Shown in pieces: positions 1 to 64,000 of a stretch of 64,000 nt of DNA. A program made the position numbers and the translations under genes. The DNA is from Tetradesmus obliquus (taxonomy: Eukaryota > Chlorophyta > Chlorophyceae > Sphaeropleales > Scenedesmaceae). The notes beneath the pieces are model-generated. The model was not told the DNA's origin. It saw nothing but the letters and a program-made list of their open reading frames with translations, and searched no databases. Location of the stretch: positions 4,262,001-4,326,000 of the forward strand of contig CP126206.1 in assembly GCA_030272155.1 (NCBI GenBank), written 5' to 3'. Numbering within the stretch: the stretch's first letter is position 1; each line of letters starts with the position of its first letter.

Positions 1-2243
1 AGCCAGGCGGGATGGAGCACTGCCAACTTCTTCTCCCACCACCAGGAGGCGCTGCACACGGTGCGGCGTTGTTTGCTTGTTCCATCCATATGTGTGTTTA
101 TTGGCCGTCTTTGCCTGTTGGTGCAACACGCCCAACTTGCCGCCCCCAGGGGCTGCACATGGTGCTTCTCGCTCTGCTGTTGCTGTGTGGGACTGCGCTG
201 CGGTGAGCTGGAGTGGAGTGTGTAAAGTTGATGCACCTGTTGCAACAGGGGCAACATGGGCGTGGCTTATGCTGCTGCTGCCTTTCCTGCTCCTGCTGCT
301 GCCGCTGCTGCTGCTGCTGCAGTTCACCTTCCTGCTGGATGATGTAGGCGTGCCTGCCAACTACCGCCACATGGAGGGCTTTGGCGTGCACACCTTCATG
401 CTGCTGAGCAAGGCTGGCAAGGAGACGCTGGTCAAGTTCCACTGGAAGCCAACATGCGGTGAGTGGCGCTGCTGCTGCTGCTTTTGTTAGTGCTGCTGCT
501 GCTGCTACTGCTGTTCGTGTTTGCTGCTCAACAAAGCCGGCAAGGAGACGCTGGTCAAGTTCCACTGGAAGCCTACTTGCGGTGAGTACAGTGCGGCTGC
601 TGCTGCTATTGTTAGTGCTGCTGCTTCTGCTGCTGCTGCTGCTGCTGTTGGTGTTTGCTGCTGAGCAAATGTGGGCAAGGAGACGCTGGTGAAGTTCCAC
701 TGGAAGCCTACTTGCGGTGAAGGCTGCTGCGGGTGTTTGTTTTGGTGCTGCTGCTGTTGGTGACGGTGATGGTGCTCGGTGCTCGTCAAGATCCACTGGA
801 TTCTTACCTACCGCGAGGGCTGCTGCTGCTGCGTGCCACTGCCGCCGTAGAAACAGCGAAGTCCTGCTGTCTCTTGTCTTGACACTCCTGCTGCTGCTGC
901 TGCTGCTGCTGTTTGTAACCGCAGGCGTGAAGTGCCTGCTGGAGGACGAGGCGGTGGTGGTGGGCGGCAGCAACCACAGCCACGCCACACAGGACCTGTA
1001 CGATGCCATCGCTGCCGGGGACTACCCCGAGTGGAGGCTGTTCATCCAGACCATGGACCCCGCAGACCAGGACAAGTGAGTGCAGGGGGTGTTACTTTCC
1101 AATCATGTTATTTCAGCAGGGACATACTATGTAAAGGTTCTGCTGCCGGGGACTACCCCGAGTGGCGGCTGTTCATCCAGACCATGGACCCCACAGACCA
1201 GGACAAGTGAGTTTGATATTCAAACACATTTGTATAGCCCTGCACCCAAGTTTGACCATGTTTGACCAGGTTGGGACTTGAACCCCCAGTCGTGACCGAA
1301 ATCCAGCACCGTTTTGCGCTGCAGCCTTGGATCTGACCCGCACTCTTGACCGTCTTTGACCATGTTTGACCGCAGGTTTGACTTTGACCCGCTGGACGTG
1401 ACCAAGACGTGGCTCGAGGACCGCTTCCCCCTGCAGCCTGTGGGCCGCATGGTGCTGCACTTTCCTCACCCCTGCCTGCCAACCATGTTTGACCGTTCTT
1501 TGACCATGGTTGTCTGTGTTTGACCGCAGGTTTGACTTTGACCCGCTGGACGTGACCAAGACGTGGCCCGAGGACCGCTTCCCCCTGCAGCCTGTGGGCC
1601 GCATGGCAGCACTTTCCTCACCCCTGCCTGCCAACCATATTTGACCGTTCTTTGACCATGGTTGTCTGTGTTTGACCGCAGGTTTGACTTTGACCCGCTG
1701 GACGTTACCAAGACGTGGCCCGAGGACCGCTTCCCGCTGCAGCCCGTGGGCCGCATGGTGCTGCCTGCACTTTCCTCACCCCTGCCTGCCATATTTGACC
1801 GTTCTTTGACCATGGTTGTCTGTGTTTGACCGCAGGTTTGACTTTGACCCGCTGGATGTGACCAAGACGTGGCCCGAGGACCGCTTCCCGCTGCAGCCCG
1901 TGGGCCGCATGGTGCTCAACCGCAACCCCGACAACTTCTTCAATGACAACGAGCAGCTGGCCTTCTGCCCTGCACTGGTGGTGCCAGGTGTGTGCTGCTG
2001 CTGCTGCTGCTGCTGCACTCTTTGGGGCGAGTAGGGGTTGCTAGTGCTGTAAGGACAGGCGCTGTTTCATTGTTAACGAGCAGCTGGCCTTCTGCCCCGC
2101 ACTGGTGGTGCCAAGTGCGTGCTGCTGCTGCTGTCGTGGCTGCCGAGGTGTTTTGACGGTGCCTGGAAGTGTTTAGCACACAATGTGTGCTGCAGTGCAG
2201 CTCAGACTTGGTTCTGCAGCCTTAGCTTTGGTATTCTCATCTG

Positions 2244-2278
<35 letters not shown>

Positions 2279-2333
2279 AGGCATCACCTACAGCGACGAC
2301 AAGTTGCTGCAGACACACATCTCATCTTACCTG

Positions 2334-2369
<36 letters not shown>

Positions 2370-2751
2370 AAACCCGCAGGCATCACGTACAGCGACGACA
2401 AGCTGCTGCAGACGCGCATCTTCAGCTACGCAGACACGCAGCGCCACAGGCTGGGGCCCAACTACCTGCAGGTGCGCGTGTGTTGCACTGATTTGTTTGT
2501 TTAATGTGTTTGGTTGGGGTTTGGCAGGAAGGATTTGGCAAGCAGCAGCACCACAGGCTGGAATCCAACTTGGGCCCAGGCAGCTACACCACCTGCAGGT
2601 AGCAATGCCTTGGAGCCCAGCACAACCAGCCAGCCAGCCAGCCAGCGACTGCTTCAAAGGCACGCCGCATTGCATACCCATGGATGGCCACAGCAGTTTG
2701 CCTTGCTGCACCTGCGCTGCTGCCAACTTTCATGTACTGCTGTTCCTTCCT

Positions 2752-2791
<40 letters not shown>

Positions 2792-4320
2792 AGATCCCCG
2801 TGAACGCGCCGCAGTGTGCGCACCACAACAACCACCATGACGGCTTCATGAACTTCATGCACAGGGACAGCGAGGTCAACTACTTCCCCAGCAGGTGAGA
2901 ACTTTGCGGTGGCTTGGTAAACTTCACAATGGCTTTGTGAACTTCATGCTGGCTTCATGAACTTCATGCACAGGGACAGCGAGGTCGACTACATGCGGGT
3001 CCTGGCAGCATGTCAGGTTGTGATTTAAATTAATCTCATTGTGTTTTCTTATCTCAGTGTGCCCGTCTTATCGCCGCAGGTTTGACCCTGTGCGCCACGC
3101 TGCGCCCACGCCCATGAACAAGGCAGCGCTTGCCGGCCGCTGCGAGCGCGCAGTCCTTGCCAAGGAGAACAACTTGTGCTTCACTCCAAACCCTCTGCTA
3201 CATTGCACTCATTCCTTGGCCCACTGTGAATTTCCCTCACCCTGTAGGTTTGACCCTGTGCGCCACGCCGCCCCGACGCCCATGAACAAGGCAGCGCTTG
3301 CCGGCCGCCGCGAGCGCGCTGTCCTGGCCAAGGAGAATAACTTTGCGCAGCCTGGGCAGCGCTTCCGCAGCTGGGATGCTGCAAGGCAGGAGCGCTTCAT
3401 CGGGCGCATGGCGGATATTTTGCTGGACAAGCGCTGCACACAGGTGGGGCGAGGGTTTAGGAACTCAGGGATCAAGGCTTACGGCTTTAGGGTTTTGTGA
3501 GTCGGGCGAGGGTGTTGGGGTGCAGGGTGCGCTTCCGCAGCTGGGACGCTGCACGCCAGGAGCGCTTCATCGGGCGCATGGCGGATATTTTGCTGGTCAA
3601 GCGCTGCACGTGCTGGTGCGGCAAGGGTGTAGGCCGGTTGGTGCTGAAAGTCAAAGGCTTGAGGGTTTTGTGAGTCGGGCGAGGGTCTTAGGGTGTAGGG
3701 TGCGCAAGGCAGCTCGGATGCTGCACGGCAGGAGCGCTTCATTATAATAACACTGCAGGACCGCCGCATCTGGGTGGGCCACTGGAGGCAGGCAGACATG
3801 GCCCTCCTATAGCCACCAAGTTTAACTTGATAAAACCCTGTTCAGGTTTGTTTTTCCAACCCTGCAGGAGTTCCGCCGCATCTGGGTGGGCTACTGGAGC
3901 CAGGCAGACGCAGCCATTTCATCTCCCCTTACGCAACCCTGCACCACACAACCTGAACCCCTTTGTTCCTGTTGCACACCCTTGCAGGAGATTTGCCGCA
4001 TCTGGGTGGGCCACTGGAGCCAGGCAGAGATGGCCCAAGTTCATACATAAACCTGAGTCATCCAAACCCTGAACATTTCGTGTGTTATTTCAACCCTGCA
4101 GGAGATCTGCCGCATCTGGGTGGGCTACTGGATTCAGGCTGACGCGCCCCTCTTTCACCTCTTATAATGTTGGTACTACAAAACCCCAACGTAATGCAAA
4201 TATCTAATGTCTTCATCTGTGCAGGAGATCCGCCGCATCTGGGTGGGCTACTGGAGCCAGGCTGACAGCCAGCTGGGCCAGCGCCTGGCGGCTAAGCTGC
4301 AGGCGGGAGGCGCGCTGTGA
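1..4320 (+). CDS. CAT: Catalase, plant-type heme catalase, 5' end outside window
   Basis: Decomposes H2O2 to water and oxygen, normally in peroxisomes. The exons that keep one frame are 1-60, 323-458, 925-1075, 1836-1987, 2380-2471, 2794-2894, 3248-3443 and 4225-4320, total 984 nt: 327 residues plus TGA. Seen: [10 protein letters not shown], the [18 protein letters not shown] stretch, [47 protein letters not shown], the proximal heme motif [12 protein letters not shown] (Tyr ligand, exon 5), [26 protein letters not shown] and a final [13 protein letters not shown]. Plant catalases are about 490 residues, so roughly 165, including the distal His/Asn, lie upstream of base 1. The protein ends in GGAL, with no classical SKL. 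Donors are gtgagt-like; several acceptors sit at the end of CTG tracts. Nearly every intron contains partial copies of its flanking exons (listed separately). The family call is certain. The exact choice among duplicated exon starts rests on frame and completeness. Confidence 0.95.
521..816 (+). repeat. Three donor-side echoes of catalase exon 2
   Basis: Inside the intron after exon 2 (donor at 459) the end of that exon recurs at 521-581 and 657-716, each followed by a GTGA donor-like sequence, and again in a decayed form near 783-816. They encode variants of [20 protein letters not shown]-rich sequence separates the copies. Confidence 0.85.
1144..1206 (+). repeat. Donor-side echo of catalase exon 3
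   Basis: Repeats the last about 60 nt of exon 3 ([14 protein letters not shown]-x-DQDK) with a second GTGAGT donor at 1207. The complete exon ends at 1075. The two copies differ at a few bases. Confidence 0.9.
1376..1835 (+). repeat. Three acceptor-side echoes of catalase exon 4
   Basis: Copies of the exon 4 start ([12 protein letters not shown]...) begin at 1376, 1530 and 1682, each directly after TTTGACCGCAG. The complete exon starts at 1836 after the same acceptor. The period is 152-154 bp, so intron and exon were duplicated together. Each decoy runs to about GRMVL and then passes into intron-like sequence. Confidence 0.92.
2075..2117 (+). repeat. Donor-side echo of catalase exon 4
   Basis: Repeats the [13 protein letters not shown] end of exon 4, about 90 bp downstream of the true donor at 1988. 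The donor position here reads TGCGTG and probably no longer works. Confidence 0.8.
2281..2322 (+). repeat. Acceptor-side echo of catalase exon 5
   Basis: [12 protein letters not shown] is encoded after a (CTG)nCAG acceptor ending at 2280. The copy then diverges and lacks the heme-ligand Tyr motif. The complete exon 5 starts at 2380 after a second CTG tract. Confidence 0.85.
2541..2599 (+). repeat. Donor-side echo of catalase exon 5
   Basis: Resembles the exon 5 end (CACAGGCTGG...CCTGCAG) with a short internal insertion, followed by GTAGCA at 2600. It is weaker than the other echoes. Confidence 0.6.
2917..2992 (+). repeat. Donor-side echoes of catalase exon 6
   Basis: GGCTTCATGAACTTCATGC and the following ACAGGGACAGCGAGGTC segment recur after the donor at 2895. 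A shorter degenerate copy lies at 2917-2950 and a longer one at about 2951-2992. Confidence 0.75.
3080..3172 (+). repeat. Acceptor-side echo of catalase exon 7
   Basis: Encodes [20 protein letters not shown] and then [10 protein letters not shown] after a GCCGCAG acceptor, nearly identical to the complete exon starting at 3248. It stops matching at the codons where the complete exon reads through to FAQPG. Confidence 0.9.
3525..3745 (+). repeat. Two donor-side echoes of catalase exon 7
   Basis: A segment encoding [20 protein letters not shown] recurs at about 3531-3608. A decayed copy lies at about 3697-3740. Both follow the exon 7 donor at 3444, and both lie among GGGTTTAGG-type sequence. 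Confidence 0.8.
3759..4143 (+). repeat. Four acceptor-side echoes of catalase terminal exon
   Basis: Copies of the start of exon 8 (variants of [14 protein letters not shown]) begin at 3759, 3868, 3988 and 4102, each after a CTGCAG or TTGCAG acceptor. The complete exon follows at 4225. Spacing is 109-123 bp. The decoys have substitutions (for example F or C for the second residue pair), so they are not recent identical copies. Confidence 0.92.
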
Positions 4321-4362
4321 GGCGGCAGCAGCAGCAGCAGCGAAGTATGATGTGCAGCTGCG

Positions 4363-4572
4363 ACAGGCGTGGCCGCAAAGCTGCAGGCGGGCGGCGCGCT
4401 GTGAAGCGCAATTTGTGATCTACAGCTGGGCTAGCGCCTGGCAGCTGCAAGCTGCAGGCTGGCGGCGCGCTTTGAAGCAGCAGCGTCGACAGCAGCAGCA
4501 GCGGTGATGTGTTGAGGTGTAGCTGGCCAGCGCCTGGCAGCCAAGCTGCAGGGTGGGCGGCGCGCTGTGAGG
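4363..4572 (+). repeat. Three post-stop echoes of the catalase C-terminus
   Basis: After the stop at 4318-4320 the last codons ([10 protein letters not shown]-stop) recur at about 4369-4404, 4429-4474 and 4524-4571, in decayed form. They would lie in the 3' UTR. Confidence 0.8.
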
Positions 4573-4586
4573 CTGCAGCAGTGATG

Positions 4587-4591
4587 TGTAA
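4587..4591 (+). terminator. Candidate polyadenylation signal TGTAA
   Basis: TGTAA is the usual chlorophyte poly(A) signal. This is the first one after the last catalase tail echo. Further TGTAA sites are near 4755 and 4903, so the choice is uncertain. Confidence 0.3.
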
Positions 4592-5174
4592 CGTGTGATG
4601 GTACGTGGTGGTGTTGCGTTGAGGTGTTGTTTGGTTGTATGGTGCGGTGATGGTGTTCAGTGTTGCAAGCTTGGTGAAAGGATGGTGGATGAAGCTGCAA
4701 TGCCAGCGATGTGTTTGTTTCTTTGTTGGTGGTATTACGGCAGCATGTATGTGTTATGTAAGCAGGTGTGTGCAGTTCCACAGGTATGCAGGCTGACTAG
4801 GCCTACCTGCTTGGCTGTTTTCAGGCGCAGTGCCTGCCATGCCATCAGGCTGATGGTGCTGTACGCTCAGGTTTGATGTTGTTTGTTCAGCCAGCCTGGG
4901 ATGTGTAAAAGGACGATGTACACGGCTTCAGGATTTTGAAAAACCGTGGTGAATGCATAACTGCGCATTCAACACCTAAAGCCAGTAACATCACACTACA
5001 CACTCCAGATGACTGAAACATAATCCTGCAACCTCACGGCTGTGAAGTCACAAATCTGAACCTGAACACACTATGCAACCTTCGCAAAATCAACATTGCC
5101 AGAACTGTCGAGATGCTTAATCGCACCACACCACAGTGCACTCACGCAACTGCGTCACCAGTAGCCACTGCGAG
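4592..5174. other. Catalase 3' flank, no gene seen
   Basis: No supported ORF. It contains the left copy of a 51-bp direct repeat (4856-4906) and is otherwise unremarkable. Confidence 0.5.
4856..4906 (+). repeat. 51-bp direct repeat, left copy
   Basis: Matches 8498-8548 at about 46 of 51 positions, both containing GTTCAGCCAGCCTGGGATGT. The two copies bracket the retroelement remnant. A shorter third relative (GTTTGTTCAGCCAG) lies near 8780. Confidence 0.8.
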
Positions 5175-5489
5175 CTAACGCGCATTGCACTTGCAGTGCC
5201 GCAGCTGCTTGTGGCACTTCACAAGCTGATCCTTGAGCTGCTGCTCCCTTTCAGCACTCTGCTGCAGCTGCTCTCTCAGCCCATCATTCACTGCTTTGAG
5301 AGCTCCCACCTGCATGCTCATGTCTGAGATCTTGCCCCACTTGTCATCCACATCCTTGCGGTGCACCAGATACTCCTGGCTGCTGTGCTGCAGCATGAGG
5401 CGGATGGAGCGGTGGTCTTCTGCAGCTGGCACAGGCACTGACACTGGCGCGCCTGCTGTCATAGCGAAGCCACTTGCTGGCAGCAGCAA
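5175..5489 (-). CDS. Short coiled-coil ORF
   Basis: 104 residues. The C-terminal half (KWGKISDMSMQVGALKAVND and on through EQLQQSAEREQQLKDQL) has heptad-like spacing typical of a coiled coil. It overlaps the end of the preceding ORF in another frame. No family is recognised, and the relation to the neighbouring ORF is unresolved. Confidence 0.4.
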   Translation of the reverse strand: MLLPASGFAMTAGAPVSVPVPAAEDHRSIRLMLQHSSQEYLVHRKDVDDKWGKISDMSMQVGALKAVNDGLREQLQQSAEREQQLKDQLVKCHKQLRHCKCNAR

Positions 5490-6454
5490 TGCTGCTGTGC
5501 ACAGCCCAGTGGTGTCACTGCTGCTGCTGCTGCTGAATGTACTGCAGCCTCTGCCGGCTGCAGCCGCTTGCTGGGCACATTTGACAGCAGAGCCCCACTG
5601 CGCTTGCCAGGGGTCATTGGGTGCACCACTGCTGGTGCTGGTACTGCTGCTGCAGCTGCAACTCCTGCAACTGACTGCTGCTGCTGCTGCTCCTGCTGGT
5701 CACGGTCTCGCTGCAGCTGGCGAGTTTCTGCCTGTTTGGTGAAGCTGTATGGGTTGCAGATCGACTGCTTCCAGAGCGCATGGCGCAGCTGCGCGCTGTT
5801 CTCCGGAGTGGCACCTGCCCCAAAGCTCAGGGTGAGTTTGCCCAGGGCTTTGCAGTCTGTCATGCTGGTGATGTGGTTGATGGTGCCATGCAGCACACAG
5901 AACTTTGGAGGTGGCTGGCCAAAGCCCCCTCTGCACCTGAGCAGGGAGCCTGCACCTGAGTTGTAGTCTGCCCTAGCCTTTGCCAGCAGCAGGCGGATGT
6001 CACTGCCCTCAACGCATAAGTTCTCCTCCGCATACTGCAGCATGCTCTTGGCTGTGGCGCGTACTTGATCGAAAGGAAAGCTTGCTGCTCCCCACGTCAG
6101 CTGCACCGTTGCCTGCACATACTGCTGCCCTGCCGGGTGCTCGAGGAAGGGCTGGCTCATGAAGTCATCGGCCTTTGTGCAGGCTGGGAAACCGGTACCT
6201 GCAGGGTACAGCTTTACTGCTGAGGAGCCGCTGCCAACTGTCACGAGCTGGTGGTGCTGCTGCGCAGGTGCTGGCGCAGGCTCCTCAAGCTGTCCCTGGA
6301 ACTGCTGAGCATCCTCTTCTGCATCATCCTGATGGCTCTGCGCTGTGTCCTGCTCTGCCAGCATCCTGTGCTGCAGCCGCCTTTTTACACTGCTGTCTTC
6401 ACTACATGACAGGTTGATGCGCTCTGAGGCGGTTTGTTCCTCGGTGTCTGCCAT
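5459..6454 (-). CDS. Uncharacterised Gln-rich protein downstream of integrase
   Basis: Open from an upstream ATG at 6499; the start at 6454 (MADTEEQTASERIN) looks more natural. It has an acidic N-terminal part, a globular middle (QATVQLTWGAASFPFDQVRA, then GGFGQPPPKFCVLHGTINHI) and a Gln/Ala-rich tail. I recognise no family. It has the same strand as the integrase and begins about 220-265 bp after the integrase stop, so it may be an accessory ORF of the element or an unrelated host gene. Confidence 0.5.
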   Translation of the reverse strand: MADTEEQTASERINLSCSEDSSVKRRLQHRMLAEQDTAQSHQDDAEEDAQQFQGQLEEPAPAPAQQHHQLVTVGSGSSAVKLYPAGTGFPACTKADDFMSQPFLEHPAGQQYVQATVQLTWGAASFPFDQVRATAKSMLQYAEENLCVEGSDIRLLLAKARADYNSGAGSLLRCRGGFGQPPPKFCVLHGTINHITSMTDCKALGKLTLSFGAGATPENSAQLRHALWKQSICNPYSFTKQAETRQLQRDRDQQEQQQQQSVAGVAAAAAVPAPAVVHPMTPGKRSGALLSNVPSKRLQPAEAAVHSAAAAAVTPLGCAQQHCCCQQVASL

Positions 6455-6718
6455 ACCTGCTGGCATACAGAGCAGTAGCAGACAGGAAGTGGCAGCCATA
6501 AGGATAGTTTAGCTTTGCGGAGTTTCTTTTTTTGTTTGTTTGTGCTTTGGGCATGTGCTGCCTGTCAGCATTTGCTGTCGGGTCGCACTGCTGACTCACA
6601 TCTGCTGAGGTTCTCATTGCTAGACTGCTATTGCTGCTCGCTGCAGCTGTTGCTGCACTGCCAGGCGCAGGCACCCCGCTGCTGCTGGTGGTGGTAGCCT
6701 GGCAGTGTTGTAGGTGGC

Positions 6719-8458
6719 TCATATTGAGATGCTTTGCCTGGCAAACGCTGCGTCATTGGGCAGCGTGATGCCTGCAGGCAGTACAGCATTGGGCGGTTGC
6801 AGGTGCTTCTTAGCCTCAGCAACTGTGTATTGATAAATGTCGCCATCCTCAAAATACACGTCGTAGTAGCGTGGGCGGCGCTGTTCGCCCATGTAGTGCA
6901 GCCTGCCCCAGAAAGGACGCGGTTTGTTTGTGCTGCGATCCCTGAAGCTCTGCTTGATGAGGCGGCCATGCAGCTGACCCGCCGTTGAATCACGTTGCCT
7001 CATTGCTTTGTCAGGGAACAGGTTGGGTGCTGCATCAAGTGCCTGCTGCGTTTTGCGCTGTACTGCAGCGGACTGAAGCTGTGCAGCTGTAATGCCGTCT
7101 GACACGCACCTTGGGCAAAGCCAGTCGCCATCCGGCACTGCCGTCAGCTTGGGATCAAGACACTTCATGTGCCAGCCTACATCGCAGTAGTCGCAGAGCA
7201 GGATTGCATCTTCTTGAGTTGATGTGGGGGAGTTGCAGGATTCGCACACTATCTCAGCAGGTTTGTCTGCCAGTGTGGGGTCTATGGTTGCGTCGATGCC
7301 AGGCAGGTGGCAGGGTGCGCACTGTGACATGTGCCTGTCAGTTGTGCGGCCGCATCGGCCCTGCAGGATGAGGCGCCCTGATGGCCTGACTTCGGTTACT
7401 CTGAGTATGGCAGGCTTGGCACGAGGCTGCAACGCACTGTGCGTGTTTGCGTACGCTGTGTACACAAAGTCGCCCACCTCAAACTTGGCGTGCTTGGGCT
7501 CATAGGTCCCTGAGCGGATGTGCGCGTAGCGCAGCGTGTCTCTGTGCTGCGCAATGGCCAGGTTGTTCATGGCTTCAGGGCAGATGCGCTTGGCCAGTTC
7601 CCTGCGGTGCAGCAGCGAGGCAGTTGCCGCATCGGGTGAGTCCAAGTTGATGGGCTCCTGCATTGCTTCAGCAGTTGCAGGTGGCACTACAGGTGTGTGT
7701 GCGTAGAGCAGCTCATAGGGGCTGTAGCCAGTGCTGCGCTGCGGGCTGCAGTTGTAGCCAAGCAGCAGCCATGGCACCTCCATGTCCCAGTCACGGGTGT
7801 TTTGGCGCTGCAAGCACACTTTCTTGAGAGCAGTTTTGACAATGTGAACGCTTTTCTCTGCTGCGCCGTTGGCTGCAGGATGGTTTGCTGATGTTGACCT
7901 GCTGTCTATTTTTGCATCAAGCAGTAGCTGCTCAAATGCTCCTGCCCATTCGCCGCCCCTGTCATGACAGCACTCCGCTATTGCCCCGTACTTGCCTAGG
8001 ACATGGTGCAGGAACGCATATGCTGTGCATTCAGGAGTCTTGTCTGCGATTGGCACAGCAATGATGTGCTTGCTGAAATGCTCAACTGCAATGAACAGGT
8101 ACTTGTGGCCCCTAGCAGTCTCTGGGAATGGCCCTGCTAGGTCCACCCCCCAGCGGTACATCAGACCTTTGATTGGCAAGGGCTGCAGCTCAGCTGGCTT
8201 GGCATTGAAAGTGGCACGAACACGGCTGCATTCCTTGCACGCACTCACCACAGATGCCGCGTCCGCCTGGATGCCATGCCACCACCAAGTGTGTAGCAGT
8301 AGCGCTGTGGTGCGGCGGATGCCAAAGTGCCCTGTGCGGTCGTGGCAGTCCTTGACTAGCTGCAGGCGCTCTGATGGTGGAGGTACCACGCGTGTGCTGT
8401 TGTCAGGCATTAGGCGCAGCACCTTGCCATCACGCCAAGTGTAGTATTGCAGCCTCAA
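6719..8458 (-). CDS. Retroelement integrase with C-terminal PHD finger and Tudor-like segment
   Basis: 579 residues. In order: a zinc-binding HHCC integrase N-domain (HDRTGHFGIRRTTALLLH, then CKECSR), an RNase-H-fold core with acidic residues in WGVDLAGPF, CHDRGGEW and NGAAEKS, and a C-terminal basic region. Then comes a PHD finger at about residues 403-452 (CESC, CDYC, HMKC, CPRC: the C4HC3 order). Last is a segment with FWGRLHYMGEQ and DVYFEDGDIYQY that resembles a Tudor-type fold. In the integrase family the core joins element DNA to host DNA. Chromatin-reading tails are known to guide integration in chromoviruses (there a chromodomain), and the PHD may do the same here (inference). Confidence 0.85.
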   Translation of the reverse strand: MRLQYYTWRDGKVLRLMPDNSTRVVPPPSERLQLVKDCHDRTGHFGIRRTTALLLHTWWWHGIQADAASVVSACKECSRVRATFNAKPAELQPLPIKGLMYRWGVDLAGPFPETARGHKYLFIAVEHFSKHIIAVPIADKTPECTAYAFLHHVLGKYGAIAECCHDRGGEWAGAFEQLLLDAKIDSRSTSANHPAANGAAEKSVHIVKTALKKVCLQRQNTRDWDMEVPWLLLGYNCSPQRSTGYSPYELLYAHTPVVPPATAEAMQEPINLDSPDAATASLLHRRELAKRICPEAMNNLAIAQHRDTLRYAHIRSGTYEPKHAKFEVGDFVYTAYANTHSALQPRAKPAILRVTEVRPSGRLILQGRCGRTTDRHMSQCAPCHLPGIDATIDPTLADKPAEIVCESCNSPTSTQEDAILLCDYCDVGWHMKCLDPKLTAVPDGDWLCPRCVSDGITAAQLQSAAVQRKTQQALDAAPNLFPDKAMRQRDSTAGQLHGRLIKQSFRDRSTNKPRPFWGRLHYMGEQRRPRYYDVYFEDGDIYQYTVAEAKKHLQPPNAVLPAGITLPNDAAFARQSISI

Positions 8459-8497
8459 ACCTCAAAAGCAATGCTGGACCAGAAGACCCCCGCCCAA

Positions 8498-8548
8498 GTG
8501 CTGTACGTTGAGGTTTTGTGTTGTTCGTTCAGCCAGCCTGGGATGTGT
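8498..8548 (+). repeat. 51-bp direct repeat, right copy
   Basis: Partner of 4856-4906. It does not start TG or end CA and is too long for a target duplication. It may be a host tandem duplication into which the retroelement inserted, or the remains of terminal repeats. Confidence 0.8.
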
Positions 8549-8879
8549 CAAGAGTTTCTGAGGTGCTGAGTCCAGGTTTGAACACAGCTGTTCGCAGATT
8601 GGATTGTGCAGCCTGCAGCTGTGCCGTAGCATACCAAGGGGGGGTGAGGGTTCAACAACTTCGGAGTTGCTTTTTGGGATAAGGCGGGCCGGGCCGGCGG
8701 CGAATGCACTGGTCACCACCCCACGGTGGGGCACCCCAAATCCTCACCTGTGGTGTTGGGTTCTGCCTGCTGTTGCTGTTTGTTCAGCCAGTTGTACACA
8801 ATGCGATTACGCTAAGCTAGTGACGCACTTGTAAGTCACTTGCAGCAGTCACATGCAGCAGACACTTGCAGGAGCAGTA
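8549..8879. other. Spacer between retroelement remnant and miniature LTR element
   Basis: No gene is seen. It contains a short GC-rich palindrome near 8713-8733 (CCACCCCACGGTGGGG). Confidence 0.4.
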
Positions 8880-8928
8880 TGTAACGAGGGAAAACTGGAT
8901 GTCATAGGAGGGATCGGACCCCGTTACA
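8880..8928 (-). repeat. 49-bp LTR (3' LTR on minus strand)
   Basis: TG...CA ends with 7-bp inverted termini. Identical to 9376-9424. Preceded by the CAGTA duplication. Confidence 0.88.
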
Positions 8929-9288
8929 ACTCCCCCCCACCTATTCTCTTAGCGATATCGCTAAGCATGACGGTCTTACTGGCCTACTCGACGTCCAGCG
9001 CACGGGAATCACCCCGTGGCGATGACCTCGAGTTACTTTCAGACATTCACACATCACGATAACTCTTTGAGCGTTGATGGGTCGTTTTCCACTCGTTTGT
9101 TCTTCCTGGCATTGGCTTTCTGCCCTAGCAGACCACCGTCGAGCGCGGCTATGCATGTCTGTACTGTAATGGGTGCCCCACATCTGTGGCGATCAACCCG
9201 CAGGGGTAGAGCCCTGCCATATGTCTTTGTTATGCACCCCAGCGAGCCTGTTGCCACCAGAGCGTCGCGGGAAACAACCGCCTCCAAG

Positions 9289-9358
9289 CCGGGTTCGAAC
9301 TCAGGACCTCGGGGCTGCGAGCCAGGTGACATACACCCCTCAGCTAAACCACCCCGCC
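9289..9358 (-). ncRNA. tRNA-like pol III promoter region inside the miniature LTR element
   Basis: On the minus strand an A-box-like TAGCTGAGGGG (9346-9336) and a B-box-like GAGTTCGAACCC (9302-9291) lie at normal tRNA distance. The T-arm and anticodon stem do not pair well in my reading, so this is a tRNA-derived promoter rather than a functional tRNA. The Cassandra family of TRIMs carries a 5S rRNA promoter in a comparable way. Confidence 0.6.
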
Positions 9359-9375
9359 CTTCTCAAGCTACCAAC

Positions 9376-9424
9376 TGTAACGAGGGAAAACTGGATGTCA
9401 TAGGAGGGATCGGACCCCGTTACA
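9376..9424 (-). repeat. 49-bp LTR (5' LTR on minus strand)
   Basis: Identical to 8880-8928. Followed by the CAGTA duplication at 9425-9429. Confidence 0.88.
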
Positions 9425-9429
9425 CAGTA

Positions 9430-10226
9430 GCGCGAGGTCTGACCTGTCAGCATGACAGCATCCTGGTCCCGGAGCAGGCGTCTGGTGCGCTGGGGACGTA
9501 TGTCCCTTGTCGGCTTGCGTCTAAACAAGCCCCTGTACAATCCACCCTATCTTCTTCTTCTTCTTCAGCATCCTGGTTGCCCTTGAACAAAGAACGCTTG
9601 CTTTAAGATGGAATCTTGTGCGTTTTATATTCACTACGAACAGATGTTGCTGAACGTAAGCAGCGATAGCGAGAAGGCGGGCGTCTGCAGTACCAGTGCT
9701 GCTCCTGCTCGTGTTCAGCCAGGGTCCGTGTCTTTTAGCTGCATGCCTCGACCTGTTTTTGCAGTAGCGACGCATGTTTAATTGCATGAAGTATCAGTGC
9801 ATACAAGTCTCTGTTCCAAGCCCGGTGATGTGTGTGTGCCACATTACGCACATCACACCGCAGGCAGGGCTTGACAAACATTTTGAAAGGCTGAAGCCGA
9901 GTCGTTGTGTTCGTGCAGCAGCGTGTGTGCTTCGGCCTATCAGGCTGGTGCAGCACCACCACTGGTGCCGGCAGTTCCTCCAGTCCAGACCTCCTTTATC
10001 AGCTTTAAAAACGAATTGAAAGCAGATATAAAACTTATTTGCTGTTTGCTGCACATCACTGTGGCGTGAATTATACGTGATGTTCGCCGCGATATAACAC
10101 GGGTCCTTCTTGTGCGAACCAGGCGCAGCTGGTGCATTCCGCTCAGTATCGAATGCAATATATGCTGTAACTTTAGCCTTTCCCTTGATCATATCCTTTA
10201 CTCGCTTAAGGTCTGTAGTCGAGCGT
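9430..10226. other. Upstream region of AP2-like gene 1
   Basis: No supported gene. Contains a short TCT microsatellite near 9551-9566. Presumably holds the promoter and 5' UTR of the following gene. Confidence 0.4.
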
Positions 10227-11130
10227 ATGGAAGGCGCACCGCTGTTCGATTGGCCTGAACAGCCACCCTTAGATGATTATTTTGCGGATGATGAGCAAAT
10301 GCCGGAGCAGGAGCCCCCGGCGGAGCCTGCCGGCGACGATGCTCACGTTCAGGCCGGGGCCTGGGGCATTGGCGTGACGCAGGAGACACGGCCCGAGGGC
10401 GTCAGCTACAAAGTACGCGCATGCCTGAAAGGCAAGGCTCGCTACCTGGGCAGGTGCGTGAGCAATGACAGATTGCCGATGGCTAGCGGACGGGCAGCGC
10501 TGCAAGCAGCACAGCCCGCTTCACGCCCAACCCAAACCTTATAATAATGCTTGAGCAGCTGTTTTATAAATTTTGGGGTCGATCGCGCCTCCAGGCCGCA
10601 ATGTCAGTGAGCTACAGCCCGCAGTGCTGTTCCACCCGCCTTCCAGTGCCCGCGAGTCTTGCTAGCACGGCAGCTCTGCATGCCTGGTTGGGGACGTGTC
10701 AGCACGTTTGCATCGATTTAGCTTTGTGATGCTCTTTGCGCACTGCTGCAATGGTGCAAGCGTACCTGAGGTGCTGGGGCTGTGGCTGTGGCGGGGTGGG
10801 GCACCCACAGGCACCAAATCGCACCCAATTGCATCAATCGTGCAAACTGGCAGTTTTATCTAGCTAAACTTGTTGTTCGTGGTGCAGTTCTGTACGCATC
10901 ACCTGGCTGTCACCTCTCAAAGTTGTACCACATTGGCGTGGTCCTCCCCAGCACAGGCACCCCCACTCTGTGGCTGCTGCTGTTTCAGCAGCCTGCATTA
11001 GCTGCTGCTGCCAGCTGCATTGAACAGCAACGGCTGGTGTGGGCTGCTGCCTGCTGCATTGAATGCCTGCCACCCTGCTGACATGACGTATGCTGGCCAT
11101 GCTTGCAGCTGTGCTCATCATACCTGCACA

Positions 11131-11174
<44 letters not shown>

Positions 11175-11387
11175 GGCTGCAGGTTCGCTGACGTGGTGGT
11201 GGCGCGCCTGGCATACGACGCAGCCATACGCGAGCTGCGCCCCATGTCGCGCACCAACTACGAAGCCAATGTGATGCGGCTGCAAGACGCGTCAGCGCTG
11301 TCAAAAGTGCGCGCCTTTGTACGCAAGATGCGCGAGCTCAAGCTGGCTCCGCCTGCTCCCGCCCAAGCCGCAGCAAACAATGAGCAC

Positions 11388-11432
<45 letters not shown>

Positions 11433-11500
11433 CCGATGCTGCCGGCAGCTGTGCTGCCAGCGGCCATGGACCAGCCAGCTTACGAGCCGCAGATGATGGC

Positions 11501-11556
<56 letters not shown>

Positions 11557-11605
11557 TTGGTGGTGACGGCAACCTGCCCGACCTGTCCTTCTTCCTCAAC
11601 ATGGG

Positions 11606-11655
<50 letters not shown>

Positions 11656-11767
11656 TTGGCGGTGACAGTGCCCTGGCACATTTCCTCAACATGGGCCAGC
11701 ACCGTGATGTGTGGATGAGTGATGAGGACAACTTCATGCAGATGCTGGGCCAGGCAGCACCACCACC

Positions 11768-11817
<50 letters not shown>

Positions 11818-13220
11818 CAGCAGGCAGCAATGCACCCAACAACATGACGCTGGCAGGCCTCATGCAGCAGTCCTTTGGGGCGGCAGCTTCCGGCCAGCAG
11901 CCAAACAACGCACAGGCGGCGGCAGCAGCAGCAGCAGGTATGTATGGCCGCAACGGCGCAGCCAATGCGGCTGCCGCTGCTGCTGTCGCAGCTGCGCGCA
12001 GGGGCGCGCCAGCGGCAGCGGCAGCAGCAGCAGGCCCAGCTGCACGCATGCCCGGCAATGCTGGCGCTCGTGCAGCACCACTGTTCAATGCACCGGCAGC
12101 AGCAGCGGCCTTTGCTGCTCCCGGCGGCGGCCTTGAGCGCAGCCACAGCAGCCTCAGCGGTGCATCCAACAGCCAGGACCACAGCACCAGCAGCGGCGGC
12201 CATGCAGCGCCGCCAGGCAGGCCAGGCGCTGCTGCAATGCTGATGCCCTGGCAGCAGCAGCAGCAGCAGCAGCAAGCCATGGGTGCAGCAGGGCTCTACA
12301 ACAGTGCTGGCTCCAGCCAAGGCACTGCCAGCACCAATGTCTGGCCCCACGCATCCGGCCACTGGGCCCCGATGTTCAACGCCATGCAGCTGCACCAGCA
12401 GCAGCAGCAACAGCAGCGGCGGCAGCAGCAGCAGCAGCAGCCGCTGCCGGCCCACATCAGCGATGACGACTTCCACATCATGCTTCAGCACATCATGCTG
12501 CACCCGGACCAGCAGCTGCACAACGAGCTGCTGCAGCAGCAGCTGCCACCGCTCTTCCCCGGCAACCCACCTGGCGCTGCTGCTGCTGCTGCTGTTGCTG
12601 CTGCCGGCCACGGCGTGGCAAACGTTGCTGGCGTCAGCAGCTACGCAGACATCCAGAGCTTCATCCGAGCCAGCATGACACAGCTGCTGCAGCTGACCGT
12701 GCGCCTTATGTTCAGCGCCAGAAGCAGCAGCTCCGGCTGCGCAGTAGCAGACCTCATGACATGGATGGGTGCCGTGCGGCAGCAGCAGCAGGCCGCAGCA
12801 CCACACCCCGGCAGCCAGGCCGCGATGAACCTGCTGTGCCAGCTGATGCTGGTGGTGGCGGCTCAGGTGGCGGGCCGGGGGGTGGGCCCGCCGCCGCCGC
12901 CCGGCGGCTGCGTTTTGGCGGCACGGGGCGCCATGGTGGAGCTGCTAGACCGTCTGATCGCAGCGTTGGTAAGCCTGGCGGCTGTGATCTTCCGGCACAA
13001 CCGGCAGCATTGCGAGTCGGCGCCGTTTGGCGTGCCGCCGCCGGGGAATATCAGTGCTGGCATGCTGGGGGCGTGGCTGGCGCGGCTGCAGCAGCTGGCC
13101 AGCTGCGGCGTGGCTGTGGACGGCACTGTGCTAGCGCTGTGTGTGGCGCTGGTGCAGGGCGTGAACGAGGGCTGCTGGCGGCAGCAGCAGCACCACCAGC
13201 AGCAGCAGCACGCAGTATGA
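10227..13220 (+). CDS. AP2-like Gln/Ala-rich transcription factor 1
   Basis: Two exons, 10227-10453 and 11183-13220 (2265 nt, 754 residues); the intron ends in a CTG tract. An AP2/ERF-like DNA-binding segment at about residues 46-107 is split by the intron: WGIGVTQ..., YKVRACLKGKARYLGR, then FADVVVARLAYDAAIRELRP. The LGRF...ARLAYDAAIREL part matches the AP2 helix region. It is followed by an Ala run (about 145-159), three long Gln runs (about 183-200, 218-234 and 272-287), low-complexity Ala/Gln sequence and a conserved C-terminal domain from about residue 562 (SYADIQSFIRASMTQLLQLT). The same architecture occurs in the inverted paralogue at 47546-50424. The ATG at 10227 was chosen because an earlier in-frame one adds only unsupported sequence. 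Likely nuclear. Target genes cannot be inferred. Confidence 0.8.
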
Positions 13221-13228
13221 AACAACGG

Positions 13229-13640
13229 CGGCTGTGGAAGGCACTGTGCTGGCGCTGGTGCAGGGCGTGAGCGAGGGCTGCTGGCGGCAGCAGCAGCAGC
13301 AGCAGCACGCAGTGTAAAGCAACGGCGGCTGTGAATGCAGCGTGAAGGCGCTGGTGCAGGGTGTTGGGGAGGGCTGCTGGCGGCAGCAGCAGCAGCAGCA
13401 GCACGCAGTGTGAAACAACGGCGGCTGTGAATGCACTGTGATGGCACTTGTGCAGGGCGTGACTGAGGGCTGCTGGCGGCAGCAGCAGACGGTGTGAGGA
13501 TGTAGACGGTGGGCTGGGTGGCGCCTGGCTGTGAGCTGGCACTGTGTGTTGCGCTGGTGCAGGTCGTCGGGGAGGGCTGGCGGCAGCAGCAGGCGGTGTG
13601 AGGTTATGGTGGGCTGGGTGGCGGCTGGCAGTGGGCTGGC
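13229..13640 (+). repeat. Post-stop echoes of the AP2-1 C-terminal coding end
   Basis: The last about 95 nt of the CDS (GTVLALC...LVQGVNEGCWRQQQ) recur downstream, ending in stop codons at 13315, 13411, 13495 and 13599, with a last fragment near 13612-13640. The copies diverge progressively with distance from the gene. Confidence 0.88.
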
Positions 13641-15299
13641 GTGCTTGCAGGGTGATCGCCAGGCCTGGTGTTGATTTTGAGCTGTGAGGTGTGCCTGAAT
13701 GGCTTTTGTTGTGCTGGAACGCAGCGCTGGCACAGGTCTGCTGTGAGGGCGCTGTTGCATGCAGCATGCAGCTGGCAAGATAGATATGACACAGGGGCAT
13801 CATCGTGCATGGGCATGGCGCATGGTAATGAACCTGGCACGCCAGGCAAAGTGAGCATCACCAGAGCAGAGTGCACTGGGCATGATATGTGGCTCATGCG
13901 ATCATACTTGGCGCAGCTGAGGGGTTTCTGTAGTTGCGAATGTATCGTGCAGCGACAACGGAATGCCGCTGCTCTCTGTGTGTTTCTGCTGTGAGGACAG
14001 TCAAGCAATGAATAACCTGCTCCGGCATTGTGCAGGCTGCATATGCATGCACGTGCCAGCAAAGTGGTGCACCGGCGTGCACGCAGATCAGAGACTGGCG
14101 CACCAGCTTGTGCCGCCCGGCTGCCTGCCTGCATGCTTGCCTGGGAGCATTCAGCAGCAGCAGCAGCAGTGACTTTGAAGTTTGAAGTAACAGCCCTGTC
14201 AGCTGGGCTGACAACGAAGCAGTGTGCAGTATGCCATATATGCATCTTGCTGCGGTTGGCGGCACCAATGCGATGCGGTATGATTGGTTTTCCCTCTGAG
14301 ACTTGCATGGCCCCCGGTGGCACTTCTGATCTGATCTCGATTTGCACTTCTGATCTGATCTCGATTTGCACTTCTGATCTGATCTCGATTTGCCCCCGGT
14401 GGCACTTCTGATCTGATCTGATCTCGATTTGCTGACGGACTCTGATTCAAGCTCTTTTGTGAACTGTGCTAGCCTTCCCTTGCTTGTACCGGCTATTGCT
14501 GTGCTGCATTAATGAAAGGACAGGCGCCTGCTGCTATTGCAGTGGATTTGAAGCACCCCAGAGGTGTGGGGCTTTGCTGGTGGCAATGGGATGGTGGATA
14601 CGGTATTGGTGGGTCACCTTTAAGCAGGGTGGGCACAGCAGGGTGTGTGTAGCATGCTCTGTTTGTGTTTGGTGGGTCTAGCGGGCCGGCCTGCTGCATT
14701 GCCTGGGCTGTGTATGTCTGTCATAGAACACATATGCGTGCCACAGTAGGCGGTGAGGCCAGCAGGTGTCCAGGATTGAGGGTGTGTGTGTGTCTGCAGC
14801 TGTGTATCTGTCTATCCGCTGCTTGCTGTCATTCCTTGAGCAGCCGAGTGCAGATTATTTGAGTGTTATTGACGTGTTATTTAAGTGTGCGCCGGGCAGC
14901 GAGACGAGCTGCAGGGAGGTTATACATATGAGCTGACAGCTATTGCTGAGTCAGGAAGATTGGCAGTATTATCATTGTTATTAACATGATGATGTGAGCG
15001 CGTGCGTGTTCTGCACAGCTGCACAAAGTGAGTGCGCTGTCGTGTGCCGGCATGGCACATTGCAGAGGCGTGTACTGAGGTGTCAAGAGCTGTAGACAGT
15101 CAGTGCCTGCAATTGCATGTGAGCGCTCGGGTGATCATTCAGTTGCTCTGTGGGGTGATCTTGGCGGAGAGCAGGCAGGCAGGCAGGCAGCAGCATGCAA
15201 CGTCTTCAATGCATAGCGGGGCAGACTCCATATCAAGCACTTATAACTAGTGAACTGTATGCGTCAGCTGCATCGGGAGGATCAAGCGCATTTGCTTGG
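13641..15299. other. Long 3' flank of AP2-1, no gene seen
   Basis: No ORF with protein-like composition. It contains the 24-bp tandem repeat at 14311-14432 and a GGCAGGCAGGCAG run near 15174-15190. Confidence 0.4.
14311..14432 (+). repeat. 24-bp minisatellite, about 4 copies
   Basis: Units of the form CACTTCTGATCTGATCTCGA, with the first and last preceded by CCCCGGTGG. Confidence 0.85.
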
Positions 15300-16585
15300 A
15301 GGATGGGCCAGGGCAGAGGATGGCAGATGCTTGTGCGGTGGCAGGTGGTGAAAACGTGTCACTGTTAGGGGTGTGCGGTGTGACGGCTGCGTGTGTGGCT
15401 GCTTTTGCTTGGAGGGTGGGCCATTTGCTTGGAGGGTGGGCCGCGGCACAGGCTGGCAGGTGGCTGGCCGGGTGGCAAAGTATGTGAAGGTTTTAGGGTT
15501 TAGGGGTGGTGTGCAGATTGCGAGGTTTAGGCCTGCTTGGGTGAGGGGTGGTAGGCTTCCTTGGAGTGCCAGGCAGGCCGTGTCAACTTTGTTGCTGAGG
15601 GAGCGAGCGTGGCGATCTGTGTTGCAGCAAAGCAGCTGCACCACAAGCTGTGCAGGAGCGCTGACCGCACAGCAGCTTCAAGCTGTCTATCAGTGGCTGC
15701 AGCGGTGCTGGCTGGTGCTTAGGCGGGTGCCAAGTCGCAGAAAGGTGTCACTATTAGGGCTGTGTGGTGTGCAGGCTGCGTGTGTGAGGGGTGGCAGGTT
15801 TTCCAGGAGTGTCAGGCAAACTTAGTTGTTGCTGATGGAGCGCGTGCGCCAATCTGTGTCGCAGCATGGCTGCTGCTGCTGTGGGCATTGGATGGCGTAT
15901 GCAGCTGTGTGACATATGGGTGAGCAGCAGCAGCCCGCATGCAGTTGACTGGCCTGTGCCAGGACGCCCGGATGTGCTTGCGGAGGTCTGTGCAATATCT
16001 CTGCTCAGTACTGTGCGTTGTGGGTGAGCAGCAGCAGCAGCCCGCATGCAGCTGGCTGGCCAGTGCCCAACTGCGGTGGCTGCTGCATGCATGCATGCTG
16101 GATGCTTGCTGGATGCATGCTGGATGTGCTTGTGGGGGTCTGTGCGAGATCTGTGCGATATCTGTGCGATATGTGTGCGATGTCTGTGCGATATCTGTGC
16201 GAAATCTGTGCGATATGTGTGCGATGTCTGTGCGAGATCTGTGCGATATCTGTGCGATATGTGTGCGATATCTGTGCGATATGTGTGCGATGTCTGTGCG
16301 AGATCTGTGCGATATCTGTGCGCCTCGCATGATGTGTCTATTGGTGTATTGATGTGTATACAGGAGAGCCTGGGCAGAGGGGGAGGGCAGCATGGCAGCT
16401 GCTGCTGTGGCGGTTGCAGCGGAAGGCGTGTGTTGTTGGTGTAACAATGTGTGTTCGGGAGAGCCTGGGCAGAGGGGGAGGGCAGCATGGCAGCTGCTGC
16501 TGTGGCGGTTGCAGCGGAAGGCGTGTGCTGTTGGTGTATCAATGTGTGTTCGGAAGAGCCTGGGCAGTCGGGGAGGGCAGCAGCG

Positions 16586-16619
<34 letters not shown>

Positions 16620-16860
16620 GGGCGAGTAAAGGCATGTGCAGCTGTGTGAGGTATGGGTGAGCAGCAGCAGCCTGCATACGGCTGGCTGGCCAGTGCCCGG
16701 CTGCGGTGGCTGCTGCATGCATGCTGGATGCATGCTGGATGTGCTTGCGGGGGTCTGTGCGATATTTGTGCACCTCGCATGATGTGTCTATCGATGTATT
16801 GATGTGTGTTCGGGAGAGCCTGGGCAGAGGGGGAGGGCAGCAGCGATGTCAACGCCTTCT
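15300..16860 (+). repeat. Higher-order minisatellite region
   Basis: At least three nested repeats: GCTTGGAGGGTGGGCC copies near 15400-15450; a block with GTGAGCAGCAGCAGCC and TGCATGCTGGATGTGCTTG at 15900-16135 and again at 16655-16760; and a 95-bp unit with GAGCCTGGGCAG near 16366, 16461, 16556 and 16816. Long ORFs here are repeat artefacts. Confidence 0.85.
16137..16325 (+). repeat. 10-bp periodic GATATCTGTGC / GATGTGTGC minisatellite
   Basis: About 19 units alternating TCTGTGCGA and TATGTGTGCGA, in ordered sets (GATAT, GATAT, GATGT, GAGAT). Confidence 0.9.
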
Positions 16861-18588
16861 AAATGTGCCGCTAAAACCCTAGTCTGAAATTGCTGGTCAG
16901 ATCCTAGTCAGCGCAGTGGACCGGGAGTGGCCTGCTACTGTTTGAGTGCGTTGAGGTTTGCAAAGCAGCCAGTGCATTGATTTGGATGCGAGTAATGACA
17001 GGGGTTTGAAATGTGCTTGCCACTGGGCATGGTGGTAGCATCCAGATGGTGCAGATTCCGCATGCAGCATATGAGATTTTCATGTTGTATAGGCAGGTGC
17101 CTGGGTGCGGAGGCGCATGCATGATTGCGTGCATCCGCAGTTCTGGTAGCGTCTGCAGGTGCATGTTTTGTTGTTGCAGATGTGTGCACGTGTTTCTTGC
17201 ACACGTGTGTACAGTGGCATGGGTTTTGTGTGCTGCACATTCGACCCATGTGCATGCAATGCAGCAGGCAGGCATATATCGCTTGATGTTGATCGTAGCT
17301 CAGCATTGTTGCGTATTGAGACGCCGCCGTTTGCATATGCATATTACACGATGCGCAGCCATGGTGCAGATGTGTGCATGTGCGCCTGATGGCACACGGT
17401 TAGACTGCAGCTGCATGGCAGCGCGTCTCAGCAGCTCCTGTGGTGCTTCAACAAAACAAAAACAAAAACAGGAGCAGCGCCATGCACAGCAACCGTGAGG
17501 GTACATGGCTTCCTGCCTAAGGCAGGGCTGGCTGCAGGGCTGGCATCTGACTGCCTGCCTGCCAGTTTGATTCAGAGCGCATTGCCATGCAGCGCAAGCA
17601 CTGTCACGGCATAGGGCATCGTAACACGCTTGGTGGGTGGCGGCGGCGCGGCCACTTGACAAACAGCGTGCATGACTGCTTGGTTTGCTTTCATTTCTCA
17701 TGCTCTTGGGACATTCCTGGAGTGGGTCCTTTCTGCGCCTGCAGCCTGGCGCTGCAGCCTGTTTGTTGTGCTGTGCTGTGCTGTGCTGTGCTATGATGTG
17801 CTGTGCTGTGCTGTGCTGTACTGTGCAGAGCCAGCGCACACATTTTTGCATGAACTGAGCTGGGCAGGCCCGGCAGCTGCATGCATTCCCAGCAGCTGCG
17901 TGCATCTCTAGCAACAGCGGGCGCTTGAACCTGCCTGGCGTGGGTTCTTTTTCTGCGCCTGCAGCCTGGCGCGCCAGCACTGTCGTTGTGCTGTTTGCTG
18001 TTTTGGAGAGGTCAGGCTGAAGCTTTGCTACTGCTGTTAGCTGCAGCAGAGGCAGCACATGGTGTCTGCACAAACAGCGCTCGGCATCTCTCCAGCAACT
18101 GCAGCAACTGCAGCATCTGCATTTCCAGTTACTGCGGCGGCGGCGGTGGGCTGACAGCCATGTGCCACGCCTGTTGAGTATTGCTTGCTGCTTGCCCTCT
18201 GAACATGGCCTGCGCATAGCCATGGCTGCAGCTACGGATTCTTGGTTCTACCAGTGGGTGCATATGACGCATACGTAAGGCTAGCTGGCAGCAGGCATGT
18301 GGCATGTGGGACACATACTCTGCAGTGTCTGTGAGAAATACTTGCATGCTGTGGCTATAAAGCAGCTGTCTGCATAAACTACACTTGGGTTTTGGCTTGA
18401 GGTGTTGCAGCAGCTGCAGCAGAACATGCGTGTGTAGATCGGCAGCAGCAGACAGCAGAGGCTGCTGCACTGGCATGGTCATCGTGCTTCCGCCTGTTGT
18501 TGTTGCCGCACTTGTTGTTATTTACGAATTGAACACGCGGCTGCAGCATGCCAGCCAGCCATGCTGTGTGGATGTGGTAGGCTGGTTT

Positions 18589-18622
<34 letters not shown>

Positions 18623-18929
18623 GCTGCTGCTGCATGTGCCCAGGGCAGGTGCCAGGCGAGGGTCAGCAGCAGCCTTGTATTCCAGTCTGCTGCCAGTAAT
18701 TGCATGCGCAGCGCTGCTGCTGCACACCCACATGCGGCACATGCACAGCAGACTTGCCCCGCGGCAGCATACCTATCTATACAACTATATGTATACACAT
18801 TTGCTTGCACACAGTATGTACACACACGTAACATTACACGCTGCAGTTGGTTAGCTTGGTTGTTTGACTGCATGTTTCTCCAAGCGCCTGGCTGAATCTG
18901 AGTTTTGCGGTTTTGCGGGCATCTTGGCG
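16861..18929. other. Intergenic, no gene seen
   Basis: Contains a TGTGC pentamer run at about 17764-17825 and a CTG tract near 18589-18622. No recognisable protein. Confidence 0.4.
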
Positions 18930-20480
18930 TCTGTGTTGCGGGCGGCTGAGAGGCTGTGGCTGGCACTGCTGCAGCTTTGCAGGCGGGGCCGACAGCCATC
19001 ACGCAGATTTGTTACACTGACACTGGTGACGTCATACTGATACGTCATATGTACTGATGGGTGTGACTGCACACCTACACACATGCACTGCACCGACTTG
19101 TGATGGTGGCAGAGCGCGTGCCCCACGCGCCTTGCACACACTGTCGAGCCTCCGTTTTACCGAGCGCTAGCATTTGGTGTGGCTTAGGCGGCTTGCGGCA
19201 AGGCCTGTCTGATGGCGGGAAGGCTTTTACATTTTGGGTGCTTTCCACACAATGTCGAGTACTTGTTTGTTCGTTTGTTCTACCGATGCGCTAGCATTTG
19301 GTGTGGCTTAGGCGGCTTGCGGGCTCTGCCGTTCGTAGCTCATTGTTTGTCTGCAGCACTTGGCGACTTGTGATTCGGCCTGGCAGTGATCGCCTGTGGG
19401 CCTGTGGCTGCTGCTGCCGCAGCTCTGCCGGCAGGGCCGCGCACCGTCAGGCGGTTATCTTACTGGCACTGATGATGTCATAATGCCACTGATGGGTGCG
19501 TTTGCACACCCACACACATGCACTGCACCGACTTTGTTGTGATGGTGGCAGGGCGCGCGCCCTGCGTGCCTTGCACGCACTGTTGAGGACTCTGTTCTAC
19601 CGATGAGCTAGTGTCTGGTGTGGCTTAGGCGGCTTGCGGCAAAACCTTTCTGGTGGCGGGAAGGCTTTTAAATTCTGGGCGCTTTCCACACAATGTCGAG
19701 GACTTGTTCGTTTGTTCTACTGATGAGCTAGCATTTGGTTTGGCTGTATGCGGCTTGCGGGCTCCGCAGTTAGTAGCACATTGTTTGTCTGCAGCACTGT
19801 GCGACTTGTTATGCGGATCGGCAGTGATCGCCTGTGGGCCTGTGGCTGTTGCTGCTGCTGCTGCAGCTGTGCAGGCAGGGCCGCGCGCAATCATGCAGAT
19901 TTGTTTCACCGGCACTGGTGACGTCATACTGTTACTGATGGGTGCTACTGCACACGCACACACACATGCACTGCACCGACTTGTGATGGTGGCAGGGCGC
20001 GCGCCCCGCACATATTGCACACACTGTCGGGGACTCCGTTCTACTGAACAGCTAGTGTCTCTGTGGCTTAGGCGGCTCGCGGGCTCCGCCGCTGGTAGCA
20101 CATTGTTTGTCTGCAGCACATCCCGACTTGTTATGCGGCCCGGCAGTGATCGCCAGTTGGCCTGTGGCTGGCACTGCTGCAGCTTTGCAGGCAGGGCCGA
20201 CAGCTATAAGGTAGCTTTTCACACTGGCAGTGGTGATGTCACACTGTTTCTGATGGGTGCACATGCACACACAACTGCACTGCACAGCCATTGTTGAGAT
20301 GGTGCCCATGTCGAGCCTGCGTTCTACTGGTCAGCTAGCATTTGGTTTGGCTGTATGCGGCTTGCGGGCTGCGCTATTACCACATTGTTTGTCTGCAGCA
20401 GCACTTGCGACTCGTTATGCGGCCTGGTGCTGATCGCCGGCCCATCTGCCACATGGCTCTGTGCCTGCACCCTGTCTGAA
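18930..20480 (+). repeat. Tandem array of a 445-bp unit, about 3.5 copies
   Basis: Anchors GATG/GACGTCATA at 19031, 19474 and 19923 and GATGTCACA at 20236 give periods of about 443, 449 and 313 bp. Each unit also carries GCTAGCATTTGGTGTGGCTT, CATTGTTTGTCTGCAGCAC and GGCAGTGATCGCC-like blocks. No conserved ORF runs through it. Confidence 0.85.
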
Positions 20481-21009
20481 CAGCTCTGCTGTCTGATACG
20501 GCTAGGGTTTAGGGTTTACGGTTTATGGCATTCTGCGCTGGCGTTTCACAGCATGGTGGTGATCGCCGGCTGCTTTGTCTATCCAGCTTGCACGCGCTGC
20601 CTGGGCGGCGCTGCTCCCTGCTTGTATTGCAACACAATTGGCTAGGGTTGGCTTCTGCACTCGCACCGTTACTGCACCGTTACTGCCTGCGGACCTCCAA
20701 GCACTTGCTAGACTTGGCACTTCATAGGAGAAACGGTAGCTGCATGCGGTGTTTGGGCTGCATGCTCAACGATGCAAGCTACAGGAGCAGCTCGGCATGA
20801 TTGTTTGTCCTTGTTTCAAATGCAGGAATTGCGTTCCCTGGCATCTGGGTGTCTCGCTGCAGGCAAAGCAGCCAGGGTTGTTGTTTCGGCATGTTTGTCG
20901 TGCAGCAGTGCTACTTGCCGATGTGGATTGTCGTCAGTCTTCTGCCGGCTTTCTCAGAAATATACGGCTCAGGACGTGCTGCATTGCTGCCAGCAGTGCA
21001 GCCTCTAGG

Positions 21010-21043
<34 letters not shown>

Positions 21044-24000
21044 GCTGTGCAACGTCCCTGCACTGTACTGTGATTGATGATCGCCCTTTTGAAGGCTGTA
21101 CATTGCCAGCAGCTATGGCGTGTCTGATATTTCACTGTTCATGTGGCCACACGGTACGCTGTGGTGCGTGTGCCACCCCGCCGTCGCGCTGCTGCTCAAA
21201 ACCCTTGCAGCGCAGAGCTCAGCGGTTCCAGGCGACTTCGGGCATGCTGGGTTCGCTTTGAGTACAGCTATTGCCTGTGCCTTCAGTTGGCATCCCGGCC
21301 CAGTGGTTGTGCCAGCATGCAGCATTGTTGGAGCCATACCAGAATGCCCACTGCAAGGCACGAGAATGGGCCGCTGCAAGGCAGGGCCTAGCACTGACTG
21401 TTTCTACCCTTGAACTTGACGCAGGCAGCGCTCGCGCTGCGCCTGTTGTTTGTATGCTCTGTTGCAGCAGGCCTGGCCTGCTCTGGAGGCTCTTCTGCCT
21501 GATACACTTTCTGCTCAGTTATACTGTTATTACTTTTGTACTGGCTGTGCTGGCATGGGACGGCACTGCTGTGTTTTTCCAATGGGCAGTTGCCCACGTG
21601 ATGCGTTTTTGCGTCATGGCCGGTAGAGAGGGATCTGCACTTATAGCGCAGCTTGCCGCTTGCTTTGCGGGCATGTTGTGTCGCTGATCTGCTTTTTGTC
21701 AGGGGCGGCGTTGCTTGCCACACCGCAACGGCACTCAGACCCAGGGCCCATGGCCTGTCACTGCACATTCCAAATGCACGGTTGCTAGGAAGGCAGCACA
21801 GTGCTGCGACAGAATGCATCGGATGCTGCATCTGATATGTGAGAAATGGGCCACCCTTTGACACGTTGCTGGTGCTGGTGCTACTGGCATGCGCTGCATG
21901 GCAGCGTGGCCGTCTCATGCTTGCAAGCACACTCCTTTGGGTATAGCTGCTTGCGGGGTCCAATGTATGTGTTATACTTTATTTTGCGGAGCTCTGTGGT
22001 ACACCCCATGTGTTGCCTTAGGAGCAAGCTCAGAGGCCGCGGCACATACATGTTCATGCTGCTGGCTTGTTGATTGAGCGACGGCAGCATGTTCCCGGGC
22101 TGAGGTGATGTTACTCGGCTGAGGTGGTGTGAAGCAGCTGTGGCAGTGTTGGAGTTGGTGGTACTGTGTAAAAGATGAAGGAACGGCGTTTGCCAAGCAG
22201 TCAGTGAGTTCCTTGTATCGTTCTATCTGCAGCGTGTGGGCATACATGCATGCCACGCAGTGCGTGCGTGTGCGGTTTGGATGCATGAACACAGGCGGGC
22301 AGGGTATTGTGGCTGTTTTGTCAGCGTGGCGGATGTGACCACAGTCATTACCACAATCATGCCACGCCAGCGGCAGCTACCAGCTGCCATTTGGGATGTG
22401 TTGGCAGACAAGAGCCGTCACAGATGGCTTGGCGCTTGCAGCGCTTGCTCTGCTGCGCCGCCTTTGCCGCAATGGCAGCGCCATGCCGCTACAATGCGTG
22501 GTGGCGCAAAGGCGGCTGAGAGATGATGCCGCAGGGTGCGTCACGCCTGGCTGCCATGTGCTGTGTGCATGTCTACTCGTGAGTATGTTTGATGTAACAC
22601 GCACATGCCCAAATGAGTTTCACCAAGGCGATGCACTGCCAGCAGCCACTATGCTGCATCCAGTTTTTGCAAAATTGCTTTCCTGCAAGTCTTCACACTG
22701 GTCCCTCCGGGCCTGCAAACGGTGACGCTAGATTTGGCCTCGTATGAGATTATTCTCTCGACTAGCAGTGTTGCCAGCAGTGCGTACTGTACTGTTCCCG
22801 TACTGTTCCTGGTGCTGTAGCCAGTCCCTCTGGCTGGCAGTCACCAGAGCAGGGTCACTCGTTTTCACTCGTCGCGACACCCTATATAGAGGAGCAGTGG
22901 CCAGCTGGCTGAAAGCCAGACTGTGCGATGCGATCTGCCGCCGATCTTATGTGTTACGTCAGCGGGCCTGCATGCTACCTGGGGTGCACAGCACCGCTGA
23001 GCTCAGCTCGAGCAAGCAGGCGCAACGGCTCTGCTGAGGACCAGACAGAAGCCATATGCTGTTCACAGAGAGTTTGCATATAGTGCTGCGTCTGCTCCAC
23101 TGTGTCAGTGGCACAATATGCCTGGCAATTTATCCAAGGTACAGGCCCTCATTCAACACCACTGCCTGTACTACAGGAGCTAGTAGTAACTCCTGTAGGA
23201 CATCCAACTCTGATGGTATTCCCTGATGCACGATCACAGCTGCTAAGCAGCGAACAGAAATTTCATGGGGTGTTGCTGCTGAAGCGCAGCATCAGCAGCA
23301 GGCGGTTGCCAGCAGTCTCAGCTGCAGGGACTACCAGCCTTGCAGGCACTGCCATCATGGTCATGGCATGGGCGGGCACAGACATGCTGTGCCAGTGTCG
23401 TGGGTGTAATACCTCGGCAGCCAGAAGAGCTACATTATTTAAAGTTCTGCTTAATTTGACTATTGAAGCAGCACTTCGGCGAAGCTGCTGGGCTTTGGTC
23501 GCTGTCGCACCCCCGCACCAGCTTCCGGCGACCTCACTTCCAACACGGCGTAACCTTGAGAAGCTGGGGCACACATACATACACTAGCCCAGCAGCTGCA
23601 TGACGTCGGTTTCATGCTACTTGACAGAGTATACAGTCGTGCTAAACTTGCCACACCAGACACAGTACAACCGACTCTCTCGCACAACTTCCCCCAGTGC
23701 AGACGCCAGGATCGTGTTTGTTTGTTTTCTTCTGTGTCTGTGGAGTCTTTTGTGTTGTCTAGCTTGGCGAAGCAAGCTCATCAGCAACTGGAGGAGCACA
23801 ACCATCGCAGGTGCTTGCCAGTGGCTAGCTCAGTGGCTGTTCGTTGGCGCAGCTCGCATACAGTCTTTAAAGTGTTCGCGCGCATGCAATTGGCCCAAAG
23901 GTCGCTGGTGTAGCTTCTGCATGCGCACCTACGGCAGCTGCCCTGGCAGGTGTCGAGTTCAATACTGCAGTGGCTACCAGGAGCAGCGGCATGTGCTTTA

Positions 24001-24177
24001 TTGTTTCCTTGTACATCTGATTCAGTTATGCAACTCATAAACATCATTTGCCTCTGTATCCCGCCTTGCAAAAAGCAGACAGCACACCTGCACTGTCTGC
24101 AGTGCCATTGGTAATCGTCTCAGAGCACCAGCTGCACCCTCGCCAAGTTCAGCAGCAGCTGCTGCAACACCGCAGCA
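20481..24177. other. Intergenic region upstream of the membrane-protein gene
   Basis: TTTAGGG-like telomeric motif at about 20505-20525; a CAG run near 21016-21041. Several ORFs of 60-160 codons have no family resemblance and overlap on both strands. Presumably includes the promoter of the next gene. Confidence 0.35.
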
Positions 24178-26526
24178 ATGACTGGTGCAGCAGGCAAGGG
24201 CGGAGGCTTGAGCGGCTGGCTCAGCAAAGCTTCGGGCGTGAGCCGCAGCAGGGACAGCAGCAAGCTTGACCAGTGGCAGAAGGATGAGGATGGCACAGCA
24301 TACCAATCCTTGTGGAGCCCTGATGTGGCCTCTGCTATGGGCTACGGCAAAAAGTGAGCAGCAGCAGCAGCAGGGTGGCATGCTGCTGGGACTGGAACAT
24401 GGGACACGCTGCATATCACATGCATGGTGCTGGACATGGCTTGCATGGGCTCTGCTGAATTGGTCGCATGCGTTTTATTGCATGCGCTATGAGCTGGGCA
24501 ATTGTGAATGCTGGCTGAGCAGGGCAGGACCTGGAGCTGTGCCGCAACGGCTGCCTCCCACATGGTCCACACTTCACAGCAACGCGGCTGATGTATTGCC
24601 GCGACATGCTGCGCCCCTGCACTCACTGCTGCTGCTGCTGCTGCTGCTGCTGTGCAGTGGGCGGTCTGGTTCCGCCTTCCAGTGGTGGATCCCGCTGCTG
24701 TCTGCCCTGGTGGCTGTGGGCGGCTTCATCGCATGGTGAGGCCGCAGCCTGCTGCACAGCTGTGTGTGAGACTAGTGTTATGGCATGCATGAGTTTGCCA
24801 GGGCGTGGGGCATGCAGCTGGCTGCCGCAACAACAAGCCTCAACAGCAGCGGTGGCAGCAGCACAGCTGAGCAGCTGCGCTGACACAGCAGTGTGTGAGG
24901 TTAGGGTTGCGTGTATATCAGCAGCTTCATCGCATGAGCAGGCTGCAGCTGGCTGCCTGGAGGCGCGGCAGCAGCAGCAGCAGCAGCAGCAGCAGTTGTT
25001 GTGCTAACACAGCAAGAAGATTGCGTGCATCTTTGGGCAAGGTTTGCGAGGGTTTGATGCATGTGCATGTTGCTCATGGTGCGCACAGCGGCAGCAGCAG
25101 CGCAGCTGAGCAGCTGCTTCGCGGGGCGCAGCAAGGCTTTATTCAAAGAGACGCCGCAGCCAGCCGGGCAGCAGGCAGCATACATGCAGCCGTATGCGCG
25201 CTGACACAGCAGTGCGTGAGCTTGGGGTTGTGCATACAGGGGCAGGGTTTGGCAGGGTTTGAAGCCTTGAGATTGCTCATGGTGCGCGCAGCGGCAGCGG
25301 CAGCAGCAGCGCAGCTGAGCAGCGTCTGCGGCCCAGTAGGGCGCATCAAGAGCAGCCGCAGCCAGCTGGGCAGCAGGCAGGCCGCATGCAGCACACATGC
25401 AGCCAGCTGGGCAGCAGGCAGCACACATGCAGCAGGCGCTGTGTATGCAATCTTGTGCAGCTGCAGCAGCTGCTCCGCATGCCACACACGTGCTCACCCG
25501 CCGCTGCTCTGCTGTTTTGTTGTGTTGCACCAGGGCAGTGTTCTCGTTGCGTGCGCAACGCCACACTAGCGGCTGCATGCAGCACAAATCAGCTGCCTGG
25601 TGGTCACCACACTCACTGGCTCACACGCTGCATTCGCTGCATCTGTCTATTTATTGTCGTGGCAGGGCGGTGTTTGCGTTCCGTGCACGCTACTCCATGC
25701 AGGCCGCGCGGGATGCAGCACCAAAGCAGCTGCCGGTCACCATACTCACTGGCTCACCCGCTGCATTCTCTGCATCTGCTGCTGTTGTGTTGCACCAGGG
25801 TGGTGTCTTCGTTCTGTGCGCGCAACGCCACGCAGGCCGCGCTAGATGCAGCACACAATCACACCCACTGGCTCACCCGCTGCGTAATCACTGCATCTGT
25901 CTTTTGTCTGCCTTGGCAGGGCGGTGTTCACGTTGCGCGCGCGCAACGCCACGCAGGCCGCGCTAGATGCAGCACAAAAGCGGCTGCCGGTCACCACACT
26001 CGCTGGCTCATACTCTCTGCATCTTTATGTTTTGCCTTTGCAGGGCGGTGTTTGCGTTCCGTGCGCGCAATGCCACGCAGGCCGCGCTTGATGCAGCGGG
26101 GCTGCGCTTGGAGTGGTGGGCTGCGCAGGCTGCTGTGCTGCTGGCTACGGCTGTGTGCTTCCCCGTGCTGACGCTGCTGGCCTTAGGCGTGAGGTGAGGG
26201 CTGTTTGCTGCATGGCACGCATGGCTGGCTGTCCTTTTGGGTGTGCTGGCATGCTGGCTCAGCAAGCAGCAGTTGCAGAAGCACAAAGATAAGTAGTATC
26301 TGGTTGCCATGCTGCGCTTAGGAGTGGTGGGCTGCGCAGGCTGCCGTGGCTGCTGGCCACTGCGGTGTGCTTCCCGGATGACACGCTGTTCGCTGCTGCT
26401 GCTGCTGCTGCCGCTGCTGCTGCTGCAGCCTGTGGCGCGCACACCGGGCGATGCAGCTGAACATGCATGTGCCCACCAAGCGCTGGGCACACAGCACCCT
26501 GCCCTCAACTCACCCTGCGGCTGCTG

Positions 26527-26566
<40 letters not shown>

Positions 26567-26675
26567 GGCTGCTGCAGCCTGTGGCGCGCACACTTGGCCC
26601 GCCACCTCAACATCCACGTGCCTACCAAGCGCTGGGTCAGGCATTTTCAGCCCACACCCCAGGCCATCTGAACCT

Positions 26676-26706
<31 letters not shown>

Positions 26707-27186
26707 TCTGCTGCTGCAGCCTGTGGCGCGCACATCTGGCGCGGCAGCTCAACATCCACGCACCCACCAAGCGCTGGGCACACAGCACCCTGCCCTCAAC
26801 TCACCCTGCTGCTGCTGCTGCTGCTGTTCTGCTGCAGCTTGTGGCGCGCACATCTGGCCCGCCAGCTGAATATTCATGCACCCACCAAGCGCTGGGCGAG
26901 GCGCACCCTGCCCCTCTCTCACCTTTTCTGCTGCTGCTGCTGCTGCTGTTCTGCTGCAGCCTTTGGCGCGCACATCTGGTGCGCCAGCTCAACATCCATG
27001 GGCCCACCAGGCGCTGGGCGGGGCGCACCCTGCCCCTATCTGACCATTTCTGCTGCTGCTGCTGCTGCTGCTGCTGCCGCTGCTGCAGCTTGTGGCGCGC
27101 ACACTTGGCGCGCCAGCTGAACATTCATGCGCCCACCAAGCGCTGGGCGTGGCATTCTCACCCCACACCCCCAGCCTATCTCACTC

Positions 27187-27220
<34 letters not shown>

Positions 27221-30200
27221 AGCCTGTGGCGCGCGCACCTGGCCCGCCAGCTGAATATTCATGCGCCCACCAAGCGCTGGGCGAGGCGCAGCAAGGCCTG
27301 GCAGACTGCCAACGTGGCCAGCAGCTGCCTGCTGTATGGCGTGGCAGGGCTGATGGTGGCTTCTCTGGCAGGTGGGGGCTGTGGGGACCAGATGATCTAT
27401 TTCACATATGGTATGTGTGAGATGATGATGATGTATGTGTGAGGAGTGTGCTGTGCGCGGAATGTGTGTTGTGGCGAGCAGCTGCCTGCTGTACGGCGTG
27501 GCGGGGCTCATGGTGGCCTCACTGGCAGGTGGGGGCTGTGCAGCTCGGCAGTGTCATGTTGGACACGGGGGGTGCATGTGCCTGTCCTCGGTGGTGTGGC
27601 GCGCGTGTTCAGCGGCCGGTGCCGCATGGGCGCTGTGCCGTGTGCCTGTGATCTGACACTGCTGCTGCTGATGATGATGCTGCTGCTGCTCCTGCTGCTG
27701 CTGCCCTGCAGCGCACGCGGTGTGGGCTTTCAGCGCTGCTGCCGCGCACTACGGCGCCTGCTACGCCATCAAATACGTTGAACCCATATCTGACGAACCA
27801 TGTTTCTGTGCTGCTGCTGCTGCTGCTGCCGCTGCTGCTGCTGCCGCTGCTGCTGCTGCTGCCGCTGCTGCTGCTGCTGGCCTGCAGCGCACGCGGTGTG
27901 GGCCTTCAGCGCTACTGCCGCGCACTACGGCGCCTACTACGCCATCAAATACGTCGACCCCGTGTCTGACAATCCCTTTTTTCTGTGCTGCTGCTGCTTT
28001 TTCCCGTACAGCACATGCGGTGTGGGCCTTCAGCGCTGCTGCTGCCCACTACGGCGCCTACTACGCCATCAAATACGTCGACCCCGTGTGGGGCGGCGTG
28101 GGCCGCGTGGTCAATGCCAGCGAGGCACTTGTAGGTAAGGTTTAGGGTTTCTAGGGTTCTAGGGGATGCTAGCGAGGCACTTGTAGGTAGGGTTTATAAG
28201 GTGTCTAGGGTTTTAGGGAACGCCAGCGAGGCTCTTGTAGGTAGGGTTTAGGGTTTCTAGGGAATGCCAGCGAGGCTCTTGTAGGTAGGGTTTAGGGTTT
28301 CTAGGGAATGCCAGCGAGGCACTTGTAGGTGTGTTATATCGCCTGAGACCGTGTTGGAGTGCTGTGCCTGCATGCACAGCCATCGTCTGATCCGTGTGCT
28401 GGTCCAAGCATTGCTTCAAGGTGCGCAGTGATGCATTACTCATAATTTTTAAATGTAATGAGTTGACGTTTGTTTTTGCACTGTACTTGCAGGCAATTTC
28501 TTGGGCCTGGCGGCTCAGCTGCCGGTGGTGGGCGGCCGGCGGCTGGCCGAGTACGATCCGGCGGCTGGCCAGATCGTTATAACGCGACGGCTGACGCAAG
28601 CTGACGTGGATGCGATGCCGGCGGCTACAAGGGAGGCTGGGCTGGCTGCCGGGCGGGCGCTGCAGCAGCTTCCAGACCTTGTGAATGGGCTGGGTGGGCT
28701 GCTGAATACTGCGGCAAATGCGATTGGCTCGGCCAACGTTGTGCCTGCGCAGGTGGGTGCGGATCGGGGTGTTTGGTACGGGGGAGATTGTTGAGGTTCA
28801 ACAGCAATAGAGTTAGCTGCATGCACTCGCAACAGGTCAGCAGCAGGATTTCAACTGCTTGTTGAGCAGTGAGCAGCCAGTCGCTAACACACAAGTTCCA
28901 CTCTGTAATCACCTGCACAGGTCGGCGCGCAGCTGGCGAACCTACGCGACCTGCCGTTCCTGCCGCAGCTGCTGTCCAACAGCACTTCAGATTGTACTGT
29001 TTGCCACGCTGCTTCTCACATCCTCTCTTTGCAACGCTGTCGAGAGCGACAGAGCCGGTGCAGGGCCAGCTGCTGGGCCGCAGCAGAGATTGAACCCGCG
29101 TAAGTAGCGATTAAACATTTTCTTAAACATCGCCCGCTTTGCTTTTGCTGTGCCTGTGCAGGTCGGCGCGCAGCTGGCAAATCTGCGCGACCTGCCCTTC
29201 CTGCCGCAGCTGCTGCCCAACAGCACTTCACCTCCTCTCTTTTCAACGCTGTCGAGTGTAACAGGGTTGGTGCAGGGCCAGCTGCTGGGGCGCAGCAATG
29301 TTGAAACTGGCCTTTATTGGTGACTAGCTAGCCGCTAAACCACACTGCGCTGTTTTTTTTTTACATTTCCTGTGCAGGTCGGGGCGCAGCTGGCAAATCT
29401 GCGCGACCTGCCCTTCCTGCCGCAGCTGCTGCCCAACGGCACTTCACATCCTGTCTTTGCTACGCTGTCGATTGTGACAGAGGCGGTGTAGAGCCAGCTG
29501 CTGGGCCGCAGCAGAGATTGTGACCTCCTTTAAGTAGCAATTATTATTCATTTTCTCACATTACCCGCTTTGCTTTTGCTGCCTGTGCAGGTTGGCGCGC
29601 AGCTGGCAAACCTACGCGACCTGCCGTTCCTGCCACAGCTGCTGCCCAACGGCACAGACAACCCTCTCTTTTCAACGCTGTCCAGTGTGACAGAAGCAGT
29701 GCAGGGCCAGCTGCTGGGGCGCAGTGGCGGCTGCCCCGGCTGGTGTGTGGACCTGCGGGACCAGTCATGGATTAAGGACGGCTGCCTGTGCAACTTGGAC
29801 AGAGTCAAGGTGCGTTGGGGTGGTTTGGGTCTATGATTCATGGTGGCCGTGCGCGAGTAGATGATTGCGGTCTGTCTGGTTCAGCATGTGTGTTGTAAGG
29901 GTGCGTGGACTTGCGCCATTGGTGTTGCATCTGCTTTTAGGCACGCTGTCGAGTGTGACAGAGGCGGTGCAGGGCCAGCTGCTGGGGCGCAGTGGCGGCT
30001 GCCCCGGCTGGTGCGTGGACCTAAGGGACCAGTCGTGGATCAAGGACGGCTGCCTGTGCAACCTGGATCGTGTGAAGGTGCGTTGGGCGTTTCTACCTTG
30101 GCAATCGTGCATGTGTTGTGTTGTTGATTGAGGGTGGTGTGTCGTAAGGGTGTGTCTCAAGGGTGGACTCAAGGGTCGACTTGAGCGACTTGTGCTCCAT

Positions 30201-31980
30201 CTGCTATTCGGCACGCTGTCGAGCGTGACAGAGGGGGTGCAGGGCCAGTTGCTGGGCCGCCCCGGCGGCTGCCCTGGCTCGTGCGTGGACCTGGGGGACC
30301 AATCCTGGATTAAGGACGGCTGCTTGTGCAATTTGGACAGAGTCAAGGTGCGTGAGGATTGATGATCTATGTTGGCCGTGCGTGAGCAGATGATCGGGGT
30401 TTGTCTGGATCAGCATGGGTGTTGTACGGGTGCGTGGACTTGCGCAACTAGTGTTGCATCTGCTATTCGGCACGCCGTCGAGTGTGACAGAGGCGGTGCA
30501 GGGCCAGCTGCTGGGGCGGCTGCCCTGGCTGGTGTGTGGACCTGCGGGACCAGTCATGGATCAAGGACGGCTGCCTGTGCAACCTGGACCGCGTGAAGGT
30601 GAGGGCGGGGCGTTTCTGCCAACTGTGCCTGTGTTGATTGAAGTTGGTGTGTGTGTGGACCTGCGGGACCAGTCCTGGATCAAGGACGGCTGCCTGTGCA
30701 ATTTGGACAGAGTCAAGGTGCGTGGGGTGGTTTGGGTTTATAAGTTATGGTGGCCGTGCGTGAGCAGATGATCGGGGTTTGTCTGGTTCAGCATGGGTGT
30801 TGTAAGGGTGCGTGGACTTGCGCGACTAGTGTTGCATCTGCTGTGCGGCACGCTGTTGAGCGTGACAGAGGGGGTGCAGGGCTGCCTCGGCTGGTGTGTG
30901 GACCTGCGGGATCAGTCATGGAGAAAAGGATGGCTGCCTGTGCAACCTGGATAGGGTCAATGTGAGCGTTGGTGTGGTGTTCTTTGGTTGATAGGCTGTG
31001 GCGGCCGTGTACGCCAGCATCTTCGTACCTTGTTTGTTGGACACATTTGTGTTTAGCCAAACGCTTCGAACATTGATGTGTGCAAATTACTTGATTGCTT
31101 TGGATGTCGACCTGCGGGACCAGTCGTGGGTAAAAGGACGGCTGCCTGTGCAAACTTGACAGTGCTGCAGTGCTGCCATGACAGTGCGGCAGTGCCGCCA
31201 CCTAACCTCCTCTCCTGTGCCTGCTCTGCTGTGGCTGGAAACCTTGCCTCTCCGCTGCAGGCCGCCTACCCCCACCTGGGCCCCGTCTACCGCAACGCAG
31301 TGCCTGCCGACCTGCCTGGCTATCAAAACATCACATCACAAAGCTGCTATGCCACCGCCTAGCCTCTTATCCTCTGCCTTGCTGCTGTGCCTACTTCTTC
31401 AATGTTCTGCCTGCCTGCCTTGCCAATGCTGAAACCCTTCACACCAAACCCTCCCTCCCTCTCCATTGCAGGCCGCCTACCCCCACCTGGGCCCCATCTA
31501 CCGCAACGCAGTGCCAGCAGCAGGCATGGTGGTGGCGATGCTGGCTGCCGCCACCTGGCTGCTGCTGCAACTGCTGACTACTCTTCTTGTGCCTGCCTGC
31601 CTGCCTGGCTGTCTGACTGCCAAAACTTCACACAACACACCTGCCGTGCACCGCCTTACCTCCTGTCCTGTGCCTGCTCTGCTGTGCCTACCGCTCCATT
31701 GCAGGCCGCCTACCCCCACCTGGGGCCCATCTACCGCAACGCAGTGCCTGCAGCAGGCATGGTGGTGGCCATGCTGGCTGCCGCCACCTGGCTGCTGCTG
31801 CATGCCGCCAGCCAGTGGGCACGCACACGCAGCGAGGCCAAGCTGCTGACGCGGCTGCCCAATGCAGCACAGCTGGCTGCAGCAGCGCACAGCGGGAATG
31901 GTGGCGCTGCTGCTGCTGCTGGCCGTGGCAAGGGGCTGCCAGTGACGCAGATGGATGCATCCGCGCTGCCTGCAGTGTAG
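24178..31980 (+). CDS. Unrecognised multi-pass membrane protein, 8 exons
   Basis: The complete exons are 24178-24353, 24658-24735, 26044-26193, 27223-27371, 28012-28134, 28493-28752, 29591-29809 and 31705-31980: 1431 nt, 476 residues, with every splice phase matching. The polar N-terminus (MTGAAGKGGGLSGWLSKASG) precedes TM1 at about 68-84 (WWIPLLSALVAVGGFIA), TM2 at about 109-134 (AAQAAVLLATAVCFPVLTLL), TM3 at about 162-184 (SCLLYGVAGLMVASLA) and a late TM at about 400-418 (GMVVAMLAAATWLLL). A stretch at 187-207 may be a further helix. The long loop between has NAS and NGT sequons and a four-Cys segment (GGCPGWC...DGCLC), which suggests a non-cytosolic loop with disulfides (inference). The tail is Ala/Gly-rich. 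I do not recognise the family; the layout has 4-5 helices and one large loop. Each later exon is accompanied by echoes in the adjacent introns. Confidence 0.8.
24354..25533 (+). repeat. Introns 1-2 of the membrane gene with exon 2 donor echo and CTG/CAG-rich repeats
   Basis: Exon 2 ends GGCTTCATCGCATG at 24735. A short echo (CAGCTTCATCGCATG) lies at about 24921-24935. Repeated GGCAGCAGGCAGCACACATG-type blocks fill 25160-25440. Confidence 0.6.
25534..26043 (+). repeat. Four acceptor-side echoes of membrane-gene exon 3
   Basis: Copies of AVFAFRARNATQAALDAA coding sequence begin at 25534, 25666, 25799 and 25920, each after a CAG acceptor. The complete exon begins at 26044. The periods are 132, 133, 121 and 124 bp, and the intron part (CACACTCACTGGCTCAC) repeats too. 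Confidence 0.93.
26309..26376 (+). repeat. Donor-side echo of membrane-gene exon 3
   Basis: Repeats LRLEWWAAQAAVLLATAVCF coding sequence with substitutions and a frame change, after the exon 3 donor at 26194. Confidence 0.75.
26429..27222 (+). repeat. Six acceptor-side echoes of membrane-gene exon 4
   Basis: Starts of exon 4 (LWRAHLARQLNIHAPTKRW) are stacked at 26429, 26578, 26720, 26838, 26960 and 27089. Each follows a (CTG)n tract ending CAG, and the complete exon is at 27223. Intervals are 149, 142, 118, 122, 129 and 134 bp. All keep TGGCGCGCAC and CACCAAGCGCTGGG-type cores. Confidence 0.95.
27472..27528 (+). repeat. Donor-side echo of membrane-gene exon 4
   Basis: Repeats ASSCLLYGVAGLMVASLAG coding sequence and the GGCAG/GTGGGGGCTGTG donor context of the complete exon (donor at 27372). 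Confidence 0.9.
27712..28011 (+). repeat. Two acceptor-side echoes of membrane-gene exon 5
   Basis: AHAVWAFSAAAAHYGA coding copies begin at 27712 and 27888 after CTGCAG; the complete exon starts at 28012. Between them the CTG tract contains CCG interruptions. Confidence 0.92.
28135..28332 (+). repeat. Minisatellite made of exon 5 end, its splice donor and telomere-like TTTAGGG
   Basis: The exon 5 end (AATGCCAGCGAGGCACTTGT) plus AG and a GTA donor recurs four times after the true donor at 28135. The copies, spaced 40-60 bp, are joined by GGTTTAGGGTTTCTAGGG. Confidence 0.92.
28921..29590 (+). repeat. Three acceptor-side echoes of membrane-gene exon 7
   Basis: VGAQLANLRDLPFLPQLL coding copies start at 28921, 29162 and 29378, with the complete exon at 29591 (periods 241, 216 and 213 bp). 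They extend into the TLSSVTEAVQGQLLGR part and then pass into intron-like sequence. Confidence 0.92.
29941..31161 (+). repeat. Six donor-side echoes of membrane-gene exon 7
   Basis: The exon 7 second half (SVTEAVQGQLLGR...CLCNLDRVK) recurs at 29941-30077, 30211-30347, 30470-30598, 30655-30717, 30847-30960 and about 31107-31161. Most are followed by a GTG donor, and several are preceded by a CAG- or TTTTAG-like site, so they could act as cassette exons. Divergence increases towards the 3' end. Confidence 0.92.
31261..31704 (+). repeat. Two acceptor-side echoes of membrane-gene exon 8
   Basis: AAYPHLGPIYRNAVPA coding copies begin at 31261 and 31472 after TGCAG; the complete terminal exon begins at 31705. 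The second copy continues through the predicted last TM helix. Confidence 0.92.
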
Positions 31981-32089
31981 GTGCATTTGCCTTTGATGTC
32001 TAAAGTTTGGTGTGAGCATGTCACCTGGGCTGCGTGCTGGTGTCCTGCTGCAACCTGCTGGTGGCTGATATGGTCATTGTGTCACGCAG

Positions 32090-33493
32090 CGAGGCCAAGC
32101 TGCTGCAGCGGCTGCCCAATGCAGCTCAGCTGGCAGCAGCAGCACACAGCGGGAATGGTGGCGCTGCTGCTGGCTCTGGCAAGGGGCTGCCAGTGACGCA
32201 GATGGATGCATCCGCGGTGCCTGCGATTTAGGTTGTTTTGCGTCAAGTTTGGTCTGAGTATGTCACCTGGGATGGGTGCCGGTGTGCTGTTGCAACCTGC
32301 TGGTGGCTGATGTGGTGGTTGTGTGTCTCAGCGAGGCCAAGCTGCTGCAGCGGCTGCCCCATGCAGCGCAGCTGGCTGCAGCAGCACACAGCGGGAACGG
32401 TGCTGCTGGTGTTGCTGGCGGTGGCAGGGGGTTGCCTGTCACACAGATGGACGCATCCGCGCTGCCTGCAGTCTAGGCATGTTGATAATGGGTGTTGTGT
32501 TGGCTTGAGCGTCCGGATCATATAGTCCAGACATATTCATCAGGTGTGGTTTCGTTGGGATGAGCTGTCGCTTAGGCAGTGGTGGTGTGGCGGCAGGCTG
32601 CCTGCGGCGCGCATGCATGGATGGCTGCCCCATGCACCGCAGCTGGCAGCAGCAGCACACAGCGGGAATGGTGCCGCTGCTGCTGCTGGCGGTGGCAAGG
32701 GGTTGTTTGTGACGCAGATGGATGCAGCCGCGCTGCCTGCGGTGTAGGCGATTGAGGCTCAAGTTTGGTGTCAGAACGTCATGTAGGGCTCTGCTGAAGT
32801 GTGCTGTTGCAACCCACTGCTGGCTGATATATGGCTGTTGTGTCACACAGCGAGGCCAAGCTGCTGCAGAGGCTGCCCAATGCAGCGCAGCTGGCAGCAG
32901 CAGCGCACAGCGGAAATGGTGCTGGTGCTGCTGCTGGCGGTGGCAAGGGGCTGCCAGTGACGCAGATGGATGCATTTGCGCTGCCTGCGGTGTAGGTGAA
33001 TTTGCCTCAAGTTTGGTGTTAGCATGTCACTTGGGCTGCGTGCTGGTGTGCTGTTGCAACCTGCTGGTGGCTGATGTGGTTGTTGTGTGACACGCAGCGA
33101 GGCCAAGCTGCTGCAGCGGCTGCCGAACGCGGCGCAGCTGGCAGCAGCAGCGCCCAGCGGGAATGGTGCTGCTGGTGCTGGCTCTGGCAAGGGGCTGCCT
33201 GTCACGCAAATGGATGCATCTGCGCTGCCTGCGATTTAGGTTGTTTTGCGTCAAGTTTGGTCTGAGCACGTCACCTGGGCTGCGTGCTGGTGTGCTGTTG
33301 CAACCCACTGCTGGCTGATATGGCCATTGTGCCACGCAGCGAGGCCAAGCTGCTGCAGCGGCTGCCCAATGCAGCACAGCTGGCAGCAGCAGCGCACGGC
33401 GGGAATGGCGCTGCTGCTGCTGCTGGCGGTGGCAAGGGGCTGCCTGTCACGCAGATGGATGCTTCCGCGCTGCCTGCGGTTGAGGCGGTGTAA
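32090..33493 (+). repeat. Six post-stop echoes of the membrane-gene terminal exon, possible alternative last exons
   Basis: SEAKLLQRLPNAAQLAAAAH and the following coding sequence to VTQMDASALPAV-stop recur at 32090-32231, 32332-32476, about 32618-32747, 32851-32995, 33098-33239 and 33340-33493. Five start directly after a CAG and end in TAG or TAA. Their lengths differ from the genuine segment (31833-31980) only by multiples of 3. The period is about 245 bp. The spacer between copies is itself conserved (CAACCTGCTGGTGGCTGAT). Confidence 0.93.
33489..33493 (+). terminator. Candidate polyadenylation signal TGTAA
   Basis: The first TGTAA after the last terminal-exon echo; it overlaps that copy's stop codon. 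Confidence 0.25.
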
Positions 33494-35712
33494 CTAGGAC
33501 GAGGGTTAGGGTTTGACCAGGAGAAGTGAGGCGTGGTTGTTAAACCGTTAAAACCGTTCAACCGAAAAGTATGGCCCACAAGTACACTATTTTCGCTTCG
33601 GCCTTTTGAGATGCGTTGTGCATTGTGATGCAGCACCCTTGCGGCTGAGTCACATGTTCAACAGAGTGGTTGTGTTGGGATGCATGCAACCAGGCCCAGC
33701 CGGTTTATCAGGCCTAGCCTGGTTCACATGTGTGAGTGTGTATTGATGCGAGCGGGTTGGGTATGGGCATCACAGCTGGGGCAGCTCAAGCCGGCTGTGA
33801 GATGCATATATGGCTGCGGCGGTTGCAGTGTGCTAGCAGCAGTGGTATGTGTGTTGCATGCTTTTGCTGTTGGCTGCAAGGCGAGCTTGTTATCTGGCTG
33901 GTACAATGCAGGATAGATGGTTGATTACAGTTCATGGCCGCATGTGTCACCTTGTTTACACCAACAGATTTGTCCTTCAGATGCAATGTGGGGCTCCCTG
34001 GCACCTTTCGTGTGGCTGTATGTGCAGCAATCACTGCGTGTAGCTGGTTGGCTGCTGCCAACCAGGAGGCATCAGGTTTCAGCTGCAATGTGGGGGTGCC
34101 AGGCAGCTTTTGTGTGGCTGCATGTGCAGCAAGCATGGTGGTACTACACTAGTAGCTGGCTGGCTGCTGCTGCTCACCAGGAGGTGTTAGGGAGCTGGGA
34201 AGCTGCAGCAGCTGTCGCAGCAGCAAGGTGTCTGCTGAGAGAGGCAGCCACGCACAGTACATTATACTAAAGGTACTACTAGTAGCTGACATGTGGCCGT
34301 GGCAAGGTTCAAGGCAACTTGAGCACAACTGTGATGCGTTGTTGGCGTTGTGTAGATGACAAGTAGACACGTTGAGTGGTGGCAAAAGCAAATCTTTAGG
34401 CGCGTGGCGCGGGCGCTCATTCACTTGAACAGTACCTTGTAGTGTAGTACAGCCATTTGAGAAATGCGCAGTTGTCTTCGGGTATGCACGTCTGTGCATT
34501 GCCCCTTGCGTGCATTGTTTGCGGCGAGGTAGGAGCACTATCTGCCGTGCGCGTAGTCATGGTCAGGAGTTGGTTGCCATACTGCAGCGCCGTTGCACGG
34601 TGCCAGTACGCTACTAGTAGAGTGCTGATGACAACTGGCCAATCCCTTGTGAGAGTGCTTGCATAGCGCACGTGTGTAACTACGTTACAGCACCACCACG
34701 ATGTGCAGCGCTGTCAGCGCAGCAGCAGCAGCAACTGCCTGGCACATCTGCAGATGCCAGCTGGCATCATATTGGGCATGTGTGCTGGCTGGTAGTCTGC
34801 TGTGTGGGCACCCTGCATGCGCCAGGAGGCCTTGCTGGGACGTCTCACGCTGTGCTGTATGCTGCTGTAATCTTTTGCTGGCAGCATTGCCTGGTGGAAT
34901 GCCATGGGGTCACTCCAGGGGGGCATCGCCTGGAGTGACCCCGTGGCATTTTACCAGGCAATAGGAGTCATATTGGCTGGTTGCACGGAAAACGCTGTTT
35001 GAATGAAGTGTCTGGAGGACTGGTACTTGATGCTTGGAACGATACACCTCTGACTCACTCAGTGAGTGAGCTTTGCTGTGTGTAGGCAGACTGCTGGGAG
35101 ACTGCCCTGCAGCTGTGTTGAGGTTCGCGCCACCACGGGTTATCCACGGTCGCCGAACACACGAACTGGCAAGGACATTGCAGCAAAAGACGTTTACTTT
35201 CTTGTTTCTGTCTTGTTCGGCTTCAGCAGGGCTACCACTATCTACTGTAGGGTGCACGTGACTGGGGTGTAAAGTGGCTCAAACTCGGACGCATGACAGT
35301 AGGGCAGACTGCACAGGAGCCTCCAGACAGCAATTATGCAACTTGAACTGTAGGCCTGTGCCTCCTGTAGCCCCAGGGAGCTGCGGCTTCTTTCTGTAGC
35401 CCGTGTCCTTTATTAGAAAGCACCGATTGGTTGCAACCTTATGCTTTGATCCACTTACTGCAGCGTTATTGTTATAACTTAGCTTGAACACAGTTCAAGG
35501 CACCGCTTGCAGGGAGCTGTGGCCTCTTCAATTCAGGTCCGTCCTTCTCCCCTGCTCATGTCGCCACTTGACCACAGCATCATTCATGAAACAGAGATAA
35601 AAACAAGCACAATGGTGTTTCAAGTGGCAAGCGGCGGCTTAGGCCGGCAACAAATGTGCGGACATTGACTGCTCGGCCATGCTCTTCCTTGCCCAACGCA
35701 GGCAGGGCGCCA
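33494..35712. other. Intergenic region
   Basis: No gene recognised. GGGTTAGGGTTTG at about 33503; a repeated GCAATGTGGGG-type block at 33980-34140; a strong hairpin at 34886-34962 (separate entry). Confidence 0.4.
34886..34962. repeat. 34-bp inverted repeat with 9-nt loop
   Basis: Arms 34886-34919 and 34929-34962 pair with about 3 mismatches (core GGGGTCACTCCAGG / CCTGGAGTGACCCC). It is not a splice or exon copy. It could be a foldback element, the ends of a deleted transposon, or a small-RNA hairpin. Confidence 0.9.
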
Positions 35713-36626
35713 ATGAAACGGTGTAACAACTTCGACAGCTCTCGTACTGTGATGCACGAACGCGGCAAAGCGCAGCCGCGCCCTGCCAAGTCAGCGAGGG
35801 CAACAGGCTGCTCCACAGCACTGGACCAGCAGCAGCAGCATCTGCAGGAGCCGCACAGCGCCGCTGCCGATGCCACACCGTCCAGCAAAACGGCTCTCTG
35901 GGAGATGCTGCACCTGATCAGGACCATCAACGCAGTCAACGAGGTGTCAGCCAGCATAGATGCTGCTGGCGCAGCAGTGCCGGTGAGCAGCACTGTTGGC
36001 TACCTCTGCTGTGCCAAAGCCGGTGCCAGGGCTAGCACAACATGTGGTTGGGTTTCTTTGCTTTAATCAATTGCATTCCAAAAATCCCAGCTGCAGGCAC
36101 CATTGAGTGCAAGGCTCATCCTGCAGGCAGTCAACGCCAGTCAGCCTGGCAGCAACAGCAGCAGCGGTTGCAGGATTTGCCATCCGCAAGACTGCCCGCA
36201 GCATCACGAGCAGCCTGTACAAGCAGCTGCCTTACCATTCCTTGTCAAATTAAAACTTCCCTGCTAAACCCACCTGCTGCTGCTGCTGCTGCCATGCTGC
36301 AGGCTGCGGCCATGCCTGCTACCCTCACCGCTGCCAACACCTCCCTGGCTGCTTGCCAGCGCGCTGTGGGGCTGGTCTCCGAGCTGATGGAAGCCAGTGG
36401 GGCAAGTGAGACCGGTGTGCTGCTGGCCGATAAGGCCCTGCGTGTGGCTGAAGCAGCGGTTGCAGCAACCTGCCGCCGCCTGAGGCAGGCGCAGCGGCTG
36501 GCAGCCCAGGTGCAGCAGCAGCAGGCAGCAGCAGCAGCAGCTGCAGCACGTGGCGAGGATGAGGAGCTGACTGACACATGCAGCAGCTGCAGCTGCTCCA
36601 TGCCACTGCACCTTGACCTCAACTGA
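35713..36626 (+). CDS. Possible small coiled-coil protein, exon structure uncertain
   Basis: Two protein-like segments are seen. 35713-35982 encodes MKRCNNFDSSRTVMHERGKA through WEMLHLIRTINAVNEVSASI and ends at a GTGAGC donor in phase 0. 36303-36626 follows a CTGCAG acceptor in phase 0 and encodes AAAMPATLTAANTSLAACQR through LADKALRVAEAAVAATCRRL, ending LHLDLN-stop. At least one middle exon probably lies in 36091-36240, but I could not fix its frame. One frame there encodes FAIRKTARSITSSLYKQL, which does not join cleanly. The helical, Ala/Gln-rich composition suggests a coiled coil. No family is recognised. Confidence 0.45.
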
Positions 36627-38190
36627 TGAGAAGGTCCCCACACACGATTGAGGCACGCGCTGCCACAGCAGCGCTTGCATTGTGGGCTCTGATCAGCACA
36701 CAGGCCTGCCACAGCTTGGCGGGTGGGAAGCATGCATTTTCCCAGCACAATGTAAACATAGAGTTCTGCAGCACACACAGGTTAGGTTTGCCGCACAACA
36801 AGCAGTGCAGGGCCGCCCAAGCAAGCCTGCAGGGGTATCCTTGCGTCTGCCTGCTGGTGTTGCTGTATTCGCTGAAGAGACGAGGGTGTTCTTTCATGGC
36901 TTCATTCCTTTTGTACTAGGACTGCAGTCAGCTGTACGCTCATTGCTGGTTTGCGTTGCTGGCGCGTGTCAGCCGTGGCACCGCAGAAGCATTGCACCTG
37001 CCTGCTGGGGTGAGGTAGTCAGCTTGTTGCATGCTGCCAGCTGGCTATATACATATGCAGCGCCACTGCCCGGCGCTGCCCAGCATTTGTGCCCTGGATT
37101 GGATTGCACGCTATGTGCCGTGCGGTGCGGCGGCTGCTGGCGATGTCCAGCCAGCAGTGGTGTGCTGCAGCTTCTGAATTATTGCTTTGGCGACATGCGG
37201 CAGCGCTCTTTGAACGGGCTGCCGTGCTTTTTCGGCGTCGTCTGTGCACTCTGCTTGCCGCGACTGCAGTCAGCGCTGTGTGCAGCAGTGTCCGCTGCTC
37301 TGTTCATCTATGGAATTTGCTGTGTGTGCAGTGTGTGTTGTGGCAGGCGCTGGCACCATGCTGTTGCGGCTGAAGTGTTGTGTCCTTGCTTAGAAATTGT
37401 TTCATCTCGTAGCTCCAAAGCCGGTGTACTGTGCTCGTTTACAATCTGGTTTCTGATGGGTGCTGTGCGGTGTGCATCATCAACGGCTGCCTGATGCACG
37501 TCGCTGTTATTATACAGCGGCTCTGCTGGCTTATGCAGCTGTGATCCGGAGTCCCAGTCGATCCTGTCATTGGTGAATGAGCCGGGAGGATGGCTTTTTT
37601 GAAGCAGCGTGGCAGGCATGGGATGGTTGGTTGGCAGCAGCGTGGCAGGCGCGCATGTTGTTGCTGCTGCTGCTGCTGCTGCTGCTTCAGCCGCTACGCC
37701 AGGACAGCCTGGCAGGGGTTTGCAGGTGCTGCCCGCTTGCGTCAAAGGCACAGCTGATGTGTTGTTGCGCGTGTTGTGTGCAGCATGGCTTCTATGGGGG
37801 TTGACATGACTGGTGGACAGGCGCGCTGGCAGGATGCCATTTGCAACTTGTAGTATCAATTACAGGTGGCAGCGGCAGCTGGCGCTGTTCAAATATCTGA
37901 CGTCGTGTGGCAGCTGTGATTGTGCCAGCTTGCGCCTTGCTGCGTGCTGGCAGCTAGTAGGGGGAGGGGACTGTCAGTCTTTTGGTCATTCGGAGATGTG
38001 GGACCTCTGGCGCAGCGCAGGGACTCTGGTGTTGTTACGGGTTGATGCACAAGTGCATGCCAGCCAAAGTTGAAGCAGGTTAATCATGAATGGCTGCCAG
38101 CCAAATGTTCAGGCACTACAACACGCATGCTGCCGTGCAACAACAGCTTGACGGCTGGCTGCTTGGTGCCGCTGCTGGCCTTGGACACTG
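36627..38190. other. Intergenic region
   Basis: A 270-codon open frame (36682-37494) has Cys-rich low-quality composition and no recognisable family, and I do not call it. A CTG tract lies near 37659-37684. Confidence 0.35.
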
Positions 38191-38197
38191 CACAGTT

Positions 38198-38462
38198 CCT
38201 GCTGTCAGCGCATGCAGGAAGTTCCTGCTGTCAGCGCATGCAGGAAGTTCCTGCTTTCAGCGCATGCAGGAAGTTCCTGCTGTCAGCGCATGCAGAAAGT
38301 TCCTTGCTGTCAGCGCATGCAGGAAGTTTCCTGCTGTCAGCGCATGCAGGAAGTTCCTTGCTGTCAGCGCATGCAGGAAGTTCCTGATGTCAGCGCATGC
38401 AGGAAGTTCCTTGCTGTCAGCGCATGCAGGAAGTTCCTTGCTGTCAGCGCATGCAGGAAGTG
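38198..38462 (+). repeat. 26-27-bp minisatellite, 10 copies
   Basis: Units of TGTCAGCGCATGCAGGAAGT with a one-base length alternation (TTCC/TTCCT). Direct repeats without unique spacers. Confidence 0.95.
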
Positions 38463-38652
38463 CAGGGCGTGTGGTTTAGCCCGCGGGTGTGCCTGTGGCA
38501 GCCGGCATGTCCTTGCACAGGGCGGTTGATGAATGCAGCTCAACCGCTGCTGTGAGCAATGCAAAGCAGGTGGGACACAGCAGGTGCTGGGGTTGCTGGT
38601 CTGGCCATGGGTTGAGGGCAATCGGGGTTTGTGTGATGGGGCAGTGATGCTG

Positions 38653-38673
38653 ACAATGATGGTGATGATGATG

Positions 38674-38710
<37 letters not shown>

Positions 38711-38730
38711 CGACGACGATGATGATGATA

Positions 38731-38761
<31 letters not shown>

Positions 38762-38780
38762 CGACGACGACGACGACGAC

Positions 38781-38839
<59 letters not shown>

Positions 38840-38853
38840 CGACGATGATGATA
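38653..38853 (+). repeat. GAT/GAC trinucleotide tract, about 200 bp
   Basis: Blocks of (GAT)n alternate with short (GAC)n blocks at 38709-38718, 38760-38780 and 38839-38844. Confidence 0.95.
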
Positions 38854-39111
38854 TTGTGGCCATGATTATGGTCATGATGATGTGCTGATGGTGATGGCGT
38901 TGCAGCAGTGACGGTCAAACCACAGTGCTCTGTTCACGTGTGGCTGCACACGCGGCTGCACCACAAATGCACATCCTCTGTGCCGCAGTACTGCATTCAT
39001 GTTACTACATATTGCTCTAACCATACCACTAGACACACTTGGCAGTTTTTTGGTTGGAGGCTGCACCTCACAGCATTAGTGCTGTGTCAGGAGGTGCATG
39101 CAGCCTTGGGG

Positions 39112-39285
39112 GTTGCTGGTGAGGGCCAGTCATATGCAGCCGGTGTGTGTGTCAAAAGCAATGCATTTAATGCTGCAGCAGGCTGCGCATTGGTGTGCTG
39201 GTGAGGGCCAGTCACATGCAGCCGGTGTGTTTTGAATGCGATGCATGCAATGCTGCAGCAGGCGGTGCGTTGGCAGCGCTGCAGC
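39112..39285 (+). repeat. Tandem duplication of an 87-bp unit
   Basis: GGTGAGGGCCAGTCA and AATGCTGCAGCAGGC blocks occur in the same order twice. Confidence 0.8.
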
Positions 39286-39587
39286 GTTGCATGCAGCACT
39301 CACACGAGCGGCATGCTGCACGGCAGCAGCTGCCGTGGCAGCCACGCCTTGTTGCTGAGGCTAGCTGCTTGCTGCTGCTCATCTTTGTTTGTGACGTGCA
39401 ATGATACTATGCTCTCCTGAAGTGCTTTTACTACTAGTATGCGGGGGTGTGCATGCAGTGGCTATTTGGGGTTCCTGCTGCATGCATCCACAACATGCAG
39501 CAGCGGGAACCTGCTGCTATGCAGCACCAGCGTGGGCTTCCTCTCGTGTACTGCGGCTCACATCATGTGCTGAGTTCATGCACTCTG

Positions 39588-40125
39588 GACTGTGTTTGCC
39601 TGGGGCTGTGTCTTCCTTTATCCACGGGCAATGGGGCTGCACCCACCTAGAACAGTTTGTGCGTCCCTGTTCTTCTATTACTGTGAGTATTACTGCTGCC
39701 TTAGCATGCTGAGGTTCATCGCGTATGCCTGGGGCTGTGTCTTCCTTTACCGACGGGCAAACGGGGCTGCACTCACCTAGAACGGTGCGTGCGCAACTGT
39801 TCCAATGCTACTATGAGTGTCGTTACCGTTGCCGTGGCATGCTGAGGTTCACTGTGTGTGCATGGGGCTGTGTTTTCCTTTATCCACTGGCAGTGGGGCT
39901 GCACCCATCTAAATCAGTGTGTGCGTCCCTGTTCCAGAGTACTGTGAGTATCGTCACTGCCGTGGCATGCTGAGGTTCAATGCCATTAAAACACGGTGTT
40001 TGCCTGGGCTGTGTTTCCTTATCCAGCGGCCAGGGGGGTGCACCACTCAGAACAGTGGTTGCGTCCCTGTTTTGTTACTTCTGTGAGTATCGTGGCTGCC
40101 TTGGCGGGCTGTCGTCCATGCAGTG
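39588..40125 (+). repeat. Tandem array of a 130-140-bp unit, 4 copies
   Basis: The anchor GGGCTGTGT lies near 39603, 39731, 39865 and 40006. Each unit has GTGCGTCCCTGTT-like and GTGAGTATYRYTRCTG-like blocks and a CATGCTGAGGTTCA junction. Confidence 0.88.
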
Positions 40126-40149
40126 GCCATATGAATGTCCTGCAGTGGG

Positions 40150-40870
40150 TGTGTTTTAAACCAGGGGGGTGTGCGTGCAGCAGCGTGTGAGCAGGCAGCC
40201 TGCCAGGCCAGTGGTCGGATGATGTGGCGGCTATGCCCTGTGGGGTGCAGTGGTTGCAGCGCTCTAAGGCTGAACCCTAGCATGGGGCACAACAGCAGCA
40301 GCGTGATGCCGTGCAAATATTCTCAAGTACAGCTGATCTGCAGGCAGCTTTGTGGGGGTGTGCGTGCAGCAGCACTTGAGCAGGCAGTGGCCGGATGATG
40401 TGGCAGCGATGCCCTGCCAGGGCACAGTGTGGGCTGCAGCGGTTGCAGCGCTCTGACGCTGAGCCCTTAGCATGGAGCACCACAGCAGCGTGATGATGAT
40501 GAGCAGCAGCGTGATGCTGGTGCAGGTGTCATCACCAGTACAGCTGGTCAGCCGGCAGCTGCCTTGTCCCTTGCAGCAGCGTTGAGCAGGCAGTGGCCGG
40601 ATGACGTGGCCGGTACGCCCTGTGGGGTACAGCGGTCATACTATGCAAACAAAGCTGCCTGCAGACCACCTGTACTTGTGACATTACTTATATTACTTCA
40701 ACTACGAATATTACCGTAATTATGTGTAGCAGCGTGAGCAGCTCTACTATGGAGGGTCGCAGCCGCATCTTGATGCTGTGACAGTATTGTCACAAGTACA
40801 GCTGGTCTGCAGGCAGCTTTGTTTGCGATCGCTGCAAGCAGGCAGTGTTTGTGAGGCAGATAAGCAGCCG
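40150..40870 (+). repeat. Degenerate tandem array of a 200-bp unit, 3-4 copies
   Basis: GAGCAGGCAGTGGCCGGATG-like blocks near 40190, 40378 and 40584, with GTTGCAGCGCTCT in the first two and CAGCTGGTCTGCAGGCAGCT at the ends. Confidence 0.75.
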
Positions 40871-43800
40871 TGAGTCATTGCGAGCGCTAAGCGCCTGCAC
40901 ACCGCACGCCTGTTGCTACTCCTGCTTGCTGTGTGTGCTGCCCTTTCCGTGCAAGATTGTGCAAGCATGTAAGAGTACTCATGCATTGTGTTCTACGCTG
41001 TGCACACACTTACTTCAAGTGAACAGTTCTGGTCTCAGACCATGCAGTCAACTTGTTGTGGCTCATAACGTCTGAGATGGTGCCAGACCCACCTGTAACT
41101 TTATAACTACTATCCTCTATGCGCATTGCTTTCATCATCACATCAACTGGTGATGATGCAACATGCCAGTGGCTTCCCGGCCATGGCTCCAGCAGAAACT
41201 TTGAGTTGAACTATGCAGCAGCGCATCCCGGCTTGGCAAGCGGAGCAGGCGCATGGTTGCATGCCGCCTGCCCAACTGGCTAGCGTTGCCAGTTGCCAGG
41301 TGACCTGGTGTCACTATGCACTCTTGCTCAGAACATGCCGGCCAGCGGCAGCTGGCATGCCGGCATGCGGCGCACGCAGCCATCCGACCAAGCCCATTCA
41401 ATAGGTTGCGGCACACAGTAACATACACGTCATGCCTGAACACCTCCTTGATGCACAGCCAGGCACAACCCCCTGCATAGTCAGCTATCATATCATGATG
41501 GCCTTGTTGTTGACATGCGTTGGGCAGAACAGAAGCATCTGGCAGTGTGCAAAGCAGCCTGTTACTGTCTGTTTGTGGTGCGGTGCAACAGGGCGTGCTG
41601 TGCATAATGCACGATGATCGTAACACTGCTAGTAGCAGTAGGTGTGCAACAGGCGGCCTGTTGCATCAGTGGCGCTGATGGGCCATATGGCTGCAGCAAG
41701 CTGTGCTGCAAGCACCACAAGCCGTCCTGCAAGCACCACACCCGAAAGTTGGAAGTCTAAAGTGTCTACGCTCTCTTTGCTGGCACCACACCCGTTTAAG
41801 CAGCGCTGCAAATCCCTAGCTGGGGGGCCGCCCAGCCCGGCTGCAGCCTGCAGGCCTGTCGCGCAGCCAGTCTTTTGCAGCTTCCACAGTTGAGTTGCAC
41901 GAAACACCAACTAGATAAATCTGATCATCCGCGACCCAGCAGCAACATGCTGCATCGTATGATGCACAACAGCGGAGCTTCAGACTGATGGGTGACGGCA
42001 GACGCGTACGGCTGTTGCCGCCTCGAGCCTGCTCTCGGGCAGGCCTTAAATAAATTCAGTGCTGATAACAGCATATAGCGGGTTATATAGAGCGTCTAAA
42101 CTCAACATACCAGACATGATAGTCACAGTTACAAAAGTCCAGTTTTATCCAATAACGGCTGTGAAACGCCGCGCGCAGATTCAATGATTCTGCTGATAAC
42201 ACCAAGAATACAGGGATGGACGGGCCCTTTTCGTGCTCCAACCACAAGCTCCGGGTACCGTCGACCTGTCACAGACTTCTGTCAGTGGCAATGCACATAA
42301 AATGTGCAACGGGCAAACGATTGAACTCTGATTGCGGAATGAACTGTTGCGAACGGTTGCCTCCGGCCACAGTGAGGGTCCCATCCAGCTCGAGTGACAC
42401 TGACAGCTGCTGGCAGCACACACTGTGCGACAGAAAACTGATTCATCCAGAACCAAAACCTTGAACCAGAACAGGTAATCGCATGGTTGATAAAACCAAA
42501 TCTTTCACTAGTTTCAAGTTTTCAGACAGCTGCATGTCCCTCTACGACAGTGAAGCTAGGCAAGCCGACACATCATGCATGCCGCATGCAACTTGCTGTC
42601 TGTGGACTGCCCACTGCTGTACACTGTTAAAAATGGATGCGGCATCATGAAAGCCAGCAGCACTTTTGTCTCTGGACTGCACACAACTTGCTGTCTGTGG
42701 ACTGCCCGCTGCTGTACACTGTTGAACATTGTCACGGCCCTGTCCTTTGCTCTTGTTCGATCACACTCCTTAAAAAGAGCGTGGACACCTTCAACTTTTT
42801 CCACTGCTGTACATGTGTTACATCACGCTTGAGCGCTGCGCATGATGCAGGCCCACACAAGTGGCCTCAACACAAGGTAATAGCAGTAGAACCGCACATG
42901 ATCAGCAGCGCCACAGTGGTTTTCTCTGCGCCCAATTCTGTTTCTGAGGCATCGCTCAGCATCGCTTGCTAGCTGCAGGCATGCTGTCTGAGCCTGCAGG
43001 GCAGGTGTCAGCTCTCACACCGCACAACTGCACTGGCAGCAACGGCAACCAACGGCCACCACCACCCCGCACAACAGTATGATCCATACATCACGCACTG
43101 CAGCCGTCGCATGGCATGCAAAGCGGCCGTCCACAAAATGTCTTGATGCTGTTCTAGGTCAATCAATGCCGCCATAGTTTAGTGTACGCAAGTCTAGATA
43201 CGTAAGGCTGATGGCCTGCACACGCAGCTGCATGCAGACATGTATATGTGCGGCTCCGCAGCAGGCACGTTCTACAAGTTTGGGGCTTAAAATTCGATGC
43301 GTAATCAAATGTAATAACATAACACGTGTCTCCGAGACATGCAGCAAGCAGCACACAGTGCAGCTACAAGCCGCACAACGTCTGCTGGACATAGCCGAGT
43401 GCATTTGCCATGCCTGACAGCAGAGGGCCAAACAGACAGCCAGCAACCATCAGATTGCCTGCATGCCTGTGCCTGCAGCCTTGTGGACCTCGCTGGCTCC
43501 CAGCATCAAGTACAATAGTTAACTGCCAGCTGGCAGCCATTGTTATACGCAGCATGCCGCCCGCAGGCCGTGCGGCGAGCAACGACGACAGCACTCAGCT
43601 CCAGCGATCTCCTCATTACGCAAGAAAGAAGCGCTTGAAAAACTTCTCGCAGTGGCTCGAGAACGATGTGTTGCTGTTGCAGCATGCATCAGCCCCATGC
43701 TGTCATCATCACACATCATAGCAAGCCATGCTCGACCTTCACAGACTGAGGGAGCACATTGTGCTGAGCTACCACCACACCAAACGCATGCCAAGGCTCT

Positions 43801-45465
43801 GCACAGGCTGCGCAGCTGTTGATGAAACAACCCAGACTCGTTCACACGCAGCAGTTGAAAGCAGGCTGTAGAAATCGCTTGGAGGCCCTTCAGGGCAAAA
43901 CCGAAACTAAAAATTCAGCGATGAACTCATAGCTGACACACTGCCCGAAGGCATGTGCAGCACAGGGCGCATCGGCTATGCGGAAGTCACGCGTATGTGA
44001 CACGTGCGTTTGTGCACAGTGCAAATGCAATAGTCCCTGTAACAGAGCAGCCAGGCATTCTGCGGTGAAAGCATAGAACCCAACCTGAAAATCACTATAC
44101 ATCCATGTATCACTGGCAGCTGCTGCAGTGCAGTTGCAGCAGCCAATCAGCAAGCCAACATGTTTCCCCTCTGTCAAAGCGGCCAACACTTCTGGCCCAG
44201 GGGATTGTGCACACATGTTCTGCACATCAGGACTGCCCAGTTGACTGCTGGTCACAAAGAGCATGCACGAAACCTGAACAACATGGAGCTGTGAACCTGC
44301 GCATGCAAGGCTCCTTTGGGCCCAATTCAAAGGCTCCTTCAACACCTGCCATCAGCGTAGTGGCTGAGCAGAGTTGTGGCTGCCTGACCGTGCCCAGCCA
44401 GCGTGCGTGCAATGCTGACCAATTGTGCGCGTACGACTGCAATCGAAACTGTCGCAAAGGCCATTTCCTTCCGAGCAAAAGCGCAACACTAAACTAACGG
44501 AGCGGCAGAGTAGTTGAAGCACGTTGGATCCAGCAGCCATGTGCTGCAGCAAAATGGAACATGATCATAGTAACATCGCATCACCTGAACACGCAGTGCA
44601 TGGCATGTTGCTGCTGCCCTGCACATATACTGGAATTGACAGAGTGTGACAAGCAGCACAGGCGCGCCAGGGCTCACACACTGGGCAGCGCTATGCAGAG
44701 AATCAAGGCGGGTTTACCACACATCAGCACAACGCCTGGAATGCTGCTGCCCCTCAGGCATCACAGATGACAGCACGCACGTCATGCCTTGCAGCACCTG
44801 TCGATGGTTGTTTGACTGCAAGACAATGAGCATGCAGACAGATACACCTTCTAAGATCAAGATCACAGGCACACGCCAGCCAACCAGTCAGCGCAAGCCA
44901 TTTGATTGCAGGCGGCACAGATATGTGCACACCGAAGACGTCAGAAACACAACATCATTCTCGGCACTGCGTGCAGCACCAGAGCTCGCGAGCAATGCAA
45001 CAACAGTGCTTGATGACACGCCGTAGGTTCTCTACATGCATGATGCAGCCAACACCGGCCTGCCCGCAAGGGCGCTTCATTGCTCAGCAGCAGGGAGGGG
45101 CTCAACATGCCACTTGCAACATCCAAGATGCATCATGCGCCATGCACACACGTGCCCAACATTCTTGTCACCAACACCCAAAACCTTCCGCCCGCCTGGC
45201 CCACACCAGCTGCCACAGCGGCAGGCAGTGCACTATACTGCACACCAGGTCCCGGACTCGATCCGCAACCAACCTGAACCACAAGTATCGGCAACAGCAG
45301 CCCGGTTGCACGGCCAGCAGCCTCAACAGCAGCACTGCGTGCTGCAGGCATGTGGCTTCGCTGCTTTCGTGCACGCCGCCGCCAGGTCACAGCCAACAAA
45401 CAGCGCACAACATGCTCAGACTGCACTGCTTGCATGACCCACAGCTCAACGCTGTGCAGAATTGA
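40871..45465. other. Intergenic region
   Basis: No recognised gene. Contains a dispersed repeat at about 41047-41115 related to 63219-63280, and an 87-bp tandem duplication at about 42584-42730 (CAACTTGCTGTCTGTGGACT). ORFs are short and overlap on both strands. Confidence 0.35.
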
Positions 45466-45497
45466 GATTTAGGGTTTAGGGCAACCCTAAACCCTTT
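45466..45497. repeat. Head-to-head telomeric-repeat palindrome
   Basis: AGGGTTTAGGG at 45471-45481, a 3-nt loop, then CCCTAAACCCT at 45485-45495. TTTAGGG is the telomere unit of many green plants and some algae. Confidence 0.85.
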
Positions 45498-46196
45498 GAC
45501 TGGCTGCAGGCCTCCCGCCCCACCGCTGTGCAGCCCGGCAGATGCTCACGGTGGTTCACACGTGGAGCTACGCCTTTTTGAAAATGCTACAGCGTCAGCA
45601 CACTGTCGCTGCAAGTCGACTTACAGCCAAAAAATAATATGCTGCCCAGCTGTTCACACACAAGGCAGCAAGGCAACCATGCTGGATGATGATGCCCTGC
45701 AGACCGCTGAAGTTCAATGCCATGCGTCACGTGGCGCAGAGCATAAGCCGCCTTTCACCACAGGAACAGCTAGCTGCAACAGGCGCAACAGCAAATCTGC
45801 CCAGGGTGCAGGATTTGTGGATGCACCAACAGCACGGAGTCATCAAGCACACACGCTCGCCTGTCAACCAGGGCTGTGTGAGCTGATTGATTATATGCAC
45901 AACACAAAACTGAAGAGGCTCTTTGCGCTGATAGAGTATATGCACAGCAATAAAACTGGCCGCCACAAGTTTGCCTGTCAACCAGCGCTCTGTGTGCTGA
46001 TTGAGTATACCTGCCCCCCATGCAGCTGCATGTCCCACGCTGCAGCCACATCTGCACGGGCTGCAACACGAGGTGCAACCGCTGCAGATGACCACTGAGC
46101 CTATAACTGCGGATGCCATTAGCACCCTGCCGCCAGCCACACCAACTGCTGCAATGCTCACACACCCAACACTCTGCAAAACTGTACAAGAGCACC

Positions 46197-46231
<35 letters not shown>

Positions 46232-47545
46232 GGTCGCCGCTTGACAGCTGGCTGACTGGAGTGCATGCAGCTGCCGTGCTGTACGGGAAGCACAGCCCAT
46301 TCAAAGAAACCTCCGTACCCCACCGACCACAGCTGATGACCTCAAACTGCAGCCGGCATTGCTGGCTGACGTATCACACAATGACAGCACAGCTGCCTGC
46401 ACTGATGTGCACATTCTATTTGTGACGTCCAAGCCTGCGTATTATGTCTATTGCCCAGTGTGTGCTGCTCAATAGCGCCCATGTGCGCTGCCAGCAGAAC
46501 ACGCTCACAGCAACTGCCCCACTCGAACAATGATCAACCACCGCAATTTGCACAAACCAAGAAGCTTGAACAGCAGCCGCCAGGCACTGCTGCGGTGCTC
46601 TGCACCTTCAAACAAGACTAGCTGGCGAGGGCATGCATCGTGCTGCCATTGCATCGCTGCCCAGCACGCCATGATCACCATCAGAGATTCAGAGAGGTAT
46701 CTCTACCTGCACCCATCACTCGTGGCGAGAACAGAAGCGGCCTATGTCGCCGCACCAAGCATGCACCCATAGCGCTTGACCAACACCATTCCTCCAACAT
46801 GCGTTTGTCCTATGTTGCTGTGCGCAGTGGCCCGATCAACAGCATTGGGCTCGGCAGCTGCCAGCCCTGGGCACAGCCACCCAAATAATAGTCAAGACAA
46901 GCACAGGCATGCGCCACTCCAGAAGTATCCCAGAGTCTGGCACATGCGCTGGCTTGAGCACAGAGTGTGCAGAGCACAGACAAATGTGCTGCCCATGCGG
47001 CAGCAAGCAACGCCCACAGCTATCCAGACAGAGGGCGGCTGCTGTGAATTACTCACTGCTCACCAGCACGCGCAACCCTACACAACATCGACAGACACTT
47101 ATTCTGTGCAATAAAGCCTGCTTACGCCTGCTGTATCAGCCAATTGGTTTGCAGGCGCAAACATATCAATAGCTGTATGCGTTTGTATGTTATCGAGTGG
47201 AATGACAACATTCCACAATACAATCTCTCTTCAGTCTAGCTAGCACACATCATCTCCGCAGTCAACCATTCATGGGAGGCTCAACGCCAGCAGCGCAACA
47301 TGCACATGTCATCCTCCGCTGGGCGCTGCCAACGGCCCCATCCACACCCATCACAGGCAGCCGCACCACGCACCTGATGCTTGATGGACACCACCAATAG
47401 AACCATGTGCCGACACACCCCTCACTGCTCACACTCACCACACACCGCCGCTCTCACACAAACCCCCGCCCTGCATACTACTCCGAGAAACCCACGCGCC
47501 GCGCCACGCCCCAAGCACCACAGCCCATCACGCCGCGCCCGGCCC
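45498..47545. other. 3' flank of AP2-like gene 2
   Basis: No gene is supported. Includes a repeated segment at about 45860-46010 (GCCTGTCAACCAG blocks) and a CAG run near 46199-46228. Confidence 0.35.
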
Positions 47546-49158
47546 TCAGCGCCACTCGCCAGGCCCGGGCTGCCTCCAGGCAGCAGCCAGCCCGCCACTG
47601 GGCGCCAGCCCCGCCACCAGCGCAGCAAACACGTCGCGCACCGCCGCATCCGCCGCCACGCCGCCCGCCGCCTTGTGCTGCAGCCCTGCCAGCCAGCCGG
47701 CCAGCACACCAGCCGGCAGCGCGGCCCCGGGCCCGGCGTCGCCCAGCGCGGCCCCCAGCCCCAGCAGCGCCTCAAGCGCGCCCTCCACCAGCGCCAGCGC
47801 GCCGCCGCACTCCGCCAGCAGCGGCGCGCAGCGCTGGCTGCGGCCGCCGGCCACCATGCCGCGCGCGATGTGGCCCATCAGCTCGCGCAGCAGCGCCATG
47901 GCGCTGGCGCTGCCGGGCAGCGGCTGGCCGTTGTTTGATTCGGCCTCCGCGCTGTGCTGGCGGCGCACCTGCGCGAGCCAGCTGGTGAGGTCGCTCAGCG
48001 CGCAGCGCCCGTTGCAGCGGTGCATGAGCGCCACCATCAGCTGCAGCAGCTGCGCCACGCTGGACCGGATGAAGGCCTGCACGTCGGCGACGCTGCTGGC
48101 GCCAGCAATGCTGGGCTGAGGAGGCACAGGCGGCGCGCGGCCCTGGCCAGCGGCGCCGGCAAAGGCAGCACGGCCTGCTGCCGAAGCTGAGCCATGGCGG
48201 GCGGCTGTCTGTGCACCTGCTGCTGCTGCTGCTGCTGCTGCTGGAGCGCCACCTGGGTAGGAAGCTTGTTGCTGCTGCTGCTGCTGAGGGATCTCATTCA
48301 GAGATGCCCGCTGCATCAGCATGTGCCAGTCCTCGTCGCCAATGTTCATTGCGAGTTGCGCCTGCTGCTGCAGCTGCTGCATGTACGCGGCTGGCCCTGC
48401 AGCAGGGCCGGCAGCAGTGCTGGCAGTCCCGGGGCTGCCTGAGGCATTGCATGCTGCTGCTGCTGCTGCTGCTGCTGGGCCCTCCTGCTGCCAGGGCATC
48501 ATGCCGAAGGCCCATGCCATGCGGGCTGCCAGTGACAGCTGCCTGCCTGTGGGCTGCCGGTTGCCAGCAGCTGCCATGCCCAGCTGCTCAACAGGCACCT
48601 GCCCGCCGCTGCTGGTGCTGTTGCCCTGGCTGTCGCTGGAGCCGCTGAGGCTGCTGTGGCTGCGCTCAAGGCCGCCGCCGGGAGCAGCAAAGGCCGCTGC
48701 CGCTGCTGCTGGCGCTGCCGCGTACATGTGAGCGGCCGAGCCGGGCGCAGGACCAGCCATGCCCTGCTGCATCTGTGCTCCGGGTAGTGGCTGGTGCGCT
48801 GCTGCGGCGCCGAACTCAGTTGCTGCTGCAGCAGCAGCAGCACTTGCGGCTGCCGCCGCCACCTCGCCTGCTGCTGCGCCCCTGCATGCGGCTGCGACGG
48901 CAGCGGCAGCTGCTGCGTGGCCTGCGCTGTTGTCGCTGAACATGGCAGCTGGTGCTGGGGGTGCAGTGGCTGCATTGCCTGCTTGGTAGCATCCTGACCT
49001 CTCCAGTGCGCGCATGAATGCTGCCATCATGGCAGCGCTGGGGTAGCCCGGCTGCTGCGCCTGCTGCTGGGGTGCTGCAGGCTGCTGCTGCTGCTGGCGT
49101 TGGTGTGCTGCAGCCTGCTGCTGCTGCTGCTGCTGTTGCTGGCGTTGCAGTGCTGCCG

Positions 49159-49192
<34 letters not shown>

Positions 49193-50424
49193 GTGGTGGT
49201 TGAAGTGGTGTGCCGCAGCCGGCTGCTGCTGCTGCTGCTGCACATGGTGGAAGTTGTGTGCTGCAGGCTGCTGCTGCTGCTGCTGCTGCTGGTGGGACTG
49301 GAATGGGTGTGCTGCAGGCGGCTGCTGCTGTTGGAAGTGGTGTGGTGCAGGCTGCTGTTGCTGCTGGTGGTGGTGGTGATGGTGTGCTGCAGGCTGCTGC
49401 TGCTGGTAACTGTGGTGTGCAGCTTGCTGCTGCTGCTGCTGCTGCGCTGGCTGGGCCTGCTGCTGCTCCTGGCCTGCTGGTGCCTGGCTGAACAGGTCCA
49501 TGAAGCCGCCGGGCTCTCCCAGCAGGAAATCATCCTCGGGCGGCGCCACACCGCCCAGCAGGGCCGTAAAGTCTGTCATGCCACTGTCCAGGCCAGGCAG
49601 CTGCTGCTCCTGGTAGGCATACTGCGCAGCAGCAGCAGCAGCAGCCTGCAGGGGGCGCTGCATGGCAGGCGGCGCTGCTGCTGCCGCTGCTGCTGGCTCG
49701 TCTGCGTCGTCCTCCGATGCGCTGCCTGCTGCAGCAGCGTCTGCTGGGCCGTGCTCTGCCAGCAGCTTGCGCACCAAGGCGCGCACCTTGCTGAGAACTG
49801 AAGCATCCTCCAGCTTCATCACGTTTGCTGCATAGTTGGTCTTGGCCCTGGGGCGCAGCTCGCGTATGGCTGCGTCGTATGCCAGGCGGGCCACCACCAC
49901 GTCAGGGAACCTGCAGCAGCAGCAGCGGGTTACCACCCAGGCAGGCAGGCAGGCAGGCAGCAGTGAGGTGAGCATCGCCAACAGCCAGTCCAGCAGATGC
50001 CAGAGGTCATATATGCAGATAAAGAATTCAGATGGGCGCATTGAATGATGGCTGGCTGAATCGCAGCGGCCACACGAAGCCCGCCCGGCGTGGGTGAAAG
50101 CGCGATGCAAGCTCAGCTCGAAGCGCTTTTCAGCACCGTCCTATGGATTCAGTGGATTGCTTTAGCATGCAACCCTGCAACAGACGCGCATGATCGCTGC
50201 TGAGTCGCCCGGCAGCAATCAGTGTCCCATTCCATCGTGCAGCCCCGCACGCACCTGCCAAGGAAGCGCGCCTTGCCCTTGTAGCACACGCGTGTCTTGT
50301 AGCAGATGCCGTCTGGTTTGACCTCCTGGCTCACGCCGATGCCCCAGCCGTTAATCATCACTGCATTCTCAGCGACAGCGGGAGGGGCAAGGTCCGGGGC
50401 CGCCTGCTGAAACAGAGCTGCCAT
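47546..50424 (-). CDS. AP2-like Gln/His/Ala-rich transcription factor 2
   Basis: Exons 50424-50255 and 49910-47546, 2535 nt, 844 residues. The intron interrupts the AP2-like domain at the same codon as in gene 1 (LGR|F). The AP2-like segment is about residues 27-88: WGIGVSQEVKPDG, YKTRVCYKGKARFLGR, FPDVVVARLAYDAAIRELRP. Then follow an acidic region, Gln/His runs at about 204-351, Ala-rich sequence sharing AAFAAPGGGLERSHSSLSG with gene 1, and the shared C-terminal domain from about residue 659 (SSVADVQAFIRSSVAQLLQL). It lies about 37 kb from gene 1 in the opposite orientation. The start ATG at 50424 gives MAALFQQ. Presumed nuclear. Unlike gene 1, no clear tail echoes follow its stop. Confidence 0.82.
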
Positions 50425-51631
50425 TGGCTAGTGAAAGCTTATTAACGCTGCAATTGGTCAGGATTTCCTGTATTCACGATCAGTTCATTGGGGCTGCCTA
50501 CATGTGCTGGCTCACTACGTCCTACAAGCCGTCTTAGCCTCAATGTGCGGCTGAATTACGTTCACAAAGATCTAGCGACTGTGGCCAGCGGCATACAGCG
50601 TCGACGGTTTCGTCGAGTGGAGTAGGTGTCACCAACGCCCGACTCCCTAAAACACGGGCTACACACGTGGCGGAGCATTTTGCGATAGCCAACTGTGAAA
50701 TTGAGTGAAATATTGGGTCTGCAATCGGGTCTGGAAGCAGGCTCCACCGGTGACACCGCCCGGTGACCGGTCTCCGTGGGTCAACGCCCCAGTACCTGCA
50801 CCAGCTGGAGTTGCCTCAGCTGGAGTTGCTTCAGTCTCCAAGGGTGAATTAGTGAAGAGCCAAGACAGGGTTGTAACAGTGTTATGGGACAGCATTTAAA
50901 CTTCTGGGCAAGAGGCAGAGGCGGAATTTGCCCAGGCAGGTGGGAAGGCCTCACAAACCTAGGTCCGTCTGCTGACTGTGGCAAACGCGCAGCACATGTA
51001 GCATGACAGCGCATCAAGGGGTGTCAAGCACACAGCTACAAAACACCGCTGGAGCACCATGCCCTTAATGCAGTATCAGCAGCAGCAGCAGGAGCAGCAG
51101 CAGCAGCAGCAGCAGGCCCTGCTGGGTCACACACTTTAAAGAATTGCACACACCCGCTTTCGGCAAGCGCCCTCGACTTGCAAGAGCTGGCAGCCAGACG
51201 TGAGTGGCAGATGACACTATAAAAAGTTACACAGGTAAGCTCGCCCGTTGAGGGAGACAATGACAGGCTCATTGGGCAGAGAATAGCAACACAGAGTAAT
51301 GGCTACTGACTCACAGCGGATCACTCGCCTCAGGCTGGTAATGCTACTCACTGTAAGCAAGGGTGCGCCCGGTCAGAACATTCTGCACAGAACACATTTT
51401 GGTCATGCGGCCACGACAACAACATCAACAACACCTGAATTGATACAGGTGTGATAGCTGCCACGTAGCGTGTTAGCTGCAGAACACTGGCGACAGCTGC
51501 ACCGCTGGCGAACTGCTTCTGACCTGCGTGACGGTCAAGATGTCATTTCAGTTCAGCGGTAATGCAGTGACCTGGACACACAAGCAACACAGTATAATTG
51601 TGCTAGTAGCACGTTGCTGTTGCACATACAG
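50425..51631. other. Region between AP2-2 and the F-box gene
   Basis: Contains the AP2-2 upstream region and the 3' flank of the F-box gene. CAG run near 51076-51116. No further gene is recognised. Confidence 0.4.
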
Positions 51632-54239
51632 CTACATCAGCTGTGCATGTACATGTACAGCCACTTGCTGCCACACAGTGCAGAAACCCACCAATACACC
51701 AATACACCATGTTGCAGTACCGCTGCACGCCCAGCACGCCTGAGAGTTTCTGTGAACAATCACAGGCCGCATTGAAGAAGCGGCGCAGCCAGCATGCAAT
51801 CCTGTGCAAGCGGTCGACATATGCGCTGCCGGCAGCTGCACCAGTCTGCCTGCACATGACATATTCCTGCAAGCAAATTCTTTGCATACAGCTGTCAGGC
51901 AGCACTGCTGCCCAGATGTGCGCACGTATGGGTGCAACGCTGAGGTTTCGGCCAACCCACTGCCCAAGCACTGCTTAAGCCCCTGTGCAGCAGAAGTCTC
52001 CAGTTGTGCACGCACCACTGCCAGCTCTGCCTGAGCTGCTGCCAGCTGCTGCTGCAGGCCATCTGCTCGCGCCTCAGAGGCCATGAGCTGCGCCTGGGCT
52101 GCTGCAAGCTGCTGCTGCAACTGCGCGGCATGTGCGTGCTGCTGCATGTTGTCTGCACATGGACACCAGCAGCAATGGCAGCCCCACACAATCACGTTTG
52201 TTAGTGCGCAGTTCATGCTGGGCTGGAATACCATGCCGTTCAAGGGAAGAAGGCGCAAGGGAGCTTCAAAGGTGTTCACATGGCACACTGTGCAGACGAC
52301 ACAAGCAAGCCATAGTTGCTGTGTGATAGCTGCAAGCGTGTTGCACGCCAGTAGCCGCATCACCTAAGATCGTTACGAATGTCCATAAAGTCGTTGACTG
52401 CTGCAGTCTGTGCCGTCTCACCTGTCTGCAAAGCCTGCAGGCGCTGCATCGCCTTCGCCGCTACATCAGTGCTGCGCACGCAGCGCTCCAGCAGTTGTGC
52501 CCAAACTGGAAGCGAGCCGGCCTGTAAACAGCAAGCAGATTTGGCGAGGCATGCATAGGTCAGGCACATTGCAGCTGGTCACGTCTGCACATGGTGGTTG
52601 AGCAGTGCAAAAGGTGGCAATCAGCGCAGCAAGTTGCAATGCCGCCCCAGAGGTAAGGACCAGGCGCTGCTGTCCCCCAAGTGGTGCCATCAAGTCACGG
52701 CAAGTGCGGGCCGCAGCTGCATCACTTGCACCATGGCATGTCACATGCTGCTTATGCTGCCCAATGATCTGCTGGCTGTGCGGTTGAGGATACATTGCTG
52801 CTGCCGCGTCCTTCAACCAGCGCTGCCAACCTTTAACCCAAACACGGTTGCATTGCTGCCTGCAAGCAGAATGCAGCTGCATTTCAACCCACCTTCTGCT
52901 CCAGATCCAAGCACCCAAAGCCTTCTCCCTTCGATGAGGCATACATGCTGATGGTGCAGCGTCCCACCGGCAGATGCGTCAGCTGCCGCAACGCTGTCAG
53001 CGCCAGCAGGCCCTCATCGCTGATCTCAGCATAAAACAGCCCCAGCCGCCGCAGCTGCGTCAGCTGCACCAGCACGCTACTCACTGCTCCATCATCCACA
53101 GTATCTCCACCAATGCACAGATCACTCAGCGCTGTTAGCTGCAGCAGCGGCGCCAGGCCCACACCAGCCTCCAGCAGCCTAGCAATGCTGAGCCGCTCCA
53201 AACCAGGACAGCACCCAACAAGCATGTCTAGATCGCTGCTGGCAACGCCATCAGGACCACCCTCACTGGGTTCTTCATCATCTGACTCATCCTTGCCGAA
53301 GCATGCCTCAACCTCGTCAACGAAATCCGCATACCCATCCGTACAGCTAACCTGCTGCCATGCGTCATCTGGCACACCCAGCAGCAGCTGCTTGAGCTGC
53401 GGCAGCTGCCGCGCAGCAGCAAACAGGTACCGGCCGCAGCCGTGCTGCAGCAGCGGCGCGCTGTCCTCACAGCCCCAAGACAGCTCCAGGAACATTAGCT
53501 GCTGCGAGGTCGGCAGCAGCAGTCTGTAGCTTGCCAGGTCAGCGCCTTGCAGCGCCGCGCTGCCGGGCTGCGTGCTGCTGACTGCCAAGCGCTGCAAGCT
53601 GGTCAGAGCAGAGCAGGCGCTCAGCAGCACTGGCAGCGCAGCCTCATCTAAGGCCCCCCGCAGGCTCAGCACGTGCAGCCGCTGCATGCTGCTGCAGAAG
53701 TCAGGCCGCAGCCCGCCGCTGTCATCGCTGTTGTATACATCCAAGTGCTGCAGCGCCGTCAGCGCAGCCAGGGCTGGGCAGCTCCTGCTGCTGAGCTGCT
53801 GCTTGCCACCCCAGCAGAACACTAGCTTGGTGAGGGCCTGCGGTAGCCCCTGCAGCACATCTGCAGACCGCACATTCCTGCTGCTCAGAGTGAGGTCCTG
53901 CAGCTGCTGCAGGTGTGCGAAGGGCTGCATTGCATCCCGTGGCAGTAGGCCTAGGCTGACATGCAGCTGCGTCAGCTGCACGGCACCTGACAGGCAGCGC
54001 CCTACACAGCACTCAACTGTGCTGTCCCGCAGCTGCTGCCCTTGCCGGTGGTGACGCGCAAGTTCCTCATCAGAAACTGAGTCCAGATGCAGCTGCAGCA
54101 GCTGCGTGAGGCACGATAAGCTGGCAAGCCCTACCCCTGCTGTACACTTCACCCGGATGAGCTGTAAGACTGTGAGGCTGGTAAGGCAGGACAGTGACGG
54201 CTGGTCACCAGTACTCTGGTGAGCACGCTGCTGTTGCTG

Positions 54240-54270
<31 letters not shown>

Positions 54271-54689
54271 CTTTGTGGCAGCTGTTGCCCCGGCATGCTG
54301 CTGCTGCTGCTGTCTGCTGGCTGCACCTGCACATCGCACCCTTCTAGCGACAGCAGCTGCAGCTGGCACAGCTGTGCGAGGGGCAGCTTGATCACAGGGG
54401 CACCCTGCGCTCCAGCACTGCTGCCAGCAGTCCTCACAGTGAGGTGACCCACTGCTGCTGCATGCGCACGCAGCCACTGCTCTAAGCTGTTCAACCTCTG
54501 CGTGCTGTCAACCGCATCCTGGACATTGATGTTGCTGTCTAGGACCACCTTTGTTAGGGTAGCTGCTGCTGCTGTGCGCCAGGATTTGCACACCAGGCTG
54601 CAGCTGCGCAGGCGCTGCTGCAGGTCCACACGGCGCAGCACATGGCACAGCAGCTCCCGCGGCAGTTGAGGCAGGGGAACATCTGCCAT
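51632..54689 (-). CDS. F-box and leucine-rich-repeat protein with C-terminal coiled coil
   Basis: Exon 1 (54689-52893, 599 codons) begins MADVPLPQLPRELLCHVLRR. This F-box at about residues 4-42 includes LRSCSLVCKSWR and is the part that binds Skp1 in SCF ubiquitin ligases. LRR-type units follow to about residue 590 (LTSLTVLQLIRVKC, LTALQHLDVYNSD, LTQLRRLGLFYAEISDEGLL), interrupted by a Gln run near 143-155 and an acidic DESDDEEPSEGG loop. Exon 2 (52521-52422) and exon 3 (52152 to stop at 51632) join in frame (805 residues), adding a Gln/Ala coiled coil (AQLQQQLAAAQAQLMASEAR). The end of exon 3 is Cys-rich and less convincing, so the true end may be earlier. Likely a substrate-recognition subunit; substrate unknown. 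Confidence 0.82.
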
Positions 54690-55626
54690 GATAGAACCCC
54701 CCGCGGTTGCGTGGTGCACAAGCAGCAGGCAAGGTGGCGGGGTCAGGGGTGAGCAGATCAAGCAGGACGGTGCAGTGCAGCAGCAGCAGCTGGAGTGTGG
54801 TGGTGCTGAGGCAATCCAAGGCTAGCAGTAAGAGCTGATCAGCACGAAGAATTTTTACAGAAACTACAACTGCTGATGATGTACATGCTGCGACTGACGG
54901 GTGCCTGCCCGCATCATTCACCGACAGTAGTGCAGCAGGGCGTTCCAACTGCACGCTGCGTGCTTGGTTGCTTGAACACCTACCTTGGTTTTGGACAAAT
55001 GTAAACAGGAGATGAAGGTTGCAGTGGGCACTTGTTGGCCAGCACCTGGCCTCAGCTGGGTATGGTACAAACGTAGCATCTGCATTTTGCAACAAATCAA
55101 CACAGCTTGCAAGCAGACAGCCATGCTGGCATAGCAACCTGCTGTATGTGGCAGGCACAGTAAGGCACAGCTGCCAGTGCTGCTGCTTTGGTTTGCTTGC
55201 ATCCCAACTGCACAGCAGGGCCCCCACCTGCCAGCAGCAGCAGCTTCAAACTGCTAGTAATTTTGAGCTCCAGAATTCGCCTTGATCACACAAGAAGGAT
55301 GTTTGCAGGAAACTGTGTAGAATACTAGTCCTCAACAAACTCTGTGCAGCCACACTAGCTGCACGCGCGCAGCAGCTGCCGGTGGGCCTGAGGCGGTGTT
55401 GCGCACTATGTAACAGATATGACAGTTGAAACTGTATGTGCAGCGCACAGCGCCAAGCAGCAGAGCGCAACAGCAGCGGCAGGGCACTTGGCACACCAGA
55501 ACTGCAGTGCCTGATCAGCCAGCAAGGGAAGCCCAGAAGTATTACATTACACATCAAAACATGTTGCAGGCAGCAGCACCCACAGCAACACTCTACAGCG
55601 CAAGTTAACATATGTAACAGTCGAGT
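54690..55626. other. Upstream region of the F-box gene
   Basis: No independent gene. At 55053-55077 it contains a 25-bp sequence that is the inverted complement, with one mismatch, of 55751-55775. Confidence 0.4.
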
Positions 55627-55775
55627 CGGGGCACTTCAGGGCAACGTGTTTTTAGCTCTTTTCTTGCAGTACACTGTGCCACTGCTAACAGCTCAAATTG
55701 ATTTAGATTCGTCGTTGAAAGCTTGACATTTATATGTAGGCCACTTGTTCGCTACGTTTGTACCATGCCCAGCTG
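55053..55775. mobile_element. Possible small TIR element (MITE-like)
   Basis: 25-bp terminal inverted repeats (GGTACAAACGTAGC / GCTACGTTTGTACC cores, outermost CAGCTG) bound 723 bp without coding capacity. The right repeat is the same end found on the deleted transposon copy at 59947-59972. No clear target duplication is seen. Confidence 0.5.
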
Positions 55776-55883
55776 AGACCGGTCAAACTCCATGATGCCG
55801 CAGGCTGTTGTTTGACCTGACCAGTTACTTCTGTTCACACTGCTGCTAGAAGCACAGCTAACATATCCATACGTTTTGGATTC

Positions 55884-58087
55884 ATGCCTGCAGGGGGGCT
55901 GTCCATGGTGCGCAAGCACCCTTCAGGATGGAAGAGCAACCGCAGCACCACGGCCATGAGGGTGGCGGCGGTGGTGTGTGTGATAATGGCTTTGACCACA
56001 GCTGACGAAAAGTTTACGCCCGCATATTATTACAGAGAGCAGTACCCTGACTACGCCAAGGAGGTACACGGGGACCTGAACCGGTTCTGCAAACTTCATC
56101 ACAAGAACTTCACAGCAAACGGCACAGTGGCTACACCCAAGCATGGCGGCAGGCCCTCAAATGTCCCACATGCTGTCGCCTTCCATGCCAGCACAATATT
56201 CAAGGCTGGCAAGGTGGTAAAGGCCTACCCATCGGCAGATTCAAAGAGAAAGGTTGATGTGCACGTGTGGTGGACTTCAATCGAAGTCGCATGTCAGGAA
56301 AATGACACACTGCGCCAGCTGTGCACTGACTACAACATCACACCCAAGAGACTGCTGAAGTACATGAAATGGGCTGACCCCGACCTGGTGCGCAGGAGAA
56401 TAGATGTGAAGCTGGACTTGACAAAGATACAGAAACAAAGGCGAGAGGCAGCAGCTGCGGCGCTGTGGCAGAAGGACCAAAGTGACCCCGACATGCTGCA
56501 GCGCATATATTTCATTGATGAGTGCAAATTCTGGATGTCAGACCTGGCAGGCGGCTCCGTCAAGGTCTATTGTGATGCACACGATGAAAACGTGCATGCT
56601 GTGCTGCCATGCAAATGGATGCGCAAGGGCAAGGACGCAGAGCCGGTCAAGTTGCACTTTGTCTGCGCCGTCAACGCTGTGCACGGGCCCGTCTACTGCA
56701 AGTTTGTCACCGGCACAACAGACAACAAGGACCATGCTGGCAACCTCAATGTACCGTACATGGTGAGTGTGCGCTGCTACTGCGCAGGCGCCTGCCATCG
56801 AAAGACATGCCAGCCCTGCTGTACTGTGTAGTAACAGTCCCGCAGTGCTTTTTTTAGTGCTGTAGTGAAGCTGCAGCGCTGCCCGTCCTCTGCTGTGAAC
56901 ATAACAGCAGAGTAACTTGGTGACAGTACAATGACACCACCTGCAGCAGCAAGCTGGAAACCAATGTGCAAGGATTGGTGCATGTCACATCCGCGCGTGC
57001 TCACGCGCAGCACACTGCCCCCTGGCTGCAGCCAGTTGTCATATGCTGCAGCGCAGAACTCAAAGTCGCGCTCCAGCACCTGCTGCCTGCTGCTGCTGTA
57101 ATAACCCTTGTCATGACATGAGCCATCAGCTTGAATCAGCATGTTGTGCTGTGCATGGGGGAAATCAATCCGCCCATCCCACCAGTCCACTGCTACCTGA
57201 GCACACATACTGCTGCTGATGCCTAACCAACACAGCATGCACACCAGCTGCTCCTCGCTTGTGTGCATGTAGCCCATGCATGTGCCAACCATATCAGCCA
57301 GCACACATGCACACATCTTGCACTGAAGCGCTGCTGCTGTGGCGACTGCACGCGGCGCGCAGAACTTGAAGTGCTGCACACCTGGCAAGCAGCCAGTCAA
57401 GCCCCAGAACAATCTCTGCCCCCTCATAGACTTGGTGATGTATCTGACCTTGTCTGCACTGAGCCTGATGTAGAAGCGTCCCATCGCATCCATCCACACC
57501 GCTGCGTTGCGCTCCTGCGCTGCTAACAAGGCTGCGCGCTGCCAATCCGGCAATTCTTGCACCTGCAGTTGAAGGACAAACCAACCCAGCAGGCCAAGAG
57601 CATGACTCAGCTGGAGTTTGTTCACTGCATGATGGAGATCAAAGACATAGCCAACCAACAGCAGGCGCAGCGCGGCACTACGCCGCTGTACATCTTTGAC
57701 AACCCAAGTGTTCACCTGGGGAAGGATGGCCTACAGATGTTGGTTGCAGGTGGCATCAATGAAGATCAACTGCTGCACATTGCACCCTACTCCCCAGATT
57801 TCAACAAGCCCATTGAACATGCATTTGGCAGCCTCAAAGCAGCCTTCCGCAACTACTTGTATAACAGCTGCCAGCTGGGTGGTGCTGATGTGAAGCCGCG
57901 AGACCTGCAGCACGGCCTGTACAACACCTTTATGAAGATCACAGCTGCATCTGTCATGGCTGATGTATTGAAGCTGCCAGATTTGTGGAACATGGTGCGC
58001 AGCCGCAAGAGGAGTCTTTGTGTGTGCCGAGACGGGAAGCAGCGCCGCGGCACTGCTGGCGACTACCCCAGGAAAGACCAGCGCTGA
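55884..58087 (+). CDS. Tc1/mariner (IS630) superfamily transposase
   Basis: Exons 55884-56762 and 57569-58087, 465 residues, phase 0 junction (donor GTGAGT, acceptor ACCTGCAG). The DDE triad is readable: D212 in IYFIDECKFWM, D337 in LYIFDNPSVH and E376 in IAPYSPDFNKPIEHAFG, with 38 residues between the last two. The PYSPDxNxPIEHxxGxLK signature is diagnostic of this superfamily. A helix-turn-helix may lie near ENDTLRQLCTDYNITPKRLL. The frame is intact and all three catalytic residues are present, so it could be active. The start follows CCTGCAG closely, so a 5' exon cannot be excluded. Confidence 0.85.
56777..57493 (-). CDS. Antisense nuclease-like ORF nested in the transposase intron
   Basis: Runs on the strand opposite to the transposase and fills most of the 806-bp intron. 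From the first internal ATG at 57493 it has 238 residues (the frame is open further upstream, across the exon). The core DGRIDFPHAQHNMLIQADGS, followed by CH and later LERDFEFC and VLRVSTRG, has the spacing of Vsr/DUF559-like PD-(D/E)xK nucleases: D110, then QxD at 121-123, then H127. Here Q replaces the more usual E. The N-terminal half has CKMC and paired Cys. The family assignment is by eye and tentative. A role in element mobility or copy-number control is inference. Confidence 0.5.
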   Translation of the reverse strand: MDAMGRFYIRLSADKVRYITKSMRGQRLFWGLTGCLPGVQHFKFCAPRAVATAAALQCKMCACVLADMVGTCMGYMHTSEEQLVCMLCWLGISSSMCAQVAVDWWDGRIDFPHAQHNMLIQADGSCHDKGYYSSSRQQVLERDFEFCAAAYDNWLQPGGSVLRVSTRGCDMHQSLHIGFQLAAAGGVIVLSPSYSAVMFTAEDGQRCSFTTALKKALRDCYYTVQQGWHVFRWQAPAQ

Positions 58088-59337
58088 GTCTGCTGTTGTG
58101 CTGCTGCATGGCATGTAGGGATTGTGGCTGTCAGCTGCATGCAAGATGGCTGGCCAGCAGTGCACAGGGTGTCACTCAGAGAGCCCTTGAGCTCACCTGT
58201 TTGAGGGCACCTGCGCTTGTCGCCGTCCTGCATGTTCGCACCGCCCGGGGCTTGGGAGGTGCTGGCACCATGCTGCTGTAGGGTGGTTACTTCCTGGTGT
58301 TCACCTGAGAGCGAGTGTGGGAACAATATGTCATGTTCAGAAGCTTATTGTATGAGTAAACTACATGTGGATGTTGTGCTTTGGTGCTCAGACTTGTCAG
58401 GAGCGGTTCCTGCTTCAAACGACTGCTGCAAGGCAGCAAGGCACTTGGTGGCCATTTCACATACAGGCATTTGCAGTCATGCTGAATTGCCGAATGTAAT
58501 GGTAAAATTCCTGTCATAATTCAACTACGCTCGAAGCTCTTGAACATGGCTCCTGCTGCTGTCACTCGCGTTGGTTGTGACGACTGTTGGCCTGCCAAGC
58601 GATATGCACGGAGCCTGCAAGAAACCTTGCGGTCGATTAACTTTTAAATTTGATGATTGATTTAAGCATGGCTTGAGCCGAAATAAACTGCGATATGGTG
58701 AAGAACTTCAAGACGGAAAGGTGCCCTGAAACAAGCCTGCTCCGAGCCACACAGCTGCCACGCTGCCAACTTACCATCGTCGACACATTATGCAACGTAC
58801 CTTTGGTTGAAGCAGAAAACCAATCCTGACGGGCCCTCGCAAGCCCACGTTGCAGGTGAGCCTGACGGGTCAACACGGATGTCCCGAGCACTGCAGCTCG
58901 ATCGCGTTGCTGCAGCACCTGCATACAATTGGTTCTGAACATTGAACGACGTTAAACACAGCGCAGTGTTGAAAGGCTTCGCCAAAAAAATTAGGTGGCA
59001 GCAGTGAGGCACCTGCTGGCACATGCTGCTGCTGTCACGCCCACCAACAACTGCAGTTGAAAAACACATGCCACCGTGATTCACAGCACACATAGCTGTA
59101 ACGTTTCCTGTTGTCTGCTGCTGCTGCTGCTCCTGCCCAGGCAGATATCATATATTGCAAACAGTGCTACTGCCGCAGTAAAATCAGCTGCATACCCAGC
59201 AGCAGCAGGAGCACATCAGCCATAGCATAAAAAGGTAGGTGTGCACTTCAGGCACCAAGTCCAGGAACAGCAACAGAAGGGATGCAGTGCAGGCTAAGAA
59301 CTGCTGCAGCAAAGGCTGGCATGCAATCACAGTCTCT
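58088..59337. other. Spacer between the two transposon copies
   Basis: No gene is supported. Minus-strand frames at 58637-59093 are short and unrecognised. Contains a CTG-type tract near 59116-59133. Confidence 0.35.
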
Positions 59338-59971
59338 GAGACCGGTCAAACTCCATGATGCCGCAGGCTGTTGTTTGACCTGACCAGTTACTTCTGTTCA
59401 CACTGCTGCTAGAAGCACAGCTAACATATCCATACGTTTTGGATTCATGCCTGCAGGGGGGCTGTCCATGGTGCGCAAGCACCCTTCAGGATGGAAGAGC
59501 AACCGCAGCACCACGGCCATGAGGGTGGCGGCGGTGGTGTGTGTGATAATGGCTTTGACCACAGCTGACGAAAAGTTTACGCCCGCATATTATTACAGAG
59601 AGCAGTACCCTGACTACGCCAAGGAGGTACACGGGGACCTGAACCGGTTCTGCAAACTTCATCACAAGAACTTCACAGCAAACGGCACAGTGGCTACACC
59701 CAAGCATGGCGGCAGGCCCTCAAATGTCCCACATGCTGTCGCCTTCCATGCCAGCACAATATTCAAGGCTGGCAAGGTGGTAAAGGCCTACCCATCGGCA
59801 GATTCAAAGAGAAAGGTTGATGTCGGGGCACTTCAGGGCAACGTGTTTTTAGCTCTTTTCTTGCAGTACACTGTGCCACTGCTAACAGCTCAAATTGATT
59901 TAGATTCGTCGTTGAAAGCTTGACATATATATGTAGGCCACTTGTTCGCTACGTTTGTACCATGCCCAGCT
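59338..59971 (+). mobile_element. Internally deleted, non-autonomous copy of the transposon
   Basis: 59338-59823 matches 55775-56260 (5' end and the first about 125 transposase codons, protein identical). It is joined directly to 59824-59971, which matches 55627-55774 with one base difference seen. The join changes the protein to VGALQGNVFLALFLQYTVPL and a stop at 59923. Near-identity implies a recent origin. Confidence 0.9.
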
Positions 59972-62900
59972 GCCTGCACTGGGTCACCCGGACACTGCGG
60001 ACACACTAAGATCGGCACCACGACAATCGCTGAACTTGCTTAGTATTCAAAATTAACGAACCTGAGAGAGTGCCAATGCAGTTTGTCGGAGCGGTCTGCT
60101 CCGACTCTGAGGCGAGTTCAACAATGCAGTTCAACTGCAACACGTCAATGACGCCGAAAGCACACATTTCGTACGTATGTGTTCAACCTGTACAGATTGT
60201 TGTTAAAGTCATATAAAAAAACACATCTCTGAGCCGGGAAGAGAGAATGTACACAGGGGCAGGCAACCTATGTCCCTGACATGAGCGCGAGTAGCACAGT
60301 GACCTTCAACCTTTGAATCGAGGTTGATCACATGATGTCACCTGAGGAGGAACAGCAGCAACGCTGATCATCATTTATCGTCTGACCATGTGACATGGTG
60401 GGACAGTGGAGGGCTGCAGGACTGATGAACCTAGGTGCATGGCAAGCACTGCCTGACTCAGTGAGTCCAACAGCTGGTCTGCAGCCCTGCAGCCGTTGCT
60501 GGCATGCTGGCAAAGGTGCAACAAGCAAGGGCGCAGTGCAGTGTACATCATCGCAACGAGACTGTGATAACAGCCAGAAGGCACGTTGCAACTGTACCAG
60601 ACGAGCCAGCCTGGCAGGACATGTTTGAACAACGGGAATGGTAGGCAGTACTACTGCAGCAGTTCAGTACTGCTGCCTAGTGAGAAATTGATACTGGTGT
60701 AACAGGGTTACATTCTCCCAAACTAGAGGGGCAGCCTCGGCAAGTAGGTCATATGCTGGAGCAGTGCTGACAGCAGCGGCAGCAGCAGCAGCAGCTGCAA
60801 CGTGAGCAACAGACACAGCAAGTTGTGGTACTACCACGTGCTAGTAGCACGGTTGCCACCGGAGGCACGGCATGTGGATCATCCACAGTGTGGCGAAGTC
60901 AAACCCGACTGGGGTTAACCCGAGCCCCTCATCTTACCACCAACACAGGTGGTTTTAATCATCCTGGACTGCACGTCATACTTGAACCCGCTCTGGCTGA
61001 AATGCTTGGTATGCTTGGTAAGCGAGCAGCATCTTGACACAGCACAGCTGTGTACAGCTGTGTACAGCTGCCCCAGACACAGCATGCAGGGTGTGCCATC
61101 TGCACACAACCTGCATAAAATGGAGTGTCAGGCGCCGGCGCCAGCTGCATTTCCTGCACCTTATGATAAATCCTCATGTGAAAATCCGCGCACCTACAAC
61201 CTCAGCATGCGCTGTCAGTATTAGCATACACAGGTGAACGATTGTTGCAATTACCATGCCTGATACACAGACAGCACCCAGTCAAACCCAAGCCTGTCAA
61301 GCTGCCAGCTGCTGCCGCATCACATAGCAGCTATGGCAAAAACAAGCAGCACGCCAAAGCAAGCAAGATGGTGGCAACCCTGATGATTCCAAGCATTAAG
61401 AATGTTTGAGACGTCACTGATTATTACACACACATACACATGAAGTACGCCATGCAAGCACACAGCCAATTCAAAGCTAGGCTGCATATGGGCGCTGATA
61501 CAACATAACTTATGCAGGCCGCACGCCAGCAGGCAGCCTTGCATCTGCTTCCACGCTGCCGATCTGCACAGCCCCCAACGTGCAGGGTGAACATGTGAAG
61601 ATGGCTTCAGTCCGGCAACCTCAGATTAGCCACCTGCAGCAGCAGCAAAAGCATACACCTAATGCGTCTGCTGCATGCCACACCAGTCAACATGGCACAT
61701 TTGTAATGACTTTCGACAGCATTGGAGCAAAATGCACGTGCAGCCAGCATATGCTGGAGGCGTTGTCATACACACAACTTAGTTTGTCTTTTTGTCCGTG
61801 ACATGCACCTTGCCTACTCAACCTGTACAACCTTTGCTGGGAATGCAACAGCAACACACAAGAACTATCCAATGCTTTCTGCGGTGGCTGCAGTCATGCC
61901 AGCATGATGTGTTGTTTTGCAACCGCATATGCATCTGCTGGTTTGCGCCACATCCTGCATGAAAGGGCGTTCACACTCAGCACCACTGTTGCGATGCAAC
62001 ACCATGAAAGGGTGGCAGGACATGCCAATTGCCAAGCCAAAGCAGCCAACGCAATAGAACTTGTGTTGCAAGAACTACAGTCGACGACTGCGCTGTGACT
62101 TCTTACATTCCACAATGCAAAGCAATGGGGTCATAGTACGCGGAAGATGTAACCACTCGCAGGGAGGACTCCCCCTAGGATTGAATCCTAAGGCACTGTC
62201 TCACATCTTTTCAGGTACTGGTGACACATCCCCTCAGAAAACACCCAGCACGCGTTGTACATCAAAGAACTGATAGCAAGATGTAACAATCCTCCTTGGG
62301 TGGAGCGTGGGGTCCACAACTCCGAGCCGGCATGTTGTAAAGCATGCAAGTACTACAAGTTATGCAAGGATTTTACATACACACGGTTGTCGCCACAGGA
62401 GATGCAAGAAGCTGCTGCCCGCGTGCTTGGGCCCCGCCAATCAGGGTGTTGCAGCGAGCAGGTTGCCTGCAGGGTGCTGCACCCTCTCCCAGCCTGCCAG
62501 GAAGCGCCCACTGCAGCAGCAACAAACTCGCTGTTGGCAGCAGCAGAAGCAGCAGCGGTGCGTATCAGGCCACAGTTCCGAGCTGCGCAAGCTTTCCACA
62601 TCTGCACATGCAGCATGTGGCACAGTTCTATGGTCACAGATGCCTCGCCCAGCATCCGCCAACTGCCGTCCAAACAGCGGCAAATGTTGCGCACTTTTGC
62701 TGCTCGCCGTTGACATGAGCAGCTGGCACAATGTCTCAAGCCGGGTGTCCTGCAGCCAAGCATTGCAGGAACTCACTGCACTGGGAGATTGAAGCAGCGC
62801 GCGTGCCCTGCGTCCTTAGGCCTTGAGGGCAATGGGTGATGCATTAGCTGCCCGAGGCCATGCCGCCAGTCGGCAGCAGTTGCCAGATGGTAAAGGCGGG

Positions 62901-64000
62901 GCAGCTGATGAGCCTGCACGCCGTCAAGCACAGAGAGATTGAGCTGGGCGTCGGGCTGCGGTAGCGGTACGCGCACACCATCACTCCGGCTGGGCAGCAT
63001 ACAGACACAACCCCAGCAGCAGAACTGCAGCAGCAGCAGCAGCAGCAGCAGCTCTACTCATGTCAGCTGGCGTGACCATGCTGCTTTGCTTCAACCTGAC
63101 GGCTTCAATCGGTATGCTGCAGCACCTTGTCAGCAGGTTTGAGGGTGGGCTGCCAACACGCCCGTGCTGTGAGTGGCACGTGCACACACATCATGCGCAG
63201 CAAAGCAAGACCTGTGTTCAACCTGTTGTGGCTCATACCATCCAAGATGGTGCCAGGACCCACATGTAACTATCCTCTCTCATTTGGCCTCGGATGTTCA
63301 TGTGTGTCATGGGGCACCGGCGATGACCTAATACACAGCAGGTTTGGTGGGGCAAGTGGCATCATATCATATGATTCATATGTAGTGCAGCTGCTCACCA
63401 GGAACCTGCTGCATGTGAGGGCTGCCAGGGCCTTGCATGTGCTGTCTGCTGCACACGGTTGCAGCGCAGCGCATTGCTGCTGCTGAGACGTGGAAAGCTA
63501 GACCTAGTAAGTGCCCCTGGGGCAGCACACCAGGTACGTGGAGGCAGCAGCAGTCGCACTCCACTCCAGCCAGGCAGCATAACTGCGCATGCACAGCAGC
63601 AGGCAGGCGGAAGCGTGACTTGCAGCTTGGGGCAGTGGTCGTGCCAACAAGAACCTTAGAACACAGATGTCAAACAGCCCTTGTATACGCAAACCTGGCT
63701 GCTATGTCAGTTAAGAAGCACACCTTTCCTGCGGCTTGTGGACACTCAGCCGTCATGCGGAATCAGGGTCACCACCTGGCTTGGTGTTGGTGGTTTTGGT
63801 AACAGGGCAAATCTGGACTGTAAATGCACATTCACGCACCTTCAAGCACCTTGCGTGTGCTGGACAGTGCTTGCAGGTGGCCTTGCGCAGCAACTGCAGC
63901 GTGTCATAACTGCAGCATGCTGCCCTGCAGCTGCGAGAGATCTGTGGGGGTGGCGGGTGTGTGCTGCTGCTGCTGCCAGAATAGGGGTGATTGCAGGCGG
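59972..64000. other. No recognised gene
   Basis: Short ORFs only. A plus-strand frame at 62255-62713 starts with a Cys-rich segment (CCKACKYYKLCKDF) but degenerates. A minus-strand frame near 63071-62970 has a signal-peptide-like start ([20 protein letters not shown]). Neither can be tied to a family. The dispersed repeat at 63219-63280 resembles 41047-41115. CAG-type tracts lie near 60777-60797 and 63028-63051. Confidence 0.35.
63219..63280 (+). repeat. Dispersed repeat shared with about 41047-41115
   Basis: Both contain TTGTGGCTCATA, GAGATGGTGCCAG- or AAGATGGTGCCAG-type blocks, CCCAC, TGTAACT and CTATCCTCT in the same order. About 22 kb apart, same strand. Confidence 0.7.

What the first reader, a model, noticed from the sequence alone, without database searches (positions are those of the whole stretch)
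1..33493. Exon-edge echoes: introns built from stacked partial copies of their own flanking exons
In the catalase and membrane-protein genes almost every intron carries partial copies of its neighbours, under one rule. Copies of an exon's 5' edge (with a CAG acceptor) lie upstream of the complete exon, and copies of its 3' edge (often with a GT donor) lie downstream. I count about 10 acceptor-side and 9 donor-side echoes in catalase, and 17 plus about 13 in the membrane gene. Tandem duplication of a segment straddling a splice junction gives this geometry, because one duplication leaves one decoy splice site and keeps one complete exon. Choosing only complete exons gives 984 and 1431 nt, both divisible by 3. 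Copies differ by substitutions and CTG length, so they are not a simple assembly duplicate. I know of no description of this as a general intron-growth mode.
Basis: partly seen in the sequence, partly recalled or inferred. Interest (0 to 1): 0.93.

Follow-up and report, generated by a model that had tools for sequence, protein, structure and literature searches.

The report
Introns filled with half-exon copies
In the green alga Tetradesmus obliquus, introns of several genes hold decayed copies of half of the neighbouring exon together with its splice site, which splicing appears to ignore; the differences in these copies suggest that they separated from the exon while both were still coding, and they are one way in which introns can grow.

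Summary
The genome is Tetradesmus obliquus. In five genes (catalase, the membrane gene, CCT1, CCT4, CCT5; 58 exons) 128 partial exon copies lie in introns or just beyond the gene. Copies of an exon's 5' half with an acceptor lie upstream, and copies of its 3' half with a donor lie downstream: 59 of 106 junctions on the predicted side, 3 of 106 on the wrong side, 0 of 116 in unrelated introns. They make up 23% of intron bases. Random stretches carry arrays of the same size, enriched for splice-junction-like sites. A metagenome protein of a relative shows the same kind of echo.

Plain tandem duplication followed by neutral decay is not enough. Differences between echo and exon are 69% synonymous, balanced for GC and nearly constant between echoes, while amino-acid changes look neutral. 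Intron halves have diverged more than synonymous sites; 29 of 55 pairs keep traces of common origin. Echo and exon thus seem to have diverged mostly while both were coding. I favour repair of breaks inside exons from a diverged allele; allele and repair route are inferred. No description was found in the held library.

The parts
13..58 (+).
   Evidence: real exon at -691..-560 in L004
323..458 (+). Catalase exon 5 (complete)
   Evidence: spliced alignment
522..716 (+). Two donor-side echoes of catalase exon 5 (522-581, 656-716)
925..1075 (+). Catalase exon 6 (complete)
1142..1206 (+). Donor-side echo of catalase exon 6; 97% alike in the exon half, intron half not above its matched baseline
   Evidence: intron piece 1076-1345 found nowhere else in the genome
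1376..1762 (+). Three acceptor-side echoes of catalase exon 7 (1376-1456, 1530-1606, 1682-1762), intron half shared
1836..1987 (+). Catalase exon 7 (complete)
2066..2113 (+). Donor-side echo of catalase exon 7
2281..2322 (+). Acceptor-side echo of catalase exon 8 (real exon 2380-2471)
2794..2894 (+). Catalase exon 9 (complete); a partial copy of its 3' part at 2945-2992
3080..3175 (+). Acceptor-side echo of catalase exon 10
3248..3443 (+). Catalase exon 10 (complete)
3529..3742 (+). Two donor-side echoes of catalase exon 10 (3529-3609, 3709-3742)
3761..4143 (+). Four acceptor-side echoes of catalase exon 11 (3761-3797, 3868-3909, 3988-4028, 4102-4143)
4225..4320 (+). Catalase exon 11 (last; stop included)
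   Evidence: stop read directly
4355..4567 (+). Three copies of the 3' half of catalase exon 11 downstream of the stop
25666..25973 (+). Three acceptor-side echoes of membrane-gene exon 3; 25666-25815 aligns as an exon of the NCBI protein P0121
26044..26193 (+). Membrane-gene exon 3 (complete)
26429..27153 (+). Six acceptor-side echoes of membrane-gene exon 4
27223..27371 (+). Membrane-gene exon 4 (complete); donor-side echo at 27471-27528
27714..27965 (+). Two acceptor-side echoes of membrane-gene exon 5 (real exon 28012-28134)
28166..28328 (+). Four short donor-side echoes of membrane-gene exon 5 in a TTTAGGG-like repeat
28921..29511 (+). Three acceptor-side echoes of membrane-gene exon 7
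29591..29809 (+). Membrane-gene exon 7 (complete)
29943..30960 (+). Five donor-side echoes of membrane-gene exon 7; a relative (P0126) carries an echo of the same exon half
31261..31569 (+). Two acceptor-side echoes of membrane-gene exon 8 (real exon from 31705)
31826..33480 (+). Array of near-complete copies of the terminal coding exon 9 (exact join to exon 8 not settled)

Best explanation
The echoes are stranded exon halves left by DNA repair events inside exons, and splicing makes them harmless. Proposed steps: a break falls within an exon; one broken end pairs with the same exon of a homologous but diverged version of the gene (the other allele), because exons are alike enough to pair and introns are much less so; synthesis runs across the splice junction and about 50-100 nt into that version's intron; the new end is then end-joined to the other side of the break. 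The result is a complete exon with a working splice site, plus the old half exon with its own splice site stranded in the intron. Exon definition picks the complete exon. The stranded half then decays neutrally and may be amplified as a tandem unit. Shown here: geometry, junction anchoring, mid-exon breakpoints, strongly diverged intron halves, coding-style divergence plus neutral-looking decay, occurrence beyond the window. Inferred: the allelic source, the repair route, the splicing behaviour.
For: Right side 59 of 106 junctions, wrong side 3 of 106, other introns 0 of 116; 7,970 of 34,559 intron bases (23%) are exon-half copies. Breaks lie mid-exon: copied fraction of the exon .46 sd .14 (38 acceptor) and .49 sd .12 (26 donor). 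In these nearest pairs at least 26 nt of exon remains beyond the break (from the table) except at terminal membrane exon 9, as pairing would need. The junction sits at .45 sd .10 of the unit; planted duplications were detected evenly for fractions .1-1; KS p=6e-10 against uniform. Intron halves: mean identity .59 against a matched baseline of .50, where .74-.80 would be expected if they had diverged like synonymous sites. Echo splice sites are mostly kept: AG 58 of 64, GT 49 of 54, pyrimidine share .70 against .51 background. Mismatches by codon position 122/98/504; 501 synonymous, 223 not, above the .425 ceiling for a neutral copy of the neighbouring exon in each of 5 genes; bootstrap over 62 junctions .64-.74. 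Synonymous changes balanced 186 to 181, GC3 .838 and .833. Third-position distance .187, dispersion .99 (one echo per junction) or 1.25 (all 128, p .03), no correlation with positions 1+2, echo-echo .195. Amino-acid changes not conservative (p .63), 18 of 128 echoes broken. [quoted passage not shown]
Against: No second haplotype, reads or RNA were available, so diverged alleles are not seen directly. A fourfold-site distance of .236 would mean extreme allelic diversity. In 29 of 55 pairs the intron half keeps traces of common origin, and identity at -20 to -5 of acceptors is .476 against .335 for unrelated acceptors, so many units began as ordinary copies of a related junction. Other pairs with few synonymous differences have intron halves not above baseline (catalase exon 6), which needs fast intron turnover as well. 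Echo splice sites score below real ones on average (acceptor 8.0 against 11.8, donor 6.9 against 9.0). Stops are fewer than neutral (3 against 8.8 expected). CCT4 acceptor echoes alone do not exceed the .425 ceiling (24 synonymous of 54). The five genes are not a random sample. Detection needs high identity, which trims old echoes and may flatten the distance distribution.
Confidence: 0.43

Rival explanations
1. Plain serial tandem duplication of segments of about 130 bp that straddle a splice junction, copied from the same chromosome, kept because splicing still finds one complete exon, then neutral decay.
For: Tandem geometry; unit size median 130 bp, 5-95% 90-246 bp in 90 arrays of random 10-kb loci; traces of a shared intron half in 29 of 55 pairs, clear in 8 of 64; echo arrays such as catalase exon 7; junction enrichment in random loci.
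Against: 69% synonymous mismatches against at most 42.5%; balanced GC change; nearly constant synonymous distance that does not follow amino-acid decay; intron halves more diverged than synonymous sites; few near-identical pairs (fifth percentile of synonymous distance .06).
Confidence: 0.26
2. Echoes are old and have stayed under coding and splice-site selection, either because they are used in some transcripts or because frequent loop-out recombination between echo and exon exposes damaged echoes.
For: Coding-style divergence and mostly kept splice sites; the implied relative amino-acid rate is about .3 from both real-echo and echo-echo comparisons (my arithmetic); stops 3 against 8.8 expected; intron halves more diverged than synonymous sites.
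Against: Amino-acid changes are no more conservative than random; no splice motif stood out by eye at the inner ends, so an echo half is unlikely to be joined to the other half in mRNA; 18 of 128 have broken frames.
Confidence: 0.2
3. Assembly artefact: two haplotypes interleaved by the assembler.
For: The divergence looks allelic; the annotated protein P0121 takes up an echo.
Against: Up to six copies per junction; random amino-acid changes, frameshifts and lost splice sites in echoes; no Ns in the 20 ten-kb stretches examined; an echo in a metagenome protein of a relative.
Confidence: 0.05
4. Ancient whole-exon duplicates (mutually exclusive exons) that later lost one half.
For: Would explain coding-style divergence and diverged introns (my reasoning; no call supports it directly).
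Against: 0 of 196 repeat hits cover a whole exon with both splice sites; upstream copies nearly always keep the 5' half and downstream copies the 3' half, which random truncation would not give.
Confidence: 0.03

Closest known systems
[quoted passage not shown] Gao and Lynch; vertebrate ATP2A1; potato RdRp), as described in PMC4974935 (passages read)
   Same: Direct duplication of a short gene segment that carries splice signals and is absorbed by splicing; the potato case duplicates an intron-exon structure, and an 83-bp duplication within another intron is mentioned there.
   Different: The cases described there create a new intron, or multiply an existing one. Here existing introns collect many stranded exon halves, in each of the six genes that I examined as DNA, with coding-style divergence in the five tested for it.
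Introners (intron-generating mobile elements; PMC9860276, search listing and abstract start only)
   Same: A genome-wide process that shapes introns in some lineages.
   Different: Echo sequence is local to each gene; the one intron stretch tested has no copy elsewhere.
Tandem duplications from paired nicks or flap errors (plant nickase repair, FEN1/rad27 mutants; recalled, not from a call)
   Same: Short direct duplications, sometimes with filler.
   Different: No link to splice junctions known to me, and copies are identical at birth.
Minisatellite and satellite arrays
   Same: Head-to-tail units, some multi-copy.
   Different: Units are half exons with a splice site; real and echo copies differ mainly at synonymous sites.

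Membership tests
Junction-straddling tandem (internal gene) duplication | Direct, adjacent copies that span one exon-intron boundary | tested here: met
Junction-straddling tandem (internal gene) duplication | The whole unit, intron part included, is copied from its neighbour | tested here: inconclusive
   intron halves above a matched 95% baseline in 29 of 55 pairs; of all 64 pairs 28 at random level, 28 between, 8 at about .70 or more
Junction-straddling tandem (internal gene) duplication | Divergence since copying fits a neutral copy next to a constrained exon (my own criterion for the plain model) | tested here: not met
   69% synonymous against a ceiling of 42.5%; GC-balanced
Intron gain by AGGT tandem duplication (Rogers model) | Creates a new intron in formerly coding sequence | tested here: not met
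   echoes lie inside existing introns; exon chains match homologs without them
Introners | The same intron sequence in many genes | tested here: not met
   one query only, window 1076-1345, found only at its own locus
Mutually exclusive exon duplication | Complete exon copies with both splice sites | tested here: not met
   0 of 196 hits
Haplotype-interleaving assembly artefact | Copies are intact allelic sequence | tested here: not met
   frameshifts, broken frames, random amino-acid changes
One-sided repair from a diverged allele | A second, diverged functional version of the gene exists in the species | not testable with these tools
   no second haplotype or strain held; only a literature hint for a relative

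The most novel reading that the evidence does not exclude
Introns in this alga are archives of allelic recombination. Break repair within exons against highly diverged alleles repeatedly strands half exons with working-looking splice sites. Introns grow this way genome-wide, and each echo preserves a snapshot of a different past allele.
Probability: 0.38. Interest if true: 0.88.

Novelty: new variant of a known kind. Interest (0 to 1): 0.72.

Why it matters
Why introns grow, and where their sequence comes from, is an old question that mostly rests on rare single cases. Here one genome supplies many events that can be read at base resolution, with 23% of intron bases in five genes still recognisable as exon copies. 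T. obliquus has the longest mean intron of the five green algae in one comparison (462 bp against 230-302; PMC5966456, table passage). It would link recombination, allelic diversity and intron length. It is also a natural test of exon definition, because decoy splice sites seem to be ignored. In practice, at least one annotation of this biofuel alga takes an echo as an exon (P0121).

Tried and rejected
Chromosome size: 20 ten-kb stretches suggested more duplication on small contigs (rho -.67), but a second set of 20 two-kb stretches did not repeat it (p .66; all 40 rho -.33, p .04); dropped. Coupling of the acceptor and donor breakpoints in the same exon beyond both being mid-exon: permutation p .17; dropped. 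Splice motifs at the inner ends of echoes (split-exon model): none stood out by eye (a few GT or AG by position, not tested statistically). Third-position saturation: expected .38 against .19 observed, so not saturated. Kinase survey: only 115 of 744 candidates scored, so echoes could not show. Profile-level surveys underestimate: PRP8 looked clean by profile, but 3.5 kb of its DNA has four local duplications and 3 of 14 tested junctions with a copy. Searching one intron piece elsewhere in the genome: none. Literature: nine searches found no description of this pattern in the held library; most subscription papers are not covered.

Caveats. MEM exon 9 was left out because it is terminal; it was included, in a wrong frame, which works against my reading. 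L018 was left out of the array statistics, and offsets under 30 bp. The junction scorer was trained on the five genes. Echoes of one junction are not independent, so p-values over all echoes are too small. The .425 ceiling is my arithmetic from the expected synonymous share .27. That P0123 is a transcript is inferred from its accession style (recalled).
Full report
WHERE IT IS. The window is G000:C16:4262001-4326000 of a 104.66-Mb genome in 17 contigs. A protein that NCBI assigns to Tetradesmus obliquus (OEZ86_010560, P0121) sits on a contig of exactly the same length as C16, so the organism is this scenedesmacean green alga.

GENE MODELS. I wrote a spliced protein-to-DNA aligner. Three catalase homologs give the same 11 exons apart from the first few residues; the membrane gene was mapped with P0122 (Scenedesmus sp. 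NREL 46B-D3) and P0123 (probably transcript-derived). The NCBI protein P0121 aligns through an echo (25666-25815) as if it were an exon; the other two proteins do not. The join of membrane exons 8 and 9 is not settled.

THE PATTERN. In the two genes the local repeats are direct, mostly at offsets of about 90-250 bp, and mostly straddle one splice junction. The same holds in three chaperonin genes, CCT1, CCT4 and CCT5, fetched because profile hits overlapped. Over 58 exons of five genes I found 128 echoes, 70 acceptor-side and 58 donor-side. With fixed queries the predicted side holds copies at 59 of 106 junctions (124 copies), the wrong side at 3 of 106 (8 copies), and unrelated introns at 0 of 116; 7,970 of 34,559 intron bases are exon-half copies. 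None of 196 repeat hits covers a complete exon with both splice sites. Duplications with no exon part, in introns or beside the genes, are few (15 listed).

BEYOND THE WINDOW. In 20 evenly placed 10-kb stretches local direct duplications cover 18.3% of bases (about 15% without the satellite-like L018), with none in 5 of 20; in 20 further 2-kb stretches 9 of 20 have none. Arrays in the 10-kb stretches have a median unit of 130 bp, with none between 30 and 70 bp (90 arrays). Of 118 arrays in 39 stretches 61% hold a splice-junction-like site, against 34% of 2,285 matched segments (p=2e-12). Profile searches show overlapping exon matches in HSP70 loci on C13 and C17 and in a kinesin on C2; by eye I saw no such clear case in the other HSP70 and kinesin loci listed. 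PRP8, picked as a control, has four duplications in 3.5 kb and copies at 3 of 14 junctions. A protein predicted from a metagenome contig of a relative, P0126, reads the 3' half of exon 7, then intron, then the same half again; by eye its echo resembles its own exon more than that of T. obliquus. The catalase of another relative, P0131, shows no echo by eye.

BREAKPOINTS. The exon part is close to half of the exon (.46 and .49) and scales with exon length (rho .68 and .74). The junction lies at .45 sd .10 of the unit, far from uniform even though planted duplications were detected equally well for positions from .1 to 1. At least 26 nt of exon remains on the far side of the break in the nearest pairs, except in terminal membrane exon 9 (from the table). 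No GT or AG motif stood out at inner ends.

WHY PLAIN TANDEM DUPLICATION IS NOT ENOUGH. The main evidence is in the exon halves, which are about 91% alike in nearest pairs (357 mismatches in 4,196 nt). Over all echoes mismatches are 501 synonymous to 223 not. A neutral echo copied from the exon beside it allows at most 42.5% synonymous; all five genes exceed it, as do 48 of 55 junctions with three or more differences; CCT4 acceptor echoes alone do not. Echo-echo mismatches are 248 to 196. Synonymous changes are balanced between GC gain and loss, and GC3 is unchanged although introns are at 56% GC. Third-position distance is close to constant (dispersion .99 with one echo per junction, 1.25 for all 128), equal between echoes and real exons and among echoes, and unrelated to the more variable distance at positions 1 and 2. 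Amino-acid changes, by contrast, look random, and 18 of 128 echoes have broken frames. The simplest reading is two phases: divergence while both copies were coding, then a shorter neutral decay.

INTRON HALVES. Against a matched baseline (.50) intron halves of nearest pairs average .59; 29 of 55 pairs exceed the matched 95% level and 26 do not; 8 of 64 reach about .70. If they had diverged only as much as synonymous sites.74-.80 would be expected. So many units do share a distant common origin in the intron too, but introns have diverged further than synonymous sites, as between two long-separated versions of a gene. Echo splice sites are mostly kept: AG in 58 of 64, GT in 49 of 54 with the same hexamer as the real donor in 22, pyrimidine tracts as rich as real ones, though average site scores are lower than real ones.

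MECHANISM. A break inside an exon, repaired from a diverged allele, explains this. Exons pair best, so breaks away from exon edges succeed. Copying crosses the junction and brings in a stretch of the other allele's intron. End joining strands the old half with its splice site. The allele need not be the direct template: recombination among alleles after an ordinary duplication would give the same signature. Diverged haplotypes are reported for a close relative (PMC7955037, passages). T. obliquus has mean introns of 462 bp against 230-302 bp in four other green algae (PMC5966456, table passage). The allele source, the repair route and splicing behaviour are inferred, not shown.

LIMITS. No reads, second haplotype or RNA. 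The five genes were not chosen at random. Distances may be trimmed by the detection threshold.

VERDICT.

Noticed in passing
introns of the five genes; window 28116-28330: Telomere-like GGGTTT is enriched just after donors (54 against 8.5 expected) and AAACCC just before acceptors (20 against 2.0) in the echo-rich genes, but is rare in random loci. Copies within arrays are not independent.
   Followed up: partly
window, e.g. 2245-2278, 26515-26575, 11607-11655: Long CTG repeats lie on the sense strand near intron 3' ends in both genes; elsewhere CAG runs occur on the + strand, perhaps minus-strand genes.
   Followed up: no
window 6722-8461, minus strand: A 580-codon open frame whose start looks like a retroelement integrase zinc-binding region (motif recalled).
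   Followed up: no
window 55625-56260 and 59336-59972: Two almost identical blocks of 488 and 151 bp in swapped order (100% and 99%), perhaps ends of a young mobile element.
   Followed up: no
window 11100-12700 and 47500-50200: Two related stretches, mostly matching on opposite strands (69-91% identity), perhaps diverged paralogous genes.
   Followed up: no
L018 (C14:1500001-1510000): 83% covered by local direct repeats, with many inverted ones, and lower in GC (.494), unlike the other stretches; looks like satellite or nested repeats.
   Followed up: no
window 24179-33493: The membrane protein has no Pfam match at E 0.001 and only nine homologs were found, the two with a named organism from Scenedesmaceae; function unknown.
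   Followed up: no
P0131 (catalase of a relative, longest contig 35 kb): Predicted catalase with retained-intron-like inserts but no echo visible by eye, so not every relative's catalase need have them.
   Followed up: no
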